This document shows, in pieces, positions 1 to 64,000 of a DNA stretch of 64,000 nucleotides. Every line of letters begins with the position of its first letter. The first letter of the stretch is position 1. Location of the stretch: NCBI GenBank assembly GCA_031213475.1, contig JARUPZ010000008.1:12909393-12973392 (forward strand). Direction: 5' to 3'. The translations under genes and the position numbers were made by a program. The notes under the pieces are model-generated. The model did no database searches, was not told the DNA's origin, and saw nothing but the letters and a program-made list of their open reading frames with translations. This stretch comes from Nereocystis luetkeana. Taxonomy: Eukaryota; Sar; Phaeophyceae; Laminariales; Laminariaceae.

Positions 1-1393
1 ACGAGATGGAGCATGACCGTTCTGACGAGCTCCTCTCACAGGGCTGGCCAAGGGGTTTCGCAGGATCATTTTGGTTATCTGATACACCACATGGTTCTGG
101 AGATACGGCTTGGTTCTCATTTTAGGTTTCGTTCCCATTTTTCCGATTTGTCTGTTGACGGCGAATCACTCCCACCGGGGGGTGTGCATTCGCGTCGTTT
201 TTGACGGCACTGGATTATATATCCAAGGAATGTTTTGAATCAATATTTTTTTTTGTACACGCGTAAAACGAAGACATTTTTGATCGAAGGAGTTTTTATC
301 GGAAACACCTGCAAAATATTCGTGGCACATTTGGGAAACAAATGTTGCACGCAAGGCCCGAAACCCTAACTTCTTGCCTTTGGAGCACACTTAAGGTTAA
401 GCCATACACTAGAAATGCCTGGAAAATCTTGGATCAGAAATTACGGGATAAATCCCGCGGAATCACGAAACCACGGGACTCATTTCGACGGGATATGGGA
501 AATCTCCAGTTTCACATGTTCGCACGGGACGGGACACGGAGTTCTCAGGATTCGCTCAAAATTCACGGGAGATCGAGATTGAAATAAAAAGCACGGGAGG
601 GGTTCGGGATCGTGAACATTTCCACGGGATCAGTTTGGACCGGATCGCGATTTTCAAAATCCCACGGGATTACGGGATTCTTAATATCGCGTGGAGTCCC
701 GCGATATTTTCACAACGGAATGAAATCCCGAGGAAAGCCCTGATAAACTAATTTTGTCTGCAGAAGAAAAAAAAGTTGGGACAGTTTATAAATAATTGAA
801 AGTGGGATTTTGAAAGCTTCGTAATCGCTACTGGTATAATTCTCTGTGGGTAGTACAAAAATTTCAGTTGTACAAACTTTCAGGACGGCACTACGAGTAC
901 TCGTTCATGTTTACGATTCGTTTGGAATTTTGAATTGTTCCCATTGCAAGTACCGAACATACACAGATAAACGTTAACGGATTATACGTACCACGCCCGA
1001 ATCCGCAGTTAAGTTGGAGTTCAGCGATTTTGTTTCCTGTCGGGAAAACAGCTTTATGGCCGAATTTTAACAGGTAGGTGTCATAGATGTTTGAAATAAA
1101 CGGTGGCCATCGTGGTGGTGCACCTACCGAAGAGTATCACCCCTAAATTCGGGTTGTCTTCACCGAGAATGCCAACACCCGTTTTATCTCTTGCGACGTC
1201 CTTCTATATATCGTTCTTTATTGTGGTCTCCCCACGCCTTTCCAACCCCCTCTTTCAGTCCTAGGCAACCGCCACTCGATTACAACCAGCAAATTCACAA
1301 ACCAGTGTTTCGAACGTCCTACCCTTCATTGCCTCTGCCCCTGGTCCTCCGTCTGAGCTGTTGCAGGAACTGAGATATACATATCCGAGAACG
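1..1393. other. Upstream region of gene 1, with a CACGGGAT-rich tract at 420-740
   Basis: No gene recognised. Between about 420 and 740 the motif ACGGGA(T/C) occurs a dozen or more times, with some reverse complements (ATCCCG), giving a degenerate interspersed repeat. A TATA-like CTATATAT lies at 1204-1211, about 185 bp before the gene 1 ATG, too far to be a confident promoter. The last 200 bp before the ATG is pyrimidine-rich. Confidence 0.5.
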
Positions 1394-1478
1394 ATGATGG
1401 TCCACGCCAGTTTACGTCAGTTGAGCCTCTTGATGCTGGTGCTGATGCTGCCACTGCTACCCACGATACTGGCGCAAG
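1394..1478 (+). CDS. Gene 1 exon 1: signal peptide
   Basis: The exon encodes 28 residues starting MMVHASLRQL, with a hydrophobic core LLMLVLMLPLLPTIL and a small-residue end LAQ, a textbook secretory signal. It ends in phase 1 (CAA G). The donor is GC rather than GT, in the context CAAG|GCAAGA, which matches the known GC-AG donor class. Joined to the A1 exon it gives LAQ-E-C. No in-frame GT donor at this position fits as well. Confidence 0.75.
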
Positions 1479-4400
1479 GCAAGAAATATGCACCCTTACC
1501 ACGCGTCCAGTGATTTTGAATGCTTCTGGGTGCTTTGGTTGGACCGTTGGTGTGATGTGTTCGAGCCACCGCGGCTCTTGCGACTCATAAACGGATCTTG
1601 CCCTTATTCACACAATAGGTGCTTTGCCTGGCTTGGACGACGACCGGTGCTCGAGTTTTGGTCATGATCCCTAGCTGGTGTTAATAGTGTTAATAGTGTT
1701 GTAGTACTACGGTCGCGGAGAGTAAGAACATCCTCTACGTCGTTGTGTCGCGTACACCCATGAAGGGTGGGCCATTCCTTCAGGCACACACGAAGGGGAG
1801 TAACCCTGAACTTCAACGGGGAACATTGGACTACAAAGAGAAACACCACACTAGAGTGTTCTGGGGTATCATCGCCCAACCCAGAATGAACAACGGACGA
1901 ATGGATGTCCCGCGTCCTCGGGCGCGCAGACATGGACAGTTCGAACCAGGTTTCGCCGAACACTGAACACGGCGAGGGTGGGATTGGAGGAGCTGTTGAG
2001 TCGAGCACCAAGTCTCGCCGGTGTCGTGGCGATCTGCTCAGAGTTTGCCGAGTGTTGGAAATCAAAATGTTCCATGTGTGTCTGCTGAAGTCTTGATGGA
2101 AAGAAAATACTCCGTAACGGGAGTTTGCGGTTTTGTCAAATAATAGGGATCTAAACGTCTCCGGCTCGCCCCGAGTCCTCACGCGGAATGTTGAGACAGC
2201 CATGACTACATATGACTACAGCGTTACGTTTGTTTCCTCAAGTAGAATCGGGCATAATGAGTACCCAGGATATATACATCCTGGGCTATATATTGTTGAT
2301 GACACACGTACCATCGACGCATTCTGCGATAGAGGTAGCACGCTTCCCGTAAGATGGTTTCTGAATGACAAAGCTCCTTCCCCCGAATCGTCGGAATGCT
2401 AAGACTGCTTCCAAAAGTGACTTCATTGTATACTTCGGGCTTTTCATCGATGATGCAATTTCATTTTTGCTGAAGGAAGTTTTCAGGTGAGGCGTGGAGC
2501 CCCTCAAAGGAGGAGCCTCAGAAACACGAGGGTGGAACTCTTTGTTAGAACACCTGCATCACTGACGTCCGCAGGAACTGTTGTCTTGGAGACTTGCCTT
2601 TTATCAACGGCCTGGCTTTGCGCTCAACCGATCAGCGTGCCGACTATTTGTTCAGGTTTTGAGTTTCGTCGAAATAATACAAAAATAATGCCCATGACGT
2701 TGCGTCAGATCTTGAAAATCAATGTCGCACCACTGTAGGTTATATGCCGAAACCGAGCCAACTTGAGTTGATATCTACTGTTCAGTGTTCTGTTTAACGT
2801 GCCTCACATTGCCTTCCCCTCCCGCTTCTGCCGGGGGCGGCCTCAGCGGGCTTGCATTGCGTCCTACGGACGACTGCTAGAAAGTTTGCGATGAAAACAT
2901 CTGTTCGGAATTCAAGCGTAAGCTCATACATACCGAAAGGCATCCGTCCATGGCACATTAGATTTGGGCTGGCTAAACACATCCGTTCGACATTCAGCAG
3001 GCCATCGCCAAGTTGAAGTCAATCACATTGAGTTTTTGGGGGGGGCTACGCACGTACGTACATGTGGCATGTATATGTGAATTTTCGCTACCACCATGTA
3101 TTGGCCACGCTGCTGATACCGGCTATTGACAACTTGAACAGGTTAAGCGGGAGGTGTACGAAAGTACAAGTTCTCATGTGGATAGACGTGGTGTTGCTGT
3201 TATGCGAACAACTGCTGGGTACCAACGGCAGCTTGACGTAGGACTAAGATGGGAGACGGCAGATAGACGGATGAGGGCGATACTCGTGCATACTATGAAC
3301 GTTTGAGTCGGCTTTTTTCATACTTCGTCGCGAGCTCTGTTGCACATTTCTTGGATTGATCTGCACATTGCGCTATTAATAGGCAACGAAACGCGTTCCG
3401 GATGGCAACTTTGTTCTGTTGCAGGTTCATCGATATGTTCTAAATATTTTTCTCCTTTCACTAAAACACGACTTATGCCCAACGTACCCGTTGACAGCAC
3501 TGTCAGATTAACGGCCTCGATTTTTCTACATCCTCGGTCAGGACGTGCGCGGAGTAAAGCCGGGCGTCAATCCGCCGTAGCGAAGCCCTCCATGTGCGAT
3601 AAATGTTAACATAATGCTCGTCAAGATGTCTTTTTCCAACATGAACGCAAAACGCGCTCAATATGGACACCGACAATTGTTCCGCATGCCCATATTTTTA
3701 CTGTGTCCACGCGTGTTTTTGCCCACCACGATACTGTGCCGTCTGTGGCAGAGTGCGACGCCAGCAACATCTGCCCGGACGCTTTGTGCTGCACGGGTGA
3801 TGGAGAGTGCTCACGTGAGTGGCGTATATAGAACCCCGCGTCGTCAAACCGTCCGCGAGAAGAATGATGCACAACACCACTTATCACGCAGTTGTCGGAT
3901 ATAGCCAGAATCATGGCTGACGGTATGACCATATGCCATTGGTAGTGCCTAATCATATTCGCTACGGGGGCCGGTGGCATGAGGAAAATAATCACATTGA
4001 TGGCACGGCAGTGCTAGGTTTTCATACCCGACAAGAAGGTAGAGGTGCTGCATTCTGCTAACGCCACCGCGCAGAATATCAGCACGAACACCGCAAAAAG
4101 AAACGACATCCCAACTCGATATGTCTGGTGTGAAATACAATGTATCAGTTTCCTGCGGATCGTGTAAATGCTCGTACCGCCGTACCGACCCGTCTCACGT
4201 CATGGTAACTTGATGGGGTGTGTTGCGTGCCTAAACAGACAGCGTTCATCAACTATCACAGCCAACATTACGTTTGAACGTTATCGTCCTGCGCATAGTT
4301 TTGATCACGTCGTAATCTCCACACGTGTGCCCTGCCCCAGAGAACAACGCGATGTCGGTGCCAGCGGGCGAAGATGCTCAAGACCCGTGTGAATGCGAGA

Positions 4401-7400
4401 GTGAGTCTCTCAGCGCTGTCGGCGAATGCGGTGAGTGGAGGTGACGGCGATACATGAGTGATTGGTGCAGACAAATTTAAGGACGGATTCCTCTTGCTCG
4501 TGAGTCGGCGAAGTGCACCACAGTGGGATCGGAATTCAGCCACGAACATGTTGGAACGTTCGCGTGGTGAAATGCGGGGTGGTCATATTAATCGTCGGAT
4601 CACCTGTCTGGTGAAGATTATTGTAGGAGTACGTACCCAGGTAGTGCATGCTCGCAACGTGTGCACGTCGAACGGTCACTGGAACGCACCTGTCACAAAC
4701 GTCTTGATGCGAAAAACATGATGTTTACATTTCTGTTCTGAACAACGTACTGGAACGCTATCTCAGTGACGCAGGCAATTCGCCGAGCGGTGGCGATCGC
4801 CTCCCCACGGTCAACTAGCCGCCTTTGGAGCAAGTCTGTTATAGTACTCATCGTCGCTAGCTGTAGCGGTGTGACGGTGTACCAGATATGCAATCGTCAG
4901 TGGGCTATTGCCCACGTACGACTCCTATACAGTCTTCAGCATATTCCTATCGGCGGAATATTTGCTTGACTCTGTTCTATTTTCTCTAGCGTTGACCTAG
5001 TATGCGACGCATGAGTACGTGGGTAACTACGGTGCCTTAATAGAAACCAGGGGTATAGATACTGCAACTATTTTTACTGTACGCGGTACTGGTAGGTATT
5101 AGGCAAGCCCCAATGACGCAGAGACCATAGTTTGATTTGTACGATCCACGGGTCATACCGCGGTGTGGCAGAATGCGAAGTATGACAGGTCTAGAACAGG
5201 AAAAGTGATTTGACAGCTGTGACACCTGTGGGCCGAAGAAAGATGCAGACAAGCAAATCCTCTAGGAGCAAGATGTATGCACTTTAGCTAGTTGTACTAG
5301 CGGCGGTCAATTGAGGGGGACGTAAAGCCCGGACATCAGGATGCTGATACTCGTGCACACAGTCAGCATCACACATCAATCGGTCGTAGTCATAGCTAGC
5401 GTATACTTGGTGCTAAACGTATTTATAAAAGCAATCTAAAACTATAGTAATGTAAACCAGTACAGAGTTATTCCGCATCTATGGCGAAGGGGACATACTC
5501 CAAAGACCCCAACCCTGGGTTTTTCATAGAAAGTGACCAGCTGTTTATCGCGAGTTCCAAAATGGGGGGCAAGTCACATTTACCTGCTCTGCGCGCAAGT
5601 GGTGTGCATCCTATCGTATGCCCTACATGTATTCGTGATAGACAGACAGCACATAATATTGTCTGTGGTCCATGCATTGCACAGAAAAGAAGACGGCGGA
5701 GCCCCCGTCGGGCCTCTCAGTTGATCAGTCAGATTTTCAGAAATGACATTCTAACACGGAAATGTTCGGGTGACAACGTATTTTGGACGAGAGGGGATAC
5801 GATAAAATTCGGCCCGAATCATATTTGGGTTCTTCATGGATGGACACCAATACCTGGTACACATCTCCACACATGCAAACCGAGTACGTCAATAACTCGC
5901 AACAGAGATCCGAGCGACATTCGTCGATACACAGCGTCGTACCCGAATCGCCACGATAGTCGTCGGAGGCAGAGCTAAACCAATGTGGTCGACAGCGGTG
6001 CTCTCGGTCGCCTCGCACGAGGGATGCTATTCCAAGCACTTTCCTGCGAAACTAGTGTGTACCATCAAGACTTTTCAGTCTTGCTTCTTCTACTATACGA
6101 TAGGACGCATAAACACCGGGCAGATCTGGCGCAATTATAGCTCTGCCCTTTTTACATTCCTAGCTTGAGAAGGCACCGAGAGAGGTAAACGTCTCGTTTT
6201 CTACAACCTCTGTTTGACAGCCGACAATGTGCCAGGTACCAAAAGGGTAAAAGCGTAACACGCGGCAGTTTCCAAGCACGTCACGACTTTCATACATCGG
6301 TGTTTGCCAGTAAATTCGTGTAAAAGAGAGGATACTACACCCGAGGTTGCGTTTGAGACACTAAACTCACATGAGTTTGATGGCGATAGCTACAGTACGC
6401 TGCTATCAATACGTCAGTAGTCAGTACTGTATCGTTTACTTCTATTGGGACATAGTCGCCTAATGATATAGTTTGTAGAATACAGCGTTCTGTAGGCTGA
6501 CATACCTAAATACTTTGTTCGCCATCCGGGATTAGGTTTTACTGTGCTGTTGAATACACACAACAGTAGCCGTACTCGATCGGTTCGACATACTCGTCCG
6601 ATGTACAAAGTAGTTATTACGGGGGACCATAGTTAATAGGATCTATGGTATACAGAAAAACCTGCAGATTTAACCATTTTCACAAACAACATTTGGTCCT
6701 ATTAAGTATGGTCCCCCGTAATAGTCGAATACAGCGTTCGGTAGGCTTGACATACCATACCAGATTGTTCGCCATGCTGGATTACGTGTTCCGGTTCGAA
6801 ACATGGTCGAGTCCCCAATCAGATTAAGGCGGAGAATCCCGAATATTTTCGTTCGAGTTTTCAGGTTAAGACATCCGGTGTCCGTAGCGCGGGGTTTCTC
6901 GGGGACGCAACACGCGTGTACACGCACACTCGCTCATTCGCTCTCTAACACTCTCCAGCATCTTATCCGCTTAGAGACCGCCGCCGATCAACAACGAAAC
7001 TGCCCATGAGGCGTCCTTTTTTCGTCAGCTCTGCAGGAACACACACAGCTCATGCCCGCATGCTGTACCAGGCGGGTGGCACCGATCGAGGTACTGACCT
7101 CTGCTCCGGTGGAAATTATGTCTGGCGCAACACAGCAAATGCCCATCACACATATACACCGGTATACGACGTGCCCCCAGCAAGTTGCATTTATTGCTCG
7201 CCAAGAGCCCATCGGCATGTTGAGCACTGAGGATGGAACGGTTCACGTCGCTATTATAGTCTCCTGTCGAGTTGTGCACATCTTATACCGGGGTATGTAT
7301 ATATAGATCCTCCTCAACGTCTATCGTGAGCAACTGCTGTGAACTACGCAATCAGTACCGTCTGTCCTCTAGCCGCCTTTTTCCGAACATGACTACACTG

Positions 7401-10400
7401 GGCTAACACAGTTCAACAAAAACGTTGGTTTTTGGTTGTGCCTAAATCCGCAGTCCCTCCCTACACATAGGGCGCACGATGTCGACACCAACACATACTT
7501 TCCCACACAAAACTCGTTTACTTCCTTTTGATATAATTTCATGCCTCTGCATGTGTCTGCCCGTGCTTTCGCGTACCGCACTACTCACAGAGTGCACTTC
7601 TGACCTGCATTGCCCGGAACCCACCTGCTGCATGGTGAACCGGGAGTGCTCATGTAAGTGTGGCATAGAAGCTCGCGTTCACACACCGTCTACGCGAGCA
7701 ATATGTCTTAAGACCCCCGGTAGCACTCGAGCAACTTTCTGACTCTGGAAAGACTTCGGAGCCACATCCTACGCCGGTTGCCACTCGTGATAGCGAGGTC
7801 TATCGGTGTCATGGTTACGTCAACCGACTTGATAGGATTGTGGAATGTTAGGGTTAGGAAAGAGTAGCATCACCCTGGACACGAGTCCTGGCGGAGTCAG
7901 AAGCTTGGCGATTTCATGACAACAGGTACCTGGTGGCCGCGACGACTCTTTGCAGGCGCACCACCTTGGGGGTCATTGTTTCGCGATTGAGCTCCACTAG
8001 CAGTTACACCCTATAGGTTGTGTTTGAGACATGTTTCAACGCCGAAGCATGTGTCTGGGTAGCCGAAGATTAGCAATGGAATTAATCGAAGACGCGGGCG
8101 CAAACAGGTTGGATATGGTGTTGGCATCTCCGCGCAGCGTTCGTGCTTGAGCTTGATAGGTTCACGTTGTGGTATGAGGTGCTTTGCATACAGCAGTATA
8201 CGCGCTGGAGTCTGGTATCATGGCAACTCCCTTGTATGAGATCTATTCACCTCCAGTAGATGTTGGTTCAGCGCCCAGACCAAACTAATGTTTCAACTAA
8301 ACGCTAAACGATACGGCGTGTTGCTTCGGAGACGTCACTGCGCAGACTCCCAAGCACGAACGCCGCTGCTACAAACATACCAGTATATATTTCCATTAGC
8401 TTTGTAGAGTATTCTTGGTCGGTTCCCTGCAGATCGTGTATAACATTGTACGGCCGTAACGTCCGTGTCTCGTCGTGACCAAGAGTCACGTAGCTATCTC
8501 GTAACCTTGCTACGTCAACGGGGCGGAACGAGATACATATTTCGCCTGGCTGAACGGTGTTTACCCACCGCCGCTGTGGTAAGAGTCATCCGCCTTAAGG
8601 TTTGAGAACGTCGAACCCCTCGCTTGTACCCTACCCAGCGAATGGCGTGAGCTCTGTGGGAGTGGGTGGGGATGCAGAGGACCAGTGCGAATGCGAGAGT
8701 GGAGCTCTCAGCGATGTCGGCGAATGTCGTGAGTGAGGGTGACGGAATTCTATCGGTGGTCGGTGCATATGAATTGTGGGAGGGGTGGATTTTGTTGTGA
8801 ACCTATTTTAACGCTATTTCAGCTTTTCATGCAGTTTGCCGAAGGGACGTGCTCATATTGATGCGGTAGGAAGCCTTTCAAGGCCATGCATTTTACTTCC
8901 AACCGACGCTAACGGCGACGTTTTGCCAGTGTATGTTATCGTCGGTAGGCCGTGGTCCGCTCGCGAGACCTGTACAGTTTTAGGTATATTCGAAAGCGGA
9001 CTATTTTCTTGGGACTGCCGATGACTCTCTAGTCGCTGACGAAGTAGAACAGCTGATGGTATAACTGTTCAAACTACCGACACGTCTAAAGTCGGGTGCT
9101 GTAGCTGTAGCTGTAACATACTACCACATAGAGGACCCGAGGCAACGTTATCAATCGTGTCGCTACAGTAGTCGCAGCTCTACTTACGGATTAAAACAAA
9201 CGTACAGCACACTATTAATATAGTGCGAGACTGCTTAGTTCAATTATGCTGCCATTGTAACGTTCCGGAGTGTGCTGTAGTCGTCGATAAGCGTTGACAG
9301 CAGATGCGGAGATGGTTCGAAGCCCTTAGTCCTCACCTAGGCGTACCCACTGCGGAGATGGTTCGAAGCCCTCACCTAGTCGTAACCACCGCTCGTTGGT
9401 CGCACTAGTATAGTGACGGTTTCGGCTGAGGGAGAAACGGTTTCATTTTGTCCAGAACGTCTAACTATCGGCACCCGGAGACATGACCCTACGAGCACGG
9501 CGTCGTAGTAATGTACAGTAGATAACTCCTTTGTTTTCTTGGATCTTGCCTTCGAGCTCGACGTGATCATCCATCGAACACCAAGCTCCAGCGATCACTC
9601 ATATCATCTGCTCTTGCTCTTGAGCGACAACGCTTCTAATCTATATCACCGAGCTAGGGTCCCGAGCACCACTTCGCCAGAGCGCACCATATCGCACAAT
9701 CCACGTACTAGCGGTTCGGGCACTCGACCTTTGTCGGCACCATCAACTAGCCACAAGCCAATTCACATGAACGGACACGGTCCGATTCGCACTGCTTCCA
9801 CAATTAATTGTCGTTCGGGTGTGCTTGACGGGGTGCGTTTGGTTTGTGACGTAGCTAACTACCAAGTTCGGAACCAGGGGTATTGATCATGCCAATACTG
9901 CTGTACTCTATAAGGTACGAAACAGGCAGAGCTTGCGCAAGGGTAGGTGTAACCCTAAGGGTGTGATGTTATCAAGGGTAGACGGGAACGTTTGCTTACT
10001 ACAGTAAATTTCCAAAGTACAGAATCATAGCCGACGATGGGTTCATGTGTCCAGGTCCTGGCGAGTTAAGCGACACACGGAGCAGTTTCCGATTCAAGCC
10101 ACGCCTTCCCTTCGCACGCGGTATTTATTTAATCAAGCTGTGGCAAATGAACCTGCCAGTACAGGTATACCTGAGGTTGCAGATTGGACACTAAAAACGC
10201 AAAAGGCCTGTTCCACTCGCCACGAGTCTGCACTCTGAGCGTTGAGGCCCCAACGAGATCGATGGTATTCTAAAACGGTCGAATCGTGCATATTTTTTAT
10301 CCGAGTGTACACGCCTGTGTCTAAAAGGTATGTGTTACCAGCTTTCATGGTCTATTCTGAACATTATCAGCACCTACTGTCAGTTCTCCACCCGTCCTTG

Positions 10401-13400
10401 TCTCAACGACTTGATCTTGAACTGGCCTTGACGGAGGTGTTAATAGTTTATTTTCGGTTTCGTCGAAACACACAGCAGAGCGTTCCGACGTGCACGATCT
10501 CGACACGAAAACACATTTTTCGACACGAAACCTGACTTTCTCTTTTTCGAATGTATCCCTTTCGCGCCGCTTGCTGACCCCCCGTGCTATCGCGCACCGC
10601 ACTATTGGTAGAATGTACCGCTGACGAACAGTGCCAGACCGGGTTATGCTGCATGGCCAACGGGGAGTGCTCATGTGAGTGGGGCGTAGATTCTCGCGTC
10701 GTCGTGCCGGTTACGCGAGCAGAAGCGGTAACTGGCCGCCCGACATCACACGAGCAGTTGTATTGCCCTTGTCAATGTTCGAGTCGCATGAAGGTAATAT
10801 TTTCCAAGAGTGATCACTAGGTGTAAGAGGGTCGTCGTCAGGCCTACCGAATGTATCGTGGTGCTAGAGTTGTAGGGCTGGGTAGAGGCAGCTCCAGCCA
10901 CAAAATATCAAAGTTGTGCCAGAACCCAGGAGACGCCGTGCGATCCGGTTGCCCGGAGGCCTCCGCTGCTGGGTCCCTACCTATGGCGCGTAGTCACGCA
11001 ATTCGGCTTGGGCTAAAAGCAACACCTTGATTGATGTTTTAATGCGAACGGCTGTGTCGGGGTCGTAAAAGATTGTCTGAGGAATCCACCACAACTGCGG
11101 GCGCAAAGTGCATCACGTTGTCCCTTCCACGGGCAGGGCTTACATTCGATGTGGTTTCGTTGTATTACGAGGTGGTATAGTTGAACGCATGTACGCTTCC
11201 AGTGCAGTGGCATACTGGCAGATACTTGCAGCTCCCTCAGCCAGAATGTATTCTCCTCTCGAACATGCTGATCATTTTCCCAGCCCTTCAGATCTGGCTG
11301 TCCGGAAGGTAGAAGCATGAGGCTTTGTTCACGTCAGTGCCCAGGACCTCAGCACGAACACTTCCGTAGGTAATATTCTATGTCCCTTCGCTTCGTCTCG
11401 TGTGGTTTATTCGATCACGGCTTCATGCGTTTCGTGTAAAGTATCGCACGGCCGTAACGACGTTCCCGAACCGTGGCCACCAGTCACGAGTAACAACCCA
11501 TCCAAAGACGGAAAGTTCGACAGGAGTGCTACGATGTGTACATATATACATATGTTTCCTGGGGCTGAAGGTGTTTGCCAACTGCTAGCGTAGCCAGCCT
11601 TACGTTTATAGCGCCGCATATTTGCCATGCATTATCTTCCGCCGCGAATTTTTACGAGCGCCGTAACGTTGTCGTGTGCCCTACCCCAGCGAGAAACGCG
11701 ATATCTGTACCAGTGGGTGAAGATGCAGACGACCAATGTGAATGCGCGAGCGGGCTTCTCAGTGGTGCCGGTGAATGCGGTGAGAGTGACGGCCATACTT
11801 CAGTAATCGATGCAGCCACATGTCAATAGGGGGGCATTTGGCTCGTACGTCATAAGAAAACACCACGATAGGATTGCAGAGGAACCGCAAACATGTTCGA
11901 AACGTCGCGTAGTGGCCTGAACGTCCAGGGTGAAGAAGGCCAAAATACTTGTTTAATGGAGATTGCTAGCAAATTATCCCCCCCTGACGGTGCATGCTCA
12001 TCAGGCGTTCGCGTTGAAACGCCATCGGAGCGTACCAGTCTCATGCACATTCTGTTGCAGTACTGTACGTGATACATATGCATTTGACATTGCTCGGGTT
12101 TGAACAGCGTCCTGCAACTCTACCCCATCGGAGAATGTAATTCGGCCAAGAGACGTGTTCGCTGTGACCTTGTTGACTACAATAGCCGCCTTTCAGGAAT
12201 TGTCTACTCAGTATCGTTGCTAGCGGCACCATTTTAACGACATATTATCGGTTGGCCACGCTCCGACTCACGAGTGCTGTACCGTCATCGGAACTCTTGG
12301 AGCCGGCAGACTGACAGTACATTCCATTGTCATTGCCCTATTCGCAGTCCCGTTGAAGCGAATATCCTACTGTAGGGGTGTCTTTGATAATGTGCCGTAT
12401 GTGTTTTTTGCGTACGAGAACATACAGAGAAGAAACCAGTGGTAACGATATACCTGGTAGCCACTATTAATAGTGCTGCCGTACCTTATACTAAAGGGTA
12501 TTCGCCATGAGATTGGTGCAAATGGCAGTAGTAGCGGTATACACAAGGTGGTGTCTGGGCACTACAAAATACCAATCTGATGTCTTGCTCGCTGCGAGTC
12601 CCCCCACAGTCTGTGCGTGGAGGCGTCAACGATCATTGCGTTATGGCTGCCTTCTCGAGTCAAACTGTGCAAAGCTTGCGCCCCGGTATGCCTCCGTGTC
12701 TGTAGATATTCGCCGAGCGCCATTGTGACCAGGTTCGCACATCATCCACACACGTGCTTCCCTTCGGCAAGTCGTTTCCCAAGGACATTCCATTGTGCTG
12801 ACCGGGAACAGTACATACTGTTCATGAGTTTTAGGTTTCGTCGAATTACGTACCAGGTAGCTCTTTTTTTAACGCCCACGATATCGACACCAACACATGC
12901 GTAAATATTTTGTAGATATCAAAAAATGACTCTATCTTACTCCCTTCCGCACGCTTTGCTTCTCTGTTTTCACGCGTGTTTGCATTACTTGATGTCGTGC
13001 ACCGCACACTTGACAGGGTGTAGTTCCGACGATAACTGTCCGGATGAGTCATGCTGCATGGCGGACGGGGAGTGCTCATGTGAGTGGCGTTGAAACTCCC
13101 GTGGTCAAACCGTTTTCGCCAGCATGGGCATGAAAGAGAAGCCCGACATCAAAAACGCAGTTACGTTTGAATCTTTATGCAAGGGTTTCCCACGCTACTA
13201 TTGAAAACGTGCGTATGTATCTTTCTGCCACGTAGGCTCCAAAACCAACATATTTTGTTGCTTAGGCGATGCCGACCATCACCCCCGGATGCCACCTCCT
13301 AGTTGTTGGCCATTGCGCGTTATCGTAAATACCCCCCTTCGCCTAAGTTTTACCTCGTTATGCGCCGCCCGTGTTGACCTTGTTGACTTTCACTGCTTCC

Positions 13401-16400
13401 GCCGTTCCTCGTCCTCTACAGCGTTAGTATATTTTCTATAGTGTTGCGTTGCTGTTTGTCACGTTGCTGTTTATTTGACCATCTGCGATAACTTCACACA
13501 TGAAACGCTCACACACCCAAGTTCAAAAGCTGTCCACTCGCGCCACCTCATCAGGCACCTCCCCTTTCCCTCGAACATCGTCTACGCCGGTTGGAGTTGA
13601 ATTCCGAGGGTGTTCGTCTTTTTGATCAAAACATTATTAACTGACGGAATTATTGAACGAAGCCTGATGACGTGCAGCAGACACCTGACGTGAGCTCAAA
13701 CCTGGGTGTTACGTGAAATAACGTTATACAACTATTGCCTTATATAGTTTCCGTGTATTGATTTTTCTTGGTACTGTTCGTATCCTTCTCGTTTGACTGC
13801 ACACTACGTAGTACCGGTGTATTTTAGTTTGTGACAACAGACCTCGTACCTCTCTAGGTCGAATAACCGGCACAAACACTTCATGTGCAGAAAGTCGACG
13901 GATAACAACAACAATGCACCTTCAAGACACACGGGCGTAGACCCAAGCTACTGAAGTGAAACGCGCCAATCCCCGAAAAGACGGCAAATCAAAAACACTT
14001 ATAAATTCAAAAAGCAGGTGCAAAGTAAATGAAATGGTCATGTCCCCTGTGCATGCAGGGCTCACATTTGGTGGATCTCCGTTACCGTTGCATGACGGGT
14101 CGATTTAGCAGGACGCACGTATGTCGCCAGTGCACTGGCATCCTGACAGCTCCCTCGGCCAAGAGAGGTTCACCGCCAGTAGAGAAAACATTTCCCAGCT
14201 CTGCGTACGTACGTGTTTGGGTGATCGTAAAACAGGGGCATGAGGTAAGGCTCATGTCACTGCGCGGTACATCGACACCAAAGCTGGCACAACAAACATC
14301 GTTTCTCAATTCGCTTTTTCTGGTGTATAATAGTCGGCTGCGGTTCCCTGTAGATAGTGTCAAATACCATACGGCTGTAACAACGTTCCGAACGCGTGAC
14401 GACTGGTTATATGTGACAACCTCTCGCACAACGCCAGGGACGTGGAACAATATATATGTGTGTGCCTCCTGCTTTATCTATGTGTGTCGACCAACTGCTA
14501 TTTGGCATTTCCAACACTTGTTTCACGCCGCGACGTACTTTTCATCTGTTGTTTTCCCGCATTATATATTCGGAACGTCGTTGACCCCCCCCCCCGTCTA
14601 CCGCACTACAGCGAGAGTCACGATGTCTGTGGCAGTGGGCGGAGATGCAGACGACCAGTGTGAATGCGCGAGTGGGGCTCTCAGCGATGCCGGCGAATGC
14701 AGTGAGTGATGATCACGGCGATTTGCCGGTGGTCGGTGCCGGCATTGAGTCGGCGAATGAAACCAAGCGAGGATTGAATACAAGGCGCAAACATGTCGGA
14801 GCGTCGCGTAGTGGCTTTAACGCTGTGGGTGGTTCACGTCAAATACCTTGTTTGGTGAAGAATACCGTAGGAACATTCTACCCAGGCAGTGCATAGTCAT
14901 CATGTGTACACGGTGAAAGACCAGTAGTGTGCATCAGTCACAGGTACGCCTATATAGAATGGCATCGGGAAAGGGGATTAGTAGGACGCTTTGAGGTTCT
15001 GAAGAGCATCCTGCAACCTGAGATCATGTGATGCATGCAATTCGTTGAGGTTGTCCTCACTGCCCACCACGTCTTGCATTCTCATTTGTCTGGCGATTAT
15101 TGAGGAGAAAATACCGGTATACCCGAGGTTACGGTTTGAGCGTTCAAAATTCAGAATTGATTGCCTCGCTTTTACAGCGTCCAAATTATAAGCACTAAGC
15201 CCCCGACGGTTACCGCCGTACCGTTGGTTCCTCACGGACGTGCAATTGGATATACGACAAATAGATAAGGAGACAGATTCGGATGATCATCACGTGCTGT
15301 GCTCCGGTCGGCCTTTTTCAAGAAGCTTGTTATGGCACTGGTTGCAAAGCACTCTCCACTTTTGTGTATTGCTGTCGTTCGTCGAGTTGTGCATCCTATT
15401 ATAGCGCGCACGATATCGACACCAACACATGGATGTATAAATATATATATATATATATATATAGGTTTCCAGATGTCCCTTTCCTACTCCCTTTCGGAGG
15501 CATTATTTCTCACTCCACGCGTGTTCGGTGTACCGTGGTGTCTCGCACTGCACACCTGTAGGCTGTACCGCCGACGAACAGTGCCAGGCCGATTCATGCT
15601 GCATGGCGGACGGGGAGTGCTCATGTGAGTGTGGTATAAATATTGAATCGTCAACCTGTTTAGGGTCGGAAAAAGAGGTGGATGCCCGACATCACACAAT
15701 CAAAGTTGTTGTCCTGGCCGACGTTCGAGCGACATCCCACAGACAGTTGTTAGTCATGATTCATTGTTGTCGTTGACATCGTGAGGTCTGCCAAATGGAT
15801 AGTAGTGCTATATGTTTGAAGAGCTGAGCACAGGGAGCTCCAGCCAGGGCGAAGGATTCTGGCTTGGCCAGGAGCCAGGAAACATACTGCGGCCCAGAGT
15901 TGGTAACAGTGACACTTCGTGGCAGGTACCGTACCGCAGGCATCTTGTTGCGTTACTGGGCTCCGCTTGACCCGAAAACAATGTGTTGGGTTTTGAGCAT
16001 AGTTCGATCTCAACCTTTGGGTCAGGATAGCGAAGTATTGCCTCAGGAAGCAATTGAGGATGCGGACGCGGCGTGCATGCTGTCCCCTCTGCGGGCAGGG
16101 CCATTTCATTGGTTCTCTTTGAAATGTGAGTATTTCATATGTTGCCATGGGGTATGAGTCGGTATTGTAGGACGTATGCAAGGCGGCAGTGGGCTTTCAT
16201 CATGGCAGCTCACTCCGACAACGATGGGACGGCGTTCACATCACCGAGCAGAACCCCAAGACGAAAGCCTCTACCGGAAACAATCTCTCTCTTATCGTTT
16301 CGTCTGCCGTAGGTCATCTGATTACGGTTCTCAGCACAATGGGTATACTATAGTGCGACCGTAACGGCGGTACTTGGGCCTGACCACGAGTCACAAAACA

Positions 16401-19400
16401 CAACTTCCTGTAGGACGAAACGGACGTGAAACAAGGCATGTGTTGCCCGTTTGGTGCCTTAAGTTTCGACAACTTCGCAATCTTCTCTCCTACGCCCTAC
16501 CACAGCAAGAATACCGATGTCTGTGGCAGTGGGCGGAGATGCAGACGACCAGTGTGAATGCGCGAGTGGGGCTCTCAGCGATGCCGGCGAATGCGGTAAG
16601 GGTGACAATGACATGTCGGTCATCGACGCGGACGCATTCCTAGAACGGTCACGTGTGCTCGTGAATCAGCGACGTGCACCATAGCGCAGCCGTAAAGAGA
16701 TTTGGGAGGTCACGTGGTGACCGGAACGTTCATGACCATTCGGGTCGGAGCACTTGGCTGCTAGAGGTAGCTTATATTCTACGATAAGGCCGTGCATGCT
16801 CTCAAGGTATACCCGTTAAAGCGCCGCCTAAACGCACCCATCCCGACGATGTTAAGCTGCCTTAGTAACGAGGACTTGCTAGACTCAATTCAATGCCCGA
16901 ACATCGTAACATAACGTTACATTGGTGATTTAACCTCGACCCGAGTCGTGCTACAGGTCATGCGTGTGTGCCCCGGTGAGAATCGCGATTTGTGTTGAAT
17001 CTCGACAAGTCCACGCTCCTGCCAGGCAATTAGTTCTCCACTGCCCATCATTTCTGTTGTCGTTGCTGTTGCCGCTGTAGGTCTTTTGTTTGTTGTGGCT
17101 TCGGCTGTGCTGGTGATGATGTTGCTGGCTTAGCTGTGGTTATTTTTCATGGTGTAGCTCGTCGTTAAAATACCAATCGTGATCACTAAAACCCACAACC
17201 ACTCTAAATATGGCTACAAGTAGAGTGAATAGGATTATAACCCAAGAGCCCAGTGGGATCTCAGGATGATAGCCAGTTCTACGATCCGTTGTACGAACTC
17301 ACAGAAGACACGTCTCCCGTGTGACACCTACTAATAGACGCTACACAACAGACTACAGGCCGAACCACCCCCGTGCGTGTGACGTACTAATTTCTTCCGA
17401 CGGCATTACTGAATGTGGCTAGCCCTAAGATACTTCAGTAGGATGTATCCTAAATAAAAGCAAACCGAACTCACAGTACGTGCGACTGCAGCATCACACG
17501 TAGCTGTCAAATATGAGTTTCGACGAAAGCATCAATCTCACAGCTGGTGTGTCTAACGCTCCAAGGATGTGCAACGCTCGGAGGGTCCCACGCTGACACA
17601 TGCATCATCTGGAAAACTTGGGTAGGTGGTCATGACTTGCGTTGCGTTTGCCCGTTTCGAAAGGTGATTGGAAAATGTATCTACACACCGCAAGATCCGC
17701 AATTTTACTACGTCAGTCAGTCGACAGAGGAAATTTAAGTCATCGTTGTACAGGTCAAAATGAGTTTTACCGATGGCTCTCTTGTGCTCCAAGCGAGCGT
17801 TTATATGTCACTTCTCTCAACTCGCTGAATTTATGTGTCGGATAATGGCCCAGAGATAGAATGTTGTGTTCCAGGCGCATTCCAATCGCGAACTAAGTTA
17901 CACATTGAACGGCGAGTACACAATTAGACGGCATACTATATAATATGAAAAACTCGGTACATCCCGATGCAAATATGTGGTTTTCTAACGCATTTATTGA
18001 GTACGAGCGCTACATTCGCGACTCCCCGCAAGGCCATGCATAACAACGCGGTCTCCCCGCAACGGTGCCCCATCGAGTGATTACAAAATTGTCCGCAATG
18101 GCCTATACTCGCCCCGACTCACGTTGAGTAACGTGTCTCAGAATTGAGTAATCAATTATGTTAGTAGGATGGATGTCTCTTTCTCATCCATGATCTTGGT
18201 TAACTGGGCCTTAATTTCCAACAAATCGTGAGTGAACTGTTCTCGTGCGTGGTCTCGTCCTGACCTTTGTTTATTAGAGGAACCGCTTACCCACCATGGC
18301 GAGACTCCGAACTAGGCCTGATACTACACATACGTCGCATGCACTACTGATTGTGCTTCTACCGGTATTGCTTAAAATATATTTGATCCAGCTGAGAGCT
18401 CCGGATCACGACCTCGAGGCATCCGCGCGTGTCGTGTCGTTCGCTCTGACATCAGTTTGGCCCGTGTTTCCCGCCCTACTCTATCAGAATGCACCACGAA
18501 CGGTGACTGCGATGGTGGCCAGATTTGCTGCCGGGCGACGAACACGTGTGAAGACGAACCCGCGGACGGAAACCTGGGTGCATGCGGTACGAATGTTGTG
18601 CAGCGTGTTTGGGGTTCTAAATCAAGGTGGCGTTCAATTGTCTCTGAAAAATATGGCATTTCCTGTTGCCTGGGGTCAACTGTTTCTACAATGGCGCCGG
18701 TGGCTCCTCTCTAATCCATTTGCAGCCCCACTTAGAACCTTATCCACTCTCAGACTATTCATCGTCAACCCCAAGAACAAACCGACCACACGCTGACTCT
18801 TCACTAACTACCTCTTGCAGGTGACCCGCATATGACCGGCTTTTACGGCCAGAAGTTCGACTTTACCGGCAAGGACGGGTCGTGGTATGCTCTGATTGCG
18901 GATCACGCATCGGATCCCTCGTCAATGCACGTCAACATGCGCATCACGGCCCCAGTTCCTGGACTGCCGGCCATTACATACATCACCGGGATTTCAATCC
19001 TCGCAACCGATGCCGACGGCATATATCACAGCGTTGTCATCTCGGTTAAGGACCCGGCCAGCATGGAAAGTGTCTGCCCTACGGGCGTTTCTCCCTGTTT
19101 AGCGGATGGTTCGCTCCGGGTTGTTCTTGACGGAGAAGAGGCTTTGTTCGCGCCTGGAAACGTGTTTGTTGCCCCTGGTGTGGAAGTTACTGCAGTCAAC
19201 ATTCCTGGCGAGTGCAGGTCGTTTGGGTTCGAGACGTACTGGGAGAGGAAGAGACTGGAATCTGAGCAAGCCAATCGCAGACTGGCTGAAGCACAGGACA
19301 TTGGAGAATGGATTCTCGCCGACCCCACCGCAACAAACATGGTGGAGTGCACCGAATACGTCGCTCGCGCCATGATGCAAAACGGCGGGCTGTTTGGTCA

Positions 19401-20823
19401 CCAGTCGGAACATGCGTCCTTCAAGATTGTCACCCCCGCGGCAGTCATCCGCTTGAGCCACGGCAGACTGCACCAAGTTGCCATGCGGGACCCTACGGAC
19501 CAGTTCGACCTCCCAGACCACCGGACGTGGCAAATGAACGTGGCAATCGATCATGCTGACGTTAGCCGCGACGCTAAAGGAATTCTTGGAGAGACCGTCG
19601 TACCAACACGTGACGCCAACGGGGGTGTCATTATGCATGGAATGGACTCCATCCGCGGCACCCACGATGACTGTGAGTTGGGGCATGGACTACATCCTGG
19701 TATGCTGGTTTGCAAGCATAGACATCAAACAGTACGTATATCGATACACCTCGACATGGCATGTCACATGGCGCATGTCTAACTAGCACACCGAACCGTA
19801 TTCAATCGGAAGGCCGCAAGTTCTAGAACGTAACACATGCATGCAGATGGACAAAAGCGTTACAACATTTACTATCAACCTTATCCAGCATGTACCGGTG
19901 TATTGTAGTGAACTCCCCATACCGTCGTACATCCGGACGTGAATTTCACTCACCATCCCATTGACAACCATACATTTCCCAAGTGAACGGCCGCATTTTT
20001 CAAATAGAGTTCCGTCAGAAACAAAATTCTTCCGTATGCACACAATGTCACGGAATAACTCTCGAGCAGCGTTTGGTTAGTAAGTGCGAAAAGAAGTTTA
20101 GACAAAACTTACTGCATATATGGGTCACATACGAGACGTACGGTGCTCGGAAAAGTCCATTGTCACCCAATAATTCAAGCGTCCTGCAAACAAGCATTCA
20201 GTTTTGTTTTTTCTCTGTTAGCCCTGGGTTGGGCTAGTTTGCTATCACCTCTGACGGGGTCGTTAATTGATCTATCGTCTTCGTTGGACTCGCCAACGTT
20301 TCACCACGAGTCGAACGATCGGTGAAAAAACAGCAGACGTTACGTGAAAAGCGTATTTAGTTGGTATTGAAGCGTGGGGCGTCAGTAGTTTGCTGCCGGC
20401 GCGAAAATAAAACTACGCCTCTAGTCTGCGAGTGTGTAAACTCACTTCTTTGGTTCGTCGACTCTCTGACTGCCGCGTAGTGCGCACACACCCTAATAGG
20501 AGCATGTATAATTTTAGTGACTTGTGGCTTCGTGAGGTCGCTGTAGACCCAGGCTAGCGAAGTGCGACCGTTCTGTTTAATTTGTGCCATCGAAAGGTTC
20601 GACCACTTTTCGGCCAACATAAGTGTGTGCGACGTATTCTTGGGCAGCCGGGGATCAATCCTAGCTCAAGTGGACAGTCTGTTCTGCACATCGTTTTGTG
20701 TCTTCATCGCAATACCGTCGAATTTTATCCTCTCACATACGTTTGCGATTTTTGCTGAATACTTGTCGACGAACAGACTCTGTGGAGGGTCCTCTAGGCG
20801 TGGAATTTTCTCTCGACAGCTAG
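1394..20823 (+). CDS. Gene 1: secreted protein with five A-B cysteine modules and a C-terminal GDPH (vWD/root-cap-like) domain, 14 exons
   Basis: Assembled from splice sites; CDS join 1394-1478, 3752-3814, 4341-4430, 7591-7653, 8639-8728, 10612-10674, 11690-11779, 13017-13079, 14612-14701, 15562-15624, 16506-16595, 18488-18586, 18821-19672, 20777-20823. The join is 1848 nt, in frame, with a 615-residue product. Order: signal peptide (1-28), five modules of A (21 aa) plus B (30 aa), a 33-residue C segment (about 284-316), then a domain opening GDPHMTGFYGQKFDF (317-600) and ending YSVEGPLGVEF. All 13 introns are phase 1. The signal peptide and paired cysteines point to an extracellular or cell-wall protein. 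The GDPH opening followed by F-x-G, F-x-F-x-G and Y-x-L matches the von Willebrand D / Root_cap type; I do not know a function. Gene 2 on the minus strand has the same exon plan. The splice model is inference but is supported by exon lengths and reading frame in both genes. Confidence 0.82.
2314..2554 (-). repeat. Dispersed repeat R1, copy 1 (in gene 1 intron 1)
   Basis: On the minus strand this matches R1 copies at 25721 and 27884. Shared words include TTCTGAGGCTCCT, CTTCAGCAAAAAT, GCATTCCGACGATT and CTACCTCTATCGCAGAA. Confidence 0.75.
3752..4430 (+). CDS. Gene 1 cassette 1 (exons A1 3752-3814, B1 4341-4430)
   Basis: A1 follows acceptor GTGGCAG and reads CDASNICPDALCCTGDGECS, then donor GTGAGT. 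B1 follows acceptor GCCCCAG and contains the motif CECESESLSAVGEC, then donor GTGAGT. A exons share the framework C-x5-C-x4-CC-x5-C; B exons end with C-x-C-x10-C. Both exons are 1-1 phase. This is the most diverged cassette of gene 1, for example DPCEC in place of DQCEC in B. Confidence 0.8.
6410..6790. repeat. Stem-loop and direct repeats inside gene 1 intron
   Basis: A 28-bp arm at 6612-6640 (containing TTACGGGGGACCATA) is the near-perfect reverse complement of 6696-6724, with a loop of about 55 bp. A roughly 60-bp direct repeat (GAATACAGCGTTC-x-GTAGGC ... TTGTTCGCCAT) lies at 6477 and 6725. This looks like a miniature inverted-repeat element with duplicated flanks. Confidence 0.65.
7591..8728 (+). 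CDS. Gene 1 cassette 2 (exons A2 7591-7653, B2 8639-8728)
   Basis: A2 starts after CTCACAG and reads CTSDLHCPEPTCCMVNRECS, then donor GTAAGT. B2 starts after CTACCCAG and carries GGDAEDQCECESGALSDVGE before the final Cys and donor GTGAGT. Lengths are again exactly 63 and 90 nt, with phase 1 on both sides. The 3.16-kb intron before A2 holds a stem-loop and direct repeats near 6.4-6.8 kb. Confidence 0.82.
9304..9392. repeat. Two-copy tandem repeat in gene 1 intron
   Basis: GCGGAGATGGTTCGAAGCCC recurs at 9306 and 9352, each copy followed by CTCACCTAG-x-CGTA-CC. A simple local duplication. Confidence 0.7.
10612..11779 (+). CDS. Gene 1 cassette 3 (exons A3 10612-10674, B3 11690-11779)
   Basis: A3 starts after TTGGTAG and reads CTADEQCQTGLCCMANGECS, donor GTGAGT. 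B3 starts after CTACCCCAG and carries GEDADDQCECASGLLSGAGE, donor GTGAGA. The A3 sequence is closest to A5, which suggests they separated recently. Confidence 0.83.
13017..14701 (+). CDS. Gene 1 cassette 4 (exons A4 13017-13079, B4 14612-14701)
   Basis: A4 starts after CTTGACAG and reads CSSDDNCPDESCCMADGECS, donor GTGAGT. The residue across the junction is Gly instead of the usual Glu. B4 starts after CACTACAG and carries GGDADDQCECASGALSDAGE, donor GTGAGT. B4 and B5 are nearly identical, so cassettes 4 and 5 are the youngest pair in this gene. Confidence 0.83.
15436..15463. repeat. TA dinucleotide microsatellite
   Basis: About 12 TA units about 100 bp upstream of exon A5. Confidence 0.9.
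15562..16595 (+). CDS. Gene 1 cassette 5 (exons A5 15562-15624, B5 16506-16595)
   Basis: A5 starts after CACCTGTAG and reads CTADEQCQADSCCMADGECS, donor GTGAGT. B5 starts after CTACCACAG and carries GGDADDQCECASGALSDAGE, donor GTAAGG. A TA-dinucleotide run lies in the intron about 100 bp before A5. Confidence 0.83.
18488..18586 (+). CDS. Gene 1 exon C: linker cysteine segment before the GDPH domain
   Basis: This 99-nt exon starts after TCTATCAG. It keeps the A-type core (C-x5-C-x4-CC-x5-C, reading CDGGQICCRATNTC) but continues into an acidic stretch EDEPADGNLGAC instead of ending. The donor is GTACGA; the paralogue has GTAAGC at the same place. Its last G plus the first two bases of exon D make the Gly of GDPH. 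The shared framework suggests exon C is a specialised A exon fused to a linker. Confidence 0.8.
18821..19672 (+). CDS. Gene 1 exon D: body of GDPH (vWD/root-cap-like) domain
   Basis: This 852-nt exon follows a strong acceptor (CTCTTGCAG). It begins DPHMTGFYGQKFDFTGKDG and WYALIADH, runs through beta-rich segments such as ITYITGISI and VVISVKDP, and includes VCP, PCL, GEC and VEC cysteines. Its late segment AKGILGETVVPT resembles the G-x-L-G-x-T turn of root-cap/vWD proteins. The frame stays open to a stop at 19782. However, a consensus donor (GACT|GTGAGT) sits at 19672, and the paralogue diverges immediately after it, so I end the exon there. Confidence 0.85.
20777..20823 (+). CDS. Gene 1 exon E: last 15 codons of the GDPH domain plus stop
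   Basis: After acceptor CGACGAACAG the exon reads, completing the split codon, YSVEGPLGVEFSLDS and TAG. The phase is exactly what the exon D donor needs. Gene 2 has a matching exon reading YSVEGPLGMEFALGS at the corresponding place. The motif D-Y-x-V-x-G-P-L-G is what I would expect at the end of this domain type. The intron from D is 1104 nt. Confidence 0.8.
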
Positions 20824-21150
20824 AGCGAGAAAACCCGTTGAAGAATCTGGCTGTGACATGGGGCAAAGCGCCGCGTCAACGCGAAGAATCTTCAGCAAAT
20901 AAACAGGCGATGCCGTCCAAATATACGAAGACCACGCGATGGAGTTTGCTACGGTATGTGTTGTTTTGGCGGGCCTGACACAACCTGTCGGTCGGGCCAT
21001 GAGTAATACGAACTCTAATGGGTCGGGTTTGGTCAGACCGTGTTTAGGTCCCGCCAGGTCGGATCAAGCGAGCAGGCGGTCAAACTCTATCGAAGGAGGT
21101 TTTCAAATGTTCAAGTCGGACACAGTCAGGTCTGGTATGGTCGGCAGATG
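20824..21150 (+). other. 3' flank/UTR of gene 1, conserved with gene 2
   Basis: This stretch aligns piecewise with the reverse complement of 47535-47829 just after the gene 2 stop. Shared blocks include AACAGGCGATGCCGT, AAGACCACGCG and GGGTCGGGTTTGGTCAG. An AATAAA lies at 20898-20903, 75 nt past the stop; it could be a poly(A) signal but is not kept in gene 2. The homology shows that the original duplication included the 3' end. Confidence 0.6.
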
Positions 21151-23299
21151 ACTATAGTCACACGTCGAGTGTAGCCTGGCTGTAACATCCACAACGTATC
21201 AGTATATTATGGCATGAACACGCGAGAGAAGGGAGGAATGCAGGGATTGCGTGTAACTTGGAAAACGCATGCCACCGCGTAAAGCCCGGAGACATCGTTG
21301 GTTTCGAGAATATTAGTGTCAGTACGCTTCAGCTGTTGGTTGGCTGATTGCGCACAGCGTACATGGGGGGAGCCAACTCATCGTGTCCAGAGAACATTCA
21401 AAGTCAAATGAACCTATGGGCGGTATCTTCCCCTCCTTTGTGTTGCTTCGTCCGTGCAGCAGCTATCTGTCCTTCCTGAGTACGTATGCTTTCCGTCGAT
21501 GCCAGCAGCCCTTTTGATATCCGTGCCCCATTTTTGTTCCGTATACGTTTGTTTTTTTTCGGGTGTATTTTTGATACTTTTTTCTGGTTTTGCCTGTGTT
21601 ATCGTGTTCTGGTACCCGGTACGCTGGCACTTCACTTTCCCGACCCTTGGCATTAGCGAGTTTGTTAGTTTTTCGTCTTCCTTATCTCAATCTGTTCCGA
21701 CAGAATTAGTATCTCTCTAGGATTACGAAACAGGACTGGCACTGGATGTACTGATGAAGCTCAAAACGACGGTTTAATGTGGAGACAAAGACACAAACTC
21801 CCATGACGGGAGAATCCAGCGGGATAACCTGTTTAGCAGGGTGGCTGCTTGATTTTGAGTTTGGTGTATAATCGGGTTCGTTTTTTCTTCCGTCACGGAC
21901 AGCAACAAGCTGTGAGGGACTCTCACAACAGTGGTCCTACGATATCGGAACGTACAATATTAATATTCAGACGGTACGATATCGGAACGTACAAAATTAG
22001 TATTCAGACGGTCTTCGACTATATCTTGGTGATTCTGCCAGCATGCTCTGGTTGCGTTGGTTTCGCTTTTTCTGTGGTTATTGTCGCACTATATTAAAGG
22101 GAAAATCTATAAAGCGGAGATTGACATACGTACATGGTCTGTATTGGGATCGCCATTGTACCTTGACAATATTATTTATGAGGAAATTTGGGGTCTGCCG
22201 TTTGACCTGACACTTTGAGATATGTTGTTCGGGACCTGCCAAAGAATAGGTGGGCTGTTGTGGTCGTAGAGTTGCAGAGTACCAGGTAGTAGTACGTAAT
22301 CCTGCTCTACGCAGATTTGGGGTTCATATTGTAAGGTTCTCGTTACTCGTAGTGTGTTCACGGATGTGGCCCCGAATAAATGGCAAGCCTGGCCTCGGGC
22401 TGTGCGTGGTAACGAGGATAAGACACATGCCAGATGTCGTTGACAGGATTGGCCCGACCCATGTACGTCAAGCGCCTCGTCATGACTCATGCTACAGCTC
22501 ATGCACGGTTCATATATGACGTATTTTGTGATCATGGTGATAACGATACGGCCCATGCATGACATATGTTGTATGGAGTGCGCGTATTTGTGTAGTGGGT
22601 CAGTTGTCCGAGGCTCCTGGTTCAACCCCACTTCGCCGTTTCACGGCAAGGTGATACGCTTCGTAACCCGAACGGAATACGCCACGGACGCAGTACATAT
22701 TTGAACAACAAAACACAATTCTGAAATCGAGATGACCAATTATTACTCAAAACTCATATTCGCAAGCTTGGTGTGATATATCGATTGGGCGTTTCACGGG
22801 TTGAGTAGATTTTCTGAGTCGTGTACAATCTTTGAAGTAGTGCAGAGTGGCGACCGTCGGTTGTTCGCTCGCGGCCGTGTGAGACGAGCCTACCGTCTTC
22901 GCCGCTGTATCATGTACCAGGGGTCGTCAATACCACAACACGTCTCAACGCGAAGGACTACCAAATAAATGGCAACGCGAAGGAAACAGCAGGGCAACGA
23001 TTGCCCTGCTCTACAATATATATGAAAGAAACATCCATATTACCTGCCACTAGTTTTCGCGGCGCGCATGACAGCGCATACATACACATGAACGAGAAGA
23101 GGGACGGATATATGATATTTGTCAGACCGCCGCGTCCGATGAAGCAACTAGCCGTAGGCGCCATCCACGGTCACATATTCAAAGATGACTGCAAGGGGTG
23201 AATGGTTAATGACAATCCTCTACTAAGAAGTGGTTTTATATTCTCGGATTACTCAAGAAGGCACTAGGTTGTTGGGATGAGCAGGTGGTAAAATAAGGA
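21151..23299. other. Intergenic; 37-bp tandem pair at 21939-22012
   Basis: No gene recognised. At 21939-21975 and 21976-22012 a 37-bp unit beginning ACGATATCGGAACGTACAA is repeated with two mismatches. Short frames in this stretch lack recognisable motifs. Confidence 0.6.
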
Positions 23300-23304
23300 C
23301 AGGG

Positions 23305-23393
23305 TGCGCTCGGTTTGAACGGTTTTTACCGGACCCTGGTGAGACCATCGCTAAATTGTGAAGGTGTTACCCACTGAGCTATAGGGGTAAAAG
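23305..23393 (-). ncRNA. tRNA-derived sequence (SINE or tRNA pseudogene)
   Basis: The minus strand contains a box A-like TAGCTCAGTGGGTAACACC and, about 50 nt later, a box B-like CGTTCAAACC, the spacing of a pol III internal promoter. The arms do not fold into a proper cloverleaf (the D stem does not pair), so it is not a working tRNA. A SINE head is the best explanation. Confidence 0.4.
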
Positions 23394-23599
23394 ACCGATC
23401 GATTACCCAGCCCAGGGTAATCCTTAGAACAAAATCGCTTAAAAGCGGGGATGGTCCCAAATTTACCCGCCACAAACGTATCGTTGATGGAGCTTAAAAA
23501 GTTTCAGGGTAGGGTAATTTTCGGGTGGTAATGACGAATCCGTGGTCAGATTGTTGTTGCTCAGTTAGGATGCCGTACGGCCTCACCTGTCAACACACT

Positions 23600-24076
23600 A
23601 CACACGCCACCTCGTAATTTTGACAGAAAACATGAACAAAGTACAACACGTCGACCTGACAGCGAATTCTACTGCTCTGTAGTACCCCGGCCTACTTTTC
23701 GATACCAAGGCTTCGTTGTCGACGAAGACCGTCTTCACTTCAGCAACTCTGCCCTGGCGTTTTGCATCATCACCAACAGCGAGAATGCTGGTCATTTGGA
23801 GCCCTTGCCCGACGGACCCCGACTCGTTCCTTACGACAACTCTTGCGGCCCCATACGCTCAGGTGTTTCACAGTGACCGAGGTTCGCGACCGGTGCCGGC
23901 GCCCGATCAGCGCCAGCGCGAAGCCAGCTCGAGGTTCACTCATTGTCGAGCCTCTTTCAACCCCAGTTTAACTCTGAGCTGTACGTTGTAGAGTTGTCCC
24001 CCCACTCAATCGGCCAAGCCGAGTTGATTGGCCAGAGGTACAGTGAGGAGCAAATTTGGAAATGCAAAAAAGTGTA
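23600..24076 (+). pseudogene. Unrecognised coding remnant with one in-frame stop
   Basis: One frame is open from about 23610, with protein-like composition (PRPTFRYQGFVVDEDRLHF, NSALAFCIITNSENAGH), to a TGA near 23877. The same frame then continues for about 65 codons ending YSEEQIWKC. No family is recognised. It could be a decayed mobile-element gene or chance. Confidence 0.3.
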
Positions 24077-25720
24077 ATGTCAACGCGATTCGAAGCGGTT
24101 TTTCGAAAATGTTTTTACAACGGTTCAGAGCGTTTCATAACGACCCCTGAAATCATTTTATATATTGTTGTATTTGATAATGATCAAGTGGGCCAAGCCA
24201 TATTTTGAAAACATCTACATTATCAATAAGTACGTATGCCCTGGACTACAACTGCAACAAACTGCTGTTGCCGCGAGAATCTCGCGGAGCCGATAATTCG
24301 TAGCTCTCGCCAACTTATGCGATTTGGTGGATCGTGGACGGTAGTTTTTGTTCGATCACGAGACAGAAGACACGCTCCAATACGTGACTGATGTGGTCTA
24401 TGATCCCTACTGTAATTCCTCTCGTGGAGTCGAACTCCAGAGGGATACATGTGCAATCAGGAATCATCATGGAACAAAATCATTCGCAAAATCGCGTCAA
24501 TCGATCAGGGAAGAAAACGAAAATAAACCAAAGACGTAGGTAGCATAGGCAGCACCGGGCAGCATGGGCAGCACCGGGCGACGAACGATATACATTTACG
24601 ATTATGTTGCAACCGTGGTCTCGACGACCAGTTCTCTGAGCTAGCGTCGCCTAGAGCCTTTGGGCGGTCATGCGTGTTGTGACCAGCTCCGTGTGGCAGC
24701 AGAGAGAAATAAGAACAACCACAACCCTGCCAGCCTACCAGCTAGCTGTGTATTGCAACTGGTGCTGGTGCTGTCACGCTCAGAGGTATGGTTTGCACGG
24801 TAGGAAACACACGAGCGACTATTATAGCAACGCGCGACAGGGAAAGCCCGATACACCCGTTCCCATCCGCTACAGTGGGCTACTGCATGCCTTTTCCCGG
24901 CATGTCGTGACGCCGGATGGTCAAACGACCCTACACTTTAGTCCCCGCTTTACGAAATATTCGTTTATTGTAGTCGTCATGGTACCTCCGACGTGGAGTG
25001 AGAAAGGCATGGAATTGATTGAACATGCCCCTGCTCCCCGCACCTTGCACCTTGCCCAACAGGTACCTCCGCCGAACACGATAGGTCTAAGACTCCGAGG
25101 CTACACTCACCTGCTGCATGGTGCTGTTTCAATAGGTCCCACAGTGAGCTGTGGTCTGTGGTCTCTCTGTGCTGCTGCGACTAACAGTCGACACACTGCT
25201 GCTGTTTGCAGTGAAATAACGCTCTCTGGGTGTGGGTCTAATGTGTGATGTTATTTCGCTGCGGTGTTTTGGAGATCACCGCGGTCTGGCGTAGATACAA
25301 GTTATACGCCAATTTTGAAAGGAGTCCAAAATTTTAAATACGTTGTCACGACACATAATAAGAAACTCTAATTCGCTGGTAACATCAGCATTGATCTGCG
25401 GCATGCCATCTTGCGTGACCACGAGAGAACACCCCACTCCTCGAAGGGGAGCCTCGTACCAGGTATAAGTTACGTTTGCTTTTTTTTCGTGATTATTCGA
25501 ACATATCTTTGCGTATGAACAGTTTTTGGCAAAAAGTTAAGTAGTTGATACGGGAAGCCCGGCCGGACACATTGGTCGAGGTTCGGGCGCGACCCGTGCA
25601 CCCTGGAGCGCGTTGTGGGAGCTCGACGTTTGTTTTGTCGAGAGTGAATAAGACGATTTCCCTTGTTTCAGTACGAGAGGCCTTGTATCGTACGTACGCA
25701 CCGTTCAAAAATTGCCTGTT
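24077..25720. other. Intergenic; short GC-rich repeat at 24541-24580
   Basis: GGCAGCACCGGGCAGCATGG-type units repeat near 24541-24580. A 192-codon frame at 24670-25248 has no motif, signal or codon pattern I can support as a gene. Nothing else recognised. Confidence 0.5.
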
Positions 25721-25990
25721 GAGGTGTTCTACGATAGAGGTTCACCCTAATTTTTCTGAGGCTCCTTTCTTGAGGAGCTCCATACCTCTCCCGAAAACTG
25801 ACTTCAGCAAAAATCAAATTGCATCGCGGCGAATAATCCCATTGCCCGAGTCTACAATAGTTTTTTTTTCGAACTCAAGTTTGGCATTCCGACGATTTTG
25901 GGATCAAGGAACCCCGTCTTTCAGAAACAAAATACCGGAAATATGCTACCTCCATCGTAGAACGGGTCTGTTTAAAATTCTGTACCTTAG
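25721..25990 (+). repeat. Dispersed repeat R1, copy 2
   Basis: Begins GAGGTGTTCTACGATAGAGG. Shared with copy 3 at 27884 and, inverted, with copy 1 at 2314. It ends near a word similar to CTACCTCCATCGTAGAACG. No coding content recognised. Confidence 0.8.
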
Positions 25991-27883
25991 GCTCTCATGA
26001 GCATACATACTAACTACTGTACACCCATACCAGGCAGCCATGAGACAACATGCACTAATCACAACGCTGCAACACTGCCGCCCAAACGCCGCGTCTGTTC
26101 GACACACCCATATATATGCGCGGTACAGCTGTGGCTGGCTTTGTTTGTCGGAGCCTGCGGTCCGTTTTCCACCATCGTCTGCCGTGTTTTTGTTCAGAAC
26201 GTACCCAGGCAGACGTACCTGACGGATATTCTGTGATTTTTTGCGCGGAACACGGCCCACAGCCCAGCCAACCATATCATCAGTGCACAGAACGTGCCTA
26301 TCTTTAGCTGTCTACAGCACCACAACTTCGCCTTCCAGCAGCACCAGCAGCGGGGAACACCTTACCCGTATGTAGGGCTGATCTTACTGCGGCTAGTTCA
26401 TTTTCATCGGAGACCACGATCGGTCACTTGACGACGCGGCCACAAGACTTTCAATCACCTGTCTGCTGCTTCTTCTCCGGATTGGTGTGTATGTGTGATC
26501 CAGCATTGCCACTGTTCCAGCTGTGCTCGGCACAGTGCGCAAACAGCAGCAGCAGGTAGTTAATTGTGCGCAAGTAAGTGGCAGAACCGCGCTGTACTGT
26601 CTGCCAACCCTAAGCCCAACCCTAGATAGTGTTCGTTGTTGTTGGCATCGGCATCGGCCTATCTATGCACGTACCTGCCGCAATGTGTGACCGGCATTTT
26701 TTGCTCCGTACCGATCATCCCCGGATCGATATGTACGTCGGGTCGAGTATAAACCAAATCGTATCATCGTGTATGGCAGACCATTCGTATAAAACATTCG
26801 TATAAAACATAATACCAACAGTTGAACTGCCGTACATCCTACACTCCTCCTGACCGATAGATCCAATAATTAAAATTGAGCCAACTGAAAGGGCAACAAT
26901 AAACGTTCTTTTGTCAGAGTACGCACGCGCATACTCTGTTGTCGTATCACGTATACCACAAGGCAGTTACAGCTGTACCGCTGTACATGCAGTCGCACTA
27001 GAATATGATACTCTAAGAGATCCCGCACCACGTTTTAGAATGTGCGAAATCCTCAATCTGTGTGGAGCAGATATTATTTTTATTTCTAGAATCTGAGGTT
27101 CGATTCGCACATTGATCGCTCGTTTTTTTTTTAAAGTTTGATGTTTTTTTTACACGTACATCCGCCTGTCTATTCTGACCTATTACGGTATACACAAGCT
27201 GCGTGTTTTTTTCACAAGGCCACGGAGTTTGGGCGTGCTTTCGTGTGGGGTGTGTTTCCTTTCACAGATAGATGCTCCCAACACTTGGGGAGTACGAGTA
27301 AACCAAAGCTTTTCCGAGAAATATACTGTAGGTACTTCGTGCATACAATGTACATACGCGATATTTCGGGTTTGGACTGCAGACAGACATAATACCGCGA
27401 GTACTCGCACTATCTATATCAAGGGTCCGTAGTACAGTATAGCCACTACGGACACTCGTGGCTCGCAATATTTCGGCATTCGCTATTACTATGTGTGTGT
27501 ATGCTCCTCGTGCTTCATGTATATCGGGGTTCTATACTGCAGGGACTACAAGTTGAAGTATTGACCGTATTTCGTCCGTACGTAGTGTTCGTACTGCGAG
27601 TACTCGTAGTGTCAACGTAGTGTCAAAATACTCACAAATCGCCCAGTACACCTGGAGTTTGAAGTATACTTTGGTCATCTGTGCACCGTGTAGACAGTGC
27701 ATGCCCATTGTTAGGCGGAAAACACTCACAGATGGTAACACGAGTGGGAATTGGAGCAATTCAGGTGTGCGGGGGGCAACCCAAGTACTTGAGGATATCT
27801 GGCGGTTTTTCGGGAATGAGGACTGCGAGTTACTCTCAGTACTTCGAGATCCTGTACTACTACTGCGGAAGTACTGGTAGTAT
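25991..27883. other. Intergenic, no gene recognised
   Basis: AT-rich to mixed sequence with frequent GAGTACTCG-type short words. A hairpin at about 27037-27112 pairs AATGTGCGAA with TTCGCACATT. Nothing else recognised. Confidence 0.5.
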
Positions 27884-28150
27884 GAGGTGTTCTACGATAG
27901 CGTTTCACCCTGAAATTGTTTAGACTCCTTGGAGCTCAATACCTCACCCGTAAACTTACTTCAGCAGAATCAATTTTTATCGCGATTCATTATCCCATCG
28001 CCCAAGTAAGTGTACAAAAACGCCCGTTTTTCGGAACACGATTGGCGCTACGACGATTTCGGGTGAGGAACCCAGTCAATCAGAAAAAAAAAGCGGAAAC
28101 GTGCAACCTCTATCGCAGAACGCATATATTTCGGAAATTTGTACACTTTG
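27884..28150 (+). repeat. Dispersed repeat R1, copy 3
   Basis: Begins GAGGTGTTCTACGATAGCG and matches copy 2 along its length (CTTCAGCA, CGACGATTT-GGG, CAACCTCTATCGCAGAACG). Identity is roughly 75-80% by eye. Confidence 0.78.
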
Positions 28151-28970
28151 TTTTTCGAGGTTCTGTAGCGGATGTTGTCTGTACTCCAAATATTTCGGGT
28201 TTCGATACTGCGGGTACACATTTATTTGCCTGTACGCTCGGGGTTCCGTACTGCTTGCACTCTCAGCCAGTTCTCTCAGTATTCGGGCCTTCCCGGTACC
28301 CGCAATGTTCGGGCCTTCTCAGTACTCGCAGCGTTTTGTTCGCCAGTATTCCAACACTGTCAGTACTTGGACCACGAAATGTACTCGGTACTCCGAGTAC
28401 TGGGAGCATCTGTCTCTATGAACCTTTAGCTTACCTCGAACGCCAAGAAACGTTTACTTCGCGGGAATATATACTGCAGTATGTGCTTTATTACTCAGCC
28501 GGTCACAAAATACTATGTCGCCACCCCCACCTCACACAACCTCTGTGTAGCTACATTTACGCCGCAAGCGTTAAATTGATCGCCGCGAGCCATCTGTTCA
28601 GCTTCAACACCCACCTAACGGCACCCCCTTGAAATTATTGTGGTAATAATCTCACACTACTTTCACGAACAGTATAGTCTGTCCCCAAAAATGTATTGTG
28701 TCCTTCACATTAATGATGGATGCAAGCAACTCTATACAGGTTGGTGTGCAGGTATTTCATACGAATAATATTTTGTTCTTGCGTGACCCCCCTAGGCTCA
28801 CCCCGGAGGGGAACCTTGCATAGATTATACGAGACCCAAACTCTTTAGCTGGGGCAATAGCACAGACATGTCAGGTCATAAAACACTCCTTCGGTGGTGG
28901 CCGGCGTTGGTGTGTGTTGGTTCGGCAGGTCAAGCACCTGTTCAGATCGGGCGTTCGTGTGTTCTAGTGA
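28151..28970. other. Intergenic, no gene recognised
   Basis: Contains degenerate GTACTCGCAGT-type words (28190-28420) that keep several frames open, and GGGGAACCTTGCAT near 28820, which resembles GGGGAGCCTCGTACC near 25450. No gene supported. Confidence 0.4.
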
Positions 28971-28974
28971 TTGA

Positions 28975-29770
28975 TGGTGAGGAGGCGCAACCTCAGCACC
29001 TGCAGTAGTCAAATCTGGGGTGCATCATGCATCAGGCTGGACGGATACGGATTGTGGTGAATGAACCCACACGAACAAACATCCGCGTACCCGTGCCGTT
29101 TGTGTTCTTCCTTCGAAAAAGCAAAATAGACAACAGCACCAGCAAACGTGGCGGCGACAGCAACAGTAGCAGCAGCAGGACACACAAGGCCAGGGTCGGC
29201 TTCGCTGCGGGCTTCGCTCGTCGGCCAAACGGTTTCGACCCTTCCTTTGTACACGTGCTCGATTCTGTGCGTTGCCTGGTTCTCCAACTCGAAATTCGCC
29301 ATAATTTGAAGACGAAGAACGTGCACCTGACATTTGTCCAGCAGAGCCTATCGTAGCAAGTGCCTCTACTCTACGACATATGCAGCAGACCTCCCCTGTC
29401 GTCTTATAAGCAGGAGAGTGCCAAACACCGTCATCACCAAACACCGTCACCTGGTGCATGTCTTTGGGACACGTCCCAGACGTTGCTGTGGACTGAGACA
29501 TTCTGCCTACGAGTGCTCGTATGGTTGGGTTTCGTTCGGGAGAACTAAAAAAAAGTAAATCCGTCAATTGTTTTCGTGGTGCTGTTTTGTTTTGAATCAT
29601 GGCGCCCATCCTAGACACACGTTGCGGCACCTAGCTCGGCTAACTCTGAACGAGTTACAACCACACCTACAACATAAGGTTCCGTTCGTAGGTTTGTGTT
29701 CACGGAGCCCGCTGGGGCTGAGATTCGTGATGTGTGCGTCGAGCACGATGGACAAACGTGGCCGAAGTGA
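28975..29770 (-). repeat. Composite repeat R2+R4, inverted copy
   Basis: The reverse complement of this block follows the order of 38905-40590. 29570-29765 matches 38905-39080 (shared GAGCTAGGTGC-GCAACGTGTGT). 28975-29360 matches the R2 copies at 39.5-40.59 kb (shared ACCTGCAGTAG, TGCATCATGC, ATAATTTGAAGACGAA), including a CAG/CTG triplet core. Confidence 0.75.
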
Positions 29771-30020
29771 ATGTTGAATCACACACACTAATAGACACAA
29801 ACAAGGCACCTTAGGCTTGTAGGATCCTTCAAAATTCTTGGTGGAATGCGGGGCGTGACATACGCCTAAATTGATCGAGCTCTCAACTGCACTAGGCTAC
29901 TGCGCTGGCTTGTTTACTGCTTGTTTACCGCCTTCCAAGCGCAATAGTCTTTCTTGGGAACCTATTCCCTATTCAACGATACGCGTTAGCGTAGACACCT
30001 TCAACCGGTGGGGGGCGTAC
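29771..30020. other. Spacer between R2/R4 and LINE remnant
   Basis: No gene or repeat recognised. Confidence 0.4.
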
Positions 30021-30880
30021 TCATTTGTTTCTTACCGTAGCCATTTGACCATTTGCCACGCATCCCTTTCGAGGCCGAGCACAGCTTCTACTCCCAATGG
30101 ATACACCTCCAACAGTTCGATGCTCACTACGTTGTTTCCATATACTACATAGAATCGTATTGCTATTCTCATCCCCTTCCCGTTTCGCCGCCTGTGGCCA
30201 CCATCTATCTCCTATAAATAGGATAGCGATCGTTTTCTTACTGCTATTTAGTGTATCACACTCCTCCATGTCACATTCGTCTATTTAATAATTTCCCCCA
30301 TCTCCTTCTCTATTCCATCCCGTTCCTCCTTCTTCCTTTCACATTCTCCTGCTATGCGACTTCTACTTCCTGTTGCGTTGCCACACAGGCACATTCGTGC
30401 GTCTACCCCCTCCTCATCCGATTTCTGGTATGTATACCTCTTTTTTTTTTCTGGCAGCTCTAGGTGCCTCACACGAAATCGCAACTGCAGCGTTTTCTCC
30501 AGGTCCATTAGCCGTGCAAATACGCTTTCATTCCTATTCCTTCGCATGATCTCGAAGTGTTTCTCCGACTTCCCACGTGGTTTTCTTTGCGCTAGCCTTT
30601 TCCTTCTTTATATAATTTCATCCACTTCTCCTTGTACCTTTCAAAACTCTCTGTGGGCGTCACATTCATCTCTCCTCAATCCTCTCTGCGGGCATCACAT
30701 CTATTATTGGATCATATCCTTCCACATTTTCTCCACTACGCTATCCCACCTTTTCCCAGCTCGCCGTTTTGATCCTTTCTCCGATACAGATCTATCAGTT
30801 ATGGCTGGAAACCTCTTCTTTAGCATGCCCCTTACCTTAGAGTTCCTTTCAACTTTTTCATGCCTCCGTTTGTCTTAAGT
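30021..30880 (-). mobile_element. Non-LTR (LINE-like) retrotransposon 3' end, decayed
   Basis: Two adjacent minus-strand frames (30547-30281 and 30269-30021) carry a C-terminal cysteine motif (MCLCGNATGSRSRIAGECE) followed by basic helices (EERDGIEKEMGEI). The second reads GDRWWPQAAKREGDENSN, SIWKQRSEH and GGVSIGSRS. This combination resembles the tail of LINE-type proteins I associate with brown-algal genomes; that is memory, not a search. Upstream fragments (KRRAGKRWDSVVEKMWKD) are broken by stops. No intact reverse transcriptase is present. Confidence 0.6.
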
Positions 30881-31202
30881 GGGTGCATTCCTTGTTCTGC
30901 TCTCAATCGTGTGTTACTGCTACTACACTGTAGTCGTACTTGAGACACCCTAGTATTTGTTTAGCTGCCATCATCTGTACTGTTTTCAACGGTTTTACGA
31001 ACTTCGCGTTCTCTTCCCATACTTCTCTGTCACAGTCTCGTGTCGTGCCTGTATCCTTTCTGGGGGAGCAGTCAGAATTCTTGCATGCAACACACTAATC
31101 AATCGCTACGTGCGCTTTACCCTTTCCTATATAGTTTGCTATGTGTGCATTCCAAGATCAGTCTCTTGAAATCTTTACGAATACTGGTCAACCTGTGAGG
31201 GG
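30881..31202. other. Pyrimidine-rich spacer
   Basis: No gene recognised. Confidence 0.4.
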
Positions 31203-31745
31203 TGAGGGGGGGGGTGGGCACTCGATATGAGAGATGTACTCGATGTCAGGCATGGCCCTAGTCGTATGACCATAGACTCTCGCATCCCTACAAGGCCGAG
31301 ACGGAGCATGTCGGGTTTTCATCGACCAGGCAGATATTTCTTGCACCAAGTGCGAAGCGCCATGAGCTGTCAGACGAGTCGCATGGAGGCTATGCTGCAT
31401 CCCACTAAGACCCGCTTGAAACGCGGACTTGCATATGGATGACAGCTTCAGTGAGTCGAATTCATTTCCGGTGTAGTAGCCACTTCTAGAGACAGCACTT
31501 TTAGGTCTTATGTAACTGTTTCTTGGGTGCCATACCATGAACACTACGATATACGATCAGTTCCTTTGTGTGGAGTAAAGGTTCTTCACCTCGCATAAAT
31601 GATATAGCTAGACTCCCAGCTGTAGGCGACCGGGAAAAAATCCAGAATCCAAACGAAAACGGTACCCTGATAGTTTAGCTCGCGTATTGAGTGGCATGTT
31701 TTTACAGTGTTGTTGTCAACCGACCCCAACCCAACCTATATCTAG
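31203..31745 (+). repeat. Dispersed repeat R3, full copy 1
   Basis: Starts with a G-run then ATGTACTCGAT-TCA, followed by CGTATGACCATAG, TCGACCAGGCAGA and CTTGCACCAAG. The middle has GCGGACTTGCATATGGAT-ACAGCTTCA and the end has CCCAACCCAACCTATA before another G-run. It aligns over its whole length with 56975-57530. Confidence 0.8.
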
Positions 31746-31754
31746 CAGGTGGGG

Positions 31755-31925
31755 GGAATAGGGGGGGGGGGGGGGGGTTACTCGATACCTGGTAGGAGAT
31801 ATGTACTCGATTTCATGTGTGGCCGTAGTCGTATGACCACGGATCCTCGCGTCCCTGGAATGCCGGGATGGAGCATGTCGGGTTTTTACCGACCAGGCAG
31901 ACACTGCTTGCACCAAGGGGGGAGG
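31755..31925 (+). repeat. Dispersed repeat R3, truncated copy 2 with poly-G run
   Basis: Follows copy 1 directly. It has an uninterrupted run of about 17 G at 31761-31777, then the R3 head (ATGTACTCGATTTCATG ... CTTGCACCAAG), and stops. Confidence 0.78.
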
Positions 31926-33258
31926 GTTAATATGTACCCGCTGACAGGTACAAGGAGCTCTTATTACAGCAGTAGTAGTGACAAACGAAGAACCCCGGCT
32001 TGCTGCTGTACATACTCGTTAACAGCAATGTTATACAGCAGTACGCTACCTGGTACCTGGAACCTGGTAACTGGTACCAAAGTGCGCTGGAGTATTATCG
32101 GGTGGGCATCAACCAGTATGATGTTAATACGTACTTACTCAGTCCCCGATTCCAGAATTTTCGATAATGTACTCATGTGAGACCCAAGGACACCGACATC
32201 TGGCACGGGCGTGCTCGTTCGGCTTGAGGGCGGCGACCATAGGACAGCACCACCGATGGAGCCCTGCAAGCTCTACCCTTCGTGACCTGGGTGCGATTAT
32301 ATGTGACTTGGCGACTGGGCATGCTTTTTTTCGGTGTTCGTTGTTCCTTGTGTTCTTGAAGCGATAAACCACCAGCTCTGTACTGATTTGTGGTGCTGAG
32401 TTCTCTCGCACCAGCGTACCAGTGCAAACCATGAGTGTTATCAGCAACATAAGAGGGGTATTTCCCCGGCAGTTTGACCATATTCCCCGACCTAGCTCTG
32501 TGAAATCATGATGACTTTCGCCACGAATGCCAGATGATAAAAATGGTACTTAGGGGGCTCCATAGGCGTCGTCCTTGTCCAAATCGGTGCTACTTTTGTC
32601 GAACACAGCGAGCAGATGAAATCAAGAATTCAACACACACAAACACACGTGGAGATTGACAACGGGGGTAAAAAAACTCACGCTATGTATGGTTCGATTT
32701 CGATTAAAATATTAACGTACACACACGTCTTTGCACTCAAGTGCGTAGGTACGCAGTGTTTTTCTCGAAACAAAAAAAGAGAAGGGGTTTTCACCCTAAC
32801 CCCTTGTGCTTTTGTGTTTTTCACCCTAACCCCTCATCATGTCGAAGCTTTTGCTCCTGTTGGAAAGCCAAGAAAACAGTGCTTTGCGCTTCGAGCTCGC
32901 GCGACTCATTGTTGCGGACGGTGTGATAAATGTAGCAATCTTGTTTGTTTGCCGCTGATAAAGAGGTATTCGGAACATTTGCTCGGTGTAATGCCCGACA
33001 CAAAAAACTGACATCCGCGAGAAGCGCATCGCGAGAGGGCGAGCCTACGTTCGCATGATCTGTGGGGGGGGCGGAGACTTTCCCGCGCGCTCGTGTCAAG
33101 TGAGCGGGTATCTTGAGGCTCGAAGTTGGGGCGGAAACCCGAGTTGTGCCCCTGCTGTGGGCGTAGCCCCTCGACCGAACGAATTTCGAACAGTAGCACC
33201 AGCATGAAGAGAGGGTATTCTCAGAGGTACTCAGGTGTGAGCGCAGTGTTTCTCTACA
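31926..33258. other. Intergenic, no gene recognised
   Basis: Contains a TACCTGGTACCTGG-type run at 32047 and the duplicated word TTCACCCTAACCCCT at 32798 and 32819. The 131-codon frame at 32616-33011 overlaps this duplication and shows no protein features. Confidence 0.4.
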
Positions 33259-34378
33259 TTGGTAAAGGGGTGGAAGCTTCCATTCGGGTTGGATTCAACT
33301 TCTATTTATTTCGTACCCAAAACTTCAATTCAACTTCAAATGGAATTGGAATGGAAGTCAAAAGGAAGTTTTCAAAGTCGAATGGAAGTTTTAGAAGTCG
33401 AATGGAAGTCGAATGGAAGCTGGATGGAAGTTGATACAACAAGTAATTGCAAGTGGATTGGAAGTAGATGAAACTTTCCATGCACTCCCATGAAAGCATC
33501 CACTGTGAAAGCTAGTGCAAGCTTCCAAGGTGGAAGCAAAGGGGAGGCTTGCGCGGTCATGCCCAGTGGGAGCTTGGCCGGGCTTCCACAAAGCTTCCAT
33601 AAACGCTGATATAGTTTCATCCACATCCATCCACTTCCGCCTACTTCCATCTAGCTTACATCCGACTTCATTTCAACTTCCAAAACTTCTGCTTGACTTA
33701 CTTCTATAGTTAGTTGCAAAGAAACTCGCATATGTGTCCGTCATCATTGGAAGCGAAACAAGCCCCCACTTGGCTCTCCTGATCCCACCCGGATGCGATC
33801 CCATTTAGCACCCTGCTCGCGCCCACAAGATGCCTAATAAGTTGTAGCCATCCGCAGTAGCCGCCGTAGGCCGTGAGCTCATTGCGCGGGCCGTAAACGG
33901 CCATAAATCGGCAAACGGTCCAAACTCGTCTGATGAGAGTGAATGGAAGCTTTTGCAAAGGAAAACAAATGTTTTCGTAAATCTAAAGGGCAAACGGACG
34001 TACTAGAAGCCGAGCTTACTTATTGGAGTGAAAGCCATGCTGGAAGTTGGTGCAGTGCAGTTAAGTGAATGTCGTGGTTACAGACAGGAGTGAATGAAAG
34101 CTTCTGCGGACGTAGATGAAAGATACCGCAGAAATGCATAGAGGTTTATCTCTCATGGGTTTCTATTATACTCATATATATATATGCAAGCTTCCATTCG
34201 GAAACTTCAGTCTAACTTTCATAAAAACTGCCATGTGCTTCCACTTGAACTTCCAGCTACTTCCATTTAACTTCCTACACTTCTATTCAACTTCCTTTTC
34301 GAAGTCATTTGGAAGTCAAAGGGAAGTTTAAGAAGTTGAACAGAAGTATTTGGAAACTTTGCGTCCACCCTTTACCAA
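33259..34378. mobile_element. Foldback/MITE-like element with terminal inverted repeats, built of TGGAAGT units
   Basis: The left end TTGGTAAAGGGGTGGAAGC (33259-33277) is the inverted match of the right end (GCGTCCACCCTTTACCAA, 34361-34378). Inside, TGGAAGT or AAGTCGAATGG words cluster at 33340-33540, their complements ACTTCCA at 33585-33690 and 34185-34290, and direct ones again to 34350, so the whole can fold on itself. No transposase frame is present, so it is non-autonomous. A target-site duplication was not clear. Confidence 0.7.
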
Positions 34379-36600
34379 ATAATGAGGTGGAACCTGTGAG
34401 CGGCAGCCGCAGCAACTTCTCGGAGACATGATTACTTCGCCGAATGGCCATTGGTTCATTGAGCTTACGACGGGCGATGCACTGCCGTAGTAAGGGATTG
34501 AGTTTGGCCAGAGGATCAGCCTACGGCCGGTCCACTTCATACCTGACAAGGCCTGGAAGAAAAGACGGCAGACCCGAAGCGCTTAAGTTGACTCATACTT
34601 TTTAGGGCCGAGAACCCCAAGATTATACAGAAGTACGTAAGTATCATACGCACGGAGAACGAAAGATTCAAGATACCGATTTTCAGATTTTCAAGTTAAC
34701 TATAAGGTTAAAATAAATTGTGGTAGACGGGGACGTTTGAGTCTTCATAGTAATGGAACAACGGTTTTTATACGTCAGGGCAGTTTGGTGAAGGTGTTGT
34801 TCCGCACGTACCTCCCGCCTCCTTGCGAAGCTTGACAGCTCAACCCACGCCGACTGTGCCTCATATACGAAGAACAGCAGTAACGCCTATACCATGTAAC
34901 CTATAAAACAATATGGGGGGAGGAATCGCGTCGACCCAATTGGGGGTACGGATATGTTTCGCATAAATATAGGCCGCCGATATGGAAACAAAGAGCTGCC
35001 GTATCAGGTATACATCAGTAGCAGTAGCAGCGGTAATATGACTCCTAGCAACAAGAGCAGGAGCAGCGGTCACCCCTAGCCCCCCTGCACAACGGCGCTG
35101 TATTTGGTTTGGCCGTTTGGAAAGCTACGTGCTGATGCCCCTGCAGCTCTGTGCCGTGCTACATGAGACAGGACGTGTGCTGCTCTGCATTCGGCTGACT
35201 GACCGGTGCGTGCGTTTTTGTGATCTACTTTATCATAGGTCATCACCGTATACAAGTTGCTGGTTGATTGCCGACATAGGAAATACTGTATGCACTTTTT
35301 CAACTCGCGATATCGAAGTTTCTTGGATGGAAAAATGTATGTATTTGGGTATGGAAATAACAGATCGATTTTAGTGCGAATCCCTTTTGGCGGTGACTCA
35401 ACCTTGCTCCTACAACCTGCGAATCGCTTAATCGTACATATCCTGTATGTGTAAACAGTGACTACATATCGAAACGTCATCATCGTCTGCGTGTATGTGT
35501 CGTATTGCAGCTGTATACGCCAAGTGCGATGTATCGGCTGTAGAACATCACAAAAATAACCTGGCGTACTCGTATGAGCAACCTTTACCTGGGGTATAAC
35601 GTCCACCGGCGTACAGCACATCAACACCGTATAAAGCGCAGTAGAATACGCATAAATTTAGGACTACATGGCGATACAAAATCGCTCGGAAGTGGGTATA
35701 CCGCCTACAATATTGCGATGAATATCGTATCGTCATCTGTGGAGGGATACTCTCTGCTACGTATTCTATATTTGGAGAAAGCCGACATTTTTATCGCATT
35801 TATTTGACAACAGTTAACACCAATCACACCTTTGTCATGAATGAGTGAACTGCCATCTATCTGGGAACCAAAGTTCGAAAGGCATCATAAGCATAACAAA
35901 GCCAGTATATGGGAAAAACAAGGACGTGGGTTCATGCTTCAATACCTCGTTCGGAAAAAGACGTTGCTCGAACAGTAATGTGAGCAGTATCTTTCATATA
36001 TATCGCATTTTTACATATAATATAGGGTTTCTCCGTAAAAAATTAAAAAACGTCGTGAAAGAAGGTCGTCTCAGTTATTTTCCGGCAAAATAAATCGTCG
36101 CGAAGTTCGCCGTGACGTTTGAACCACAGTTTGGCGAGTAGTCTGCGGAAATGATGTAGATCTCGACGTTCGGCCCGCTTTTTCATCTACCAGGTACCTG
36201 GTACCTGGTACTATATTTCCTGTGCCGATTGCGCATTCCTCGTACTCTCATCACCTACCATGAACCCCAAAAACTAAAACCTCCGGTTTATCAACTGGCG
36301 CTACTGCCGTTGTACACGCCTTCCATTCGTGGGTCCAATCACGTGTGTGTTGATTACTGTATGTATGCCTGAAGCTCGTACAGCAGCAGTTGCCGGACGT
36401 ACGAGTACATACAGCAAACACACCATCAGGTGTCATACCTGTGGTTTACTACTACTGCTGTAGTGGTATAGAAACACTCGTATCTGGACAGCAAGCTTCA
36501 AAAACGCAAAACCATATGGAGCGATCCTCCGTCCTGCTTCTTCGTACATCATACTCGTACGAACGCCAAATATATGCTCCGATGACCCGCTACATACAAC
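34379..36600. other. Intergenic, no gene recognised
   Basis: A TACCAGGTACCTGGTACCTG run (three overlapping palindromic units) lies at 36188-36210. A 183-codon minus frame at 35076-35627 lacks motifs. Nothing else recognised. Confidence 0.4.
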
Positions 36601-37033
36601 CTCAAGCAAAACCTGCTGCGGTACCGCCGACTGCGTTATTCCTCCCCCTGCTCATCATCCTCGTCCTTTTCATCTGCCTCCTCCACCCCGCTCGGACCTC
36701 CAACCACAGCAGCAGCTCCCCCACCTCTCGTGCCCAAAATTTCCAACTCTGGTGAGCGTCCCAGCGAGCCAGAGCTATCATCCAGACGCTCTGGAGAGCT
36801 GTTGCTCCCGGTCGCCCTCAGAGGCCCAACGCCACCCCCCTCGACCCCCAGTCCGGCATGCTGTGGCCCTCCACAGCCTTGGCGATGGTCTCGGCTCGGC
36901 GGGGTGCCAGTGCAAAGGGAATGTCTTTTGCTCTCGCTGTTGGTGTGGTTGCATGCCCCTTGCAGCGTGCACCCGAGGACATGTTTCCTCTCGTCGACAA
37001 GAAACTCAACATGCGATCAGCGCAGAGCTGTAG
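36600..37033 (+). pseudogene. Proline-rich sequence ending in a CXC-like cysteine cluster
   Basis: One frame (through 36752-37033) reads proline/serine-rich, then GCQCKGNVFCSRCWCGCMPL followed by AACTRGH. Spacing such as C-x-C-K-G-N and C-x-C-x-C recalls CXC-type zinc clusters found at the end of some transposon proteins and TSO1-like proteins. Only part of the pattern is present and no upstream domain is intact, so it is at best a remnant. Confidence 0.3.
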
Positions 37034-37907
37034 ATGGGTTTCACACAAACAGAAAGCAGCATCTATCTCCCGCGGTGCCGGCCGGCCACATTGAAGCGGT
37101 ATATGCCGTCGTGGTGCACTGCTGCTGCTGTGGATTACTTACAGCGCATGAGATGAGGGGTGCCAAGGCTGGGAGATGGGGATGGCCTGGCTGCGGTCTG
37201 TTCGCAGCTGTTCATCCTCACGACGAAAAAAAATATGCCGTAGAAGTACCTCTCGTCAGATTTTTTCGTCGTTGTAAAATTTCTAGGTTTTTGAATTTTT
37301 ACGTATAATATAGCGGCGCAACCTCGAGACGACTTTCTTTTGGCGAGACGACGATCTTCACGACTTTCTTTTTTTACGGGGAAACCCTATAATATTGTCG
37401 TCTGTCTTTGATTCCAAGCGACCCGATGGACATCGCATTAAATTTTTGAACAAATAAACAACCGATGTACATCGCATTTTTAACAAATAAACACGCCTCG
37501 AGTACGAGTGAATTTACATCTGGAATTCGGAGTCGTTTGCTGGACAAGGTTTCGTACCTCAACGCTATCCGAAAAAGCCGTTACGGCAAACAGGCAGTGA
37601 GCGGCAGCAGGCCACACGCATAGCATAGTCGTTTTGGTAAGACCAAGGGCGGTTCCCTTGTGGGCGCTCGCACGTTGGACTTCGGAAAATTCGTTAAGGT
37701 AGGAACAAGGACCTCTTTAGGGGTTCTCGCGTGCTGGATATCGGTCAATGTTCCGGCAATATGACACATCCGGGAAGCACATAACCAGGGATGATCTACT
37801 CGTAGCGCAAGCAGGCCCCAGCTGAACAATGTCGTTCAGAGGATAGTTGAGCAACTATAGCCAAGGCACCCACGTGCAGAAGACATCTACGGTTGACCGT
37901 TACAGCG
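37034..37907. other. Intergenic, no gene recognised
   Basis: A repeated word (ACATCGCATT, AACAAATAAACA) occurs twice near 37428-37490. No gene supported. Confidence 0.4.
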
Positions 37908-38258
37908 GTTCTATGCAACAGGGCATTGCTAAGATAGGTAGGTGTCGAAAGGCCCGATAGGCACTGGATTAATGATGAACGAGGGGGGTAGCCTTGAAAA
38001 GGATTGCCAGGGAGGCTGACATGCGGAGCAAAGACAGGCCCCATGCCGAGCTGTCAGTCAGCCTAAAAATAGGGGACAATAATGAGACGTACCCAGGGAA
38101 ACACGCCTCCACGAAGTCAAACCTCAGACGGAAGGGGGTGAGGATGTAAACACAAGTGTTGCCGTGGCGAAGAGCAGTCCAGATGCTCTGAGACCACCCT
38201 CTGTCCTCATCACCGGGCCTGTCGACCAACGGAAGCGAGCCAAGAAGCTAGCATGGAT
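37908..38258 (+). repeat. LTR-like direct repeat, left copy
   Basis: About 350 bp shared in the same orientation with 42452-42797. Shared words include CAGGGCATTGCTAAGATAGG, GCCAGGGAGGCTGACATGCG and AGCTAGCATGGAT. Identity is roughly 80-85% by eye. The pair brackets the integrase tail, as old LTRs or a flanking internal repeat would. Confidence 0.75.
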
Positions 38259-38904
38259 CAGCTCGCACTCCATCCATGCGCTTAACTCCGTTTCCGGAAG
38301 CCTCCGCCCGTCCCCCTTGCCCTGCGAGCACCGGGCGTTCGTCGTCAAACCCCCGACCACTGACAGGAGGCGAAACGGCTGTTTACGCTTAGATACCGGC
38401 TGCGAAGAACCGGCCATCGCCGGCGAAGAGAAATCTTCTGACACCTGACACCGTCGAGTTGAGTCGGTCAGCGGGGAGGGAGAGGTGGGCACGCCAACGA
38501 CAACGGTGATAGAGCGTGCCCTCCGGGGGCTGCAAGGCGTGCCTCGCTTTGTCAGGATCCAGGCTGCGGACCGCCTTGTGAGCAAAGTCAGGAGAGCACT
38601 ATGTAGTCAAGGAGAAGTCACTGGGTAGAACGAGTTGACGGGTGAAGATACCTCCTAGACGACCAGAGTCTCCTGTGGCTTGAGTTCGAACAGAGCGGAA
38701 CATTGGTAAGGCGAACAGCTGTACTAGCCATGCCGAATTACCTTGTAATGAGGCGAGCGAGCGAAGCGAGCCTTTTTTTACTTGGTTTTTAACCAAGGAA
38801 AAAAAAGCCTCTCCATAACGGCTCGGGTACAAGGGTAGGGTGCCTGTTTTGATTTGTTCTGTATGTGTGTGTGAGTTGGTGTGTGGAATTCAACATTTTT
38901 TTGG
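38259..38904. other. Interior of possible LTR element; hairpin at 38750-38815
   Basis: No intact gene. A hairpin pairs AGGCGAGC...GAGCC/TTTTTTT with AAAAAAAAGCCT around CTTGGTTTTTAACCAAG. Confidence 0.4.
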
Positions 38905-40590
38905 TCCACCTTTCACCACCGATCTCGACGCACACGCCACCAAATCCAGTCCCGGAGGGCTCTGTGCACGCACACACACGCAAGACACTTTCTCGTCCTG
39001 GTGGGGCTGAAAATCGTTCACAGTTCGTCGAGCTAGGTGCGGCAACGTGTGTAGGCACGTCTGTGCGCCGTGTTCAAAATACGAAATCAAAACGTTTTTT
39101 GTGCCTGTGCCAACAGCAGCAGACAGCAGGCAGACTGTGCCTATCCAAAGCATGCACCCTGTGCCTGCCCACAGCAGGCAGACTATGCTTGTCCACAGCA
39201 GGCAGACTGGGCCTGTCCACAGCAGGCAGACTGGGCCTATCCACAGCAGGAAGATTGAACCTCTCCGCAGCACTCAACAGCAGGCTGACTGGGCCTGTCC
39301 ACAGCAGGCAGACGGCTTTGTATTTTTAGCTTTCTTCTACCTACGTAATAGCTAACGAAACCCAACTACGAGTAGTCATAGGCAGACTTCGCCTGTCTGT
39401 CCACAGCAACGTTCGGGCCATGTGCTGCAGGTGATATTGTCAGGCCTACCCTCCCACTGACGAGGGGACGGAGAAACAGGAGAAGATCTGCTGTAGTTGT
39501 ACAGCAGTCAGTAGTAGTGGTGGCACCTGCTACGAGAACCTCTGTTGGATACATGTATGTCATATCAGAGGTTGTAGATATTTCGTCTTCAAATTATGAG
39601 GGTGGAATCAGGAACCACACACACAACATCGAGTACGGTGTACAAAGGGCACAAGCCGAGCGTACTGCGACGCAGACCCTGGCCTCGTGGATCCTACTGC
39701 TACCTCTGCTGCTGTTTCGCTGCTGGAGAAGCTCTGATGTAGATGTTGCACAGCTGCAGTAGTTGTGGCACCTGCTACGAGAAGCTCTTTTGAGCATGCC
39801 ATGTTCGTGTTGTCGTCTCGAAAATATTATGCCGACTGTCGAGGTGGGAAGCAGGAAACATATAAAATACCGAGTGCAGGGTACGTACTACAGTACGTAT
39901 GTGTATATGTACGCGTACAAAGGGTGCAAGGGTTAGACCGACAAGCCGAGCGTACGGCGACGCTGACCCTGGCCTCGTGTGTCCTACTGCTACTGCTGCT
40001 GCTGCTGCTGCTGTTGCTGTTATGGTGCGGGAGGCGCACTGCTGCTGCAGATGTCGTGCATCAGTCCAAGTGAAGTTGTGGTTACACCTGTTGCGAAAAA
40101 GAAGCTCTTTCCGTTGGACAAAACATGTGAGATGCACATTTTTATTGTGCTGAATTTCAACCAGAAAACACTCTGCTGGACAAAATATGTCGAGTGTTGT
40201 GTGTTCTTGACTCTTTCTACCCGTCGACACCCAGCACCACAGCAGTGTCCGTGCCGATTCCTCAATCCCTGAGAGATACAAGTTCTGTGGTTACAGCAGT
40301 GCAGATTTCGTCTTCAAATTATTATGCCGGATTTCGAGGTGGAAACCAGGATACACACGACCAAATCCAGTACTTCTTCCTATGAAGAGCCAGGAGAGGC
40401 CAAGAACATTTACGAAAATTATTGAGATGCACCCACGATGGCGTACAGTAGTACAGTAGTCCGTACGTGGTAGATATTCCTTCGTGTTCGTTCGTTCAGC
40501 ACAATATAAAATAATCCGTATGCGCCCGGCATGATGCATCGCAGATATGCCTACTGCAGGTATTACCGAGGTCGTGCCTCGTTACCACCA
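38905..40590 (+). repeat. Composite repeat R4+R2 with three tandem R2 units
   Basis: R4 (38905-39080) is followed by a minisatellite. Three R2 units then start near 39515, 39770 and 40085, each opening with ACCTG-TACGAGAA or similar, containing TCGTCTTCAAATTAT, and with a CTG-rich core in the first two. The same composite is present once, inverted, at 28975-29770. Confidence 0.72.
39118..39312 (+). repeat. 24-bp minisatellite
   Basis: The unit CCACAGCAGGCAGACTGGGC plus CTGT repeats about eight times with variants. It keeps more than one frame open on each strand (translating to repeats such as PQQADWAC), which explains the spurious frames here. Confidence 0.88.
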
Positions 40591-40919
40591 ATGACTAGTA
40601 GCGGATGTGCTTGCTTTAGGGCGCTGCCAACACGGCCACCCCGTAATCGCAAGAACCCTCTCGTTGTTAACGGGTCGATTTCATTGGCCAGGCATGTTCA
40701 GATACATCGGTTTCACTGACCAGGCATTTGCAGAGACACACGCGAGTACGTACTATCGTGTGGGTGTAGACGCAGGAACAGGTCACATAGTCTACAGGTG
40801 GCGATGCTCCCAGCCAGATTCCTAAGCCATGAGAAGTTCTAGAAGTAGACCTGCAAAATTCCCCAACACGTGGGACACCTGGGAACGAGTGCCTACTGCT
40901 CGTTGTAGATAGATGATCT

Positions 40920-42111
40920 AGATTCCCCTTCGCTTACCCACTACAGTCAAAGGAATCACACGGAGTAGCCCGTTTGCTCTTAGACCTTTGCCGGACATTC
41001 GGGGTACCCTCATTTAGTCGCGCTGACTGTGGGGGGGGATTCACAGGGGCAGTAGTGAGACATCTACGTCGATGGTTTAAAGTATCAGTGTACGTCGGGC
41101 CAGCAGAACCGTCCCAGGGGGCAGAGAAGCGTAGAAAGAGCGGCAGCATGGATGCACGACGTGCTATCCGAACTGCGTAAGTTCTGGCCAACGAGATGGG
41201 ACGAGTACGTTGCGGCCGCTTGTTGGATGAAACACACTACGCCAGACCCGGCGCTACCCTCCGCCATGACTCCGTTCCACCTTCTGTTCGGTCGAAGCCC
41301 CCGCACAACCCACGATATGCTGATCCCACAGATGGATGACACAGAGGCCACAGGCGGCCTCATCAACTTCATCGAGAACCGCAGGCAGAACATGCGAGAG
41401 GTAGCGGAGGCACTGAGAAATATCCACTCAGACAAGGAAGCATCCCGTCAGCGCCGTAACGCGAGGATATCACGGTCGTCCCTATACATTGAGCGGAAGG
41501 GGGCCTTGTCCTGGCACGGGAAAGCGACAGCTCGCTGATCAGACAAGGTATTGGACCGAAGTTAGTACACGATAAATGGACAGGTCCGTGGACCGTGACT
41601 AAGGTCGTGTTCAAGGGCCTGAGCGCTGTGGTGGAAATGGAAGGGAGACAAACGATCGCGTACGGTGTCACTCAAACCCTTCTACAGGCGCTCATCAGAC
41701 TTGAGACACCCGATAGGGGACGGGATCGCACAAATAGCATGGGGTGCTGACCTGGGGCTCAAAGGAGACTCGATCGCAGCGGGCCCGATGTATACACTAA
41801 TCTATCGCAGGGAAGTGGTAGGTAAAACAGGGACAGGCCGTTGGGAATATCGGGGAAGATGCCCAGACGGGGTCGCCTCGGACTGGGTCACGGAGACAGA
41901 ATCCCAAGTCAGTTTTACCCCTTTCCCGCTGGACACCTTTCACGGCCTGACAACCTTGAATCCCCTCAACGCGAAGGAAACTCAACCAACCGCCCGCCTG
42001 AAGCAACGCACGCTCCTGAGCAGCAGCGAAGCGCTAACCCTATATCCGATAGTAACGGCCGTGACCACGTCCCACGGTAGGCGATATATGCAGATATACC
42101 GGGTAGGATAG
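40920..42111 (+). pseudogene. Ty3/gypsy-like integrase C-terminal half, frameshifted
   Basis: Reading three frames in turn: 40974-41130 gives FGVPSFSRADCGGGFTGA, the region of the second catalytic Asp of the DDE integrase core, with RWFKVSVYVGPAEPSQG. 41110-41540 gives MHDVLSELRKFWP, a WMKHTTPDPALPSAMTPFHL segment and LFGRSPRTTHD, typical of the integrase C-terminus. 41535-41660 gives GPKLVHDKWTGPWTV, an SH3-like/GPY segment. 41665-42111 continues LKPFYRRSSDLRHP and WEYRGRCPDGVASDW, a chromodomain-like tail. Frame changes near 41130, 41530 and 41665 make it inactive. Protease and reverse transcriptase are missing upstream. Confidence 0.75.
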
Positions 42112-42451
42112 GCTTTCGACTTTTGCTCACCCTACTGGCGCGCTAGGTTCCCGAACTGCGACTGGGAAGAACTGACTTTCTAGGAAATGAAGAAGGGGGG
42201 TGGAGGCAGACAAGTTGAACAAGTTCAGAGAACAATGCCCCGTTGCCGCGGCGGTAGGCTTTATACTAACTATACAGCGAGAACAGACAGTCAGTTTTGG
42301 TTAGAAAGCGGAGTACATAAGGCCGTGGTTGGCACCTTATGCAGTATTTACAGAATGAGGATTTCCTTGTACAACTATCTAGCGTACGCATCACCCGTCT
42401 TTCCGCGTTGCTGGCCTTATTGGCACCAAGCTGGGGGGGGTGGTACAGTAG

Positions 42452-42797
42452 TTCGGCGTAACAGGGCATTGCTAAGATAGGCGCCGAGAGGCCCAGCAGA
42501 CGCTGGATTGATGCCGAACAAGGGAGGTTGCCTTGAAAAGAATTGCCAGGGAGGCTGACATGCGGAGCAAAGATAGGCTCCACGCCAAGCTGTCAGTCCC
42601 CTTAAACATAGAGGACGAGAATGAGAAATATCCTGGGGAACACGCCTCCATGACGTCGAACCTCAGACGGAAGGAAGTGCGGGTGTAAGCACAAGTTTTT
42701 CCCTGGCCAAGAGCAGTCTAAATACTCTGAGACCCGCCTCACGTCCTCAACACCGGGCCTGTCGAGCTACGGAAGCGAGGGAAGAAGCTAGCATGGA
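42452..42797 (+). repeat. LTR-like direct repeat, right copy
   Basis: Same-orientation match of 37908-38258. It lies 340 bp after the integrase tail, the place of a 3' LTR in a Ty3/gypsy element. TG...CA ends were not evident. Confidence 0.72.
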
Positions 42798-42992
42798 TCT
42801 GTGTTACAGCTGCCTCCTCTTGTGTGCCGCTATCGGCTCGTTCTCACCTCGATAGCCAGCTGGTGCCGTTCGTTGAGAGAGTCCTCATGGGGATTTCCTC
42901 CGTACCTCGCTCCTAAATCCTCTCTGGCCACGGCGGTGGCCAGACGCCACGAGAGTTGAGTGTTGGTATTGCTCAGCGAATGCGACGTGTGA

Positions 42993-43455
42993 TTAACAGA
43001 TAGGCACGTGATAGGCGATAATCATGCACGGTGTGTGAACAGGATATGGTTTGACTTGTTTCTTTCGTTCTTTGGTGGGATTGACTAACCCCAGGTAGGG
43101 CCAGAGAGCACCCGTATCGACCATTACAGCCGATACGGGGTTTCCATGACCCAGACACTGGCCTCGCCCGCCGGGGACACTCCATTGTATACCTACATCG
43201 ATATGACAGCGAGCCATCCTACGGCTTTATCGCTGCCTTACACGATGCACCCTCCGTGCGTCACTGGTCAGGTCAGTCAACGTACATCACAGAATACCCT
43301 GTCGCCCATCTGGGCGACTCCTGAAGCCCGTAGCGCTGCAACATCAGCTGCCCTTCAACCAGCACCTGGGGGCCAACATGGCCGCAGGCCAGACCAGTTC
43401 CGCAGAAGTGACAGGTGTGGTGAACGCAAACGAAGAATGGGCTCACGGAGGCCAC
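42993..43455 (-). pseudogene. Gag zinc-knuckle and aspartic protease remnant
   Basis: The minus strand first reads VHHTCHFCGTGLACGHVGPQ, a damaged CCHC-type knuckle. About 200 bp on it reads GNPVSAVMVDTGALWPYLGL; DTGA with its hydrophobic flanks is the retroviral-type aspartic protease active site. Frames differ and the polymerase part is absent. It belongs to a different, opposite-strand element from the integrase at 41 kb. Confidence 0.4.
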
Positions 43456-46400
43456 GACTTGGTATGAGCCGGTCGCCCCGGTGGTTCAAGTGGTTAACCT
43501 CGAATTCGATGCGAGTCGACGAGGGAAGAAAAACCTGAAATCTTCTCGCGATAAAAATGAAGGCACGTACCGTAGCGGGAAGGGGGTAGAAAAGCCTGCT
43601 ATGTGACCCCGAATCTGAGTTACGAGTTGGAAGGAGAAAGAGAAGAAAATGCGCGAAGATGATAAACGTGATGAGCAAAAAAAAAAAGGGAATGCCCCCA
43701 CGGGTGGGTACCGGGCTTCCTCCTATTAATAGCCGGCAAGTAAGGACCCTTCCACAGGGAACATTTTGAAACATAACACCTTCGTCGATCACCGGATGCG
43801 ATACGGCGGAATTTGGAATACCAATGCATTGGTTGCCGGAGGGAAACAATCGGAACGAGCGACCAGCAACGGGCCACCCGCGCTGAGAATATGTCCCGAG
43901 GGTACAAGGGCGACCAGGACTCGTAAGGCTTAGTCAACGCACTGGCCATATCGATCTAGCCCACGTTATCGATTGGATTTGGACGGCGGTACCGTCACGG
44001 GATTCGTGGATTCCGTGGCTTAAGGGGGATCAGCACCAGTTGGAGTGATCCTGCTACGCAATCAGGACACGACGTCCGGCCTATGTTCTCAACTAGATGG
44101 GGGCGGCGGTGCCGTCATGGTATTGGTAGAACTCCTGTCTTAAGACCTCACATTATCGGGACGTGCACCATTGTCAGCCTTTTGAGCGGGCGAGACAGTG
44201 CAAGTGGGGTATTAGAGGCAAACCACTACTCGGGAAACACGCCACATAAGCTAGCCAAGCGGGTCTGGAACCACAACAATTCTCCCTCCATTCGCTACGG
44301 ATAGGTACCGTTACCACGTGGCAGCCGGAGCGGAGGTTGTGGAACGAGTGCTTCAGAATGTAGGCACTTGGAAAGCCGGGATCGACACGTACGAAGTGTA
44401 CACTCGCAAAAATACGGACGACTCGTTGGGGAGTCTCACGGAAGCTCATCGCCGCCGGAAAATGTTCGCAGGCACAGCTTCCTAGATATATATACCTGGT
44501 ATACATTAAGGATCCTGTTGGATCACCCTCGAAATTGGAACATTGACGCCCTCGGGGTCTCGGGCCTATCCTTATAGGTTCCAGACTGTGTCGCTAGCGA
44601 TCCTAGTTGGTAGCATAAGAGGGAAGTAAGTGTAAACTGATAGACGTACACTGGCGACAGAACAGGGCCATCACGCCGCCCTAGTGGCGCGTTTGACAGT
44701 AGATAGAGCATTTCCCTCCCGATCACAGGAATGAATAACGGACAGGGCAAATCGGAAGGTATCCATAAATATTTCATGTTGGCGAGTAGTCGCAGATATA
44801 TCAGCAACATATGGTGTATGGAGAAATATCTACTGTAGGACAAAGCAGCGAGAACACCCAGGCAGCATTCGAAATATCTCGAATTGCTGTCCCACAGCAG
44901 AACGAAACGATAATATATGCTGCCCGGTAGTGCCCGTAAGCGAAGGATGTCGGGAAACAGCACTTTTACTCCTTGACGAGACACGGTCACGGCAAATGTC
45001 TTGACAGCTTTGACAGTACAAACCGGCGGACGGTAAGAAACATCCTCATTATTCCGGAAACTCCTGAAAATATGGTCGAACGTATCGTGTTTTCCTGTTT
45101 TTGTTGTATTGAGTTTTGTACATTCCCGAGCCCGATCTACGGAAGTTTGGGCAAATTGAATTGCAGAATCTCCATACTATATAGTAAGTTCCATAAACAA
45201 ACGAGTAAACAAGCTGCACCTAATAATGGGAAAAAAGAGGTTTTCACACATGTAATGAGTTTGTTTCTGCCACGTGGGGGTAGGGGACAGAAGCCTAGAC
45301 AGGCAGCTTGATACTGACGTTGCTTTCTGGATTCGAAATGTGATAATTTCATTTCAAAATGACATTTCGACCACGAAACAGTACATCATTATGTTTCCTT
45401 AATATTCCTGTAGCATCCCGATATTAATTGTCTACTGAGGTTTTGTAGGAAGGCGAGAAGTGAGGAGAACGCAGTTATTGGAGCACCACGTTCAGGTTCA
45501 CCGGCTATCGCATGAGCCAGCAAACGTAGCAGAGGGGGGGGGGCTACAACTCCATCTCTCACCTACCGGTCAGTGGTGTCGTGGGTTTTCGGTGTTTGAA
45601 AAAAAAAGGAACCAAGAGTATACAAAAATCAATATATTATACGATAAGTAAGAAAGCGATTCAAGTTTCAATAGCTCGTGCGCAAAAACCCATCAAGTAC
45701 AGAAGCAATGTGCATTTCCCGGGCAAGATCAAACTATTGATATACTATGACCATTGTTTTCCCTCAGCGACCGAACATACCAGTCGCAGCTTCAACCATC
45801 AATTCGCCTTAGTTACGAGTGAACCTCCATCTACAAACAAACAACTTTGATCATATGGTTGTAATGGCCTTACACGGGCTACCGAGTTTACTTCGCTTTG
45901 AATTTAGTTCACGACGCCATGAACATGTTCCTCAAGTAGCCCGAGTCTCGAATGGAACGCCAGGTTCAAACGACTTCGGGCACAGCACGCTCATTTCCAT
46001 CCGGGAGTCGATACGTACGTGGGAGATGAGGCTGGGAACTCAGAACAGTTATCAGAGGACAGCACAGCAGATGACGTAGCTCTGGCAAATCTAAAGGGTG
46101 CCGTACCCGGCAGATACACTACAGAACAGACCAAGGGTTCAAGAGAGAAGATACTAAGTCTGGATCGAGGGGGTGGGCAGTTCCGCTGACGAGCCAGCCT
46201 TTCGTCGCACTCTAGACCGAGGCGTGGGACAGGCACCTCACGAAACCCTCGAACTCACCCAACAGCACGCGCCCCATAGCGAACCAAACAGGGAAGTAGC
46301 ACCAACAACTGGTATGCTTCTCACCCTACCTTTATGAAGATTCGGGGTTTCGTCGCCGTCTCCTTGTACTGCATTTGCCCACGCAGGACTATCGCCACAG

Positions 46401-47829
46401 ACGGAGCTGTGGGCGTATGGTTACAAATATAAAGCACATATATCGCGCAAGTTGCGTCCTATGTCTCCTTGCCGTGAAGAAGCGAAGTGAGTTTTAAACA
46501 GGAGTTTCTTGTCACTGACCGCTACACGAACTACTCGTACGTTAACACACGACATGCAGAGGTCGCATCATTTTCGTCACCGGCACCAGATACGTTCAAT
46601 ATAAGCCATGTGTTGACCGCATCATGAGTATGACGGGGCTCATGATGGACCGTTTCAATGTCGTCATCAATCCAGGGCATACATGCGTCTTATATCCTTT
46701 GTCATGCATTGCCCCAAAGCCGGCTAGCCATCCGGTTGAGGCCACGCCTGTGCACCCTTGAGTGATAATATAATTACCGTATGTCGTCATCCAAACCAAA
46801 ATCCATCTCGGGAAAGCAGCATCAACTATTACTGTACAATCACAAACACTGCACCTACCTGTGGCGAAATACGGCCGACACTGCGCAACTCATCACAAAC
46901 AGCCGCATGGTGAGGTGACAATGGCGATGCCAATAAATACCATATAATTCAATCTCAGATCCAGAATACATCGCCCGCCCGATGATTCGAGACAGTAGCC
47001 ACGGAAATAGCAAAACCCATCAAAAGAGAGCATGCCGGTAGGACTTTCAAGTACACACCCCGTCTGAATGTGTGCGGTGCGACAACATCGGCCCCCCTGT
47101 TTCATACCCGGTGAGAGCATAAAAACAGAATTATCCAGGCAGAGAACAACGAAACTGATTCCAGACCAACTCGAAATCTAGTAACCTAGTAGCCGCCCTG
47201 ATCACGTGTTGGGTCTGGTAGATTGTGCCTACGGGAATGTTCACCAGAGTCCAGTACGCAAAATACGACAAACTACGTGAACCTGAGTTTAAAAGTACTC
47301 TGGATGGGAAAATTTGGTTCACCCCGTAGTGCGCAATAACCAAACAGCTAGAGCGTACGACTCCAATAATCAGAACCAGCAAGGCCTTACGGGCTTCACG
47401 CGGGACCATGTGTTTATCAAACTGTACGCAGTGACTGGGGTCCTCTTGTCTACAGGGTTCTGGTCATGGAAAACAACAACTGATGTATCGTACATGTTAC
47501 AAGCGGACTCAACTCGCCTCATGAGAGTTTGAAAACCGGCCGACCAGACCGGACTCAACTGGGTCAAACCTAGATTTTTAACATCTGACCGGACACCGGC
47601 CGGATAGAGGTTCGCGACCTCCTCGCTTGACCAGCGCTGTTAGGACCTTAACACGGCCTGACCCAACCCGACCCTTTGTATAGCAATACGTCGGACCCGA
47701 CCTGCAGGTTGTGAATATTGTATCAAAATCCAACGCGTGGTCTTGACGTAGCATCTCAACGGCATCGCCTGTTCTTTTGCTGAAGGTTCTTCGAATAGAT
47801 ACTTTCACTTCTTGTCTCTCCGGGAATCT
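43456..47829. other. Region between gag/protease remnant and gene 2 stop; no intact gene
   Basis: Many short frames, none with motifs I trust. 47535-47829 is the conserved 3' flank of gene 2 (see the gene 1 flank). A plus frame at 45980-46190 (GVDTYVGDEAGNSEQLSEDS) has polyprotein-like composition and may be another retroelement scrap. Confidence 0.45.
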
Positions 47830-47894
47830 TCAGCGGGTTTCCTCGGTAAAGCTTCCCAACGCAAATTCCATCCCCAGAGGACCTTCGACTGAGT
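47830..47894 (-). CDS. Gene 2 exon E: last codons of the GDPH domain plus stop
   Basis: After acceptor CGACCAACAG the exon reads, with the split codon, YSVEGPLGMEFALGS then FTEETR and TGA. Gene 1 stops six codons earlier. The phase fits the exon D donor; the intron is 1435 nt. Confidence 0.8.
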
Positions 47895-50800
47895 CTGTTG
47901 GTCGAAACGATTTCAGTGGGTATCAGAGACGTGTAGGGGAGTTAGCTTTGGACGTTATTGCGTTGAAGATAAAACGATCAGGATAGCCGAATGTCTTACT
48001 CAGTACATAGCACCCACTACCCGGTTGATAGCGTCAAATATATGCGGCAACCACAACGGGGTTTTGAAGTCTGACCTAATACCCGTACGGTCTCCATAGA
48101 GTAGATGCTCGACATATCTCCTCCTCACATCTACGGGAAACAACCGAATCGCCCAGATTGAACGTAGCCGAGGTCACCTACATATTAATAGCGGCGCTAG
48201 TCGTCTCCAGACCTAGTGCTCCTGGATCATGTCTCGACATGACCAGCTTCAACCATCACATCGTTGAGCACCGACGAGCTGCGTTTGATGGGAAGTGTCT
48301 TCATTGCCCGCATTAATGCCCCTGAGGTTCTTATCCAACCCCCATCCGCGAATTTGTGGGCGTGATACATACCAGTACGGTGTTCCGATGAGATTGTTCA
48401 CGCCGCTCCTCAGACACGCTGCGTTTATCCCGTTGACGTTCGTCTCACAGTAGGTGTTTAAGATACTGCTGCATCTACAACAAGGTTGTTATCTCTACAG
48501 TTGCCGTCAACAACTCAACGGAGCTCTAGACGTCATTATTGGTGTGTGGTGACGAGGTAATAAAGTTGGCCGAACTCCCGAAGTCATGAAGTGAATCTAC
48601 ACCCGAACCCTCATTCGCAAACGTCTCCGGCTTCGATGGACAGCCACAGGCCACAAGAAATAACGAGAGGTTTAGTTCGATGTCAGAAAAGCACCGAACA
48701 CTCGTCAAATCGCATAGTCTATTCTACGCTCCGACAATACCATGGCTACACCACCAAGGCAAGTTCAAGTTGGCATAAATGTCAGTTGGCGATGGAAAAT
48801 ATCGTTCGAACCTGTGAGAGAACGATGGCATATTAGACCCAAACGGGGGGGAACCGTATATATGACCTCGTCACAGGCCGTACAAATCATTGAGGCTGAA
48901 CAAGGGCTACAAAGAGCGGGGCCGAACTGCCTATTTTGTCCATTTGCAGCAGTTTTGTCAGGACGAACGAAAAGGGACTACTTGCAAGCCCCTCAGTCAA
49001 CCCAGTTTGAGAGTATCCTATCCATGTTTAGCGAAACGCCTACCTTCACCTACAAGAGAACAAATCCCGACAGTTCTTCGGTGACTTTGAAATACCATCG
49101 AGCGCTTTACCTCTTTGGTTGTCAATACGAGTGAGGGTGAAAATCACGTCCGGGTGCACAACCGTATGAAGTATATACTAGAATACGAATGTACCGGGTA
49201 GGGTAGAGGTTGTTACCGAATATTCCATCTGCATGCCTGTTGCGTGCTGTATCGATAAAACACGTGCTGTTATCATTATTATGCTTGCAAACCAGCTCAA
49301 CTACACGATGAATTCATGCCCCAACTCACAGTCATCGTGGGTGCCGCGGATTGATTCCATTCCTTGCATAATGACACCCCCGTTGGCGTCACGTGTTGGT
49401 ACGGCGGTCTCTCCAAGAATTCCTTTAGCGTCGCGGCTAACGTCAGCATGATCGATTGCCACGTTCATTTGCCACGTCCGGTGGTCTGGGAGGTCGAACT
49501 GGTCCGTAGGGTCCCGCATGGCAACTTGGTGCAGTCTGCCGTGGCTCAAGCGGATGACTGCCGCGGGGGTGACAATCTTGAAGGACGCATGTTCCGACTG
49601 GTGACCAAACAGCCCGCCGTTTTGCATCATGGCGCGAGCGACGTATTCGGTGCACTCCACCATGTTTGTTGCGGTGGGGTCGGCGAGAACCCATTCTCCG
49701 ATGTCCTGTGCTTCAGCCAGTCTGCGATTGGCTTGCTCAGATTCCAGTCTCTTCCTCTCCCAGTACGTCTCGAACCCAAACGACCTGCACTCGCCAGGAA
49801 TGTTGACTGCAGTAACTTCCACACCAGGGGCAACAAACACGTTTCCAGGCGCGAACAACGCCTCTTCTCCGTCAAGAACAACGCGGAGCGAACCATCCGC
49901 TAAACAGGGAGAAACGTCCGTAGGGCAGACACTTTCCATGCTGGCCGGGTCCTTAACCGAGATGACAACGCTGTGATATATGCCGTCGGCATCGGTTGCG
50001 AGGATTGAAATCCCGGTGATGTATGTAATGGCCGGCAGTCCAGGAACTGGGGCCGTGATGCGCATGTTAACGTGAATTGACGAGGGATCCGATGCGTGAT
50101 CCGCAATCAGAGCATACCACGACCCGTCCTTGCCGGTAAAGTCGAACTTCTGGCCGTAAAAGCCGGTCATATGCGGGTCACCTGCAAGAGGTAGTTAGTG
50201 AAGAGTCAGCGTGTGGTCGGTTTGTTCTTGGGGTTAAAGGTGAATAGTCTGAGTGGATGGGGCTGTATGTGAAGCTGACAACGGATTGAAGATGAGCCAC
50301 TACCACCATTGCTAGAAACAAACGTTGATCCATGGAAGAAAAAATGCGCCGTTCGCACCACACGTTTGATATCACTAAGTCCATGAGACTTGATCATCCC
50401 AAAATCCAGATATGCACAGGCTATTATACGCCACCATTCCTTTCCAGAACAACCTTAAAAATCGCTTTTCAAAAGGTGCTTACCGCAAGCACCCAGGTTC
50501 CCGTCCGCGGGTTCATCTTCACACGTGTTCGTTTTTGGGCAACAAATCTGGCCACCATCGCAGTTGTCGTCGGTTATGCATTCTGAAAGAGTACGGCGGG
50601 TATTGAGGGTCAACCTCAAGTCAGAGCGTGCGACGACACGTAATATGTTTCTTAACAGCCATGGTTGGAATCGTTCGGCTAAACCCTTTTTATCCATCAC
50701 GATACCGGTGTAGCCGCCGACTATGTGTGTATGTGTTTAGTGAGTGTCACCACAGTATTCGTGTGTTGGTGGCTCGCTTTGGTGAGAAGCTTATGTTCGA

Positions 50801-53800
50801 GTCAATCCGTGTGCAGAGTGGGCCTCCTTTCCTTCGGACGTGAAGGGATTCAGTACGGGTTATTCGGTCACGGAAACAAGTCTCGCTATACTGCTGGACA
50901 GCTCTGGCCGTATCGCACAGTATCGAAGATGGAGAAGGGAGAGCCTACCATAACAAAGTTTATGAACCACGTTCGAGAGGAGCTTTCACCAGTGACTCAA
51001 GGCGAGTATAATGTGTTGCAGGCAACCTTTCACTGCGCTCTGAGATCGCCATTGATATGTGGCAGTTTCGAGTGCCTGGCCTAACCCGCACTCAAGATAC
51101 GGGTTAGGGAGGACTGCACCTTAGCGCTGGACTTTCCAATCTAATAGTGTATTTTCGTTTTAACGCACGTACGGGGAAGGTGTGTACTAGCGGAAACCGG
51201 CAAACTCCGTCGCCGAAAACGTTTAGCCGAGTGTCCACGAGTTGGATGGCACTTGATACTGTACACGCTGACGAGTTTGGACTTCGAACGTGCTCATGAG
51301 CGACCACAAACCAGCAACGTCGTAAACGTAAGGAACCCTGTAAATACACGTGAGCACCTTATCAAAAGTTGAAAACGAAATCAGCTGCGTCTCTGTTTCG
51401 CGACAGCAAGAATGGACCCAAAATAAAAGGCGTCATTACTACTAGTTGGGGTCCATATCTGTACCGCTGTTTATAGAGTACTCATCTACGTCCTCACTTG
51501 TGCCTTTGGGTTACTGCGGCAGTACTACAGTGATGGAGAGTTAGTGTGTCCTAACTATGCTCAGTAGGTGTGTACACTGCAGTACCAGTAAATATAAGTT
51601 GATGCACTCCAGCAGGCAGTCTCAAAGGTTGACGCTTAGAGGTCCACTGGAGCCAGCTACATCGTTTACACGGACATCAGTAGTGTTGGTGCACGATGTA
51701 CGGAGAGTACATTATGTATTGATGAGCGTCATTTGTTTTACTTGGGCACCGCCTATTTCCTTCACTACATGTGAGGACTATCCGTGAGGAAAGAGAGCCG
51801 GGAGTCGTAGGCTTTGAACTCGGTTGGTAACTATCCAGCCGTCTAATGCTGGGCACGGCCTACAAACCTTGGCCAACCTGGTACTACTATAGCTCACTGT
51901 TCGAACAGCTTACCTAGGCACTTCAAGTAGTAGATGAAAGTAGGATGAGCTCGAAATGCGAATGATCAAACGGCTCAAGAGGAGCGCGTTGCCTCAGTCA
52001 TCTGCCTTAACCAGTATTCATGACTGTGATTGCGTCACGGAATGCTGGACAGAACTGTAAATGTTTCCACATGCCTTGTGTTGTTATCCAGACGGGTGTA
52101 CTTATAACTGATACAGTCAGATGTGCTTCAACGTGTAGATGACCATCAATTGTTCGGGTCGACAATTCGAAGGCTTATTCAGGAAGGGAAGGTGCTTCGG
52201 CCCAAACTACCCCGAACCCTTGGGCCGCCACAAGACCATCCGGATATGCTTGAACATGCTTTGCAATTCCATCGTAGAGCACTTGATCGACTCACAAGAA
52301 GATCGACTCCTCCAAAGATTAATGTGCGCCAACCTCCGACATCCCGCCGACACCTGCACTCACCGCATATGCCCTCGTCGCTGAGACGGTTATCCCTGCA
52401 TTCACATACGTCGGTTGCCATCCCGCCCGGTAACACGGAGTCCTCATCAAGCGCTACACAAACACGCAGGGAGAGACGTTTCGACTGTCTCAGCACGGGA
52501 TGCCGACAGACAAGTGGTAGTATACACATGTTGGTTCAACCTAGCGATCGGCTAAATACTGCTGACAATATCCGGCAACCGCAGGTCGGGCTGACCCCCG
52601 TTGTATATCATGTTCCACCGCCTTGACATCCTGCGGGGAAGGTTCGAATGTGACTCGTGGCCCCTACCAGGAACCGTCATTGCGGCATGCGGGGGTTAAC
52701 CGTATTTGTGAATAACCAACTCTATAGATGTGTTCGTACCGACGTTACATTCCCAGTGACGAGACCAAAGCCTGGCGCCACCATCTTCAGGGCAACAGGT
52801 AAGTATCAAGGTCTAGAAGTACACTTGATGGGGTTAGTTTCCCAATGGTATTGGTCGACCTAGCGACAAACGATTTGAACATGCCAGCGTCCTCTGGCTA
52901 GAACGTCAATAAAACTTATGGTCCCATCGAACAAATAATTGTGTCATATCCGGTGTCTACACTACTTCTTTTCCCGCGGATACGGTTTGACGACGCGGCC
53001 GTCCACGACACACTCACTTGAGCACACCCCGGCATCCGTGCAGCACTTGATGTCCGGGCAGTCCGAGTTGAAAACGCACTCTGTCGCACCCCATCACGGT
53101 AGGCAGAGACGCGGGCGGAGAGAGGCAAACAGTGTCTGGGTATGCCTGAATGGCGCTGTCGATAGTTTTAGTTACGGTTGTATGGGGCCTACTACTCTCG
53201 TATCCTTATTTCAACCATATCCAAGTCAACAGCATCGCGAATACAATAATGTCATGCCAAGACGTAGCAAGTTTTACACATGCTGACGAAAATCCAGTCC
53301 TCTAATGTGGGGCACGGCCTAACAAACATGGCCTACTTTGTGCAAGAACACTGTTCGAACGGCGAAGCTAGACACTACGAACACTAGATAAACGTAATTC
53401 ACGCTTGAATTTGCGGATAAGCAAAAGAGCACGATGCTTCGGTGATGTGCCTTTACAAGTGCTCATCGTTGGAATTGCGCATAGCACGCCCTACAGAAAT
53501 ATAAAAAGTTCCTCACAAGCGTTTTGGTGTTATCCAAACTTGGGTGCTTGTAACTGGTGCATTTAGATGCGCTTCAACATGTACGTCGGATGATCATGCG
53601 CTGTTTGGGCCGAAGTTTTAAAGCTTCACCAGGAACGTGCTCCGGCCCAATTGCCCTGAACGTTTTATCCGCCACAAAAGCTTCCGGATATGCTCGCAGA
53701 TGCATCGTATTCCCATCGTGATGCACTCTGTGGACTCTCAGTAAAGATACGTATCCAGCACTATGTCTGCGCCAATCTCCGATATCTCACCGTCACCCGC

Positions 53801-56800
53801 ACTCACCGCACATGCCCTCATCGCTGAGACGGTTATCCCTGCATTCACATGCGTCGGTTGCCATCCCGCCTGGTAACACGGAGTCCTCATCAAGCGCTAC
53901 ACAAACACGCAGGGAGAAACGTTTCGACTGTCTCAGCACGGGATTCCGACAGAGAAGTGGTAGTATACACATGTCGGTTCAACCTAGCGATCGGCTAAAT
54001 ACTGCTGACAATATCCGGCAACCGCAGGTCGGGCTGACCCCCGTTGTATATCATGTTCCACCGCCTTGACATCCTGCGGGGAAGGTTCGAATGTGACTCG
54101 TGGCCCCTGCCAGGAACCGTCATTGCGGCATGCGGGGGTTAACCGTATTTGTGAATAACCAACTCTATAGATGTGTTCGTACCGACGTTATATTCCCAGT
54201 GACGAGACCAAAGCCTGGCGCCACCATCTTCAGGGCAACAGGTAAGTATCAAGATCTAGAAGTACCCTTGATGGGGTTAGTTTCCCAATGGTATTGGTCG
54301 ACCTAGCGACAACGATTAGAACAGGCCAGCGCCCTCTGGCTAGAACGTCAAAAAAACTTATGGTCCCATCGAACAAATAATTGTGTCATATCCGGTGTCT
54401 ACACTACTTCTTTTCCCGCGGATACGGTTTGACGACGCGGCCGTCCACGACACACTCACTTGAGCACACCCCGGCATCCGTGCAGCACTTGATGTCCGGG
54501 CAGTCCGAGTTGAAAACGCACTCTGTCGCACCCCATCACGGTAGGCAGCGACGCGGGCGGAGAGAGGCAAACAGTGTCTGGGTATGCCTGAATGGCGCTG
54601 TCGATAGTTTTAGTTACGGTTGTATGGGGCCTACTACTCTCGTATCCTTATTTCAACCATACCCAGGTCAACAGCATCGCGAATACAATAATGTCATGCC
54701 AAGACGTAGCAAGTTTTACACGTGCTGACGAAAATCCAGTCCTCTAATGTGGGGCACGGCCTAACAAACATGGCCTACCTTGTGCAAGAACACTGTTCGA
54801 ACGGCCAAGCTAGACACTACGAACACTAGAAAAACGTAATTCACGCTTGAATTTGCGGATACGCAGAAGAGCACGATGCTTCGGTGATGTGCCTTTACCA
54901 GTGCTCATAGTTGGAATCGCGCATAGCACGCTCTACAGAAATATAAAACGTTCCTCACAAGCGTTCTGGTGTTATCCAAACTTGGGTGCTTGTAACTGGT
55001 GCATTTAGATGCGCTTCAACATGTACATCGGATGATCATGCGCTGTTTGGGCCGAAGTTTTAAAGCTTCACCAGGAATGTGCTACGGCCCAATTGCCCTG
55101 AATGTTTTATCCGCCACAAGAGCTTCCGGATATGCTCGCAGATGCATCGTATTCCCATCGTGATGCACTATGTGGACTCTCAGCAAAGATACGTATCCAG
55201 CACTAGGTCTGCGCCGATCTCCGATATCTCACCGTCACCCGCACTCACCGCATATGCCCTCATCGCTTAGACGGTTATCCCTGCATTCACATGCGTCGGT
55301 TGCCAACCCGCCCGGTAACACGGAGTCCTCATCAAGCGCTACATAAACACGCAGGGAGAAACGTTTCGACTGTCTCAGCACGGGATTCCGACAGATAAGG
55401 GGTAGTATACATATATCGGTTCAACCTAGGGATCGGCTAAATACTGCTGACAATATCCGGCAACCGCAGGTCGGGCTGACCCCCGTTGTATATCATGTTC
55501 CACCGCCTTGACATCCTGCGGGGAAGTTTCGAATGTGACTCGTGGCCCCTGCCAGGAACCGTCATTGCGGCATGCGGGGGTTAACCGTATTTGTGAATAA
55601 CCAACTCTATAGATGTGTTCGTACCGACGTTATATTCCCAGTGACGAGATCAAAGCCTGGCGCCACCATCTTCAGGGCAACAGGTAAGTATCAAGATCTA
55701 GAAGTACCCTTGATGGGGTTAGTTTCCCAATGGTGTTGGTCGACCTAGCGACAACGATTTGAACAGGCCAGCGCCCTCTGGCTGGAACGTCAATAAAACC
55801 TATGGTCCCATCGAACAAATAATTGTGTCATATCCGGTGTCTACACTACTTCTTTTCCCGCGGATACGGTTTGACGACGCGGCCGTCCACGACACACTCA
55901 CTTGAGCACACCCCGGCATCCGTGCAGCACTTGATGTCCGGGCAGTCCGAGTTGAAAACGCACTCTGTCGCACCCCATCACGGTAGGCAGAGACGCGGGC
56001 GGAGAGAGGCAAACAGTGTCTGGGTATGCCTGAATGGCGCTGTCGATAGTTTTAGTTACGGTTGTATGGGGCCTACTACTCTCGTATCCTTATTTCAACC
56101 ATACCCAAGTCAACAGCATCGCGAATACAATAATGTCATGCCAAGACGTAGCAAGTTTTACACATGCTGACGAAAATCCAGTCCTCTAATGTGGGGCACG
56201 GCCTAACAAACATGGCCTACTTTGTGCAAGAACACTGTTCGAACGGCGAAGCTAGACACTACGAACACTAGATAAACGTAATTCACGCTTGAATTTGCGG
56301 ATAAGCAAAAGAGCACGATGCTTCGGTGATGTGCCTTTACAAGTGCTCATCGTTGGAATTGCGCATAGCACGCCCTACAGAAATATAAAAAGTTCCTCAC
56401 AAGCGTTTTGGTGTTATCCAAACTTGGGTGCTTGTAACTGGTGCATTTAGATGCGCTTCAACATGTACGTCGGATGATCATGCGCTGTTTGGGCCGAAGT
56501 TTTAAAGCTTCACCAGGAACGTGCTCCGGCCCAATTGCCCTGAACGTTTTATCCGCCACAAGAGCTTCCGGATATGCTCGCAGATGCATCGTATTCCCAT
56601 CGTGATGCACTCTGTGGACTCTCAGCAAAGATACGTATCCAGCACTAGGTCTGCGCCAATCTCCGATATCTCACCGTCACCCGCACTCACCGCACATGCC
56701 CTCATCGCTTAGACGGTTATCCCTGCATTCACATGCGTCGGTTGCCAACCCGCCCGGTAACACGGAGTCCTCATCAAGCGCTACAAAAAAACGCACGGAA

Positions 56801-59800
56801 AAACGTTTCGACTGTCTCAGCACGGAATGCCCAGAGACGAAAATTGACAAACGTGTGTTGAAAATGAACGTTGACTGTATACCCTTCGAGAGTAGTTTAC
56901 CAAGCACGGTTCAGGCACGCTAGCCAAAATTCTCGTCCAACGTCCTTGCTACCAGGTATAGTTTGCAGGGAAGGAGGGTGGGGGGATATTATCGATTGGA
57001 AAGATGTACTCGATCTCATGCAAGGCCGTAATCGTATGACTATAGGCCCTCCCATCCCAAAATTTCCTGTACGGGGTTTCACCGACCAGACAGACACTGC
57101 TTGCACCAAGCGAGAATCGCCGTGAGGTGTCCGGCGAGTGATCTCAAGGGTACCCCTAAGAACCGCTTGTGAGGCGGACTTGCATATGGATTACAGCTTC
57201 AATGAGGTAATTTATTTTCCAGCGTCGCCACTATGCATCTGCCTCGTGGGTGCCTTGCCATGAACTCTACCTGGTACGTGATACGATCCAATCCCTTTTT
57301 CGGAGTAAACGTTCTGACTAGACCACCCGCACAAACGATTTGACTCGACCACCCGCACAAACGATTTGACTCGACCACCCGCACAAACGATTTGACTAGA
57401 CCACCCGCTTCACGCGACAACCAAAACCCAAAACCTAAACAAAACCTGTACCCTGGGCGTCTAGCTGACGTGGTGAGCGGCATTTGTTTCAGGGTCGTTG
57501 CCAACAGACGCAAACCCAACCTACAGTATATATAATGGGTGCGGGGGGACTGCTAAATGTGGCGTGTGTCGACGCTCCGGAAATATCAAGCCCAGACGGG
57601 GGTATGTACCATCTGCAATGATACATCACCAGAACACGCGAACGGCGAGTTGAATGTTATCGTAGAGGTGTGCGTGTTGAGGTTTTGCACAGTGACGTGA
57701 AGGAAGCCTCCGGGCCCCTATGTTGTGGGTGAATATCCTAATGTAACGCTCCTATTCCCGAAGTCGATTTCCCGATGGCATTGATACACCTCACTGCCAC
57801 GATACCTACGACTACAAGTCTGGCCCTAGCGAACAACTGCTCGCTTTATATCCGTCGTGGTGTATATGAGCCCTAGGCTCGCCGAATAGGTTTGTCGACG
57901 CTCGCTTGCACGCCACACTCACTTGAGCACTGCCCGTTCGCCATGCAGCACTTGGTTTCCGGGCAGTCCGAGTTGAAAACACACTCTGGCACATTATGGT
58001 AGGCAAACATACGCGTGGAAGGAGGCAAGCAATGGTCAGGATGTGTTCCTAATAGTTTGTCCCGGGAGTATCTACGAAATTCGAAGAAATCAAAACCCGA
58101 AAAAGTATGTGTATTCTGTCATTTCAGCGCGGGACAAAGCCTACGTAAATGGCCATCTTCGAAACAGCAGCTAATGCTGACGTTCAGGGATGGTCATGAT
58201 GGTTGCAATCGATGAGACAATGGTAGACCCGTAACCATTTCGGCCTCAGCGTTGATCCTCCGGACTCGTGGCGTGGCCAGCAGAACACGGCAGGTACAAT
58301 TTTCCGTCGATGCGCAAACACCAAAAACTTGAGCTAACCGGGTATACATCGTGTGCTTTCACCTCCTGAAATTTCTTTGGGAACTGTCGAGTGTGTCCCT
58401 TACTTTCATCAGGCCAGGATACCTAAACCAACCGACGTGTGTCACCTGAGCTTGCAAGATACCCCCTACCGGCGAAAACTACTGATGAAACATATTTAGG
58501 GTTGCTTGCTTTTGGTGTACGACGTCGGTACCCTGCGATACGAGGGGGAGAATCAATGTTGGTAATTTGTACGCCATGGTATACTTTACTGCAAGGATAT
58601 TAAGTTCTCAATCTTCGCCGGTATAATAGTGGATTTATCGAATCACCCTGAATGTTCGGTCCACCACACGACCATTGAGCACGTTTACGCCTGTATTCAA
58701 CTGATAATGAGGCGCACTCAGCCGACTCTCGAGCAAAACGCACCACCCTTCAAAGAAATTTGACACCGTAAGCGACATCTCGGTGTCACACTCACTCACC
58801 GCATAAGTCATTATCGCCTAGACTGTTGTCCCTGCATTCACAAGCATCGTCTGCAGCCCCGCCTGGTAGCACTGACTCCTCGTCAAGCGCTGGAGCACAC
58901 ACAGAACAACATCACGACAGTTTCCACCCCGTATGTCCGAAGATATCAGACTGCAAGCACATTGTTGTGCCAATGGAATGTTGGCTGTACACAGGCATTG
59001 GCAAACAGTCTTTTCTGCGGGGGCTTGCTAGTTGTAACTAGGGTCCACAGCCGGCAAACATCACTGAGGCCGGGAGAAGGGTTTCACAATCTACAAAAAG
59101 CCAACACCAGGGCAAGCGAGAACGAGTAGGGATATCTTAATTCATCGGTGTTCGTACGGGGGCTCTGCGTAGAGACATCAACGGAGCCTTGAAGTCCTAA
59201 CGTCCGGGTGAGCATCCAAGTATAACACTGTCGTCGTTTTTTATTTGGCACTGCCACCGATGAGATTGATTTCCCTATTTAGTGAACTGATTAACCTGGC
59301 GATTACGACTGCTAATGGTCAATGCCATGTCACGGACACGTCGGCCAAAATTCTGGCCCGATTCAACCCCTGCTAGTGTCGTATCCGGTGTCTACATCCC
59401 AATTTTGATTTCGCGCAAACGGTTCAATGACGCTCGCTTGCACGCCACACTCACTTGAGCACTGCCCGTTCGCCATGCAGCACTTGTTTTCCAGGCAGTC
59501 CGAGTTGAAAACACACTCTGCCACAATGCACACCATTATGTGGGGGTTAACCTTGATCCCCAGCGGCCACACTGAGCACACACCTATGATGTCACCACCT
59601 GAGTTTGCTTTTATCATGCATCGGATGCGTTCTCCCGTCTGTCTTGCCTCCCTCCGCGTTGAATTTTGCTACTATTGATACTGATGCTGCATGTGCATGT
59701 ATGTCGAACAAATAGTCTGATGTCAGGGTACTCGTGGCTATGAATAGCTGCTGCTCTACATTTGTTGCTTTGTTCTTGTCTCAATACTTCTGAAAAGCAA

Positions 59801-61215
59801 GACCTGTCGTTCGACAATTCATAGGATCGTTTTGGGGAGTCATGTGCAATGAGTATCACGTACAAGGGCTACGCATGGGTGGCGGCGTTCACCCGCACCC
59901 ATATTTCGCACACTCAGTGTCGATTCGGGCTTGAAAAACGGTGTTATACAACGCTATGCCTCAATTCAAGGGTTCTCGACAAACAAAACCCGAACTACAC
60001 ACCTCTCAAGTGTTAAACTAAACGTACCAGTGCGTTGGGATATTTGGACGTCACTACGAAAATCGAAATGTTGGGCTATTTGTACTTTACTTGGTTCTAG
60101 TAGTTTCCTGTCCGAGTCTCCGAAAAAAGTAGTGGGAGTGTCGAGATTGGCTTTGGTCGTGACTCCAATCGTGTAAATACACCGGTGTGTTTGCTGTGTC
60201 TCACACTACACCAGATGGGTGCCAACACGTTGGAAGATATAATACTGACTGGTATCTTGTACCTGGCCTAGAGTACTTCAGAGACGCACTGAAGTCTCAG
60301 CACATTACGAAACACAGTGCAGACACTCTCATCACAACCTGCGTTTCATGTTGGACAGACTCTTGCACGATCAGTGGCAGGAGCAAGGTCTGCACTACCG
60401 CAGTGCAGGTCTCGCAACTTCGTCGCCGTTGTAGAAAGTGAAAAATCATTTCCCAAAAGAGAGACGCAACACGACGCCCCTCTGCGCTTACTACGCTTAC
60501 ATTCATTTTTCTCGACTTCAATTTCACGCCGGTCATCACGACAAAACTATTGTACCAGGTATGCAGTTTTCATGGTATGCTAAACTATATGGACGTAAAC
60601 ATCAATTACAACAATAATGGTATATCTTGCACTGCTTCCTCACTGCTTCCCCCTCATTCTGGAGCATGCCTTCTGTCGACGTTTCCACCATTTGGCATTG
60701 CCGTCCACCCCCCTACACACGGCCGTGAATAATCGCCATGGTGATACCTTCCAAGCAACCTCTCAACGCCTCGAATCCTTCGCCCCTTTCCGCCTCATAC
60801 GTACTGGCGACAGCCGGCACCGTCCTCTATAAATCAATTGCCTCTTTTAACGTTGTCAATGTGTGAGTACGTACACACCCCGAAACGAATAATACTTATT
60901 CCGTTGTACCGGAGAAACGCTGACAATTTATTTTATTTTTCTTCGCCTTACTAGTTAGGGGGATCAATCCAGCATGCGCTATGAGCGCAAAGGAGATGGG
61001 TTTGCGCTCCTTCTCAAGGGCATGTCCCACTGGGAATGACACCTCGAATATTCTTCGTTCGGACATTCTATCAGTTTGCGAGTGTACATACCTCTATTAC
61101 TGCATTCGAATGAGAGGGTCCGTCGAACGGGCAGTGCTATTTGCTGAGCTGCTATTGCGAAGAGTAATACTTGGATGGTCATGTTTAGGCCGCGAGTTGT
61201 GTTTGGAACAAGCAT
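47830..61215 (-). CDS. Gene 2: paralogue of gene 1, secreted A-B module protein with GDPH domain, 14 exons
   Basis: Read on the minus strand: 61215 (or 61182)-61092, 59517-59455, 58889-58800, 57985-57923, 56780-56691, 55964-55902, 55338-55249, 54522-54460, 53896-53807, 53080-53018, 52453-52364, 50582-50484, 50181-49330, 47894-47830. The join is in frame and gives 634 residues from the upstream Met or 623 from the second. The exon count and every internal exon length equal those of gene 1, and all introns are phase 1. Modules read ECVFNSDCP-type (A) and LDEDSVLPGG-type (B), clearly different from gene 1, whereas the GDPH exon is nearly identical. Role: a putative extracellular or wall-associated cysteine-rich protein of unknown function. 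Four of the module exon sets sit in a 1442-bp tandem repeat. Gene 2 converges on gene 1 with 27 kb between their stops. Confidence 0.82.
49330..50181 (-). CDS. Gene 2 exon D: body of GDPH (vWD/root-cap-like) domain
   Basis: This is an 852-nt exon, exactly the length of gene 1 exon D and near-identical to it. The only protein changes I see are Met/Ile in the DPSS-x-HV region, Gly/Asp in VCPT-x-VSP, Ile/Val in EW-x-LADP, Val/Ala in GET-x-VPT, His/Gln and Asp/Glu in the VIM-x-GM-x-SIRG region. The donor is GACT|GTGAGT. The frame would run on to a stop at 49301 (ELGHEFIV), but this tail is unlike the gene 1 read-through tail, which supports splicing. Confidence 0.85.
50484..50582 (-). CDS. Gene 2 exon C
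   Basis: This 99-nt exon starts after CTTTCAG and reads CITDDNCDGGQICCPKTNTC then EDEPADGNLGAC, donor GTAAGC. It is clearly the counterpart of gene 1 exon C but differs at roughly 15 of 99 positions, much more than exon D does. Confidence 0.8.
52364..53080 (-). CDS. Gene 2 cassette 5 (exons A5' 53080-53018, B5' 52453-52364)
   Basis: A5' is identical in protein to A3' and A4'. B5' carries LPGGMATDVCECRDNRLSDE, with Val before the first Cys of C-x-C. Sequence 3' of B5' (below about 52360) is the most diverged edge of the tandem array. Confidence 0.83.
53807..54522 (-). CDS. Gene 2 cassette 4 (exons A4' 54522-54460, B4' 53896-53807)
   Basis: Same A protein as A3' (CVFNSDCPDIKCCTDAGVCS). B4' carries LPGGMATDACECRDNRLSDE with Met instead of Leu. 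Exons and introns lie one 1442-bp unit away from cassette 3. Confidence 0.83.
55249..55964 (-). CDS. Gene 2 cassette 3 (exons A3' 55964-55902, B3' 55338-55249)
   Basis: A3' starts after GCGACAG and reads CVFNSDCPDIKCCTDAGVCS, donor GTGAGT. B3' starts after a TAG acceptor, carries LPGGLATDACECRDNRLSDE, and ends IC before GTGAGT. The A exon is identical in protein to A4' and A5'. Confidence 0.83.
56691..57985 (-). CDS. Gene 2 cassette 2 (exons A2' 57985-57923, B2' 56780-56691)
   Basis: A2' starts after TGTGCCAG and reads CVFNSDCPETKCCMANGQCS, donor GTGAGT. B2' carries LPGGLATDACECRDNRLSDE, donor GTGAGT. B2' belongs to the 1442-bp tandem array and A2' does not, so this cassette spans the array edge. 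The 1142-nt intron between them contains a dispersed R3 element with a 26-bp minisatellite. Confidence 0.82.
56975..57530 (+). repeat. Dispersed repeat R3, full copy 3 (in gene 2 intron)
   Basis: Matches 31203-31745 end to end: ATGTACTCGATCTCATG, CGACCAGACAGACACTGCTT, GCGGACTTGCATATGGATTA, CAAACCCAACCTA. Inserted in the intron between B2' and A2'. It has gained an internal 26-bp minisatellite absent from copy 1. Confidence 0.8.
57313..57410 (+). repeat. 26-bp minisatellite within R3
   Basis: The unit CGACCACCCGCACAAACGAT plus TTGACT is repeated about 3.5 times with G/A changes only at the joint (CTAGACC/CTCGACC). Confidence 0.88.
58800..59517 (-). CDS. Gene 2 cassette 1 (exons A1' 59517-59455, B1' 58889-58800)
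   Basis: A1' starts after TGTGGCAG and reads CVFNSDCLENKCCMANGQCS, donor GTGAGT. B1' starts after GTGCTCCAG and carries LPGGAADDACECRDN and a final Cys, donor GTGAGT. Lengths are 63 and 90 nt. With A2' it is the older, non-tandem part of the gene 2 array; its MANGQCS ending is like MANGECS in gene 1. Confidence 0.82.
61092..61215 (-). CDS. Gene 2 exon 1: signal peptide
   Basis: Two in-frame Met codons: 61215 (MLVPNTTRGLN...) and 61182 (MTIQVLLFAIAAQQIA...). The second gives a cleaner secretory signal, so I prefer it, but the longer form also works. The exon ends in phase 1 before donor GTATGT (AGAG|GTATGTAC). Joined to A1' it gives FECSNR-E-C. Confidence 0.65.
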
Positions 61216-61236
61216 ACACCCCCATTGCTGCCGGTC

Positions 61237-61254
61237 TTACCCTCGTCTGTCCAT
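61237..61254 (-). other. Possible five-codon upstream ORF in gene 2 leader
   Basis: Upstream of the gene 2 start, in the context CACCATGG, an ATG opens a frame reading MDRRG then TAA. If the transcript starts upstream of it, ribosomes would meet this ATG first. Its context is stronger than that of the main start. This is inference only, since the transcript start is unknown. Confidence 0.3.
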
Positions 61255-61274
61255 GGTGTTCCACTTTTGACCTA

Positions 61275-61287
61275 CGTTTTTTATAGT
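61275..61287 (-). promoter_or_regulatory. TATA-like element upstream of gene 2
   Basis: The minus strand reads ACTATAAAAAACG about 60-70 bp upstream of the first Met, a plausible TATA position. No experimental support; one A/T-rich match by itself is weak. Confidence 0.3.
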
Positions 61288-62010
61288 ATCACTGCAATCA
61301 CAGAGACCATCATATGTTGTTTCATTCATCCTATTTTTAGATTTTCGTGTTTGTAAATGAGGTTTTCACAACGTAAGCGTTCCTTCACCTATATCATCCA
61401 GGGGGCGTGTTGGAATATCGACATGAAGGCCCAGACGTTCCCAGTTTTGTGCAGCTACTATTCACGAGCGCCAATACGGATGAACGATATTTGCGACGAA
61501 CTTGCGATGTCGTCCATACCTAAATTATAGTGACGCTCGATATGCATCTATCGGGACGTTGACAATGTTGAAGGGCAGCTAGCTGGCCACCATTAGCCAC
61601 ACAATCGCCTGTTCATGTTGTCGGACATGGTCGTATGATGTAGCCGTACACATGTCTGATACGTGTCATTGTCGTATTAGTTCAAGTGTCTTGAGTAACT
61701 GTTGTGTCACTCCAATATATCTACGGAGATTGCGGCGGGATTAGTGTTTCCCCGAGGAGTTGCATAAAATTGTGTTTGACCTGCTTTCAGGGGTCTTCTA
61801 GAGTCTAGGGGAACGTGGCCCCCTTGCTCTCAGTACACTATTAATTGTCCACCAGTACACTAAAATAATTGATACCTTTCTACTCCTTCTACCCACCGCC
61901 TCATGGCAAGCCCCACCCACGCATCACCCAAGCGTACCCGGTGCTCGAATTGATCCCTTACGCTAGCGGACATATGGTCACGGTCGCTCGGGCACGGGGT
62001 GTAGCGCACC
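61288..62010. other. Intergenic, no gene recognised
   Basis: No repeat or coding signal recognised between the gene 2 promoter region and the 62-kb frame. Confidence 0.4.
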
Positions 62011-62161
62011 ATGGTGGGTTTTGTGGTTTCAGGGGAGGAGCTTCCTTGGATGACAAGGATCCTTGATCAGGAGAGGCGACACCGCGAGGGAGCGGGCATC
62101 GGGTTAGGGATATGGACTCCTGAAGAATGGAGTGAGCTACAGGAAACAGCAGCAGCCCCAT

Positions 62162-62197
<36 letters not shown>

Positions 62198-63054
62198 CAG
62201 CGGCGGCAGCGGCAGCAGCAGCAAAGCAGCAGAAGCAGGAGCAGGAGCAGGAGGAGCGTCACGGTAGGCCGGGCGCAGGATGCCGCATGGATTTATCATC
62301 TTTCCACTTGCTTACCGTCAAGGAGCAACAAGAAGCCATTGAAAAATATGTTGACCAGCAGCTGAGAGCTAGGAGGGGTTACGCAACCGCCGCGAATGCA
62401 CGAGAGGAGGCAAGGAAAAAGACAGAGAACACGCACCAAGCCCAGGACAATGGTTCGAGGAGCTGCGACAACTCGTCACCCGCCGACCCAGTGCTATCGA
62501 GAGCAAAAAGTGCGGCCCAACAGCAACAGCAGCAGCAACAACAAGTACGGGCTTCTACGTACGTCAAGAAAGGCGACGAGGAGGAGTTGATGGATATTAC
62601 TGAGGAGGAGGAGTCGGATGAGGAGGAGCAGCACGGTTTGGAGCGTGAAGTGGTACCGGTGGATGGCATGGGAATGGTGAGGGAGACGGAACTGGAGGAG
62701 TCGGATGAGGAGGAGCAGCATGGTTTGGAGCGTGAAGTGGTACCGGTGGATGGCATGGGAATGGTGAGGGAGACGGAACTGGAGGAGTCGGATGAGGAGG
62801 AGCAACACGGTTTGGAACGTGAGGGGGTCCCAATGGATGGCATGGGTCTGGTGGGGGAGATTGGTGTCACGGAAGGAGCTGTCGGGTGTTCGGAGAACAT
62901 TGACGAGGACGACGGTGCGCCGAATGGAAGCGCTTGGGAGCGAGTTGGGATCGGTACGGGTTGGTCATGCAGCGGCACCTTCGTGGGGTGGGGGTATGAG
63001 GTGGCCGGTCGGCGTCCGACTCGGCTACGGCGGGCGCGCGTGCGAGAAAAGTGA
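62011..63054 (+). CDS. Hypothetical low-complexity acidic protein (poly-Ala, poly-Gln, three 29-aa repeats)
   Basis: A 347-residue frame starts MVGFVVSGEELPWM. It carries a poly-Ala tract (GCA repeats, about 62146-62225), a KQQKQEQEQEE stretch, a plausible structured piece (SSFHLLTVKEQQEAIEKYV), a poly-Gln tract (about 62519-62544), and three tandem 87-bp units starting at 62608, 62695 and 62782 that encode EESDEEEQHGLEREVVPVDG plus GMGMVRETEL. The C-terminus is basic (RRPTRLRRARVREK). A possible acceptor TGTGGTTTCAG at 62031 means it may be the last exon of a larger gene. The acidic disordered part would suit a nuclear or regulatory protein, but no domain is recognised. Confidence 0.55.
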
Positions 63055-64000
63055 AGGACCATCATCTTCGAGCAATTGCTCATCAGGCACGTTCTTGCTG
63101 TCTGTGTTTGGTTTGTTTTTAGAAACGTGATACTCGTACGAGTACGAGTAGTCTAGTCTTCGCTGTGGATTTGATCTTGTGTTTTTTTTGTTTTGCAGCG
63201 TTTCGAGACTTGTCATAATTTGGTGATGGCCATTTGATGCGTGGCGTGTGTGACTGCAACTTTTGGAACTTTGAGCTTTCATTTACGAGTATACGTATCA
63301 AGTTCCGGACATACGTACGATTCACGTAATATACGATACACGTAACGTGTTGGATAACAAAAACGCAGTTCGTATACGAGTAAAAACTACTGAGACGAGC
63401 GCGGCTGGAGGATAGAAAACTTGACTGGTATATACCAGGTATATTGTTTGCGATGGGCACAAACTAGGGAGGGTAGTATGAGAGTTCAGTTTGAGCACAT
63501 CGGAAATTCACACGGAATACCGGGTATCTTGATTGATAGTTTGCATGACCCTGGTTGCTCCCCCCACAGGCAATATTTGAGGTGTACACAGGCCATGCGG
63601 GTGATATCCTCTTCCAACTATCACCAAGCTATAAATGTTTCGTCCGATAGGATGAAGAGTCACCAGATTCCCTCATTCGAGTACCCTTGCTTTTCCCCTC
63701 TTTCGCTGTCGATGATTTGCCGAATCTCTGCTTGGAGACTGCACTGCGTTGATTGCATCAGGTGGACGGTTGACGAGAGGACCAAATCACGACCGGGCAT
63801 GGTGAACGGAGAAAATGAGGTGGATGCTCGACGGTCGTGATGTGTGGTTGTAGTGCTACTATTAATATTATATTGGGTAACGGTTGGTATTGATAGTGTT
63901 TTTGTTGTGTCTTTTTTATTATTTTGCTCGGTACTGCTATGTAAAAAGCGCAGGTAGTGGTTCGTTTTTGCTTGAAATTGTGTGTGGCTTCTTCCAGTCA
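63055..64000. other. Right edge, no gene recognised
   Basis: AT-rich with ACGAGTACGAGTA-type words and one TACCAGGTA at 63433. The 139-codon frame at 63421-63840 shows no protein features I can support. Confidence 0.4.

Follow-up and report, generated by a model that had tools for sequence, protein, structure and literature searches.

Facing cassette genes in the kelp Nereocystis luetkeana with a C-terminal domain of predicted VWD fold

The window analysed here, a stretch of 64,000 nt from Nereocystis luetkeana (GCA_031213475.1, contig JARUPZ010000008.1:12,909,393-12,973,392, forward strand), was found to carry two genes on opposite strands, gene 1 on the plus and gene 2 on the minus strand, with their 3′ ends facing each other. 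Both are built from repeated cysteine-rich exon cassettes followed by a long exon D that opens with the motif GDPH. Their products are probably secreted modular proteins, rich in disulfides, that belong to the cell surface or extracellular matrix of brown algae and end in a C-terminal VWD-fold domain. Domains of the VWD-fold/GDPH kind are already known; the brown-algal family behind the pair appears, as far as our searches tell, to be undescribed.

Exon anatomy of the facing genes

The exon anatomy, like the family, the GDPH motif, the duplication and the conversion tract described below, was read from sequence. Both strands were searched for stretches of 63, 90 or 99 nt that lay between AG and GT, were open in phase 1 and were rich in cysteine; the claimed A, B and C exons were picked out among other hits. 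The E exons were located using homologue tails as probes. Each gene has five 63-nt A exons and five 90-nt B exons, a single C (99 nt) and D (852 nt), and a short terminal E of 47 nt in gene 1 and 65 nt in gene 2, with AG acceptors on exons A to E, GT donors on A to D, and phase 1 throughout. Exon A encodes 21 residues with five cysteines and exon B 30 residues with three, and the A+B unit is thus a module of 51 residues and eight cysteines, just as the preliminary description had read it.

Gene 1 (exons A and B placed by exon search and splice check):
1394..1478, +, signal-type exon, 85 nt, ending in phase 1 with a GC donor; top hydropathy among the scanned gene 1 candidates
3752..3814, +, exon A1, 63 nt
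4341..4430, +, exon B1, 90 nt
7591..7653, +, exon A2
8639..8728, +, exon B2
10612..10674, +, exon A3
11690..11779, +, exon B3
13017..13079, +, exon A4
14612..14701, +, exon B4
15562..15624, +, exon A5
16506..16595, +, exon B5
18488..18586, +, exon C, 99 nt, A-like cysteine module immediately ahead of GDPH
18821..19672, +, exon D, 852 nt, predicted VWD-fold domain, GDPH first
20777..20823, +, exon E with stop, YSVEGPLGVEFSLDS, placed with homologue-tail probes

Gene 2 (exons A, B and C placed by exon search and splice check):
61092..61215, -, proposed first exon, weak candidate, no supporting similarity
59455..59517, -, exon A1
58800..58889, -, exon B1
57923..57985, -, exon A2
56691..56780, -, exon B2
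55902..55964, -, exon A3
55249..55338, -, exon B3
54460..54522, -, exon A4
53807..53896, -, exon B4
53018..53080, -, exon A5
52364..52453, -, exon B5
50484..50582, -, exon C, 99 nt
49330..50181, -, exon D, 852 nt, placed by splice check
47830..47894, -, exon E with stop, YSVEGPLGMEFALGSFTEETR, placed with homologue-tail probes

The signal-type exon of gene 1 encodes MMVHASLRQLSLLMLVLMLPLLPTILAQ and was good by hydropathy, which was used for this call in place of a signal-peptide program; the intron that follows has a GC donor (AAG/GCAAG) instead of GT. The joined product of gene 1 is 615 residues long with a signal-like start by the same measure, and that of gene 2 is 593 residues from A1 onward. 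Two 14-exon genes had been proposed, and this count was upheld for gene 1; gene 2 has 13 exons and one first exon that is unproven. The proposed start of gene 2 at 61215 could not be sustained: the hydrophobic stretch is mediocre, and a blastn comparison of the candidate exon with the regions upstream of gene 1 and of the C25 paralogue gave no supporting similarity. Altogether 27 of the 28 exons of the two-gene model stand. All 26 A-to-E exons are stop-free inside, a GT donor is present on all 24 that need one, and the lengths, splice sites, phases and strands of the tail-to-tail model were confirmed. In both E exons the split codon reads Tyr, followed by SVEGPLG, and like tails occur in homologues. 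An open reading frame that continues past D and omits exon E (CELGHEFIV in gene 2, likewise P0001) was judged to be intron read-through, since an in-phase E exon of the Y-x-VEGPLG type lies downstream in both genes and in seven of ten paralogue stretches.

Scanned strictly for motif and splice sites in all three phases, the window gave ten A and ten B exons, every one of them in phase 1; with 40 dinucleotide shuffles, the same scan in phase 1 returned no A or B exon at all. When the A/B pattern was searched in six frames without splice sites, only the 20 exons and one stop-containing cysteine run in a CAG repeat (62152-62208) were matched, so that no orphan cassette with this pattern came to light. 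Elsewhere in the window, a 349-codon open frame (62005-63054, plus strand) contains a CAG run (62147-62250) and 2.9 in-frame copies of an 87-bp repeat (62607-62860); Pfam yielded nothing for it at E ≤ 0.01. Between the genes, open frames at 41059-42111 (plus strand) resemble a retroelement integrase end by eye, for which Pfam gave only a sub-threshold HSA, and a 24-bp repeat is present in 6.2 copies at 39123-39272.

Array growth and homogenisation of exon D

The number of cassettes grows through tandem duplication of units that include exons and introns. Two further features were mapped:

51833..56838, -, recent tandem array of gene 2, unit about 1,442 bp (B-intron-A-intron), from self-alignment
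18750..19740 (gene 1) and about 49260-50250 (gene 2), gene-conversion tract, approximate, from an identity profile in 100-nt steps

The B-to-A units of gene 2 are spaced 1,442-1,443 bp apart, introns included. Self-identity of the array was 92.6% over 3,572 columns and 89.8% over 2,132 columns, and only 72% over 688 columns between the first and the last copy. Coding dS was 0.064-0.066 among units 3-5 of gene 2, against 0.21-0.91 within gene 1. This low divergence, together with repeats that include the introns, indicates that gene 2 reached its five units recently. The equal exon number of the two genes is no sign of an old, fixed architecture, because units 3-5 of gene 2 are recent tandem copies and other loci carry other numbers.

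Exon D behaves differently from its surroundings. The two copies differ at 11 of 852 nt (dS 0.026, dN 0.009), with fewer amino-acid changes per site than silent changes per site, whereas the neighbouring C exons differ at 16 of 99 nt (dS 0.64) and E and the introns have diverged too. On each side of D, some 100 bp are enough for the identity to drop from 97-100% to about 45-70%. Since this step also runs through introns, the likeness of the D exons points to gene conversion and not to selection, and such conversion has homogenised the VWD exon between the facing genes. The two genes have thus not diverged uniformly, and the preliminary description is incomplete on this point.

The fronts and backs of the genes have different histories. 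By plain identity the modules of gene 2 pair with those of C25 (70%, against 58% with gene 1), while C and D pair between genes 1 and 2 (84% and 98.7%, against 76-83% with C25). Plain identity was preferred over a module tree because only two of its 19 branches were strong; support was 92/95 for gene 2 with C25 and 84/91 for the gene 1 group. In the module identities, the tree and the dN/dS estimates alike, the split first codon was filled with G, so that one residue is fixed per module. Between the genes, module dN averaged 0.59 and dS 0.76, dN being the larger in 11 of 25 comparisons; the corresponding figures within genes were none of ten pairs (gene 1) and one of ten (gene 2). A high module dN between but not within genes would be compatible with relaxed as well as with diversifying selection. 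Undaria offers a parallel in the consecutively numbered gene models g07598-g07600 of HiC_scaffold_16: g07599 and g07600 have A/B modules ahead of D, with B modules of 31 residues, and the models look incomplete, g07598 containing D only in part. Among these Undaria neighbours, two D domains were 90.8% alike and the one module pair compared was 50% alike.

The D domain and its brown-algal family

No Pfam or NCBIfam model names exon D or the modules, and the Pfam VWD model gave no match to D at E up to 10 (cut-offs 1, 5 and 10; 18 family members). A profile of FCGBP did hit D; single FCGBP repeats reached only E 0.5 to 24, and a sixth piece 1,100. Foldseek with the D model reached a best E of 7.7e-3, which is weak alone. 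The fold alignment with VWD covered 148 of 284 residues at 10-18% identity. In the structure comparison a wide Z gap separated VWD from the next folds and GDPH fell in the same place, although the VIA-align structure lists leave other families possible. D is thus predicted to be a remote VWD-fold domain, lying outside the Pfam family by match. Its models have an extra helical stretch at about residues 137-193; whereas GDPH of self-cleaving VWD domains lies between strands 1 and 2, the strand ahead of the motif was not seen in the models of D. The A/B part of the predicted structure was of low confidence, with blocks mostly below pLDDT 50.

GDPH opens D in both window genes, and the C/D intron splits its Gly codon, which puts the exon border no more than 2 residues from the expected cut. 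The motif is a known self-cleavage site in VWD domains (PMC10880436). Among the proteins examined, 92 of 94 carried it where the domain begins, Asp and His being conserved, and a cysteine stood just ahead in 76 of those 92. In the register alignment, Thr16 of D takes the place of a Gln that assists cleavage in FCGBP D10, where loss of this Gln had a partial effect. Ten distant D copies sampled from the same genome carried GDPH (five), DDPH (two; L023, L024), EDPH (L027), GEPH (L031) and GGSY (L026). With variants in five of the ten, GDPH is not universal in the family, and the variant copies may lack cleavage. The preliminary description knew of no family with this layout of eight-cysteine modules ahead of a GDPH domain: D and the modules are indeed unnamed in Pfam and NCBIfam, but the motif is no orphan, for D has a predicted VWD fold and GDPH is already in print. 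A search for viral relatives of D yielded 26 pattern stretches in viral contigs, none of which was confirmed, and the best viral fold matches were weak.

When proteins were searched with D as query, 175 of 1,205 candidates matched; among the 120 matches listed, those with an organism, a minority of the rows, came from Ectocarpus, Undaria, Scytosiphon, Hapterophycus and Laminaria, and one labelled as a bacterial MAG was taken for contamination. With the whole gene 1 protein as query, 72 of 7,996 scored entries matched. With the D region of a long homologue, in a search that depends on shared 5-residue words, 36 of 4,756 matched, the organisms stated being all brown algal and the rest unnamed gene models. 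The stramenopile setting was borne out accordingly: the relatives with names are brown algae. In the kelp's own genome (465 Mb, 1,987 contigs) D gave 121 matches of 133 candidates, of which 84 span at least 270 of 284 residues at 100% to 29% identity, four with in-frame stops; C339 and C982 are apparent duplicates of other contigs. On C28, C15, C17, C4, C24 and C39 we noted two further sets of D domains, a second large group with identity near 40% and a third with 32-34%, partly arranged in clusters.

The C-D-E block is portable. GDPH[ML] was present in 93 of 174 proteins, and in 78 of these 93 the distance from GDPH to the end was 280-330 residues; P0151 and P0152 are exceptions in which the protein continues beyond D. 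Where a GDPH protein extends over 40 residues ahead of the motif, a CC-type cysteine module like exon C was found directly upstream in 63 of 73 cases, the ten others including two Undaria subtilases and a WSC protein. Further ahead stand what we take, from precomputed Pfam accessions, to be metallopeptidase, subtilase, LRR, CAP, LPMO-type, right-handed beta-helix, WSC and other domains. Seven of the proteins were also scanned against Pfam, whereby the CAP domain of P0067 was confirmed and LNR came out below the cut-off in P0099. The Undaria subtilases P0172 and P0173 carry a C-terminal D without a C-type module and with a GDPHLVG variant, their D domains being 93.7% alike. For PR-1/CAP proteins of brown algae, WSC, lectin and CBM partners were reported, and the C-D-E block goes unmentioned in the portion of that text at hand (PMC12879055). 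Literature searched on GDPH and von Willebrand in algae held no description of this brown-algal family, which is apparently undescribed within the limits of the libraries and texts consulted.

The A and B exons are conserved in relatives, in Undaria proteins as well as in own-genome paralogues; their absence there had been named as grounds for rejecting the model. Among the proteins compared by pattern, true A/B modules were recognised only in P0005 and P0006 of Undaria and in P0008, other pattern hits being LNR-like by eye. P0008 has A-like, B, C, D and E parts in one 405-residue ORF on a contig of 1,796 nt, a length from which it is presumed to be a spliced transcript. In the own genome the cassette distribution is known for the ten D loci read, and A and/or B exons were present at five. 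C25 has six A/B pairs and C, its upstream end not being reached; C23 has three pairs, C4 two pairs and C. One C26 locus has B exons only (two) and its neighbour one A and two B exons. Exon A was 63 nt throughout, B 90 or 93 (one ambiguous, 93/96), and C 96-102 where seen. No A/B exon was recognised at C17, C3, C21 and two C9 loci, where the stretches fetched may be too short; C17 does have a C-type exon. The two C26 genes (C26:8697425 and 8705388) lie 8 kb apart with equal scores and B exons of identical sequence, as if the whole locus had been duplicated in tandem very recently.

Proposed role and comparison with known systems

Secretion, cleavage, tethering, location and binding are what we infer for the products. 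In the proposed order, a signal peptide (gene 1, by hydropathy) would be followed by five 51-residue eight-cysteine modules, C, and D with the E tail. GDPH would most likely undergo self-cleavage at its Asp-Pro bond, in the manner of FCGBP and further VWD proteins, and leave two chains, the shuffled N-terminal part and D-E, probably still tethered by a disulfide from the cysteine before GDPH. The VWD part may act as a common module for the matrix or for assembly, with the cassettes working as spacers or in binding. A role in the matrix or at the surface is suggested by the signal-like start, the cysteine modules and the partner domains, and by the adhesive roles proposed for diatom vWD/GDPH proteins (PMC7335047, PMC8027222). 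Because every intron is in phase 1, A+B units and the whole C-D-E block can be moved, inserted or deleted without damage to the frame. We suggest, only tentatively, that C-D-E is a general C-terminal adaptor of brown algae: a self-cleaving VWD domain with its border at the cleavage motif, onto which phase-1 modules are plugged and then displayed or released by Asp-Pro autocleavage, with array length set by tandem duplication and the adaptor kept uniform through conversion.

Alternatively, though with low probability, the arrays may be recognition repertoires, that is, secreted or surface immune receptors or decoys with modules that change fast in number and sequence, in the way suggested for shuffled LRR exons of ROCO genes in brown algae. 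Frame-symmetric repeat exons, the recent growth of the gene 2 array, paralogues that differ in module sets and numbers, the disagreeing histories of gene fronts and backs, and the high module dN between the genes would all fit, and the shuffled LRRs of ROCO offer a published precedent (PMC11378527). Pfam, however, matched no receptor or signalling domain, LRR or ROC in the gene 1 protein, dN almost never exceeded dS within genes, and the ROCO exons are of another length and phase. A VWD carrier whose modules act as small inhibitors or antimicrobial peptides rich in disulfides is improbable: the short exons, 21 residues with five cysteines and 30 with three, and the protease domains on several D homologues are in keeping with this, but no Pfam inhibitor or defensin family matched the same protein and the module fold was predicted without confidence.

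Two further readings concern the domain and the genes themselves. D might be a convergent beta-sandwich nearer to another family than to VWD, for instance to the root-cap domain of land plants, to which we presume a likeness. The low VWD identity and the lack of a Pfam VWD hit speak for convergence, which we nevertheless consider improbable, given the wide Z gap to the next folds, the shared place of GDPH and the FCGBP profile hit; the Pfam root-cap model found no match among 18 family members. Decay of the genes or an artefact of the gene model could be argued from the non-GT donor of gene 1 and the missing established first exon of gene 2, yet it is very improbable in view of intact exons with AG acceptors and GT donors, zero chance exons in shuffles, and a dN below dS in D.

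If the reading as secreted matrix or surface proteins is true, brown algae, in which complex multicellularity arose independently, would have a large VWD-fold family of their own, with 84 near-complete copies matched in one genome, assembled through phase-1 exon shuffling of the sort known from animal matrix proteins. It also makes GDPH autocleavage in an alga, and array variation between individuals, directly testable.

With the GDPH VWD domains of animals (FCGBP, MUC2, MUC5AC, RGMB, MUC4) the kelp D shares the predicted fold, GDPH at the domain start, a cysteine just ahead in most relatives, and a small cysteine-rich module in front. It differs in its 10-18% identity, its extra helical stretch and its brown-algal occurrence, and whereas the VWF/mucin D assembly has C8, TIL and E domains after VWD, the kelp D is followed only by the 15-21 residue tail of exon E. 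Closer in lineage, adhesive proteins of diatoms with a 'GDPH domain' and vWD are in print for Seminavis robusta, and as described in the parts available they are likewise stramenopile, secreted, GDPH-bearing and members of a large, tandem-enriched family (PMC7335047, PMC8027222). The comparison is by description, and those parts do not mention cassette exons. No diatom protein was recognised among the 36 matches of the long-homologue D search with its shared 5-residue words, and another diatom, Nitzschia inconspicua, is reported to be without the pattern (PMC8329260). Should homology be shown, the label 'diatom-specific' given to GDPH proteins in the available text would be questioned (PMC7335047). 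Among brown-algal genes, ROCO (LRR) and NB-ARC-TPR are also tandem, with frame-symmetric repeat exons multiplied within genes (PMC11378527, as far as its text was available), the likeness of NB-ARC-TPR being known from citing passages; the term 'gene conversion' is absent from the available ROCO text. The repeat units themselves differ, being 72-bp phase 2 LRR exons in ROCO GTPases (PMC11378527) and cysteine cassettes of 63+90 bp in phase 1 in the kelp pair.
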